From: Apostichopus japonicus | Taxonomy: Eukaryota > Echinodermata > Holothuroidea > Aspidochirotida > Stichopodidae | Length of the DNA: 64,000 nt | Reading direction: 5' to 3' | NCBI RefSeq assembly: GCF_037975245.1 | Contig: NC_092576.1 | Coordinates: 35,256,611-35,320,610 of the forward strand | Shown here: positions 1 to 64,000 of the stretch, one piece after another | Numbering within the stretch: the first letter of the stretch is position 1 | Layout of the letters: each line of letters starts with the position of its first letter | The notes under the pieces: generated by a model | Database searches by the model: none | What the model was told of the DNA's origin: nothing | The model's input: the letters and a program-made list of their open reading frames with translations, nothing else | Position numbers and translations under genes: made by a program

Positions 1-639
1 ATAAACAAAGGTGCAAGGTTATGACGGATTGATGAAAGTTGTTACCAATGAAAAAAAAAAACAGTTACATTTCGCTTAGAGGTTTTATTTATTTTGTATT
101 TTTGGGGTTTACCTGAGGATTATAGTACACATGCCGACTAACAATTATATACGTGACCGAGTCCTGCCCCCAGGTAATCATGTAACCTTGCCCCATATTT
201 GCACATTTCATATATGCCATAGTTTTGCCGGCCCGTTTGATGGCACTTTGCTTCTGGACCTCACAATTACTTACACCTTACCCCACATGACTAAAGGAAT
301 ACAGCTTGTTATGCTAAACATATTTATCTACTTGTAATCACAGGTCAATTTCCACTGATCGTTTGCTCCAAGTCTAAGCGAAAGTTGCAATTTATATCAT
401 CACACTGAGCGTGTTCAATCGTTCGCGGTGTGAGAATTATACGGTCGTGTTTACTATACTCATTCATCCCAACTGCTTCATTTCAATGAAATTTAAAAAA
501 AAAAATCATCATTTGTTTTCAAGCCAGAAACGTATCAAAAAAATATCCTAACAATAGGCAAATCTTCAGTCTTAATCAACAAAGGCAGCGACTGATACGA
601 CCACTAAATACTAAACGAAACTAGCGAGAGAACAATTGA
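1..639. other. non-coding stretch, nothing recognised
   Basis: AT-rich sequence with short A runs. I see no coding exon, RNA gene or repeat boundary here. It lies just downstream of the minus-strand beta-lactamase-like terminal exon, so it may contain that gene's former 3' untranslated region. Confidence 0.5.
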
Positions 640-822
640 TTAATTTCGGTGGCAGTTATCCACCACTCTGAGTACACTCTTTTGCAACATTTTGAATCGA
701 GGGTCATCCACCTGCATTCCTAAAGGTGACATATATCGACTAACAAAGCCATAACTGAGTTGATTGTCAGGGTCGGCGTAGGTTACTTGACCTTCAGCGC
801 GAGGTGAACCAAAGAGATTTCC
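640..822 (-). pseudogene. C-terminal exon of a beta-lactamase-like serine hydrolase (relic or partial gene)
   Basis: Read on the minus strand, a pyrimidine-rich tract and an AG acceptor at 824-823 are followed by an in-frame exon ending in a stop at 640. Its product contains GSPRAEGQVTYADP, then LSYGFVSRYMSP and DDPRFKMLQKSV. This matches the C-terminal block of the beta-lactamase-related (class C / LACTB-like) hydrolase family, where a Gly-rich stretch, an 'ADP' motif and a final helix end the fold. The upstream methionine of the open frame lies in the intron and is not the start. A second fragment of the same family lies at 1840-1975. The roughly 180 residues expected between the two are not visible in the 1 kb that separates them, so the locus is probably broken. 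An alternative is a living gene with very small middle exons that I failed to see. Confidence 0.6.
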
Positions 823-1839
823 CTTTTGTAAAAGACGTGCACAAACAAGTTGAAAAGACAAATATGTGTATCCCCAAACGGTTCACATATTAATGCAACT
901 GTGTGAGTTCAGTATTTATTCATTAGGTTAATGCGTTAAGTTCATGCTATAAAAAAAAACAAGAGTGACAACTTTTGTCATTAAGGGAAGAGATGAATTG
1001 ATTTGAGTTCACCGTAACATGAATTCATCAAAATTCATTGAACGACAACTCGTTGAAATGACTGTTAGTTAGAGTTGAATTTTATCGATTACAAGTAACA
1101 CACTGACATCCAAGTTAGTATTAACTGCAGCAATATTTCTTCCTTATGGTATCACGAGCACTACCCATTTTCATCTCTGAAAGTTGATATCCTTAGCTTG
1201 ATACTTTTAAATCTATATCACGATGGAAAAGCTATACATCGGTAAATATGTCAGAACACACAATATACTCCTTTATCTCATATCGAAGGGTTAGTATTAA
1301 TTTGTGACTTGAAATTGGTAAAAAAAAACACCTACTTCAGAACTATGTATACCTACATTTATTCCCTATGGTATCACGTGCATTGCCCATTTTCATATCA
1401 TTGGTAGGCCATTGACATAGATTCTCATTGGATTTTTTTGGTGAATTTCGTACGTTTGGAAGTTATCGTCTAGAATAATAATGATGGTGCTGAATTGGTA
1501 AAGAATTGAGCCATCTTTTAATGCAGACAATATATGCTGACATAACTGCTAGGACGATCACCATCTTTGTTATACATTGTCAGAAAACCTTAACCTTAAA
1601 TACTCATAAAATGAAGACAAATGTAATCAATCGAAACAAATTTGTTAACCCGAAAATGGGAACTTTAATGTGTAGGCGTTTTAAAAAGCTATCAGGTTGT
1701 ATCGAGACTTAGCTATATATTGATGTAAGTTAAAACGTTATATTTTGATGAAAAAAAACCCAATACATATACCTAAGATACATTTCCAGCTATAAATGAT
1801 TACAAAGAATGCAATTAATTTTGCTATCATTCTGCGTAT
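823..1839. other. spacer between the two beta-lactamase-like fragments; short dispersed repeat
   Basis: No exon supplying the missing middle of the hydrolase is visible on the minus strand. Two related stretches, about 1137-1190 and 1358-1410, share the words CTATGGTATCACG and CCCATTTTCAT. They look like two pieces of a small dispersed or tandem repeat. Confidence 0.4.
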
Positions 1840-1975
1840 CTCGTGTTCTTGAAGTTGCTCCACAGTTATCTGGTATTTTCCATGTTGAGCAAACTCTGGC
1901 CAGTAGTGCGCCATAGGTTTTACAAAGTTATTGAAACCTCGATCTGCCAGCATTCCAATGGTAATCGCAGCCAGA
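1840..1975 (-). pseudogene. middle exon of a beta-lactamase-like serine hydrolase, donor site not found
   Basis: After an acceptor (CACAAAG, AG at 1977-1976) the minus-strand frame reads SLAAITIGMLADRGF, then PMAHYWPEFAQHGKY and ITVEQLQEHE. Family members read roughly 'AMLADRGLLDYxxPVAxYWPEFAxNGKxxITVxxLLSHxAGL'. The match is clear up to about 1840. There the expected 'SHxAGL' is replaced by EHE followed by unrelated residues, and no GT donor sits at the expected place. The Ser-x-x-Lys nucleophile motif would lie on the preceding exon, which I could not find. Together with the terminal exon at 640-822 this suggests a decayed or rearranged hydrolase gene. Animals have native genes of this family, so recent bacterial transfer is not needed. 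Confidence 0.55.
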
Positions 1976-4900
1976 CTTTGTGATAGAAACGAAGGTGAAT
2001 CAGCGAAAACGTATTCTTTAATCCAAACAAATTCACTGCATATGAACATTCTATGACTACAAAGGGTGTAAGTTGAAATTATATTTGGTATTTGAAGTAT
2101 CACGCTGAAGTTGCTAGATAAGAATATTGACAACCATTGCAAACTTTTTGTTCCCGAAACACTGCCATCAACGTGCCTTCTCTCCAGCATCTGCATAAAA
2201 CCAGCCCAGAAATCAACGACCTAAAACAGCGAACGCTGATTCTGCCTCTTTGTTATCTCATATTTCTTCATAGTTAATCACTGACAGAGAAATTCCTTCT
2301 TAGATCTGAGGGTCTATTTTTCATCTGAAATTGAGTCATTGTATGACTAAAAGGATATAATTTGGAATAAGACTGTATGGATCATACGAATACTGCTTTT
2401 AAAAGAACACTCAAGTCGGCATATTTATCACCATCCCCATCTAATATAAAGATAATAAATAAAACAAACTGAAACATAGAAGAACGAATTTATTTGATGG
2501 GTATTATGTTACAAAACTTCACTTTGACATCCAATGATAATCATGGTCAGAGACGTAACGAAATGTCGTTTAAAGAATGCGTTGACAATTTTTTATCAGA
2601 TTTATAAAGCGTGTTATTGCATATTTCAAGCTGAAATGTGTTAATATATTGATAGTATAGGCTACATGTACTCAATAGTGTCTGTCTCTTCATTGTTTAA
2701 TCTAAGAGTTATTCCTTAAAGGAACACTTACTTAAATGCAATATAATTCATGAAGTGAGACTGAACTTTCATGCCAATGACGGGTGACTATGATGCACAA
2801 AAAAAAAAACGGACGATGTTAAGTGTTTCATCAGTCTCTGTGCACTTAACCGCACAGAAATAAAGCAGCTCGAAGTAACTTTTCTGACAGTAACGTATGT
2901 GCTTGAAAGCGTGAAGATTAGAAACACCTTGCAGTTTGACAGCTCGACAGAAACTTATGTTAGTCGTATTCGTAAATTATAATGATAACTGTGCACATAT
3001 ATAAACCTGTTTTTAAACCATGACTTACCATGCAAAAATAAAGTTTGCAGCTTGTTTACGGTATAAGGTATAATACTCCTATACAGCCATTTGTATAGGC
3101 CTACGCCGCGAAGTTGTTCAAATCAATTAAAATTGTATTTAACTGAGGACTATTTAAGTCAAAATAAACAATCATTTATGATGTCGGGCACAAACACGTC
3201 ACTTACTGTGACTTTTGCAGTAGCGCATGACCTACAAGTCTGCAAGGCTTTATACCGAATGCTAGTTTTCGCTACGAAGGTGACTTTCTTCTTTCTGATT
3301 GCACAATTTGCACAACGGATCAGTGTTTTTTCTTTATTCAACAGCCTAAAACTTAGATCGTGCCTTACTATATAATGATTTAATTGTTACAAGAACACAT
3401 ATAAAGGCGATACATAATTTTTAACAATGAAGCTTAACGTCCATGTTATTAGTGTGTTCTAAAGTGTATCTGTTTATTTCAAAACATTTCTTTGATTTGC
3501 AACGTTTAGGCACATATGTAATTTACAGCGCTACATATGTTCAGTCTGCTATTTGACATCAGTTCACGGAATTCAGAAAACGAAATCTTGCATCTCACAT
3601 TACAGTGTTGTTGATAACCATGCGTGTCTGATGTTTTCCCTGACACATATTTACATCTAGTGTATGCATTGTCATTTTTTTACCTAAATGACCATGCATG
3701 CATAGTTTTGCTTTCCGCCTGCAATGAACTCGTAACACCGTGCGCTATGTGTCAAAACAACAAGTTTATTGTCGACAAAATTAGTTGTTAGCGTATACTG
3801 AGCATCTTCAAATGAATTTTCAACCCCAGCATGTTCAAAAATTATACATTTTCGCAGGTTACCAGTGCCCTGCTTGTCTATATCAGTACTCTACGTGGGA
3901 AATTGAAACACGGCAATTGAACGAATGGAAGCTAGGCATAACTATAATCTTACTAATATCGGTCATGCAGAGTTTATTGAACTAATTTAACATACTAACC
4001 AACTTGAAATACAGTCACTCCGGTTACTATTATAAATTTACCGGAATATGTCTTTCACTTCCTCAAATCCCGGAACTACGGTACCAAATATTTTGAGTAC
4101 AGGACTCGTTTTCCCGAGGTACGCTGGAATAATCAAACAAATAATAACTGTCGTTACGGCCACTTGTACTGCATGGCTGAAGAAAGTCTGACGGTATACA
4201 ACCTACAATTGGATCCTCAACTGTTAGATACATAGGCCTTAACGTACGTTGCTTTTTAATCGTGAATGATTTTACTGAGAGTATTGAGCAGGTTTCCGTA
4301 ACTGTATCCCCTTCGAACCCCCTGTGAATGTCAGAGTTGTCTTCGAACCCCCCAACTATTCGAGACACGATCTGAGTCATTATTATATTATAATACTCAT
4401 AACAGTGCTTCGTAAAAGATCAAGTTCATAGTATAATATTGTAATCATAAAAAACGTCTGTCTCATAAATCAGTTATTTATCTCGTGCACGGATATATGG
4501 TACGGTACTATGGCAACACATGTGTATGGAACACGAAAAGAGTTTGTCGATATGTACGACTTTGTACATTACTAAGTTATATGATTTATCAGATTTTAGT
4601 ACTCTAGCTTTGACTCTTAGAAAGGTCTCACGAACCCCTTGGGATGGACTCACGTACCCAGTTAGGGAATCCCTGGTATATATAGCAAATTAATTACCAC
4701 TGTCCAGTACATGTTTAGCCGTGGATATGCTCAAATATCTCATAACACAGACCCTTCTGGTGTCAGTGTGGAAAGCAATGTTGGTGCAGGTCAATACGTT
4801 TATGCTTCTATGACGTTCTGTATAGTAACGGAAACACTTCTAATAGTAAATACGAGTTCTCGGGCATCGCCACACGCGTTATCAGTAAAGATTCTGACCT

Positions 4901-5540
4901 CGTGAACTACATTATCTTCAAGATCAGTGACGTCATACAGACTTTGAACTTTCTCGGTGTTGCTGTACGAAACGAAAGTGGTAATTGCAGTCGAAATCTT
5001 TGAATGTGGTAAGGTCAAGGAATCGTTCCTGTTTCTTTCTTAGTGATTGAAGCTACAAATGTACGATCTGGAGGAAAGTTCAGAAACAAAATATACATAC
5101 GGGGTTAATAACGTGTAGATACATAGTCACACACAGTGCTCAATTCCGTCAAGAAAATGACGAAAATTTATTTTACATATCTAGCGAGTGAACATAAAAA
5201 ACCCACGGAAGAATCTTGAATACAGAAGACACAATTTCAGGATGTTATTTACGTTGTCCATGCTCTAGAACGAATATTTACAGTTGTTTTCTGACCGTAT
5301 GGAATCAAAAGGGTCTCGGATAGGTGTAACAGAATGGTGATTGTTAACTACGTCATAGGCAATTTTACATAGTAAACAGTATGTCACAAAAAGGATAATT
5401 TTTTAATGACTACATGTTATCTCGGAAATTATTAACATCACACGTTAACGCACTGCCAACGAAAGATTTTGTAGCCAGCTTACATTACAATGGCGATTTA
5501 GGACTTGTTGCAATTACAAGGGTGAAAGGCTCCTAACAAC
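1976..5540. other. mostly non-coding; two unassigned minus-strand open frames
   Basis: No recognisable gene. Two minus-strand frames have protein-like composition without a family I can name. One at 4063-4380 has an extracellular-looking Cys/Asn-rich stretch including IVGCIPSDFLQPCSTSGRN. One at 4800-5018 includes VHEVRIFTDNACGDARELVF. They could be exons of one secreted or membrane protein on the minus strand, but splice sites were not worked out and either could be chance. The rest is AT-rich with nothing recognised. Confidence 0.3.
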
Positions 5541-5548
5541 AAATCTCT

Positions 5549-5561
5549 CTCTCTCTCCACC
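5549..5561 (+). repeat. left copy of a 13-bp direct repeat bracketing the 30-kb interval
   Basis: CTCTCTCTCCACC lies 9 bp before the first GGTCTATGTGGGG motif. The same 13 bases occur in the same orientation at 35825-35837, just outside the motif cluster at the other end. This could be a target duplication or recombination-site remnant of an element between them. Because it is partly a CT microsatellite, chance identity is quite possible. Confidence 0.35.
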
Positions 5562-5570
5562 CCTTGCACT

Positions 5571-6695
5571 GGTCTATGTGGGGCCTGGCACTATTGCTTC
5601 TATATTAGGTGCGAATTTTCTGATTGGTCAGTGTGGGGATTCAATACTGCCATCTATTTAACAAAGTTTTTCAATATTGGTGCATGCAAGTAACTACCAA
5701 AAAAACTATACAGCTTATTAAAGCCTAAAAGAGGATGGTACTGCCCTTATCTACTTAAAAATATGGGAATTACATTAAATTTTGGTTCAAATTGGGTTAG
5801 ATAACCAAATCCCAGGGAATGCCATCTGCACATAGTAGGGTTTTTGCATTCCTGGGGCCTACAGTGCCATAACTAGAAATTATACAAAAAATCACTAAAA
5901 TTCATTAACTCCTTGATAAGGAGGGGAGCATTTATCATTCTTTGATATTCTTCATGGTTTCTTCACTATTCTTTTTTTAAAACTGGAGATATTTACCAAT
6001 ATATGCATTTTGATCATGGGGTGATGCATACCCACCTCAAACAGCAAATAAGGCTAATTTAAAAGATTTCCACTTTAACCAAACCATTACCAAAAACTGT
6101 CATTTAAAATGTTCTACACTTAGAAAATTATGTTCTTCATATGTCCAAGCAGTTTCAGCAAATTGCAATCAGTAACAAAAAAGTTATTGCAAGTTTCTGG
6201 GAGGTCATACTCCAATTTTTTACAATTGACAGTTATGGCAGGTATGGTCTATGTGGGGCATCTTCTAAATGCTAACAAATAACATGTAGGAATAAAAAGA
6301 AAGAAATAATTACATTTTAACATTTATATTAACATCTACTTTTACCCTCTATATAATATTTTACCATTCTATGCATAAAATTAGCAATTATACTAATTAT
6401 AGATATCCAGTTGGTCTATGTGGGGTTTGCACAATAGAAAACAATTTAACAATTTCTAACATATTCATTGAAACCTTTTGTTTTTCTCATATATGATTAA
6501 GCTAAAAGCATTTTAAATGTTCAAATTTAAAATTGTTAATTATTTAGTTTTTTTTAAAGTGAAAACTGGAAGGAGAGAGTTACATTCAATCATTGCACAT
6601 GAGTTCATGGTCTATTTGGGGTCATTATGAACTTCAAGTGGGGGCGCTCTTTGGTCCATGTGGGGTCTTTTTTGTTTTAAATGGTCTATTTGGGG
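5571..6695 (+). promoter_or_regulatory. left cluster of six GGTCTATGTGGGG-type motifs
   Basis: The 13-mer GGTCTATGTGGGG occurs at 5571-5583, 6246-6258 and 6413-6425. One-base variants with TTTGGGG occur at 6609-6621 and 6683-6695, and GGTCCATGTGGGG at 6653-6665. All six are in plus orientation. The first copy is flanked by GCACT on the left and CCTGGCACT on the right, and the outer right-hand copies have a similar frame (GCATT ... TTTGGCATT on the complementary strand). The intervening sequence is AT-rich and otherwise featureless. The same motif occurs mainly inverted at 35712-35796, so the two clusters look like subterminal protein-binding sites of one large element. Binding by the zinc-finger recombinase encoded between them is an inference. 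Confidence 0.6.
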
Positions 6696-6885
6696 TCTTT
6701 TAAATGAGGATAAATTATGGGGTGATGGGTACATGAGTGTGTGGGGGGGGGGGTGCTTGTGCACACCTCTAGTAAACACTCTGCAGGGCTACGCCACTGG
6801 ACATCTTGGGTAAGGGTGCAGGACTCTTTATAAACAATTGTATACTAATAAGTGTTGTATTCAGTTGCATAGCTGTGGGTTTAGC
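6696..6885. other. G-run-containing spacer before the satellite array
   Basis: A short stretch with a run of about 12 G near 6743 and a GTGCTTGTGCACAC palindrome-like word. It leads into the tandem array and has no gene. Confidence 0.4.
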
Positions 6886-9800
6886 AAATACATGAAGGGT
6901 TGAACAACTAAAACCAGCAGTAGTTCACTGATGAAGGGTATGATGGCTCATTAACAGCCCAACTTTTGGAAGCTTCCTCATTGAAATAACTATAGTGGGG
7001 GGGGGGGGTTGCATGCACCCCTTACATACAGAAATTTAGGATTATATATGTGCAAACAACTACCAGCAGTAGTTCACTGATGAAGGGTATGATGGCTCAT
7101 TAATGGCCCAGCTTTTGGTAGCTTCCTCATTGAAATCACTATAGTGAGGGGGGGGGGGGGGGTGTTGCATGCACCCCTTACATACAGAAATTAAGGATCA
7201 TATATGCAAACAACTACCAGCAGTAGTTTACTGATGAAGGTTATGATGGCTCATTAACGGCCCAGCTTTTGGTAGCTTCATCATTGAAATCACTATAGTG
7301 AGGGGGGGGGGGTTGCATGCACCCCCTTACATACAGAAATTTAGGATTATATATGTGCAAACAACTACCAGCAGTAGTTTACTGATGAAGGGTGTGATGG
7401 CTCATTAACGGCCCAGCCTTTAATTGATAGCTTCCTCATTGAAATCACTATAGTGAGGGCGGGGGGGTGTTGCATGCACCCCCTTACATACAGAAATTAA
7501 GGATCATATATGCAAACAACTACCAGCAGTAGTTTACTGATGAAGGGTATGATGGCTCATTAACGGCCCAGCTTTTGGTAGCTTCCTCATTGAAATCACT
7601 ATAGTGAGGGCGGGGGGGTGTTGCATGCACCCCTTACATACAGAAATTAAGGATCATATATGCAAACAACTACCAGCAGTAGTTTACTGATGAAGGGTAT
7701 GATGGCTCATTAACGGCCCAGCTTTTGGTAGCTTCCTCATTGAAATCACTATAGTGAGGGCGGGGGGGGGGGGGTTGCATGCACCCCTTACATACAGAAA
7801 TTTAGGATTATATATGCAAACAACTACCAGCAGTAGTTTACTGATGAAGGGTATGATGGCTCATTAACGGCCCAGCCTTTGATAGCTTCCTCATTGAAAT
7901 CACTATAGTGAGGGCGGGGGGGGGGGTTGCATGCACCCCTTACATACAGAAATTAAGGATCATATATGCAAACAACTACCAGCAGTAGTTTACTGATGAA
8001 GGGTATGATGGCTCATTAACGGCCCAGCTTTTGGTAGCTTCCTCATTGAAATCACTATAGTGAGGGCGGGGGGGGGGGGGGGTGTTGCATGCACCCCTTA
8101 CATACAGAAATTTAGGATTATATATGCAAACAACTACCAGCAGTAGTTTACTGATGAAGGGTATGATGGCTCATTAATGGCCCAGCCTTTGATAGCTTCC
8201 TCATTGAAATCACTATAGTGAGGGCGGGGGGGGGGGGGGTTGCATGCACCCCCTTACATACAGAAATTAAGGATTATATAAGCAAACAACTACCAGCAGT
8301 AGTTTACTGATGAAGGGTATGATGGCTCATTAACGGCCCAGCTTTTGGTAGCTTCCTCATTGAAATCACTATAGTGAGGGGGGGGTGTTGCATGCACCCC
8401 CTTACATACAGAAATTTAGGATTATATATGTGCAAACAACTACCAGCAGTAGTTTACTGATGAAGGGTATGATGGCTCATTAACGGCCCAGCTTTTGGTA
8501 GCTTCCTCATTGAAATCACTATAGTGAGGGCGGGGGGGGGGGTGTTGCATGCACCCCTTACATACAGAAATTTAGGATTATATATGCAAACAACTACCAG
8601 CAGTAGTTTACTGATGAAGGGTATGATGGCTCATTAACGGCCCAGCTTTTGGTAGCTTCCTCATTGAAATCACTATAGTGAGGGCGGGGGGAGGGGTGTT
8701 GCATGCACCCCCTTACATACAGAAATTTAGGATTATATATGCAAACAACTACCAGCAGTAGTTTACTGATGAAGGGTGTGATGGCTCATTAACGGCCCAG
8801 CTTTTGGTAGCTTCCTCATTGAAATCACTATAGTGAGTGGGGGGGGGGGGTGTTGCATGCACCCCCTTACATACAGAAATTTAGGATTATATATATGCAA
8901 ACAACTACCAGCAGTGGTTCACTGATGAAGGGTATGATGGCTCATTAACGGCCCAGCTTTTGGTAGCTTCCTCATTGAAATCACTATAGTGAGTGGGGGG
9001 GGGGTGTTGCATGCACCCCCTTACATACAGAAATTTAGGATTATATATATGCAAACAACTACCAGCAGTGGTTCACTGATGAAGGGTATGATGGCTCATT
9101 AACGGCCCAGCTTTTGGTAGCTTCCTCATTGAAATCACTATAGTGAGGGCGGGGGGAGGGTTGTTGCATGCACCCCCTTACATACAGAAATTTAGGATTA
9201 TATATGCAAACAACTACCAGCAGTAGTTTACTGATGAAGGGTGTGATGGCTCATTAACGGCCCAGCTTTTGGTAGCTTCCTCATTGAAATCACTATAGTG
9301 AGTGGGGGGGGGGGGTGTTGCATGCACCCCCTTACATACAGAAATTTAGGATTATATATATGCAAACAACTACCAGCAGTGGTTTACTGATGAAGGGTAT
9401 GATGGCTCATTAACGGCCCAGCTTTTGGTAACTTCCTCATTGAAATCACTATAGTGAGGGGGGGGGGGGTGTTGCATGCACCCCCTTACATACAGAAATT
9501 TAGGATTATATATGCAAACAACTACCAGCAGTAGTTTACTGATGAAGGGTATGATGGCTCATTAACGGCCCAGCTTTTGGTAGCTTCCTCATTGAAATCA
9601 CTATAGTGAGGGGGGGGGTGTTGCATGCACCCCCTTACATACAGAAATTTAGGATTATATATGTGCAAACAACTACCAGCAGTAGTTTACTGATGAAGGG
9701 TATGATGGCTCATTAACGGCCCAGCCTTTGATAGCTTCCTCATTGAAATCACTATAGTGAGGGCGGGGGGGGGGGGTTGCATGCACCCCCTTACATACAG

Positions 9801-10880
9801 AAATTTAGGATTATATATGCAAACAACTACCAGCAGTAGTTTACTGATGAAGGGTATGATGGCTCATTAACGGCCCAGCTTTTGGTAGCTTCCTCATTGA
9901 AATCACTATAGTGAGGGGGGGGGGGGTGTTGCATGCACCCCCTTACATACAGAAATTTAGGATTATATATGTGCAAACAACTACCAGCAGTAGTTTACTG
10001 ATGAAGGGTATGATGGCTCATTAACGGCCCAGCTTTTGGTAGCTTCCTCATTGAAATCACTATAGTGAGTGGGGGGGGGGGTGTTGCATGCACCCCCTTA
10101 CATACAGAAATTTAGGATTATATATATGCAAACAACTACCAGCAGTGGTTCACTGATGAAGGGTATGATGGCTCATTAACGGCCCAGCTTTTGGTAGCTT
10201 CCTCATTGAAATCACTATAGTGAGTGGGGGGGGTGTGTTGCATGCACCCCCTTACATACAGAAATTTAGGATTATATATATGCAAACAACTACCAGCAGT
10301 GGTTTACTGATGAAGGGTATGATGGCTCATTAACGGCCCAGCTTTTGGTAACTTCCTCATTGAAATCACTATAGTGAGGGGGGGGGGGGTGTTGCATGCA
10401 CCCCCTTACATACAGAAATTTAGGATTATATATGTGCAAACAACTACCTGCAGTAGTTTACTGATGAAGGGTATGATGGCTCATTAATGGCCCAGCCTTT
10501 GATAGCTTCCTCATTGAAATCACTATAGTGAGGGCGGGGGGGGGGGGTTGCATGCACCCCCTTACATACAGAAATTTAGGATTATATATGCAAACAACTA
10601 CCAGCAGTAGTTTACTGATGAAGGGTATGATGGCTCATTAACGGCCCAGCTTTTGGTAGCTTCCTCATTGAAATCACTATAGTGAGGGGGGGGTGTTGCA
10701 TGCACCCCCTTACATACAGAAATTTAGGATTATATATGTGCAAACAACTACCAGCAGTAGTTTACTGATGAAGGGTATGATGGCTCATTAACGGCCCAGC
10801 TTTTGGTAACTTCCTCATTGAAATCACTATAGTGGGGGGGGGGGGTTGCATGCACCCCCTTACATACAGAAAGTTAGGAT
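6886..10880 (+). repeat. satellite array, about 26 units of roughly 153 bp
   Basis: The unit is anchored by ACTACCAGCAGTAGTTTACT. It recurs near 6921, 7062, 7215, 7367, 7521 and so on up to 10748, which gives 26 units averaging about 153 bp. Each unit contains TGATGAAGGGTATGATGGCT, then CGGCCCAGCTTTTGGTAGC. Next come the 12-bp palindrome TCACTATAGTGA, a G run of 7-17 bases that varies between units, and TGCATGCA followed by CACCCC. The G run and the following CACCCC can form a hairpin in each unit. Variants (GTAGTTTACT versus GTGGTTCACT; TTTTGG versus TTTGATAG) recur in blocks, as in arrays that spread by unequal exchange. No coding frame is maintained. The array sits near the left end of the motif-bracketed interval. 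Confidence 0.95.
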
Positions 10881-13800
10881 CATAAATAATAGGGAGTTTT
10901 AAGCTGGATCTTTACATGAATAGCTCCAATACATCATATTAATAGTTGCAGCTAAATGTCGTTCTAGCTTTTGATATATGTTTACATATGATATACTTTC
11001 AGAAACATAGACAAGAAAAATCACAAAATAAAATGCAAATTCAAATATTTCAATTCATTTTATTGTTTTATTGCCCATCTTTGTGGAAATTGATTGATAA
11101 ATTGATTGATAAATTGATTAATTTACAGAATTCCAATTGCAAGTTGAAATGATTTATGTAAACAGCATTCAAATGGCTTGTGGAAGATTTAAGGAGCCCA
11201 CAACATTTCAGTACTTATCATTTAGGTAATCAAAGCAATAAACATACAAATGAATTAGTCATGGCTACTACAATTAGTATAAAGTGTCCAATCAAGTAAA
11301 ATGGCTCTTGATTGGTGAAAAGCACTTGCAAACCTCTGTTATAGATGGATTAGTCTTCAAATTGAGTAATATTCATGATAAAAATAACAATGTTAATACA
11401 ATAGCAGTTATGCAGGCCCTGTTTTTACCACGTTATTTGATGCTGTCTTACCTATAAACAATTGTGAAAATAACTAGACATTAGATGACTTTGTTGGACA
11501 ACTTCTTGCACCGTCATGGATAATTGTCACCAACTTTCATCTAATGAAACCCATTATGCCATCTTTGTGCAATCGCATAATAATTAATATTTGGGATAGA
11601 TAGGTTAATGCTGTATCATTGCATAACCCCATTTGTCAATTGTGTTAGATTTATGATCCAGCCAATGTAAAAAAAATCACTTATAATTGGTACTTTGCAT
11701 TCAATAATGTGAGCAAATTCCCAGTGGGATTGGGTATGGTGAAATTAAACAAAATATGACATAATGGAATAATACCTACAAGAAAACCAAAAAAATTCAC
11801 CTCATCACACCCACCCATACAAAAAAGTATTGCTTTAAACACAATTTTAATTTTCATCATTTGAAAAATGGGGTCACAGTAGGGTTTTAATGTAATTCCC
11901 ATTCACCTTTATGGTGTTTGTTTTTCATTGGAACAGAATCAGACCTGGAAACAGGCATGTATGCAAGTATAAAACTTCTCATAAATAGTAAGAACCCGAG
12001 GTGAACTTGATATGAGCTATGTTTGAACATGACACCAATGTGCCTTCAATATGAATTTAAAAACTGCTCTTTGCAACTACAAGATATCAGTATAATGGAT
12101 TTCACTTGATGAACCTTAGTAATCGAGGCAACTTACCTTGGACCTGCATTACTGAACACCTCTAAAGAAACACCACTGAAGTATTATTGGTTTCGATGAT
12201 AATCGTAACCTATGCATTCATGCATGAGGATAGTGTTTTCATGTATGTGTTTGTGCATTTGTGTGATGCCTCACTTTTAAACACGATAACTCAAGAAGGG
12301 AAGGTTGGACGAATCTCATATTTCGTATGTAATTGGTACACGTTCAGTACAAGATTTTATTGAGGTCAAAGGTCAGTTGGAATCACCAGACGCCAAATTG
12401 TGGAAACCTTGTTTTATAAGCTACCGTATCTCCCACAGACCAGTCTATCAGATAGCATGTGCATTACGCCTTATATGAAAAGGAGGCTATTGAAAATTGG
12501 CTTATGGGCATCTGTAGAATCTAAAACTCAAATTGAAACTCAAACATATTTGCGTTGGCTTCAACGTGCCGCTCGGAAGCCTTACTTTGCGTGCCAAAGG
12601 GTGTACTTTGTACGTTCACTTTTCATCACGTTTATGATTATGGGACAAACCTGGCTAGGCCTGTGAGCAATTTTATGTTGTATAGGCCAGCAACGGTTGG
12701 TTAGAATAGGGTTCGTTAACACCACAACGTGAAGAATACCATTCAGAATACCAATACACTTAAGATGGCAAAACATCTCATTAATGATTTCTTAAGGCAT
12801 TTTCCTACTGGATATCAGTTATAATTCGCAAAGTATAGAACAAAGTTGAGACAAGTTTGCTGTTGTTTTTGCTAGGATTTTTGAAAGATAGCTGCTCTTA
12901 CAACCTCAGATTTTCATTGCATAAAAGATCGCTTTGATTTAGGCAGTGTAACGGAGTAATAGCGATATTTTTTCATACATCAATCTGCAGCTAAAAGACA
13001 AGATAAATAATGGGGCAAATGTACAAAGCTGCGCTAATCGATTAGCGGTTAAAGTAGTAAGGTATTATATAGGCTTAGGACTCGCGCACACCTAGCTACT
13101 GTATATAGTATATACCTAGTAATATAGGAGCCATAATGTAACAGAAGCCAATCTATTTCGTAGGTATTTTTAATTGTTTAAATCATTACAATAGGCTTAG
13201 CTGCTTATTCATGTTTCTGTGACATGTTTTTCTTTGGGCAACACTTACTTTTGGTGGAAAAGTTTAAATTTCATAATGCTATAAAACCTGACTTGCGAAT
13301 GCGCAATTACTTAGCACCATGTACCTGCCTAAGTGCTTAACCTTTGTTCATAGAAAGTATTGATGTGGCAGATCTGTACTTTGGAGACATGGACAACAAT
13401 CAAAGGCTTACTGGCAAGTGGAATTTGGCAAGTAGATGTTTAGTCACGGTCGCTTGTAACAGCAAGTACTTTTAAAAATATTTTTCGAGGCCTGAAAACC
13501 TTCAAAACATGATTTCTTATGGTAGAAATCATGGATTTTGTTAATACATGGTAAAAGGATTTGCAATATGAGATTTAAATTGTGGATACCTCTAATACTT
13601 GGTGTGTGGATTCATAACATTGAGTACAATACCCCTATTGTTTTAGGTGGAGGTGGAAATAGCCACGTAGAGTAGACTGACCTGTGTTTATCATGCCACA
13701 TTGTTATTGCAACAGCTAGTTCTGGTTATACTAACAAGCAGAAGTCTAGGGCATTGATGTCATCGAAACCTCAACGCATTTTGCATTCTCATATTATGAC

Positions 13801-13944
13801 AAACCCTCACCACTCAGCCTGAGGGAAAACTAAAGTAATGGACATATATAGGACAACAGTACACATAGTTCAATCTAAATAGAGGTATTCACACTTGAGA
13901 AAAACAATGAGACATCAAAGTCGAAGGGACAATCCAACACTAAA
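10881..13944. other. no gene recognised; possible dispersed repeat near 12.27-12.40 kb
   Basis: AT-rich sequence with a short (TTGATTGATAAA)n-like stretch at 11090-11125. Around 12280-12375 the text AACTCAAGAAGGGAAGG ... TCAAAGGTCA resembles common dispersed repeats of marine invertebrates, but I cannot name a family. No exon with both splice signals and protein-like content was found on either strand. Confidence 0.4.
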
Positions 13945-14067
13945 TGCTGTGAATATTGTGGTTACCAACATATGGTTGGATGTGACAATTGCCCAGCATA
14001 TGGAAAGGACTGCCGACTATGCCAAATAAAGAATCACTATGCTTCCATGTTCAAATCAAAGAAGTAG
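13945..14067 (+). pseudogene. Ty3/gypsy-type gag zinc-knuckle remnant
   Basis: The plus frame reads CCEYCGYQHMVGCDNCPAYG and then KDCRLCQIKNHYASMF before a stop at 14065. Gag-pol polyproteins of invertebrate Ty3/gypsy elements carry 'CxxCGxxHxxxxCPAYGKxCxxCxxxNHFASVC', and this is clearly that double zinc knuckle. The last cysteine is replaced by Phe and the frame ends at once, so the copy is dead. The pol fragment of a similar element lies 2 kb downstream on the same strand, with a MITE between them, so both may be parts of one decayed insertion. Confidence 0.75.
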
Positions 14068-15326
14068 TTATTTCTGTGATTGTGCATGACCTAAAAATTG
14101 AAAATTTTGGTCAAAATTGACCTTTAATCTGTCAAATTTACTGTACTACGTTTTCCTTGCCACTTTGAGAAATTGTATCTCGTGATTCCTATACTCAACC
14201 ATACAAAACTTTGTATGATTTTGAATACTCAAAAAAAAAAAAATGCCTAATAGAACTACCGTCATAGGCGTAGGGAGACCAATTTGATTGGGGGGGGGGA
14301 GGGTTGTAACGACTTGCCCGAAAAATATATGTGCACGTTCCACATGCATCAGTTTTACATCGCATGCAAATAACATACAATAATTTTCCGTCTTATTACC
14401 CTTCCATTTGGTAAGAATTTTTAGGGAAGTCATTACAATATTCATGGTAATATTTCTAATAAAACACATTGCAAATAATCTTTCTTTCAGTAGTTGCCCG
14501 AAAAGTTATCAGCATATTGCCCGATTTTTTACAAAATATTTGGTTGGGGTGGGGGCTAATAAGTTTGTGAAATGAGTGCCAGTGGTTATGTATCGAAAAA
14601 AAAGTTCAGAACAAAAGTGCAGTCGCGAAAGATTGGGTGCTTTACTACACTGACCGTATCGTTGACGAGTAGCGCGAGGATGGGGGGGGGGCTACAAAGC
14701 AGCAGTCAGACTTTTCTGGCTTCAAAACCTATCCATTTGGATTTTCAGCCACTACATCCCCCCCCCCATACATAGTACGCTCCGACCAGAATTCATCCGA
14801 GTACCAGATGCAGATCCACCTAGCAACCGAGGTAACTTGCGTGAGGACTCCAACGAACAACCACTGATTTATTTTGATGCCTTCATCACTTTAGCCACCA
14901 CTCACATGGGACCTATTCTACGTCTGACGATACATGCGCAAGTGTGAGGTCCTGAAAACATAATTAAAGTGATTTGCCTTGCCATCCTTGTTTCAAATTT
15001 CATAGAAATGTATTCTTGTAGACCTAGCAAAATATTTAAACTGACACAGTCCCGTTGGAAGTGTGTCACGGGTGGCATTAAAAGTCATTGGTGGTTTAAC
15101 ATGCTGGCGTATGACGACTTTTGGCCAAATTTGCGCTAAGCTCAATATACGAACTCGGATCTGGGCTGTGCCTAATTAGTTAGTTATTTCAATTATTAAT
15201 AATGGCGTATGAGGAAATGCACCATTTTGTGGTATGACTCCCAGGACAGCAAGTCGAGAAACTCACATAGTCGCGGCAGATAGCTTCCTTCACCTATATG
15301 TCTGGGGACATTTTGGGACATCGTTC
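14068..15326. other. G-run-rich repeat-like spacer
   Basis: Contains several G or C runs (14290-14300, 14680-14690, 14758-14768) in contexts such as CATAGGCGTAGGGAGACC and TACGCTCCGACC. These resemble short non-autonomous elements, but matching ends and a target duplication were not found. No coding exon is recognised. Confidence 0.35.
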
Positions 15327-15334
15327 CTATAGGC

Positions 15335-15688
15335 GAGGGGTGGGCAACCTATGGCCCACATGCGGCCCGCCAGTGATTTTTTCGGCCGTGAGATGTCTCA
15401 AGAAAAAGATCAGTCTATTTTACATCATCGCAAAAAACGAACTAGCTGCTTAGAATTTATCTGCACTAATGATGCTGTCAGGTTGGTCTATATTATCACC
15501 ATTAATTATCAATTGGACTATATTGACATTATGCTTTTGTGAATACAGATTAGTACACACACCTATTGCTTGAACTTCCTCGGAAGCAACAGTTTGAAAT
15601 CAACAGCAGGTCGTTGGTTAGGTGCGGCCCTGTCAATCTTTCACTCCTAAAATCCGGCCCATTCATTCAAAAAGGTTGCCCACCCCTG
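15335..15688. mobile_element. 354-bp hAT-type MITE with 8-bp target duplication
   Basis: The left end reads GAGGGGTGGGCAACCTATGG and the right end is AAAGGTTGCCCACCCCTG. These are inverted repeats differing at the terminal base (CAGGGGTGGGCAACC is the usual hAT end). The 8-bp CTATAGGC flanks both sides (15327-15334 and 15689-15696), the target size of hAT transposases. The interior ('GGCCC...GCGGCCCGCCAGTG') is the non-coding type widespread in animal genomes. It has no transposase and must have been moved in trans. It lies between the gag and pol remnants of the gypsy element, so it probably inserted into that older copy. Confidence 0.9.
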
Positions 15689-15941
15689 CTATAGGCCTAT
15701 ATCTGAGGCCCTTGGGTCATTCCTTTACCGACTTGGTGCAATATAATGTGCCCATTTCAAAGTAAATTTATTCACAGATTGTTAGTTGTCATGGGTTCGA
15801 ACAAATGAGGGGTATTTTATCCTGAAACATAGGCAAAATGGGGCTGGGGTTCCACTTCGCCACATCATTTGTCAACTTGTACTGTGTTCAAGTGCCATCT
15901 CCAGCGATCTGGCAGGTATTCAAATCTGAAAGTTTCTTGTT

Positions 15942-15990
15942 ACGCTGCGCGCCAACCAATGGTGGCGCTCTGCTTAGATAGTACTTTCGG
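15942..15990 (+). repeat. fragment of the 26.6-kb hAT MITE family
   Basis: The stretch around GCCAACCAATGGTGGCGCTC ... TGCTTAGATAGT matches the interior of the MITE at 26576-26965 (CCAACCTGTGGTGGCGCTCC ... GCTTAGAAAGTG). A third piece lies inverted near 20881-20990. No ends or target duplication were identified for this copy. Confidence 0.55.
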
Positions 15991-16129
15991 CCCGAATTCT
16001 CGAATCGATTACGTCCCCCCCACGTTTCAAATCGGATTGACGCCCCTGCATCGAGCAACATCAGTGTCGAACAGCTAATTAGAAGGTACAGTGATGTGTT
16101 GAAAGGCGCTGGCCCGGGGAAACAAGAGA

Positions 16130-17480
16130 GTGAATATCACCTTTGAGGTTGACCCAGATGTCACACAGGTTTTACATCCACCAAGAAAGGTACCTGTGGC
16201 AGTAAAGAAACAACTGAAAGCGCAACTAGAGAAACTGACAAATGAAGGGGTTCTTGCGCCAGTCACACCACGTTTGGTATCAAGCATGGTCACTGTCATC
16301 AGTCAAGGCAAGATGATAATCTGCATCGATCCTAGAGATTTAAAGAGCACTCAGAAGAAGCCATTTCCCCATGCCAACTATCGAAGCCATTTTGCCGTAA
16401 CTGGGCAATGCAAGGTGTTCCGTGTCCTAGACACTAAAAATGGGTTCTGGCATGTGCAACTGGACGAAGAAAGCTCTTATTTGACCACATTTAACACTCT
16501 GTATGGCAGGTACCGTTGGTTGAAAATGGCATTTGGCATAGACTGCCCCTGAAGAATTCCAACGAAGACCAAGCCATTGAAGGTCTACATAGAGTGCGGA
16601 CCATAGTTAATGATCTCTTGGTGTTCGGCGAAGGCAACACAATGCAAGAAGCCATTGTAGACCACGACACCAAACTGGTGAAACTGATGAAGAGGTGTCA
16701 AGAGACAAACCTCAAACTCAATCACAAAAAAAAATAAAGCTGAGATTGACAGAGGTATCATTTATTGGTCACCTGATCACTGATAATGGACAGAAACCGG
16801 ACCCAAATAAAGTGAGAACGAGAGTGATGCCCAATCCAGTAGATACAGTATAAGAGGAGTCCTGGTTCCTTGGGTTCGTAAATTACTTGAGCAAATTCCT
16901 CTCAAGCTTGAGTGATGCGTGCAAACCATTCAGAAAACTGGCCACGATGGATTCTGAGTGGTGCTGGCTTGACATGAGAGTGTAGTCCAAAAAGTGAAAC
17001 AACTAGTCTCAGATCAGCCAGTATGCATAAGCAACATGGGCACTAACTACACAGAAACAAGATATGCCCACATTGAGAAAAAGCTTCTAGCTGTAGTGTT
17101 TGGTATGGTGCGGTTCCACTAGTACACATACGGCAGAAAAGTGACAGTGTAAAGTGATCATAAACCACTGGAGATTATAGTTAATAAGCCACTACACCGA
17201 GCTCCTAAGCAACTTTGACGAATGCTCATGAGAATGCAAAAATATGATGTCGATGTAAATATAATCCAGGCAAAGGCATGCACCTTGCAGATACATTGAG
17301 TGGTGCATGCTTACCAGAGACGAGTGCACAACAACAAGATCTGGAAACAGTCAACTCATATCTGTCTATATCAGAGCAGAGACTACAGGACATTAAAGAG
17401 CATACTCAAGTAGATGATTCCTTACAGGCAGTCACAACGCTAATAATAAGTGACTGGCCGGAAAAAAAGAAGAGGTACTA
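16130..17480 (+). pseudogene. decayed Ty3/gypsy pol: reverse transcriptase and RNase H
   Basis: The plus frame at 16130-16552 has the order of a Ty3/gypsy reverse transcriptase: an upstream VLHPPRKVPVAVKKQLKAQL block, ICIDPRDLKS, FRVLDTKNGFWHVQLDEESS and YRWLKMAFGI. The following frames give VNDLLVFGEGN where an active enzyme has Y-x-D-D-L. Near 17040-17130 RYAHIEKKLLAVVFGMVRF marks the RNase H region, interrupted by stops. The region crosses several frames and contains in-frame stops, and the catalytic Asp pair is altered, so the copy is inactive. LTRs were not identified. It lies between the satellite array and the 3' end of the recombinase gene, on the opposite strand to that gene. Confidence 0.9.
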
Positions 17481-18236
17481 GAAAAATGAACCAGGTCAGA
17501 TAGAATAAGTTGTCAGCTTATTTGAAAGAACACTACAAGGTTTACCAGGATTGAATGTATGACTATCCAATGCATGAACACTAAACCATATGATCATTAC
17601 ATCAAGTTCAAACTTTCCTGTCATACTACATTTATTGAGCAGATGGATGTTCATTGTAATCATAGTGGTGCTAATTCCTGATAATAAATATTACCTGATG
17701 TCAGTTGTTTTAATCCAGTAAAAAAAAAGGAATTTTTGTCTGGTAAGGTTGAGTTGCTGGTGATAAGTTAACCAGTGTGTATTAATTCAGCTGTTATTCA
17801 GCTTTTTTTGTGTTTTAAAAAAAAATATTTTCAGTAGTTTACCATTCTGCAGTAAAATGATCATTACCAAATATTAACCTTAATTATATTAATGAATTGA
17901 ATTTTGTATTTGGTAGCTCCACCCCTAATATAAACCAACTAGCCTATGCTGTTTGAAAACTATAAGCTTACATTAGCAATTACATGTTTTCTGTTTCATT
18001 AAAGGTTGAGTTGCTGGTGATAAGTTTAAAAAAGAATATTTTCAGTAGTTTAGATTTCTTCTTTTAAAAGAGAAAGGATATAACCAGAAGAGTTGACTTT
18101 GAACATAACCCACCTCGAGCATGTAAAGAGTAATGCAGAGAATATTCTTTTCAGACTAAGTAACAATACCTTGTCTGTCATGACTGTAACATGTAATATA
18201 TAAAAACTTGGAAACAACTCAAAATGGACAGGACTA
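17481..18236. other. 3' flank of the recombinase gene with a short duplicated segment
   Basis: GGTTGAGTTGCTGGTGATAA occurs at about 17748 and again at 18004, each followed by AATATTTTCAGTAGTTTA (17824, 18033). This shows a diverged local duplication of about 100 bp. The last part (about 18050-18236) is probably the 3' untranslated region of the minus-strand gene. No other gene is seen. Confidence 0.45.
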
Positions 18237-19405
18237 CTACTCATCTTCATCACTGTCATGATCTAAAAGGTTACCGTGTCGGACCTTGTCATACACGCTC
18301 TGTAAGGAGAACTGTCCAAGCACATCTCTCCCCTCGTTATACACAGATCTCACCTGTACAAATGGAAAAAGATTAATTGTTTAATTGAACAGAAAAGAAT
18401 CGTAGTTAGCATACCCAGCTGATCTATACTGGAGTTACAAGTTAAGGCAAATAAGTATTTATAAAGTGTTGTGCAAAATGTCAGTGTGCATATTGTGATC
18501 GGCCCATATCTCTGCAAATACATGCCTTGTATGGAGATCAACGATGGATATAGGTATATGTGGGGAGGGGTACCACATGCATTGGTCCATGTGTGAAAAG
18601 AGGTTATTCGTGGGAATAAATAAAGTATGGGAAGTTAGAGTGTGCTAAGTTGTAACATAGAGGGTGGACAGTGTGGTTTTGACTCATATTATAATGTTAG
18701 TTACTGAATGCATACAAATTAAAAGGTAATTATTTCATGGCCTATTAACTTGGTACCATAAGGAATTATTGATTCTTTAGAGTATCATATCACCTACATG
18801 ATATTAGAGTAAACACCTATTTACATTCCATTTCAGCATGAACTTCTGCTTTTATTCTTCATATATTGATTAATGCTTACAATGTCTTTCATTGTTGTTT
18901 TGCCCTTTTTTGTGGCTTTCGCCTGTTTCATTTTGGCTCTAAGATTCTCCCGCAGGTAGTCTGTCACTTCCCAAGAGAATATTCGCCCCTTTCGCTTTGG
19001 CTGAAAATATAAGAGAATGAGAACAAATACTGTTATGCTGCGAATGATAAGAAACAGGTTCTGAACATGAAAGAATTTAGCATAGCACTGTCTTACATGG
19101 TTCCTCTCTTATTTCAAGATTTGGACCTTGATCTCTATAGCTAGGATTCACCAGCCTACAATAGGCCACATACAAAGCAAGTATAAAAGTGTAACAAAAT
19201 ATCCCTTTTTGGTTAATTATATAACTTAAATCCTAAACTCTGTGAATTTCATCTAAATTGAAACCATGCTTGAAGCAGAGTTTAGCTTTCTTACTAAATT
19301 GAGGTCCATGTGCTCCTCTTCCTCAATCACATGATCAGCACAAGAGGTGTTGGTGTTGTTGCTGTTGCTTCTGTTGTTGTTGATGCTGTTGTTATTTGAT
19401 GTAGG
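18237..19405 (-). CDS. C-terminal exons of the recombinase: Asn-rich linker, basic segment, acidic tail
   Basis: These are three phase-0 exons. 19405-19295 encodes a low-complexity Asn/Ser run ending in HVIEEEEHMDLNL. 19000-18881 encodes PKRKGRIFSWEVTDYLRENL and a Lys-rich stretch (AKATKKGKTTMKD), plausible nuclear-localisation and DNA-contact segments. 18353-18237 encodes VRSVYNEGRDVLGQFSLQ and ends HDSDEDE-stop. These parts lie beyond the catalytic tyrosine and vary between relatives. Their intact frames support a constrained gene. Confidence 0.8.
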
Positions 19406-22400
19406 CTAAAAATTTAAATAATTAAGATATAATCTTATTTCAAAAGGGAATGTGTACCACTTAATTATGAACACACAACCAAGTATAAGCTAAATTGATA
19501 TTAGCCGTACTATGTTATGGTGTTTACACTCCTAGTATCATATTGGAAAGAAACTTTACTATAGTGAGGGAGAAGAACCTGAGAGGCGGGCAGACTTTAT
19601 GAAATATCACAATCACAACTGCCTAAAACTTTTGACCAATTAGGTATTATATTTAGAAACTGAGGTCAATCATCGGATCCTATAGGCCATAGTATATGTC
19701 TGCTAATGCTAATGTTTTATGATATGTATACAAGGCAAATCAGATAAACATGTTTTGGTTATGTTATGGTAAGGAATAATCATAATAATAATACTTTATT
19801 ACTTTAGGACCATGGAAATGAAGTGCAGTAGTTATATTTTGGGGGGAACTTGTTCCCCAATACTACACGCAGCCAACTGAGCAGGCATTATGGCTCATAA
19901 CAATTTACACAGCATATGATAAGATATTAAAGTAATCCCAGTATTTAGTATGGATTCATTCTGAGACAATAAAGTCAGTATATCATTACCTGGCATATGG
20001 ATTGTCGCACCAGCATTGATGCATCCACAGCAGCATTGTCAGCCTGTAGGGCATTGTAATAATGCTCTTGTGTGGCAACAGTGTGTGCCATTAAAGTGGC
20101 CACACCTCTCTTAGACACTGGATTCAGTGTTTCGCAGGCCTGAAGAGTAGACGAAATAAGGTTGAATTACTATAACATACATGGTTATTGTACCTATTTG
20201 GTTTTCATTATATTGCTACTTAAAGGGCAGTGTTTGAAGTCCCAAACATACGTTTATTCTATCAAGACAGTCTTTGTTATTCATTCACTACCTTGTCAGT
20301 AAATATGACTGCACCCAATGAGTTTCTCATGCAGACATATATTCACTAATTGACGAGTAACTGGCTGAAGGAACATGATCCACAGGTTTGCTTCGGCTGC
20401 CATTCGTATTTAAATTTCCAGCCAATTTCCAGAAACCTCCTTTATAATTCATTGCCTTTGAATGAGCAAGCAATATTGCACAGAACTATCGCGCACCCAA
20501 TGTAGTAGACAAAGTGAGATCTCCGCACAATACCTGGTATACCACCTCAGTATTGGTAAGCCTATCCAGCAAGCTACGCACAGACAATGTTCATTGATAG
20601 AAACAGATGCCAAATGGTAAGAGACGAAGGTGACCCACCCCATAAAGGAAACAAAGCTAGAGCAAAGAAGTCTGACGCTGGAAGTCACATTTGTGATTGT
20701 TTAGGTACAAAATGAAGTTAATTTGTAACATACTTCCCATCTATGCCCACTCTTAAATCATCTGTGGCCCTTATTGAAAATGCAAAGCTGGTGGTTTTTT
20801 TACATCGTCTAATATGTTAAATTTTATGTTACATAAGATCTTAAAACTTGTACCTATCCATTGAATTATGGCACAAATTTGACACTATCTAAGCGGAGCG
20901 CCACCATTGACGCGTAGCGAACCCAAATTGTTTTGACAAAAATACCCCCTAGATTGCAGGAAATGGCATTTCCCATGCCCAGCAAGATGAATTTAAGCAC
21001 TCTTTGATTTGAATCTCATACTGTACTTAAGAAATTAACATGGAAATTGTTTGTTGCCTGCAGCTATGCATACCTGAAATACCTGACTTACATTAACTGT
21101 TGTTTGTGAGTCTGTTTTATAACATTGATGCAATACCAAACCGACTCTGAAAAATACACTTAATGACCATGGATGACTGAATACAATATTTCTACCCTTA
21201 ACTAAAACTTTTTTCATTTGAATATATTGAATATATTTATAACATACCTTTGTCGCAGCTGTGTACCGAATGTGGGTGGGGTTCAGATTACCTGCGAACC
21301 CATGGCTCTTCCACAGCCTAAAAATGGTTTGGGCCACTCTGGTGACCTTTCCCCCCTTGTTTTCTAAAAAAAAGGGGGAGTCATCTTCAAGTACCAATGT
21401 CGAAGTGACATTGGCAGTTTGCACCCTGCCATAGTCTGCATAGACCCTGGCTAGACTATAAACCTCGTCATTAAAGACTAGCCTTGCTGGTCCATGACTG
21501 GTTGCAGTCTTATGATCATCCACCTGTAAATTTGTCAACATTGTCAACAAAAGTATGAGATAAATATGCATGAAAATCAATTTTCTGTGACTGTAGCTAT
21601 TAATATTAATACCAGTTTGCATGTATTAGTTTTACTAGCCTTGCCTAGTACAAAATTAATGTATGACTGATATGCCCTAATCTATTTTTAGCAATGGCTC
21701 ATAACTAAACCTGCATCTCTGATTGGTCGAATTCAAACTAGTGGGTTTTGGGGAATCGAATGCGATTAATTTTAAAAGTGAAATTTGTCGTGGACACTTT
21801 TCTCAGTATCTCTAAATATCCTTAATTACTTGCCAATTAACGTTGTTGGCAGGGTTAAGCTTGGCTAATATCTTAGTTTGCTGTTTTGTGATTGATATAT
21901 GTAAAAATCTTGATGAACATGTCAATTAAAGAGGTAGAAAATGGCTTGTAAATGCAAAATGCTGCTTTAAGCTGTTTGCAACATAATTTAAACAAAATAA
22001 AGTTAAATGCATACATTTGCCACCCAGTAGTCAGAGCCATCATCCTTGGTCAGTTTGGTGGCCTTTCTGAACTGCTGGAGAGTGAATCCGGTGATGACTC
22101 CACTCCTTGGAGCCCCAGCAACAAGCAGTTCTGTTATAAGATAATTTCTTACACAGAGAAGGTCATTCCAGCTGACCTTCTCGCCTTTTGAGAGTCGAGC
22201 TACAAATATGAAAGAGGATATTATTGTCAGAAAATTAACCAAAATCACTTTGCATCTAAAATTGCTTAACTGCCTTCAAACTCTTGTGCACCACATAATG
22301 ATCACATTCTAATATGTGTTATAATCCATGACAAATGATTGATAGATATGACAGTGACATAAATGAAATTTATGTTTTTAATAAAGGTTTAATCGATGGC

Positions 22401-25400
22401 CTATAGTATGTTCTTCACAGGATTAATGCATGATCAGGATTAATGCATGGGATGCATGAGGGCACATCCAGAGTGCATCCAGTGATAGCCTTAACCCCTG
22501 GAGTGCATGAATCATGTGATAAATGCATGCTAGACTGTTGATTAACCCTGTTCAATCATACAATATATTTTTGTGGAACACCACCACCACAACAAACTAT
22601 AAACTATCAAACTATTTTTGGTTGGCAAAAATTTGTGAATGTGCTGGCTCAGAAAATATATTAATGATAACAACCTGCAAAATAATGTACATGTGCATTG
22701 AAGTTACAGAGAACTTTTGTTAAGTCAAAGGCAGTCGTTTTTCCCAGTACATGAAAATTGCACACTACAATGAGTCCTGGGTTGAAATGAAATATTTGAC
22801 CAGTTTCACTCAGGAAACATGGTAGGCCTATTGCAGAATACCAAATTTCAAAGTGCAACCATGATAAACTGCTTTAATCATTCATAGTACAATGCAATAA
22901 ACATACAAGGCCTATAGGAATAAAATAGCAATACTGATTAAAAGAAATAATAAAATGGAAGCCAACAAGGCCAAAGCTATTTGTTATAGGCCTCAATAAA
23001 CCAAGCCCAATCACTACTATTCACCAATAATAGAGATCATCTACTACCCAGCATATAAACCAAGTATGGTATCAATATAATATGTGATTCTGGAGATACT
23101 TTGTTCACAATCTCATTGCCACATACACACCCAGACACCAACATGATTGCATCAGTTTTAGCTGACTCCTATAAATTACTTCAAGATGATGCAACTTACT
23201 TATGTGTGGTTTTGTCTCCTTTTTCAGCATCATGCAGAATTGTTGAATATCTGTGGCATCAATCATTTTGTCTGTGTTTAGAAAATGAAAGTATGTAAGA
23301 GCTATTAGGCACTGAATGAAAGGAGGTAGACCAGTATAAACGTAATACTTGCTTGAAGTACTGATCGTTATTCTGCATGAAATTGGTAGTTAGTGTTAAC
23401 ATTTTTATTGTTTACCAATAAATTAATCATAATTAAATTAATAAGGGATGATTTTGCATATGATCAAAAGCATATATACATATATTGATTCCATCATTAG
23501 ACATACACAAATGCAGGGTTCATTATGCTTGAACAAAGTTCTCACCTCTAATCTGTGATTTCATCTGCCTCTCCCTCTTCTTTGCAAGGGGCCTGAGCCC
23601 CTTGATTAAGGCTGTTGCTAGCCTTTCGGTTTTTGCCAATTTTGGCTGGGTGATCCCTAGAAGGGTTCCTTCCTCCTCTTCTATCATCATGTACGTACCT
23701 AGTTTCTTAACAGATTCTAGGTACTTCATGATGGTCTTTGGTGCTTTTGTTTTCTGCATAGTGGTCATGATACTGAAAAGTAAAACAATATGTGAGGAAT
23801 TACAATCATGCAGTTTCAGAAAGCATTAATGAGAGTAATCATATTCAAGTTGTTTTCATCTACCTACCTTTACCCCTCCCTCACACCCATACTCATCATT
23901 CCCCTATAGCCACCTTTCATCTCTCCTGACCCCTTCCCAAACAATTAATATGGGGAACTGGTGATACATTACATAAATTGCGTCATTGATACTTACACGC
24001 CAATAGTTAAAATGTCATGTTGTATTCCAAAGGTTACCATCTGCAGTTGACCATTTGTGCATATACTTACCATCCCTTTTTAATTACAATGTGGCAATCC
24101 AATATTTTTTAAATATCTAAGCAATTATAAGCAATACCTCCAGGCCAACCAAAATTTGTCTAAAAAACCCTTCCAACTGGCAGCTGTCTCTCTCATTATA
24201 TAATGCCCATACCATACATGTTAATAAGGTCATAATGGCCAATGCAGAAGTTTGTGTGAATTGCAAATCAAATTATCTTCAAAATTAGCTGGACTTGAGT
24301 TATTGCTACTGAAGTTTAGCATTGTATTTATATATTTCCAAAATATTGGATTGCCACAATGTAATTGTCTATATACAATGATGAACCACATCATTTAAAG
24401 TACTCTTCCAATCAAACAAATGCTACAGCAGCATGTTGAGCAAGGAAGTGACAGCTATAAAGAAGAAAAAAGAACAGAAATAAGATCTGACAGATAAAAA
24501 TAATGATGCATCAGCAACAACAACAAATATAGCAGCAAGATCATCCCCATAGCCCTTCATCACACCAAAACCAATCATTCCCCTACAGACAACTTTTCTT
24601 ACTCCTGCCCCCTCAAATACTATACGAAAATGATAATAGATGGCTTAAAGACGGCTTCATTGATACTTCAATGAGCAAGACTTTTAAAATCTTGTTTTAT
24701 CCCAATACCACCAGCAGTAGTTTGTAAAGTTGTCCATACTTACCATTTATTCACAGTGGTGATCTAACATGTTGCAAAAAAATCACACAACTATAAGCAA
24801 TACCTTCAGGCAAGCAAAGTTTGGTTTGAGCAAAAAAAAAAATCAGCTGGACTCTTTGACTTGTAATTGGATAGTCTTGCTTGGGATTTGACTTGGACTA
24901 GGCTTGGTGGACTCAGCCACATGCCTTGCTATCTGTTACTTCGATTATAAATACTGTATTAAAAGTAAAGTATGTGAACATTGAAATGGTAAATTAGAAT
25001 TTCTCCAAAAATTGCTTGCTTGCATGGAGGTAATGGTACTGAATTGTTTTGATAGCGCTTAGGTATTTGCAATATATTTGATTGCCACTATGTAATTGAT
25101 GAACCACAGCATTTAAAAGGTACTCCTCCGAACAAACCAATGTCCCAGCATGTTGGGTAACGAAATGGCAGCTAAAAAGGAAAGAACAGAGAATTAAAAT
25201 AAAAACAACAACAACAGCAAGAACAATTGCAACAATTAACATTAGAAAAACACAGCAAACTTTTAATAGCAACATATAAATGAACCAATTACAAATTGCT
25301 ATATATATATTATGTGCAATGCTGTGTATCCTGCGGAGCAACTTGGCATGGTAGGCTGTACACGTAGATTTAAGATGTGTACGTAATAGGCAATCACCTG

Positions 25401-28400
25401 TTCATGTGAGAGTGTATTTGTTGCGGAAATGGGAGTGCTAACTTTGAGTTGCTCCTATTGCCTGTTTGCCCACATTACGTCATTCACAAAATTGATGGGT
25501 TTGAACAAACATTGCTTTTGGTGAGAAACTGGTCAATTTGAAGCCAGATTTCTACAAGAAGAAAATGTCGAATTGAGACAATTTTCTCATGATTAGAAAA
25601 AGAACAATAAGAACTATGAAAAAATGTATCCAAATCTTCCACAACGACAATTCCTTTAAGTAGTTGCAAGAACTATTAAGTAAGTTTTTTTTTATTTCTT
25701 CGTTGGACAGGCATCCAGCAAAGGGATTTCAAGGTATCACTGTTGTGGCAAACTTCAGAAACTTTCATAAGTCTGCTATCTACCCATGGAACACATCAGT
25801 AAGACCCACAGTAGCTTTCACCCATGTTATGAAAGTATTATTCTAGCTGATCTAATTCACCAATTATTGAATGGACCAATTTGATCATGCTGCAAGTCCC
25901 ACTGTACATAGGAGAAATGTATATTGCCAGAAGGCTTGGTATGTATTTAAACTGTGAACAGGACATGACTCTGCTTTGTCAATTCTAAATATTCTATAGC
26001 TCCCCGTGGCACATTGATTATCCAATCCTTGGCTTTCACAAATTGCAGACTGACATGATCAAGAATCCACTCACTTTCTCAGCCTAGAACTGTTCGTAAA
26101 CAACTCCTTCACTCCCCCTGCCATCTCTGAAATCTTCTTCATCTGCAAGACGTGGTTATACACAGTTTTTTTGGCAGATGCACCCCCACCAGCAATCAGG
26201 AGTAGATGCTGGCCAGCCCTGTCAAATACAGAGTAACCTGCAGAAAGTAAATCAATATGTACGAGTTATGCCAAAATTATGCAGAGAAAATGTAGTCAAA
26301 GATTTCAAAGTAAAAATTGTAATCTTCTAATAAACCTGAATGGCAGCAAACATCATCTTTGTAGGTTACATTTAATGTCAACCTTGTATTGCACGGACTA
26401 TGCTCTACAAGTAAAATACTTAATAAACATTAATGCTTAGGGCAAAAACTAAATTACCTACATATGTCATGCTTAATATTTACTTGTTCACAGAAGAAAG
26501 AAACTTTTCATACCAATATGTCCTTCAGTAGATCATAAACTTTGTAGTCCTTAAACTATAATATACTCATTCTATCAGTGGCGGAGCGTCCATACAGTCG
26601 GGGGGGGGGGGGGGAGCGGATGCCCCCCTGACGGATCCAAATGGACTGCTGGCGTCCTTTTCAGCTTTTTACTACATTTACTTATTCCCGATTATTGACT
26701 TTTTTATTGCGCTCTCAACTACCTATTGACCTTTGTCAGATTTTGTTGGTGTAATTTTCTGACAAAACGGCGATGACACCTATTTATTCTTTGTTTATCT
26801 GCAAATTAGCAAGGCCCGGAAAGGGTCATTTCCTGCTATCTAGGGAGTATCTTTACTCAAAAACGCTCCACGCCAACCTGTGGTGGCGCTCCGCTTAGAA
26901 AGTGTCGAAAGCGCCCCTACAGGCCTTCTCGCCCCCTCTGACCAATACTCCTAGCTCCGCTACTGCATTCTATATTCCAATGAATTTTAGAATTTAAACC
27001 TTTGAAATGGAACCATTGTCACTTTTCTCCAGAACATCATAAACTATGCTCTTTTAGCTCTAAAATAAATTTAATCTCTCAGGACAGAGTATATTGAGTC
27101 TGCCCTGTAGATCATCTAACAGGGGGCTTCGTAGAAACCACCCTTTTCATAATATTTTCATGACGATTATCTCAATGCATATTTGGAACAACATGATAAT
27201 GTACTTCTCAGGTGAATCAGACAATTACATAATAATATACATCACAAAGTTACACTGAATTAACAACGGCAATTTATGTAGCACAATTGATCAATTTAAT
27301 TTTGGGTTTGCCATGCAGTGGTGTAATGGCCATACCAATATTTAAACGGGTAGTCACAGTGAGAAAATTCAGTATAAAACGACAGCAAAGTAACATATCA
27401 TGGTGCAAATTTGTCCAGTTAATGGTAAAATCAATAACCCATACATTCTAGTCATAATTCATTCTATGGATACTTTATAACATACTTTCATTAATGGACA
27501 TCTTTTCTGGTTTTTCATCCACGTCATCGTATTTTATCCTTGTTTCCATTAAAATACGAGAAAACATTGGACTTCCCCTCTGTGAAAATATAAGTAAATT
27601 AAGAAATGATTACTATCTGAGACACTTATATCATGCTGTGTTCAATAAATTATTTTGCTATAAAGAAATTCTTCCAGAATTTAACAAAAGCACTTCTAGG
27701 AAAAAATATGACACTAAAATAGTATTTGTATTGCATGTGTTACCAAGACAGCAAAGCCATGTTCTCTTTAATTGGTGTGTCGACCCTCATAGATGTATTC
27801 AACCGCCCCTCCCTGCCATCTGATCACTTCACTTAATTACCATTTCACCAACCAAACAGGAATGAAGGGTTACTGTAACTAATTCACCTGCCATTTAATG
27901 TTCTATAAAGACAATTGCACATATCTCAGTATGAGATATGCTCAATTATGCTAGCTAAAATGTGTTTTACATATGTTTGCATTGTTCCATCTTTTCCGCT
28001 TAAACACACTTAAACAAAGAAACTAAACTTTCCAAAATGGACAGGCTAATGCCCGTGCTGTTGTGAAAATTTAATTATTTAAATTTTCTAAATTTTAGAT
28101 CACATGTTATAGAAATTTACACTAATAAGTTAGAGATAGCACTGTATATTTATATGTTGGTAATAATTGTTACATGAATATATAAGCAAATACAAAAGTA
28201 CCTTACAGCTTCACTGATTTTGTATGACACTTATATTGAGAAATTGAGGAATTTTCATTTTGGCCTTGAATTTAAAATGGTCTCATAACTATATCTGATA
28301 CCTTTAACTTATGTACGGCTACCAGATGGTTATCAAGCCGGATAAGCATCTTGGCATGGCATCCCGGCACAATACAATCTCGAGGTCTCCGCTTGTATTG

Positions 28401-31400
28401 CGGCTCTTTGGAACGCCTGATAGGATCACTACATAGGATAATAAAATTAAGGTAGTTATGAATGAATTGTAATGATAATTTAATAGAATATCAGCAAATC
28501 ATGCATCTATTGCATTTGAGAAAGTCTGTTCTAGCCACTTAATGCATCATTAGATCTAACATTAGACCTAGTAAGATGTGAAGGGTTATTTTTAAATAAG
28601 TTTGTAGTATCGAAATCAAAATAAAACCCAATACATGTCCTTCATCAATGTTTAGACCATGAGGTTGAATGCACACTAGTCAAACAGATGCTGTCACTCA
28701 AGTTGGGTCATGAATCTGCATGAGTTCCCTTAAAATTACAAATATATCTGATATCAGAATTCTATTTCTATCAGATTCCTTGAATACTTTAAGCAACCAT
28801 ACTCTACTTACATTTGTCTTGACTGGTACAAAAGTCGCATTCTGCGGCCCTTGTCTTTGACCCGGTGTTGCCTGGCAATGTGGTGGGCAAGATAAATCAC
28901 CCGCTTGCCACAGATGACACACTGTCGTGCCATTCTGTTTTCCTTATTAGTTGCCTAAAAGGGTAAAAAACAATTGTTACTGTAATTTGACCAAGAAATC
29001 ATATACTTCTGTGATGACTACCTTCCTCATTCCAATGTGAAATATTGGAAACTAAGGTATCCTATAAGGCACATATTAGGTCCACACATACCCCCCCCCC
29101 CACCCAATTTCTCATAAAAAATACCCCCTCAAAGTAGAAAATTAACAATTTACACAGTAAGCCTGAAGATTTATTAATTGTGCTACATTTGTTAGTGTTG
29201 TCTAAACAAATTGGGGTGTGATCAGAGTCACACAACTGGGATATGGCTACTGTAGGTTTAGGTGTGCGTTTCTGTATTGAGTCGTACTCTGATCCTCCCA
29301 CCTATTCACCGGATGTTGGTAAAATAATGTGATTGGAATTGTGTAATGCGCAGCCGCAGAAAGCATATTACGTATGCTCAATTATCATGGATGCGTAGCA
29401 ATAGGGTGACAGTACTATGCTTTGCACAGCCACTAGTGTTTGATATCACTACACCTAAGTTCAGACCATTGGACTGTCAGGACCTGACAATGGATGACCA
29501 GGACTTAAAAATGGAAAATTGATATATTTAGATACCCCAGCACCAGGGGTGAATGTTGGGGGTGGGGACCCCCCATGCAAAACTTGGGGGGCTTCTTCAA
29601 ACTGTTTTTACCGGTCCTTTACATCCTATTGATGACGTCATACAATTTTCAGCTCATTTGCATATTCGGTTTATTGATGAAAATTCATTAACCTATTTTC
29701 TGACACTAAATTACTCTATATATTTGGAAACACAGACTTTTATACTTTGGAGCGTTACCATGGTTACTAGGTCAGTCCGATTTCCCTCATCTTTACAGGG
29801 TATAACCGCTATGGTGTCCGGCCCTTTCCAAAATAGGATGAAACTTGTAGGTGCATTACTTCCCCGGGGTAATAGGGGGGTCGTTTTGAAAAAAATCTTA
29901 AACGGTCATAATTATTAGTGTTACTATGTACTGGAAATTCCTGACCATTCTACTTTGGAGCGTTACCATGGTTACTGAGGTGGTCCGATTACGGCCAGCT
30001 TTTCAGGATTCTCCTGCTAGGGTTTCCCCTTTCCAAAATAGAATGAAACTCCTAGGTGTGTCACATTTCCAGGTGGTAGGGGGGTCAGTTTGAACAAAAA
30101 TGCGAAACATCCAGCATAAAGCCTCAGAAGCGTAAGCCATGGAACGCCGGAAAGGCATAACAAGCCCCCACCACTCCCCACACCTCCGAACCGCCAAAAT
30201 AATCTCAGATTCATAATCAGCAACCCAATGAGTACCAGATGAGGTGTGATTTGTTTGTTTTTTGAAACACTCCCATTCGGGCCCCCCAATGGTTTTTCAC
30301 CCCCCACACCCCCACACAACACTCAATTCCAAAGTAGACTTCAGATTTGTAATCAGCGTGTCACGAAATACCAGAAAAGATACACATTTATTGCCTTTGT
30401 GACAAAAAGTTTTTTCACCTAAAAAAACCATAAGGTACCCCCTTTGCAGTTTTGGCCAAAACTGACCCAAAATCGATTTCGCCCAAAATGACGTAACAGG
30501 GGGTAATCGATGCTCAGGAGCCTAAAGCTGCTACTGCCAGGTCCATATCTGCCTTCATTTGGAGATACGTGGTCCCAAAGGACCCGATAGAAATACATGT
30601 TCTCTACAAGTGCAAAATTTGGAAAACCCCCTCTTTTCAGCCCCCTCTCTTGTCCTATCTGAAAAACCCATCAACATTAAAATTAGACGTGGAGTAGAAG
30701 ACACCCTGGTCTTTGTTATACATCAATTTCGTGTTATTTTCTGACCAGGAAAGGTTCTTTGTCTATATGATTTATATTTGCGCCAAAAATAGGTGTTTTT
30801 GTCTTGAAAAGTTAAAAAAGTACCTATTTTTGGTACCCCTTCCTTTCCACTGAGGGTATGTGACAGGACTGTCTATATGTTTTGGAGGCCTCCTCAAAAT
30901 AGTTGTTTTTCACCGGTAGTAGCTACCCTATACAAGGACGCCTAGGCTGACGTCAGGATCAGATCCCGACGTCAAGATTTTATCCAGATCTAGTGCAAAG
31001 CACCTTATATAGAGATTCGGTGTTATTCTTGTTGCATATGGTGTGAAAAAAAATAAGCAAGACGAAAGGAAATGTGATATTGACACCATTGCTACATTTA
31101 GCACTGAGCACTAGCTGAACTTACAATAACTCCCTCTCGAAGTAATGACAACATACCGCTGACTTCATTTCTGATGTAGAAGGCTTGTCTACGTTGTCAT
31201 CCTCATCACCATCTTCCTCTTCCTCCCCCTCCTCATCATCATCATCACTGCTTTTCTCCTCAATATCAAAAATAGTGTCATCCTCATCTTCCTCAATCTC
31301 CTCATCAATATCTTCATTGTCAGTCTCCACTGTTGGACTCATTGCAGGCTAAAATAGATTCAATAATGTGTCATAATTATATAATATTTGCCAAGATATT

Positions 31401-34400
31401 ACTGCATGCAAACAAGCAAATATGACTGAAAGCACTTTTAATGAAGGTGATCACAAATAAGAACACTAACCATGCACTGTAGAGTGTACCATATTTAATG
31501 GAATTAATTAAAAATGTTCCAACTATAAATTTTGGTAGGTTTGAGTGCTTTGCTATAATATCCTACATATTTGCCATTTCATTAAGTCTCCAATGAATAT
31601 CATAGGGAAAGGTGGTGATATTTAGAACACTAATAAAGAAAGGGTACATGATCCCTTAAGTATGATATTATTTTCAAAATACCACAGTAAATCTTTTTCA
31701 TATCTTTGAAACAGGGTCACTTCTCAAAATAATGACCATAATATTGTGCTTTCACACATATTTTCCAAATATATGGTACAGAACAGTGACAGCACTGTTA
31801 AATTAATAATTCAAATCACATGTCCATCACACATATTCATCCGTGATCAATACACAATTCCCACACATCTCATCAAAATAAAAGCCTCCCACATTTACCC
31901 CACAGAGTGCAGATGAACACAGGTGACAATTATCTGTATACGAGTCATTTCAAATGTGAATCCAATGCCATGCATGTAGTTTGTATGCTCATTAGTGATC
32001 CATGCTCAGTTTGTCAGTAGTACTACTGGTTTCCAATTTTTGAGTCAACAATCTATCATTGGTCATTGTGCAGTAGGTGACCCCACTTGATGATAACGCA
32101 CATTGCCAGCTAGTAACAATTATTGTACTTGTACTTAAAAAAAAAATCATAAAACGTACAACTTGAAATAACAGCTGTCAAGGTTGCAAATTTTAAATTA
32201 GCTCCCATTTTTCCATTCAGAGGCTGCAGCTTAAATTTTAAGACCAAAGTCCTGTTCAGAAACATGCGCTACATAAAATTAGCAGGATTACTAATTGGTA
32301 GGCATTCTACAGCACTTAGTTTATAACTCTGCTTTACCTGATTGGGAACATCTTCTTCATCTTCATACTGTTCTCCTCTCAATATTGCATAAAGGACCTA
32401 AGGATGAAAGGAGAAGAATGTCATACATGTACTGACCAATATCACTTAATTAGAAGTACTCCCAGAGGTATAATTTTAAGCTAAAGTGACTATGTACAGA
32501 TAATGTAGGTAATACTGTACTAATACTGACCGTTCCTCACATAGTGAGATTACAAATAATATATGAGCTGCCAACTATCAGATTCCAAAGTATAAAGTAC
32601 TGTATGCATTAATAAATAATGATGACAAGGAACAATTATGAAAAATTGATGTGCAATTACACGGTAACAAAATTACCAAAATTTCTTACTTTTTGAAGTA
32701 AATAACCTAAATAAGAACAAAAGCTTTCTGTAATGAGTTGATGTGGGTGTCACATGAATGGTATGACCCAATGTTGTAGCCTTATAGTGATTATGATCAC
32801 ACACAATAACCTCTGAATAGCTCACTACATATGATCCAGGATATATTCCATTGTTGCTAAAAGAAATGACACTTAACAAAGAAAAAACTAAAGGATTTTG
32901 CTGTGCTCAGTGGGAGAACTATATAAGGGAAATGGGTGGGCAATGTCAAACCAGATTTTGTCCTTGTCCCCCAGGTGTCCCCCCTCCCCTCCTACAAATG
33001 AGATCTCATAAAATAATATGTCTATGTCTATGTATGTAATTTTACTTCATTTTTTTCCAAATTTACAACATACTGTATTTACTGTAGAGCCCTCCCTTTT
33101 ATTATTGTTATATATGTTATGACCCTGTTCCCAAAATTACATTTGCCCCATAGTTGCCCCGATACTGAGGCTGGTGTCACCACTGGATATACTATTGGCA
33201 TGTTTCTGAAGAATATCCCATCCCTTCCATCCAAGATTCTTGCAGGGCCTTTGGAGAGGTACAGGGCCTAGCTAGGTTGACCTTTATTTACGCTAAAAAA
33301 GGCTGACCAGTACTGCTATTTCTCCAATGCTTAAATGCATGGTCCAAAAATTAAGAGTGCAGTTCTCTGAACAGTTGTGTAAAATGATGTACCATATGGC
33401 ACAGTTCTGGCCTTTGCTGCTTTTGGGAATTCAACTGCCCCCCCCCAACCCAACTTTTAGTTTAATTTGCCACCACAGAACATGTTAAGCTACCAGGAAA
33501 TTGTTAGTCTATCTATTCTAACACCATTCAATTTTTGCTATAGAAAAATTTTCTATTTATCTACACTTTTTTAAGAAAAAAAATCTGTTGTAATTTATTG
33601 GAACACAGCCTGGTTCAAATGTTTGGACTAACTAAATGTTCCTTGCAAATTGCAATCATAACCTGAAGGTAGCATGGATATGAGATTGCAGTTTGTTCAA
33701 AGTTTGTTCCTGAAGGCAACAGTTAGAGAAGCTTAATACAATGGATGTGCTATAGAAAGCCATAGAACATATAATGCAAATATCAGCAACAAAGGCCCTG
33801 CTTTCTCTTGATACTTAAATTTTTTAAGTGCAGTATAGTGTAACTTCAGGCCTAAGCCTCAGAAGATAAGTAACATAATAACCAACAAAGAAGCCTCCAG
33901 TTAAAGTTCCAGAATTATAGATGATCCAGTTTGGTTGAATGAGAACGATATGATCACTGCCACATGTCTACACATAGATGTATGTTTCTAGAATATATAC
34001 CAAAAGTGAAAATTGTATGCCACTGCACTGGCAGTCATTGACTAAAACAACTACATGTAAGCAATCAAGATTACAGCTAAACATACGTCATTTGCATCTA
34101 ATAGCAGATCACAAATTGCTTGAAAATAATCAACTTTTGTTATCAAGTATGAGTCCTTTCTTCAGGTGTTTGCTTGACGTTTCAAGTAAGACTATATTTC
34201 ATCTAAAGTATGAATACCAGTCCCAGAATGGAGATATTTTGACATTCAGAAAAGTACTGGCGTACTACACTATTAAAGTCCTTATCTTGTGCTGAAAATA
34301 AACTGCATGTTCGTACACAATAACAAGCCCAAATTGTCAACACCAATATGATGAGGAAGCCATGACATATTAATAAATCAACTTGGAAACAACCCCTCAC

Positions 34401-34485
34401 CCCCGCCTTTTCAGATATACCTAGTATAGTTTCATACATGAGCCAATGTGATAGTTTTACTCACGTGGGAAGCTTGATCTGCCAT
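18237..34485 (-). CDS. Crypton-like tyrosine recombinase with two C2H2-like zinc fingers, 14 coding exons, 661 aa
   Basis: Minus-strand coding exons: 34485-34465, 32397-32338, 31348-31157, 28954-28812, 28428-28302, 27579-27486, 26237-26075, 23772-23546, 22199-22015, 21523-21248, 20139-19990, 19405-19295, 19000-18881, 18353-18237. Each has an AG acceptor and GT donor, and phases join throughout (1,986 nt including stop). The start is ATG in the context AATATGGCAGATC, after a 5' UTR splice acceptor. Protein order: acidic region (aa 31-85), zinc fingers at C103/C106/H116/H121 and C157/C162/H173/H178, an alpha-helical core-binding region (about 205-342), and a catalytic domain with R374, K409 (in DHKT), R490 (in THIRY), H515 and Y524 (MAHTVATQEHYY). 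An Asn-rich linker, a basic stretch (PKRKGR) and an acidic tail follow. The family is related to Crypton tyrosine recombinases, which cut and rejoin DNA through a 3'-phosphotyrosine. His of the usual HxxR is Thr here. No decay is visible, so it is active or domesticated. Confidence 0.9.
19990..20139 (-). CDS. recombinase exon with the catalytic tyrosine
   Basis: A 50-codon exon, phase 0 on both sides (acceptor CTCTTCAG, donor GTAATG). It encodes LNPVSKRGVATLMAHTVATQ followed by EHYYNALQAD. The spacing from His (MAH) to the second Tyr is nine residues, as in 'LGHxxxxTTxxYxH' of tyrosine recombinases, so the second Tyr of YY (Y524) is the likely nucleophile. Confidence 0.88.
20881..20990 (-). 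repeat. inverted fragment of the hAT MITE family in a recombinase intron
   Basis: The minus strand reads ATGGTGGCGCTCCGCTTAGA and a preceding 'CCATTTCCTGCAATCTAGGGGGTATTTTTGTC' region shared with the MITE at 26576-26965 (given here only in outline). It lies in the intron between the exons at 21248-21523 and 19990-20139 and shows no intact ends. Confidence 0.6.
21248..22199 (-). CDS. recombinase exons with Arg I, Lys and Arg II of the catalytic domain
   Basis: The exon at 22199-22015 (2 nt of a split codon, then 61 codons) encodes DLLCVRNYLITELLVAGAPR and SGVITGFTLQQFRKA. It carries the first catalytic Arg (R374) in the 'RxGxI..xT..EF' block. The exon at 21523-21248 (92 codons) begins VDDHKTATSHGPARLVF, giving the beta-hairpin Lys (K409), and ends NPTHIRYTAATK with the second Arg (R490). 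The intervening FFLENKGGKVTRV matches the family's 'FF.t..G..l' turn. The intron between them (21524-22014) contains part of an interspersed repeat also found at 39.7 kb. Confidence 0.88.
21690..21980 (+). repeat. copy 1 of an interspersed repeat shared with 39.7 kb
   Basis: Words such as CTGATTGGTCGAATT, CTTGGCTAATATCTTAGTTT and GATGAACATGTC occur in the same order and orientation at 39735-39985, with moderate divergence. The family was not recognised. It lies in a recombinase intron here and upstream of the receptor gene there, so it is mobile or once was. Confidence 0.65.
23546..23772 (-). CDS. recombinase core-binding exon
   Basis: The exon begins with 1 nt completing an Asn codon (acceptor TTTTCAG) and ends with 1 nt before donor GTGAGA. 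It encodes KTKAPKTIMKYLESVKKLGT and ERLATALIKGLRPLAKKRER. Relatives carry 'PxTIxxYLxSLxxFxxFL...' at this place, the helical core-binding half of the tyrosine recombinase clamp. The preceding exon 26237-26075 (SYSVFDRAGQHLLLIAGGGA ...) supplies the first helices. Confidence 0.85.
23880..25260 (-). repeat. diverged intronic tandem duplication of about 0.7 kb
   Basis: Unit 1 (about 23880-24545) and unit 2 (about 24550-25260) share ordered words: ATCATTCCCCTA, TTGATACTT, ATACTTACCAT, AAGCAATACC, GATGAACCAC, CAGCATGTTG and AACAACAACAA. Within unit 1 a 26-bp inverted repeat (ATTACAATGTGGCAATCCAA at 24083 onward and its complement at 24339-24366) frames about 280 bp. The whole lies in the 2.3-kb intron between the exons at 26075-26237 and 23546-23772. 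Confidence 0.65.
26576..26965. mobile_element. 390-bp hAT-type MITE with perfect 8-bp target duplication
   Basis: The ends are CAGTGGCGGAGCG and, inverted, CAGTAGCGGAGCT. CATTCTAT flanks both sides (26568-26575 and 26966-26973), the 8-bp duplication typical of hAT. The interior has a G run after the left end and no open frame. It lies in an intron of the recombinase gene. Two fragments of the same family lie at 15942-15990 and 20881-20990, so this family is locally frequent. Confidence 0.9.
28302..28954 (-). CDS. recombinase zinc-finger exons
   Basis: The exon at 28954-28812 encodes RMARQCVICGKRVIYLAHHI then ARQHRVKDKGRR, a CxxC...H(x4)H finger. It ends with 2 nt of an Ile codon. The exon at 28428-28302 completes it and encodes RPRDCIVPGCHAKMLIRLDN then HLVAVHKLK, a C(x4)C(x10)H(x4)H finger. 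Paired fingers of this form stand before the recombinase domain in many cnidarian, mollusc and echinoderm relatives. They presumably bind DNA. The motif clusters at 5.6-6.7 and 35.7 kb are candidate targets, by inference only. Confidence 0.85.
29530..30760. repeat. G/C-run repeat-like block with an internal 200-bp duplication, in a recombinase intron
   Basis: ACTTTGGAGCGTTACCATGG begins at about 29743 and again at about 29951. Each is followed by CCCTTTCCAAAATAG and a GGGGGGTC...TTTGAA stretch, so about 155 bp is duplicated with a spacing near 208 bp. The surrounding sequence (29540-29590, 30270-30310, 30420-30480) is rich in G or C runs and resembles a decayed non-autonomous element. Ends were not found. 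Confidence 0.5.
30948..30974. promoter_or_regulatory. 27-bp near-perfect palindrome with paired CRE-like sites
   Basis: TGACGTCAGGATC, one A, then GATCCCGACGTCA gives 13-bp arms with a single mismatch. The left arm holds the full CRE/ATF octamer TGACGTCA, and the right arm holds CGACGTCA. It lies in the recombinase gene's intron just downstream of the G/C-run block, and may be a bZIP site or part of a transposon end. Confidence 0.5.
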
Positions 34486-34512
34486 ATTGCTGACTGTACT
34501 ACCTTTACGATG
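34465..34512 (-). CDS. recombinase exon 2 with the start codon
   Basis: The acceptor TTTTTCAG precedes CATCGTAAAGG..., then ATG at 34485-34483 opens MADQASH and a GTGAGT donor follows. The next exon continues VLYAILRGEQYEDEEDVPNQ in phase. The 27 nt before ATG are 5' untranslated, so a further non-coding exon lies upstream. Confidence 0.7.
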
Positions 34513-35540
34513 CTGAAAAATAAATGCAGAATACCTATGACAATACAGTATGACTGCCAACTATGATGGACTTATCAAGGAACAATAATAGGTTTGCAAA
34601 TAGCAAGGATGCTAGACATCTAATAAAGCAAATTACATTACTTAATTACTGCAAGACTGTCAAGACTGCAAGATTGTCATTGGCAGTAAGATTAAGCATT
34701 GCTCATATGAATTGTGACATATTGTACATGTACAGTACAACTACTGAACTGGCTATAGGCCCCAAAGCCTACAAATTAAGTGTCCTTATACTCCCTTAGG
34801 CCTCTAGGTTAGGCCGTTGCTACTGTAGGCCAGCCTATATGGTAGTTGTATAGCACTTACAACTTTTGAAGTAAAGAAAATGGTTCTATATCACTCTAGA
34901 AACACATTCACCTATTGGCTAGCAAGGCCAGTATGCCCTAAGTTAGGCCGAGGTTAGCCAGGCCTTAGTTAGGCTATGGTTAAGGAACTATGAAATCTTA
35001 TCATGTATAAGCCCCCAGGAGTATCCCTACATGGTTTTCTTTTGCTTAACGCATTAGCATTTCTCTTTTAATTTGGTAAAATTGAACTTGGCCCAATACC
35101 AAGATCTAGTTTTACAGCACGTAGTACATTAGTCTGACCATACAGTAGAACCATATGCAAAGTTAAATAAGGCCTATGCCACTGAATTTTCGAATGGGGT
35201 ATACTCGCCACATAGGCCAATAAGTAACATTAGCCTAGGCCTATAAGTTAGTACAACTGAAGGAATAAGTAAAAAGGGAACTTGCATGACTGTGACGAGA
35301 ATCGGTAAGAATACAGTACCTTTATAACTGGTAGGTACTGATACTACTACTAGCGTAGTACTAATAGTATTATTAGCCTATATATAGTACTCAGTAGGCA
35401 TAGCCTTTATCGTATGAATAGGCCCTAGGCACTATATTTCTTCACTTTTAGGTACTGTTTCCTTGAAATATAACCCACATAAAATTTATCAGCCTTAACT
35501 ATGGGCTTAATTATTCAATAACATCATTTGCAACACTTAC

Positions 35541-35690
35541 TGTATTCTTTTCGTGGATGAATTCGTTACGTTAATTCGGACAATTTGCACTATCGAGTAT
35601 TGGTTAACTTTTTTGAAAAGCCGGTGACTGACGAAATGTGTACGCACATGCGCATAAATATGAGTGACGTCATAGAACCACGCAAGTGCC
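35541..35690 (-). promoter_or_regulatory. probable first non-coding exon and promoter of the recombinase gene
   Basis: On the minus strand a strong donor, ACA then GTAAGT (35540-35535), could end exon 1. Just upstream lie an NRF1-like TGCGCATGTGCG (35654-35643), an AT-rich ATATTTATG (about 35662-35654) and a perfect CRE octamer TGACGTCA (35672-35665). The GGTCTATGTGGGG cluster follows 40-125 bp further upstream. The arrangement suggests that transcription starts here and runs inward. The exact start cannot be read from sequence. Confidence 0.5.
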
Positions 35691-35711
35691 AATTGCCCCG
35701 GAAATGCCAAA

Positions 35712-35796
35712 CCCCACATAGACCAAATGCACAGTGCTGAACCCCACATAGACCAAAAAATGGTCTATGTGGGGTTTTGTAAACCCCAAATAGACC
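35712..35796 (-). promoter_or_regulatory. right cluster of four GGTCTATGTGGGG-type motifs with a perfect hairpin
   Basis: The complement of GGTCTATGTGGGG lies at 35712-35724 and 35742-35754, and that of GGTCTATTTGGGG at 35784-35796. One copy is in plus orientation at 35762-35774. The middle pair forms a perfect hairpin, with 15-bp arms (ACCCCACATAGACCA / TGGTCTATGTGGGGT) and an AAAAA loop (35741-35775). The copies are mostly inverted relative to the six at 5571-6695, as expected for subterminal repeats at opposite ends of one element. The cluster abuts the recombinase promoter, so it may also be a self-regulatory operator. Confidence 0.65.
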
Positions 35797-35824
35797 AAAT
35801 GCACGCATTGTGCTAACCCTCCAC

Positions 35825-35846
35825 CTCTCTCTCCACCTCTCTCCAC

Positions 35847-35884
<38 letters not shown>
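35825..35884 (+). repeat. right copy of the 13-bp direct repeat within a CT/AT microsatellite
   Basis: CTCTCTCTCCACC at 35825-35837 is identical to 5549-5561. It continues as CTCTCCACC, (CT)n and then (AT)n up to about 35886. Low complexity weakens its value as an integration footprint. Confidence 0.45.
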
Positions 35885-35887
<3 letters not shown>

Positions 35888-36589
35888 CATACATTACTCA
35901 ACGATCAGAGAATGCAGTTAAAGTAGCACGTGTGACGGAATTTGTTGGAAGGCATATTAATTTACGTACTCATGGAATTGGAAATTAGCCGTAATTACGT
36001 TTCGTGATACAAAAGTTGAGGACATGTTTTAACTATCCCTTGGGTTAAATAAGTTCAAAGATTTTGTTATAACAGTTTCCCTTAAAAACATCATTGATAT
36101 AGTTATAGTAATTTAAATATTAAAGAGCTCCAGACAGTCAAAACCGACTCCAAATCGTCAGAAAGATTGAAGTTAGCTGAATATTAACCAAAGATAAATT
36201 TATGCAACATTATTACCGTTTGGCAATTGTGACGTAAATAAACAATTGTTTGATAACAGAATGTGTAAACAATGAAATGGTCCCAAATACATATTTTAAT
36301 ATTATGATGGAAAGATGGTACCCCAGTAAAAGAAGGATTACCACAATAAGCAGTGTAAACGGCCAACGATACAACGTGACTATCCTAGAATCAACTAATT
36401 TCATGGTCAGCTTGTATCTGTAATGCAGCTCACAATGTTAGTATTATCGTCGTGAATTTATAATACACTACTTGGGTTGTATTGTTAGTTCATAGTGACT
36501 GTTGAAATTGGTTTAATATTCTACTGGTTTGAACCTATGTGAAAGAAAATATAAGCCACACGACATAATGAAAGAAATTATTGGTAAAG

Positions 36590-36950
36590 AAATTTGTGGT
36601 AAAGTGGTTAAGGCAGTGGACTGGTGATCTAAGGATTACAGGTTCGAGCCCTGGCCAGATCATTGCGTTGTGACCTTGGGCAAGGCACTTTATGTCCATT
36701 ACCTCTTTTCACCCAGGTGTATAAATGGGGACTTACGAGGTAACTCCCGGTTTGTGGCTGCACCCTATGGGGAGTCCCCAGGGGGACACGTGGTTGTGAT
36801 GGAGAGATTGATTGAATTGTGCACACTTTGCTGTGTAGATGTGACAAGTTACCAATGCCCAAGGTTAAGTTGTACACGCTATGTTAGCGCCTTTGAACAA
36901 TTACTGTTGATTTTATATAAATGTCCTCTGATTGATTTATTGATTGACAC
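36590..36950 (+). mobile_element. tRNA-derived SINE
   Basis: The head has an A box-like AGTGGTTAAGG (36604-36614) and a B box GGTTCGAGCCC (36641-36651), as in RNA polymerase III promoters of tRNA genes. It is followed by TGTGACCTTGGGCAAGGCAC and TTTCACCCAGGTGTATAAAT, a body common in invertebrate deuterostome SINEs. The tail ends in an ATTGATTTATTGATTGAC repeat. It is not a tRNA gene because the acceptor and anticodon stems do not pair properly. A target duplication was not found. Confidence 0.8.
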
Positions 36951-39734
36951 GTGATATGATGTTTTCACACATCATAGTCAAAAGCATGCATCCTTATCCA
37001 GTAGTGATGTAGGTGGTAAGTTTTCAATTAGTTAAGTTGATTCTCGTTCCAAGGGACTATCTTTAAATCGATTATCTTACAACACATATCATACAGACGG
37101 ATGGGTGATTGTATTGTTTGCACAGCAGGTCATATCCATGTACGTATTGTATCCGTCTACGTCATTGTTTCAATATAATGGCAGGTCAAACAGAATGATT
37201 AACGAAATACAGGTGAAAGTGAATAAACTACCCTTTGTTCATATAGTAATACGAAACTTTTAATGTGCAAAACTTGTTCTTATCGCTACGCCACACCTCC
37301 CGCCCAAGAAAAAAATATATAAAAAAGTAAATAGAAAACATAAGAAGAAAGATTGTTTCACTTTCAGTAAAGATTGGATCAAGTAATGCAAACCACGTTG
37401 GCAGACATTGTTAATTAGGCCACACAACATCCGTCATCACGCACAGTGTGACTATCTGACTAATATAAAGACTACATCATTTTTCTTTGACGATGGGGGA
37501 AGTATTTGGCGTAAGTTACAATGTGTATCACTTAGAAAATATAACAGTAATGTATTTAAGCCTTGTTTATATAATATAGACTTATCATAATATTAAGAGG
37601 CATAGGCTTATATATGACGATCATATGTCTTGAGACATTAAAGCTGTTACCCATTACATACTAAAGGTTGCACGATATATTATTCGTTAAGTAGGACTTT
37701 ATGTGCAGTAATTTCCGAAGTCGACAATAACATAGTTGTTAGATTATCGTATAAAGTAGAGAGTAAGACATGTGTTTTGATCATGTCTAGTTTAGTTCAT
37801 TAATCATATTGATGACAGCCTTGTGGTAGTTAATAAGCGGTTTGAACAGCGTATTTTATCGGATTATGTTACATACGGCAAAGAAATGTTGATACATTTA
37901 TATTAATTAATTTTGTTGCTAATGTTTCATCTTATTTGACAAATTAGCCTATGCTATTATTATAAAAAGCAGAACAGTATCTCTCAGTATAGAAATTGTA
38001 CCATGCACATATTTATTTGGAGCACATGTTTCAGCTACCAAATGTTATCGCTATGAATGACCTACTAATTCACACCCACCACAAATTATATGGGGACTTC
38101 GAGGCATATATTTAGCTTGCTGATACTTCAAACTTTCACAGATTTAAAAACCGTGGAGTTGGGTGCTTGTTTATGCAAACAAATAGTAATAACTTTGAAA
38201 CATTGTTTTCGGGTATGATAACAAAATCCCCCATCGTGACAGTTAACAAGCAAAACAATTGAATAGTTTTATTTTTCAAATATCTCACCCATTACCGATG
38301 ACCCTATGTTACCATTTCCGGTAAACATCTGTAACACATACGCACTTTCGATTTGTCCATTAGTATACGATGTAACCACTTTTCATTCAAATTTAGCCAA
38401 TACTAACAAAAAAATGACTTATATTGGTCTCATGACCTCCCATGATGTCCGTCCGTTTGCAACGAGATAAATTGTAACTATTTTGTCTTACAAAAAAATG
38501 CAATGGAATACAATGAATGAATCTGAACATTTTTGGCCATCTTTCTAAACGGAATGGCCGTTTTAGACATATCGCTCTTATTTCGGTTTTGTACATTGTA
38601 CATTTTTCATCGACCAAAAGGATGTGAAATGTTGTTGTTCTCAATATATAGTAACCTTACCTCGTTTACATAACGTGCAATATAATTTACTGTACCACAA
38701 GTGGTATTCGTATTACAATTATTTTTATAGTCTAACAATACAAATTGGTGATGGAGAATAAAAAATAATAGAAAAATCTGCCACCTAGTTTTGTAGTTTT
38801 TCTGATGACGTTAGGTCAAACTCACGAAAATTTCTTTTGGATGTATTTGTTTACTTTAATCAATGTCAATGAGAGTGTTGGTGAATGGTGGGTCAACATA
38901 TCATTACAAACTGTAACGCAGTCATTGAAAAAAAAAAACAGTATTAGGTTATGTTTTACTCCAAGACTGTCTAAGCCAAACACATATATAATAAAATAAC
39001 GCATCCTGGAGGTCCCTTTGCTCTCTTACATGATGACATCACTGATGGCCAACCACGCAATTAGCCACGTGAGGAGAGTGTCCTGCATACGACTGCAATG
39101 TCCCGAATAAGACAATTATAATAACAGTAGTTTGGGCCAGTTGTGAAAAAGCAAACATTGAAATATCTATACAACTTGCACATAAAGATTTGTTATCGTA
39201 AAAATGTGTAGACACTTTATTTTGAACAATTAAAGGAAATTTATCTTTACTTGAAAAAAAAAAAAAACAATGACTAGTATATGTACTCGTGCGATTATTA
39301 TTTCTTCGTGAAAGGTTTGGGGAACAAATGATCGATAACGTCTAAGTAATCAGTTTATATACTTAAAACAGCTTTTGCCTTTTTTTTCTATTATTTTCTT
39401 CTCCCTTACTGGTCACCGGATGCCATAACGACATACATTACTAGCTTATCTATTCAAATCTAACATCGACTGATGCGATTAAGTCGAATAGTCTGCAACT
39501 TTGAAAATGGTTTTTCTCGAATATATTTTCTGTTAAGATCGTAATAAACCCCACCCATAAAGAAAATCTTTAAATTGTATGAAAGTCTTGAATAATTAGG
39601 TAAATCATTTTCATTTTACTGGCGTCGCAAGCAACCCAGTATACGAATATGTACTTGAACATCATGCGTTATTTGTGTACATTGTGTTTGGCTGTGATAC
39701 TGACGCAACTTTTTTTTTAAGTGCTGTAAATGAA

Positions 39735-39985
39735 TCTATTTTAAGCAACGGGTCATAACTATACATGTTAGCTCTTCACTGATTGGTTGAATTTAAAGTA
39801 GTTGATTGGGAACTGTGTAAGATTATTTTTAATGAAGAATTACTCGCAATTTAATGCTCTTGGCAGGAAACAAAACTTGGCTAGTATCCTAGTTTGCTTT
39901 TTTTTTGTGATGAATACATGTAAAGTCTCGATGGACATGCCAAAAAAGTAAGAAAACGGCGACAAAACGCACAAGGTGCTTTAAC
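39735..39985 (+). repeat. copy 2 of the interspersed repeat seen at 21.7 kb
   Basis: Contains CTGATTGGTTGAATTTAAA, CTTGGCTAGTATCCTAGTTT and GATGGACATGCC in the order seen at 21690-21980. It has no recognised coding capacity and lies within the upstream region of the receptor gene. Confidence 0.6.
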
Positions 39986-40417
39986 GTACGGTGTTAAGAT
40001 GTTTAGACCAGTTTGCTTGCAAAGTAAACATTTCAACAAGCAGGGCAAACTTGATAATATCAAGTTCTTTCCATAATCTATAAAGTATTGTATGCTATAA
40101 AGGCAGTAACAAATGTTAAAATAATAAGATTTTCTTCCCATTGGTTTCCATGCATACTGCGTTACAATGCAGTACACCAAACAATAAATGTATCGCTTGT
40201 ATATGAGGTTCAACTTACTTTCTTTTCAAAAGTGCTGCGTGGGAGCTCAAAACTGTATTTTATATCGTGGGATAAATGTTTAGTTTTCTTTCACTTTTGC
40301 AAGTTTAAAAGGGCTGTAAAAAGCTTCCCCTTTCCCTTTTTTTTTTTAAGGTTAACGTGTGTTTGTTCATTGTTAGTTTGAAAACACTCGGTGAATATTG
40401 CTTTCTTTTACTTTCAG

Positions 40418-55249
<14,832 letters not shown>

Positions 55250-57350
55250 TTTAACTTTCTCTGAATAGAATTTTTAGTGATCGCAGTTAAAAGTCGAAAC
55301 TATACACATTATGTTATGTAAAGTTCAAGCACTATACTCAATAGTCACCACTTTAATTTGTGTTAATGATTTAATTACTAAAAATAATGTTATATTGACT
55401 CAAAACAACTGTAGTCAGTGTTATTTTTAGTTATTTTCATCAAGCAACCTCCATCAATATAGAAATGGTATCTCATTTATGAGAAACGTTTTGAGAGAGA
55501 AGAATGGTGGCTGGTGGGACATGAATTTTGTCTTCACGATAAATAAGATGTAAGCATTCAAATACATAAATACATCAATCGTTTCTACCCAATCCTTCAT
55601 TTCCAAGGAATATGGACATTGAAAAAAAGATCTCATTTATTTATCTATAGTTACATTTGGAGGGAGAATCTAACGCTGAATTTAGCAACATTGATGCACA
55701 AATATACTGTAAATTTATGTTAGTGTTACGCTATAGTAACGCTCGGTACACGCTTGTACATATCTTATTAAGAGTCACTAGGTCATTGCTCACATAGGAA
55801 TACAAGTATTGGTAATTTTAACAAAAACGTGTTAATACCATTTTGATTGTTTCACGCCTTTGAATTTTAATTTTACAGTATGTATTATATAGACTTTTAA
55901 CATGTTGTAAATATGTGATCTAATTGAACTGTTTCATTCAATGAAACACCATCGCACTGTGAAATATTGGTATGGCAATTGGTATGACGATATTAGTAAT
56001 GACATTATACCATTCTTTTCTACTGCAACACACATTTTAAGTCGCAGATTTGACCACTACGAAGCTATTTCTTCGTATTTCTTAGCAGCAAATCATCAGA
56101 TGTTTTTTACTTTGGAAGAAAAGAGGTCAAACATTCATCATAAAGCACATGGATTGTAGCTGGTCTCGCAAAAGTACCGCAATGGGTGCAGATGCAATGA
56201 ATGAAACGAATTGAATACATATGTTTATCTTATGAGCACTGGAAAAATCTTGACAATGTGGAGAATTTTTTTTTTTTTTTTTTTTGTATGTATGTATCTT
56301 CAGTATGGCGTAAAGTTGCTTGTCAAATATTTTGTCTACAGAGCGGACACTGAGGTGATCTTTGTTTTAATTCTATTCAGCATGGATTGCAGCAGGAGAT
56401 GTGACCGCAACTAAGAACTTTATGGTTCTGGAACTGTTCACGACAAATCTCGCGTACTTCGGCATTATTAATTTCAGCAATCGAGACATTGTCACCGTTG
56501 GTTTAAGTTCGTGATAAAATGGTCAGAAACTATTGTTGTGAATTATTAAAATCCAACGGTGGTCAAGACTAAAAGGTCAATGAACAACATAACTCGTTTG
56601 TAATAGTAAAAATGAGACACTGAATTATTGTTGGACATCTGCAAAATAACAATTACAACAATATTAAGTATACATATATTGGTTAAGTGAAATCTTCAGT
56701 CGTTAATTCTTGGAACAAATTGTGATATTTATGTCATTAGTTGACTTTGCATAGTTTTTTTGTGTATAAATCGTGTTCAAATAACAATACTAGCCTACGC
56801 TATTCAGCGTAAACAACCTTTTTAATGATAGTGTTGTACAATTGGTATGCCAAAGTACTACCCCATTTGCATAGATGGTTGGAATGAAGCATTCAGACAA
56901 TAACATACTTGTGTTTATCCAAAACATTTAACGGACCTACGCGCAAACAGTAATTAATATCATTCCGTCCATAACATACTCTACATTACGTTTCCTACCT
57001 GTATGTTGCACTATGTTTTGTGTAATTATACCCCAATACCCGTAGCTAGTACAGTAACACATGTTACCGTGTTACGAACACAATTGCTGGACTTGTACCA
57101 ATCATTTAATGCTAGTTCATTAAATCGCGATTCTACAATGCAGTCGTATCTAGTCATTTTGTGCTATAGTTGGGTCTATGGATGTAGCCGAACATAGCCT
57201 TCCTTCATTCTCGACATGACAAATGTTTTAGGTAGTTTCATGTAACATTGGCATCACTCAAAAGAATCACGATATTATATAGTTTATGAAGACGTTAACG
57301 AAACTAAACTCAACAGATACACGCATGTAACTAGTGTTTCTTTATTGTAG
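55250..57350. other. 3' flank of the receptor gene, nothing else recognised
   Basis: AT-rich. The proximal part is probably 3' untranslated sequence. A T run of about 20 lies at 56266-56285. Small open frames (for example 55941-56159) have no family resemblance or splice context. Confidence 0.45.
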
Positions 57351-57354
57351 CCAT

Positions 57355-58905
57355 GTTTACGGAATGACATATGTGTCAAAAATGTCCAAAACAATATAAG
57401 CATGTCCAAAATAATATAAGCATGTCCAATTTTTTATAAACATGTCGAAACTAATATGAGTATGTCCAAAAAAATAGGAGCATGTCGAAAATAACATGAG
57501 AGTGTCGAAAACTTATATGAGCATGTCCAAAATATTAAAAGAGTGTCGAAAAATAGTACAAAAGGTTCAAATGTAACTGCCTAATTCAATTTTTTGTTGA
57601 ACATTTTGGAGTTTTAGGTTACGCCATATGTTGCAAAAAATCCAAAATAATATAAGCATGTCCAAACTAATATGAGCATGTCCAAATTTGTATAGACATG
57701 TCGAAACTATTATGAGCATGTCCAAAATAGTATGCGCATGTCCAAACACACATAAGTATGTCCAAATATAATATGAGATTGTTGAAAAATAATAAAAAAA
57801 GTCTCGAGTGTTGTGAACATAAACATTTTGGCGTTTGAAGTCACGCCATGTGTTCCAAATATCGAACTCTTATATTGGTATGTCGAAAAAAAAATCAGCT
57901 TACAATACCTTCTTTGGAATTAATCTGTATCAACTGACACAATGGTTATCATTGTGACATTATATTATGAAAACATTCTTCTGTTTTTGTGGCGCAAATA
58001 ATTCAAAATATGTAAAAATAAGACCATCACCTAACACTTTTCCTTTTCACATCCCTTCGTAATGTGAGTGGTTTTGCCCTGCCTAGAGGTGCTGAAATTA
58101 TTCATAGATTGACGCGAAGGCAAAGAAGTTCACGTGCGAAAATACGTACAACATGCACATGCTAACAACTTTCTAACAAGTACAGTAGTTATCACACATG
58201 CGTAATGGTGGCGAATTATGGGCTAGCCTACATGAACGAATTAGGACACTTGTCCAGGATTAAAGAAAGAAAGCCTAGGACAGGGGTATTCGACGTTTAA
58301 TCTTCACTCTCGCCTTTTAACTAAATTTTAAGATGGAAACGTGGAAAGAACTCGCCAGCTAAAGATTAGTGATTAAACCGCGTGGAGTGTTGGACACCAG
58401 TGGTTCTTCGTATTAAACTCACTGATAGTTACAGCACCTTGGGTCCGGTTGACCACTCGCGCTACGAAACACCTCAACTAATATTTCCTCGAAAATAAAA
58501 TCGTTCTCGTTCGAAATATCATTAAATATAAACACACTCACTAATACGGTAATGGATGAATTGTACATCGTCTTACGTTACGCTGGGTATGGTGTATTTG
58601 TTTTTAGCATACCAAAATAAAAAGTTTGAAATTTGGAACATATGGCGTAAATTCAAACGCCTTACTGTTCATTACAAAGTTGAAACTAGCAGTTACGCTA
58701 GAGACTTTTGTATTATTTTTGACACTATTATACTATTTTGGGCATGCTCATAATATTTTTTGGACATACTTACATAAGTTTCGATATGTTTATATAAATT
58801 TGGATATACTTATATTTTTTGGACATACTTATATTATTTTGGACATGCTTATATAGTTTTGGACAGTTTTTGATACATATGGCATTCCGTATATGTTCCT
58901 CTTTG
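57355..58905. mobile_element. fold-back element with long inverted arms made of short repeats
   Basis: The left arm starts TTTACGGAATGACATATG and continues with many CATGTCCAAAATAATATAAG-like units, followed by ACGCCATATGTT near 57622. The arm is then partly repeated up to about 57860. The right arm (about 58610-58905) is its inverted counterpart, ending CATATGGCATTCCGTATAT. Its complement reads CATGTCCAAAATAATATAAG and ACGCCATATGTTCC in the same order. About 270 bp pair imperfectly across a 750-bp centre with no transposase. This fits a fold-back type DNA element or large MITE. A target duplication is not clear. Confidence 0.7.
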
Positions 58906-60659
58906 TTAAATATCATTGGAAGTACGTAGATTTTCAATGCTGTTCAAAGGGCATTAACTAACCGTTTAGGTTCGTGTTTCGTTGTGCCCAGAGTGTGATA
59001 GGTCGTTCTTTCATGGTTGGCGTTGGTTATGAATCCTGATTCAGCAACTTACGTTGGATACGGTTCATTCGGTAACTATGAGTCAGTCAGCAATTTATAT
59101 GATCAATGAAGCCTAGTCTTCCTGCTTTACCCTGTTTTGCTATAGTTTACCTTTTTTATTCATTTATGACACATTTATGTATACACGTTTATATTCATCA
59201 TCTCGCCAGCAAACATACTTTCATGCAAGTCTTGTGTCATTTCACAAAGAAAAATGTTCTAGTTGATCTACCATTGCCCATTACGTTACTTATAAGTTGC
59301 CCAAACAGCAGCCAGTCATGGAGTGTATAAAGTCCCGTGCTATTTCTAGGAGTTGAAATTCTTTCTAAGAGAGTTCCCTTGCTGCACATGACTATATATA
59401 ATAAGCTAAATCAATGTGAAATCCGAGCCTACTCGAATATGATACAAGAAAGGTATAGAATATTCAAACACCGAACAGCTGAAACATTTATGTATTCCGT
59501 CAATTACCAATCTGGTGTACACAATGGGTTCCATAAAAAAATAATACGTACGTGCGATCATTTTTAATAACAAAACTATTAATCGAAGCTATGCGATTTT
59601 TATTAGAAGTATACATATCTGCTGCAATAAAATACACATTATATAAGTTACAATAAAAAGAAGAAAAATTGTACGGTTATATGTTGCTGTCCTTACAACA
59701 AACGGTAAGATAAAAGAAAAAGATGTGAAACCTTTTAAACCCACACTTGTAAGATGTTGGTTTGTACTTAAATGATGTCAATTAATAACTGTGTTTGCTA
59801 TATAACTGAGCGTTATTAAATTTGATTATTTTACATAACGATTACGATAAACTAATATAGCAGCATTAGATCGCTATTAATCATCAGAAAATCACTGGAA
59901 CTTTTCAATTGAATATTTTCAAATTATTCGAGACACTTAAGAAGAAACCTTTTCAGCCAAACCGTAACGCAAGAATCCGTATTATATACATTTAACGCAC
60001 GGGAGCGCCATGTGAAGTTCTTGGCATTACGAAATGGTCTCTAGTTGTATATTTTCTTTTTGTATTTCCGTCTACGTTTGGCACGCCTCATACCTATCAA
60101 TGGCACTGCAGTACCTTCGTTTCTGTCCAATCTCTATCTTCTGAACAACGGCTATAACTCTGATTCCGGCCATCGTGTGCCGTATATGTGGTATATTCCG
60201 TATTGATCACGTTACATTAGGTCATTCAATATCAGGTTATGTTTGAAATACAGTACTTTTCACGCCTGTTCTTTTTTTATTTGCTTGTTCTTAATTTAAC
60301 TTTCTATTTATAATCATTCCCAATGCAAAAACGTTTCCATCTGGCATTTGTTTTCAAAAATAAGGTCTTCTTGGGTAGCGTTGATAACAATTGCAATGCA
60401 GCAGTGCAACCATGTGAAAGCATTATGTTGGAAACGACTCATAGCGATTGGTATCGGAAAAACAAAAACATTATAGTGATGCAATTACACTTTTTTAATG
60501 TCGTAAACTATAATTGCTAAAATAGGTAACTTTCAAAACTCTTAATTTTAGCGGTAGCAGTTGTTTGAGGAACTATAAATTACCTGTGAATTATTTATTT
60601 TTGCTCAAATTTAAACAATATATGTTCTAACTCATTCTTTACATTTCCCCAAAAATATC
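58906..60659. other. non-coding spacer, nothing recognised
   Basis: AT-rich sequence without exon-like frames or clear repeat boundaries. Confidence 0.4.
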
Positions 60660-62053
60660 ACCATTTAGCAATTATCACGAAAAAAAAACACGTTTATGGT
60701 ATGCTATGTTAACAATGGAACCGTCCCAAATGTGTATCTTTCTACTAAGATGGGAACATGCCACCGCAGTACAAGAAGAATCACCAAAATATGCAGTGTA
60801 AGCGGCAAACTACACAACGTGACTACCCGAGAATCAACTACTTTTTAGAGTCCTCTTAAGACTGCAACGAAACTCACAATTAAGGCTTACACACTTGTTT
60901 ATATTGTTTTCCAAAGTGACTGTTAACATTGTTTCAATATTGTACTTGTTTGAAGGTATTTGAAAGAAAAATATAGGCCAAGCGACAATATAAAAAAAAA
61001 AACAAGGGTATACTATTTTGACCAAAATATAGCTGCTAGCATATTATAACGAACAACACTGCTTGCCACATATGAAAATATCTTTCTGTTGCGTGTTGGG
61101 TGAGATCAATGACATATGATTTTTTTGTTCGCACATCATAGTCAAAACCATGCATCCTTTCCAATATTGATATCTTTAAATTCAATTCTATTACAACGCA
61201 TAGCATACAGGATGTTATGTGAGTATACTGTTTGCACAACACGCCATATCTATATACGTATTGTGCCAATAAAATGACAGTTCAAACAGCAAGGCAATAA
61301 TCAACGAAATGCAAGTGAAAGTGATACACAGGGGCATATCAAGAGTGACTGAACTTTCAATGTGTTTTTTTTTGTTATCGCCAAAAAGAAATCAAAACTC
61401 TTTCACTTTCAGTATAATTTAGATCGAGTAATGCAAAAGGAAAACTACATTAATAGCATATAACGCTAATTAGGCCACCAAGCATCAACTGTAATTATTA
61501 ACGGTGTGACTATCTGCCTAATGTAAGGAATACTGCATGTTTTGTTTCGACGATGGGCATAAGTTAAAGTTTGTATCACTCGGAAAATTTAAAGTAATGT
61601 CTGTTAGCAATGATTGCATAATATGAACGTACTATAATACTAAAGGATTTGTCTAATTTATTAAAATTATATGGCTTTAGAAAATAAAACAACTACATAT
61701 TACATGCTAAAGGCTGTGTAATATCTCATTTGTTAAGTACGATTTTAAGCGCAGTAATTGTCTAAGTTGACAATAACGTAGTTGCTAGATTGTTGTAGAA
61801 AGTAGAGATTAAGAAATATGCATTGTTTATTTTTAGTTTTGTTTAATATAGTCATATCGTGGACGGCTTTGTAGTTATCAGTTAGTCATTAAAGAGAGTA
61901 GTTCACTGGGTTGTGTAACATACTGCAAATGCTAATGGTTTATTTTATTTGACGCTAAGCATATGCTATACTAACACAATGTTAAAAACCACCTTGCAGT
62001 TTAGAAAGAGTTCGTTGCAAATTGACGAGGAGCACTTGTTTCAGCTATCAAAG

Positions 62054-62084
<31 letters not shown>

Positions 62085-63690
62085 CAGCAAATCACCTACT
62101 AATTCACACCCACCACAAACTATATGGGGACTTCGATGCATATATTTAGCTTGCTTATACATCAAACTTGTCACAGCTTTGTAAACGGCGGATGTGCCTA
62201 ATAATGTGATGTATCGTAATAATTTTAAGAATTGTTTGGGGTTTGATAACATAATGTTTACACTAAACACGCCAAACATGTTTTACTTTGTGGAACTTTT
62301 CACATATAAAAATTTTCCCTATGGTACCATAAACATAAATAAGACCATACGTACTAATTTTTTTCTCCATTGGTATACGGTAAAACAACTTTTAACAAAC
62401 ATTTCTTCAATGCTATCAAAAAACAACTTCAAAAAGTCTCAGACCTCCCACGACCATCGTACCTTTGTAGCGAAATACAGGCACGGATAATAGTAGTATT
62501 TTATTCCGACACCGACAAACATTACCCGTGTTTCCCTCAAACCCACACCTCGTTATAATTTTGCCCTAGAGTACCGCTAGAAGACCCGATAATGACCCAC
62601 CCACAGGATTTAGCAGGTGGGCAGCAAATGCATTCATGGATTTTGAACACGACTGAGTAAAGTTTGCTATCATATGCAGGCATACATCCATGCATGAATT
62701 AATCAGATTGCAGTGTTGTGTGTCTTTCTAAAAGGAATGGACTTTTCCGACAGTTCGCTTTTGTTTTGGTTTAGAAGTACCTTGACCAAAATGATACATA
62801 CGTCTGTTGTTCTCAAAATATATAATAACCTTAACTCGTTTGCATAACGTGCATTATTATTTAAAGTACTACAAGTGGTATTCGTATTAGAATTATTTCT
62901 ATAAGTGTTGCAATAAACATATGTAGAGAATAAAAATAATACACCAAACTCTGCGAACCTACATTTGTAGTTTTTCAGAATGAATCCTAATTGATTAGAT
63001 GAAACTTACGACGTGGTTCTTAGACCTTGTTATTCAACTTGTATTACATGTCAATGAGACAGTTCTGGATCTATGTAGCCTAACACAATATAACGCAATC
63101 ATGGTGCATACGATATTAGGCTATGGCTTACGCAAAGATTGTCTAAGGAACGACATAAAAGAATAACTCATAGGTCCCTCAGCTCTAAGACATGATGACC
63201 TCATTAGTCTCCGACTACGCAATCAGCCACTTGAGCAAAATTGTCTCGAATAGAACTGCAATGTCCCGAATACGACACTAGGTCACGATTATATTATCAA
63301 CAGTACCGTGGGCCCATTTTGAAAATGCAAACATTGAAATATCCATACAACTAGCAACGATGTATTAACGTACAAGTGAGTAGAAATGGTATTTTGAACA
63401 TTTGAATGAAAATCAATGTCAAGTATCAAGTATGTCAAGAGTGCGGGTGAGAGAACACATGTTCGATAACATCTAAGGTACAAGAACTGTATTTAACGTA
63501 CGGTTTGGAGTTGTTCATAACGTATTAATTGCACAATAAATGTTAACGCAAACAAAACAGAAGTGATGGTATCACGATATTTACATGATCTATGAAAAGT
63601 ATTGGATGCCTTAAATACAGAGATATAAGAACATGTTCCATTTGGTTTCCATGCATACTGAGGTGCAATGAAGTACTTCTTCAAACGACA
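60660..63690 (+). repeat. copy 2 of the segmental duplication found upstream of the receptor gene
   Basis: Collinear with 36210-40170 but diverged, and shorter because it lacks the SINE and other stretches. It has its own (AT)n insertion at about 62053-62081. In copy 1 this block leads into the receptor's first visible exon after about 250 bp. Here the corresponding exon is not seen before 64000, so it is diverged, displaced or beyond the window. Confidence 0.8.
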
Positions 63691-64000
63691 TAAGTCAACT
63701 CATGTTTTAAAGGTATTAACAAGTGTGCTAGTTAAGGCTGAACAATATGAGACGTTTCCTGTTTTGTTTTCATTTTTATTCGATTTCTTCAAAGCTTTTG
63801 GTTTCTTTCACTTATTCTTTCTTTATTCAATTCGACTGCTGAGTTGAGCAGGGCTGCTAACAGTCAGTTTAAACTCCAAATGATAAATACATAATATGTA
63901 TGTGTGGTACAACCTACATAGAACAAAATTTGCAATATTTTGTTAAATGTACCAACGTAACACTATTTTGCATGGTTGTCATTCAACTTTGTTTTACCAA
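63691..64000. other. window end, no exon recognised
   Basis: Pyrimidine-rich stretch at 63750-63835, then AT-rich sequence. A signal-peptide exon like 40418-40484 was looked for and not found. Confidence 0.4.

Follow-up and report, generated by a model that had tools for sequence, protein, structure and literature searches.

A 30,258-bp segment of the Apostichopus japonicus genome, here called E1, is probably a large animal DNA transposon mobilised by its own tyrosine-recombinase-like (YR) enzyme. We favour this reading because the ends are fixed, the flanks of the copies are unrelated, an intact gene reads inward, arm-like sites occupy fixed positions and insertion is into CT tracts. E1 lies in a window of 64,000 nt (assembly GCF_037975245.1, contig NC_092576.1, positions 35,256,611-35,320,610); window positions are counted from its first letter. 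A preliminary description had proposed either a large YR element or its domesticated remains. The former is supported by a second full copy on C17 and by the fixed ends, while the latter is not needed, though the gene is under purifying selection.

The preliminary description had also reported a 13-bp direct repeat just outside each of two site clusters. This repeat, CTCTCTCTCCACC, was recovered exactly at 5549 and 35825, its only two window matches when one mismatch is allowed, against 0.01 expected. The edges given at that time agree with the C17 copy, which aligns over 5546-35838 and stops there, and the proper limits could be refined to 5562-35819 (Table 1). TCCACC is the shortest repeat common to both E1 ends, and the core repeats of the window copy are imperfect. 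The insertion target is (CT)n tracts, with or without CCACCT. Flanking the core, the terminal sequences of E1 are ...GTGCTAACCC at the right end and CCTTGCACTGG... at the left end. Among five left-half ORFs of E1 scanned for recognisable genes, one (16103-16552) matched RVT_1 (E 1.5e-6; 28.5 bits, below the cut-off of 29.6) and four matched nothing, so that no cargo gene was recognised among them beyond the reverse transcriptase (RT) relic.

Table 1. Features of E1 and its borders in the window
Feature	Position	Strand	Details
Left core/target repeat CTCTCTCTCCACC	5549..5561	+	minimal TCCACC 5556-5561
E1 element proper	5562..35819		30,258 bp; TCCACC flanking both sides; limits based on the C17 copy and the shared ends of other copies
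Left arm-site cluster	5571..6695	+	six GGTCTATGTGGGG-type sites, all plus: 5571, 6246, 6413, 6609, 6653, 6683
GGTCAGTGTGGGG	5626		two mismatches to the GGTCTATGTGGGG-type site; in left arm-site cluster
154-bp tandem array	6913..10884	.	about 26 copies in the window; in the C17 copy the alignment covers about two units
Decayed Ty3/Gypsy-like gag/RT relic	13879..17481	+	common to both full copies, colinear in C17; gag and Gypsy calls by eye
Tyrosine-recombinase-like gene	18237..34485	-	15 coding exons, 2058 bp including stop, 685 aa; predicted exon borders
Exons 1-8		-	34485-34465, 32397-32338, 31348-31157, 28954-28812, 28428-28302, 27579-27486, 26237-26075, 23772-23546
Exons 9-15		-	23271-23200, 22199-22015, 21523-21248, 20139-19990, 19405-19295, 19000-18881, 18353-18237
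Catalytic-core exons	19990..22199	-	R398 (APRSGV), K433 (DDHKT), T511-x-x-R514 (NPTHIR), H539 (MAHTVAT), Y547/Y548 (EHYYN)
Two exons with C2H2-like fingers	28302..28954	-	CVIC..HIARQH from residue 103; CIVPGC..HLVAVH from residue 157
TGACGTCA (CRE-like)	35665..35672	-	just inside right cluster; presumed promoter part
Right arm-site cluster	35712..35796	-	order -,-,+,- at 35712, 35742, 35762, 35784
Right core/target repeat TCCACCTCTCTCTCCACC	35820..35837	+	minimal TCCACC 35820-35825; 13-mer copy of the preliminary description at 35825-35837

The search that had been proposed, for paired clusters surrounding homologues of the gene in the assembly, yielded a second end-to-end copy of E1 at C17:21066630-21093432. 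It is colinear with the window copy, carries a homologous but decayed gene, lies between unrelated flanks and covers 27,583 of 30,293 bases at 91.1% identity. Seven further E1 ends were found beyond the two full copies: on C2, C17 and C20 they break off where the window copy does, and older ones on C6 and at C20:8.037 Mb do so more loosely. The left ends at 24.048 and 24.073 Mb of C17 have a common flank and represent a duplication. Dropped from the list were C6:14706704 (126 bp, 73%, not at an end), five right-end rows consisting of CT tract only and one self-inverted row. Searching this one assembly with both flanks of the window copy revealed no joined empty site: apart from the two flanks themselves, part of the right flank matched C16:42354031 at 91% and the left flank matched C3:9651397 at 72%, in no case joined to each other. 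Neither a two-sided empty site nor a circle junction was observed. With a difference of about 9% between its copies, E1 itself may be inactive.

The rare 13-mer GGTCTATGTGGGG had been described as clustered at both edges, with six plus copies on the left and three of four copies minus on the right. This arrangement was confirmed: allowing one mismatch, the window holds 11 matches against 0.06 expected from shuffles, with a single interior match at 18553. The first left arm site lies 9 bp from the core and the second 55 bp further, and the last right arm site lies 23 bp from TCCACC. Genome-wide, the exact 13-mer occurs 29 times, against 3 for a reversed-pattern control (20 in E1 copies, 5 as singletons and 4 within a single 33-bp satellite on C23). 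The C23 cluster was ruled out as a further element end, being a satellite without end homology. Three of the regions around the five singletons had no match to the window, and those on C7 and C11 had only dispersed-repeat matches. The pattern CTCTCTCCACC-N9-GGTC gave 17 genome-wide matches against 2 for its reversed control; 4 are E1 and 11 are left ends of a sister family, E2.

E2 was found via the DNA adjoining the C17 copy of E1 and comprises ten copies with paired ends, 13.0-23.5 kb in length, one of them at C1:713516-732101. Judging from right ends that are 99-100% identical among copies, E2 has apparently been mobile recently. It has in common with E1 the CT/CCACCT target, the end geometry (9, 55 and 23 bp) and the site order -,-,+,-, and its 13-mer differs from that of E1. 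This combination, one core and layout with distinct arm motifs, would be predicted if family identity depends on arm binding and the choice of target on the core. The terminal sequences flanking the E2 core are ...CAGCTGGC at the right end and AGCGCGATGG... at the left end. A TCCACC- or TCCGCC-type core stands on both sides in 7/10 paired copies. On C7 the copy is bordered on either side by CT alone, and pieces of minisatellite lie in its two flanks; C16d carries TCCACCT at its left border and just CT/CTAT at its right; C16b has imperfect core repeats, and the left junction of C16c was read in part. CCACC had been considered part of the element itself, an assignment that was dropped on account of the C7 copy, which has it on neither side. 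Three protein queries (from E1 and a C1 paralog) detected no recombinase in the ten E2 intervals. The nearest candidate, C17:19350919 (33 aa, 61%, E 0.008), is placed between an E2 left end and, 84 kb from that end, a right-end match of 71%; it was rejected as wrongly oriented for an inward-reading gene.

The single intact, inward-reading gene noted earlier is borne out by the 15-exon minus-strand prediction, which runs from 34485 to 18237 and has all its internal exon boundaries AG/GT and in phase. The two finger exons, presumed to form the arm-site binding domain, were called at pattern level and had no Pfam match. The R, K, R, H and Y residues stand in YR order and are conserved in the window protein and two paralogs; the His of HxxR is replaced in all three (Thr, Leu, Ile; Thr in the window). 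When aligned by profile to XerC/XerD/FimB/FimE, R/K/R/H/Y fall in register with a score of 28.0, which none of 200 column shuffles reached (highest 23.6), and hhalign against known YRs gave P 0.002 with a probability of only 13.6%. Neither the enzyme nor its core had a significant match in Pfam, PHROGs, NCBIfam or PDB sequences: in Pfam-A at E<=1 the 685-aa protein gave only YL1 (0.0024) and DUF1644 (0.1), both below cut-off, and the core alone gave none at E<=10. PF00589 had no match in the window protein, and a genome search for it lists 16 places, none in E1.

Among the three copies with the gene core, the gene is intact in the window copy only; the C17 copy is decayed, and the part of C20b that was read contains an in-frame TGA. 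Substitution counts show strong purifying selection on the window gene, with 11 S : 3 N on its branch over 145 S and 495 N sites. The branch of the decayed C17 copy has 4 S : 10 N, and that of C20b 22 S : 10 N, which indicates constraint. TGACGTCA is present in 5/5 right ends examined, and the gene promoter would adjoin the right arm-site cluster.

Lambda-type integrase systems have two site classes, arm and core, and the N-domain of lambda integrase binds the lambda arm sites. In a similar manner, the N-terminal zinc fingers of the E1 enzyme probably hold the GGTCTATGTGGGG arm sites, while its core-binding and catalytic domains would exchange strands at a core of about 6-7 bp (TCCACC[T]) in CT microsatellites. 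The element would then leave as a circle and re-insert where the chromosome has a similar core, leaving one core copy at each element end. The right arm cluster overlaps the upstream region of the gene, and binding there could also regulate it.

Several other explanations have to be weighed. The copies might be segmental duplications with edges fallen by chance in CT microsatellites and an ordinary host gene inside. The edges do lie in microsatellites, E1 copies are few, and the two C17 left ends near 24 Mb are such a duplication. However, two full copies and several partial ones terminate at one and the same point amid unrelated flanks, ten E2 copies have both ends fixed, and the same end geometry recurs in two families; this explanation is largely refuted already and extremely unlikely. 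It is quite unlikely that the element was moved by a different enzyme, such as a DDE-type transposase that duplicates 6-7 bp of target, and that the recombinase-like gene is cargo or host-adopted. The short target-like repeats, the absence of a detected YR from the E2 intervals and a YR call consisting of a weak profile match plus motif register would agree with it. On the other hand, the five left-half ORFs scanned revealed no other enzyme gene except the decayed RT, the location of the gene and the arrangement of the sites suit a YR, and the target repeats vary by site. Alternatively, the host may have adopted the recombinase of the window copy as a gene of its own, the element being dead; in favour are the gene being intact solely here among the three copies and the strong purifying selection on its branch. 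Yet the arm sites and cores of the window are intact too, the enzyme of a selfish element would equally be expected to show purifying selection, and the C20b branch is also constrained; we regard it as unlikely.

E1 might also be the integrated remnant of a large DNA virus using a YR, like the endogenous nimaviruses that occupy microsatellites in crustaceans. PMC10871703 describes nimavirus YRs targeting telomeres or rDNA, with insertion in (TAACC)n, an enzyme with C2H2, SAM-like and YR domains that is called arm-binding, and predicted multi-exon YR genes in two members. E1 resembles these in its finger patterns, its CT simple-repeat target and its predicted multi-exon YR-like gene. In contrast, nimaviruses have large genomes with viral genes, and no such gene was recognised among the five E1 ORFs scanned (one RVT_1, four nothing); the longest stop-to-stop frame in E1 does not exceed 196 aa, and 19 pattern matches to profile A1 in IMG/VR viral contigs included no confirmed relative. 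A viral origin is very unlikely.

The transposon reading can be set beside known YR systems. Starships of fungi (Pezizomycotina) are large elements of 15-700 kb, flanked by short direct repeats, in which a YR gene lies near one end and is read inward (PMC12134995). At 30.3 kb, E1 is similar in having one YR-like gene reading inward from its right end and short flanking direct repeats. Starships carry variable cargo genes; E2 copies vary in size (13.0-23.5 kb). E1 differs in its animal host, its 15-exon gene with finger motifs, its CT-microsatellite target and the absence of recognised cargo genes in the five ORFs scanned. E1 is not a Starship, because its enzyme has no DUF3435 (PF11917) captain domain in a Pfam-A scan; the Starship likeness put forward earlier thus stands as analogy only. 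Cryptons are small in size. CryptonA/I are YR-borne DNA transposons of animals including sea urchin, and animal Cryptons are reported without terminal repeats (PMC3212892). Like them, E1 would be a YR-type DNA transposon in an animal, but each of its ends has a direct core, its arm sites are clustered and for the most part inverted, and E1 and E2 span 13-30 kb with subterminal site clusters. The window protein and three paralogs gave no Pfam match to Crypton YR / DUF3504, and E1 is not a Crypton. As in lambda, E1 has two kinds of site: a short core, and distal repeats that are specific to the family and constant in orientation and spacing; unlike lambda, its gene is eukaryotic and spliced, Thr stands in place of the HxxR His and no accessory factors are known. 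DIRS/Ngaro elements combine a YR with their own RT/RNase H, and the sole RT seen in E1 is the fragmented RVT_1 relic, on the opposite strand and Gypsy-like by eye. By analogy, E1 probably works like a Starship or a lambda-type integrase element.

There is about an even chance that E1 and E2 represent a new superfamily of giant (13-30 kb) recombinase-mobilised animal transposons, of which at least one family (E2) was recently active. Its members would have a common microsatellite target and end geometry, with family-specific arm-site codes read by co-evolving zinc fingers, as a eukaryotic arm-plus-core integrase system whose new copies nest at the cores of older ones. Giant recombinase-driven elements are already known in fungi and, as endogenous viruses, in crustaceans; the titles and abstract openings listed by searches of open-licence PMC full text, preprints excluded, describe none in echinoderms. 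With one geometry but different motifs, the two families offer a natural experiment on the separate evolution of a recombinase's arm-site code and its core specificity. The precise targeting of CT tracts also hints at a possible tool for integrating large inserts. The present findings suggest that something equivalent to the giant Starship elements of fungi exists in animals. If true, this would be a non-viral, recently mobile deuterostome counterpart, and animals too could move tens of kilobases in one step.

The assembly searched was a single haploid-style one of 671.58 Mb in 35 contigs (C1, C2 and so on), in which the window is C16:35256611-35320610. The preliminary description had claimed a rare 13-mer clustered at both edges of a 30-kb interval and a 13-bp direct repeat just outside. 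Both were recovered: with up to one mismatch allowed, the 13-mer is present 11 times where 0.06 would be expected, and CTCTCTCTCCACC is present twice where 0.01 would be expected. Genome-wide, the exact 13-mer occurs 29 times, in clusters, and its reversed control 3 times. The proposed search for paired clusters returned a left-type and a right-type cluster on C17, 26.7 kb apart and in inverted orientation. A satellite on C23 was also considered as an E1-related end and was rejected, as alignment showed it to be unrelated to the element ends.

The 30-kb interval of the window, E1, is a mobile element. The C17 region aligns with window positions 5546-35838 in 27 blocks that account for 27,583 of the 30,293 bases (91.1% identity), and the two copies share no flank past their ends. 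The matches remaining outside this colinear alignment are dispersed repeats: the right side of the window shares stretches of 103 and 152 bp (77-79%) with the interior of the C17 copy, and the window element's interior shares 780 bp (74%) with the C17 region's far right side. Seven further ends were found beyond the two full copies, and the flanks of the window copy and six other ends lack mutual similarity with the low-complexity filter on. The two ends at C17:24.048 and 24.073 Mb do not differ, even in the flank shown, and therefore represent one duplication. Older matches to the interior (76-79%) lie on C1. The copy at C20:7.91 Mb is missing all sequence to the left of window position 29117 and contains an insertion of 7.3 kb that has a 5-bp repeat; CT/CCACCT sequence also adjoins its broken left edge. 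In the window, the 154-bp satellite within E1 comprises about 26 copies, whereas the C17 element has about two units; array size is thus unstable.

Features of the window and related loci
Feature	Location	Details
E1, window copy	5562-35819	TCCACC both sides
E1, second full copy	C17:21066630-21093432	TCTCTCTCTCCACC both sides
E1 recombinase-like gene	start 34485, stop 18237	minus strand
154-bp satellite	6913-10884	within E1
E1 left end	C2	94% identity
E1 left ends	C17:24.048 Mb, 24.073 Mb	89% identity
E1 left end	C17:18.764 Mb	80% identity
E1 right end	C20:7.913 Mb	97% identity
E1 right end	C20:8.037 Mb	71% identity
E1 right end	C6:8.316 Mb	81% identity
Tandem duplication, ~3.06 kb	45171-48700	identical 155-aa ORFs at 45171, 48233; matching SINE-like repeats at 46480, 49539
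Open frame, 560 aa	52245-53927	outside E1; cysteine-rich part, several hydrophobic segments; receptor-like (by eye)
20-bp minisatellite TCCAAAATAATATAAGCATG	57381-57774, 58711-58865	both orientations, ~1 kb apart
33-bp satellite	C23:9405001-9415000, offset 5183-5622	many E1 13-mers inside; adjoining open frame protease-like (by eye)
Weak recombinase-core matches	C22:13912, C5:38046, C18:9326	E 1e-4 to 6e-3; <40 kb from contig starts

As had been claimed, a recombinase-like gene runs inward from the right end. Its 15 predicted coding exons, joined in phase at AG/GT borders, encode 685 aa with a single terminal stop. An acidic N-terminal stretch is followed by two C2H2-like fingers, which start at residues 103 and 157, then by a middle part in which no domain was recognised, and lastly by a catalytic-like region (R398, K433, T511-x-x-R514, H539 and Y547/Y548). 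Three paralogs share 34, 34 and 37% identity with the protein, and R, HKT, R, H and YY are conserved in both of the paralogs covering the core. The match to XerC/XerD/FimB/FimE was weak (hhalign P 0.002, probability 13.6%) with all five residues in register; the profile score of 28.0 was reached by 0 of 200 column shuffles (maximum 23.6), and the reversed profile gave 12.4. None of the libraries searched (Pfam, PHROGs, NCBIfam, PDB sequences) recognised the protein. The tyrosine-recombinase assignment thus has good support from motif order, but no more than moderate support from the profile. Stops and frameshifts break the C17 gene copy, and an in-frame TGA interrupts the third, C20b. Over the 640 positions covered in all three copies, synonymous and non-synonymous changes numbered 11 and 3 on the window branch, 4 and 10 on the C17 branch, and 22 and 10 on the C20b branch; the window-branch counts, small as they are, bear the mark of a constrained enzyme. 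The matches near contig starts possibly represent a subtelomeric recombinase family.

Directly against the right core of the C17 E1 copy lies the left end (AGCGCGGTGGTCC...) of another repeat, E2. At least 12 further left ends were found at 93-95% (40 of 98 candidates scored). In the eight fetched, the first 74 bases are 97-100% identical, a CT tract always precedes and CCACCT is present in 7, while the flanks otherwise differ. At C16:33.517 Mb the right end of another copy lies across the core from an E2 left end. Used as a query, it matched 11 places over its full length, 10 of them at 99-100% (among these its own) and one at 96%, and eight more in part. Ten right ends pair with a correctly oriented left end 13.0-23.5 kb away; pairing is by position, E2 having been read over 3 kb at one right end and 6.6 kb beside the C17 copy. 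Two of the ten paired copies stand head to tail with one core in common. Unpaired at this similarity are left ends on C12, at C17:19.291 Mb, beside the C17 E1 copy and at C17:15.605 Mb, and a right end at C17:26.721 Mb.

TCCACC bounds six of the ten paired E2 copies on both sides (C21, C18, C17, C16a, C1, C16e). In C16b the left core reads TCCACCT and the right one TCCGCCT. Both junctions of C7 show nothing but CT, and fragments of a single minisatellite lie outside them; C16d, with TCCACCT left and only CT/CTAT right, misfits a clean duplication; and the left junction of C16c fell outside the read. The left-junction reads of C16b and C16e end within CCA and were completed from a genome-wide CTCTCTCCACC-N9-GGTC search. 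From these junctions we conclude that the core derives from the target, a CT tract that in most cases has CCACCT and often continues into (TA)n, as also at the window's right edge. E1 behaves likewise, with TCCACC flanking the window copy and TCTCTCTCTCCACC flanking the C17 copy on both sides. The C17 core beside the E2 end is the same as that beside E2 copies without E1, and thus represents half an empty site. A similar repeat ending ...GCCAACC(AACC)(A)AC precedes the CT/CCACCT tract beside two E2 left ends and at the C20:7.899 Mb break, where an E1 copy is broken on its left; it may be a repeat preferred for insertion or the end of a third element.

The two families share their end geometry. 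On the left, the first arm site (a clustered 13-mer) starts 9 bp inside the core in the window and 7 of 8 E2 copies, the eighth being without CCACC, and the second lies 55 bp beyond in the window and all eight. On the right, the last arm site stops 23 bp before TCCACC, and the four nearest sites run -,-,+,-, in the window and the single E2 copy that was measured; from start to start, these four sites are spaced 30, 20, 22 in E1 and 31, 21, 32 in E2. The motifs differ, GGTCTATGTGGGG versus GGTCC[G/T]TTTG[A/G]TG. The CTCTCTCCACC-N9-GGTC pattern has 17 matches genome-wide, 15 of them left ends (4 of E1, 11 of E2); its reversed form has 2. This geometry would fit shared ancestry followed by motif divergence as well as a shared constraint, and under either the arm sites are positioned parts of the element ends. 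That E2 is recombinase-driven is suggested by end geometry alone.

In the portion of PMC12134995 consulted, Starships are giant elements with one inward recombinase gene and direct repeats. The proposed comparison stands in these three respects, E1 working like a Starship, but E1 fails the DUF3435 test. Crypton identity was ruled out by profile and end structure, as set against the parts of PMC3212892 consulted. Endogenous nimavirus recombinases resemble that of E1 in described domain content and repeat targeting, as far as the consulted text of PMC10871703 goes; in contrast to those viruses, no viral genes were recognised in the scanned part of E1. We file E1 as a recombinase-mobilised large element outside any named family.

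Taken together, the layout suggests a two-site integrase, with distal family-coded arm sites, a short core and an enzyme carrying a separate N-terminal DNA-binding part. The fingers would bind the arm sites and the catalytic part would swap strands at the 6-7 bp core; the product would be a circle, re-inserting at CT/CCACCT. Head-to-tail E2 copies with a common core, and an E1 copy at an E2 core, are the remains that such a two-site system would be expected to leave.
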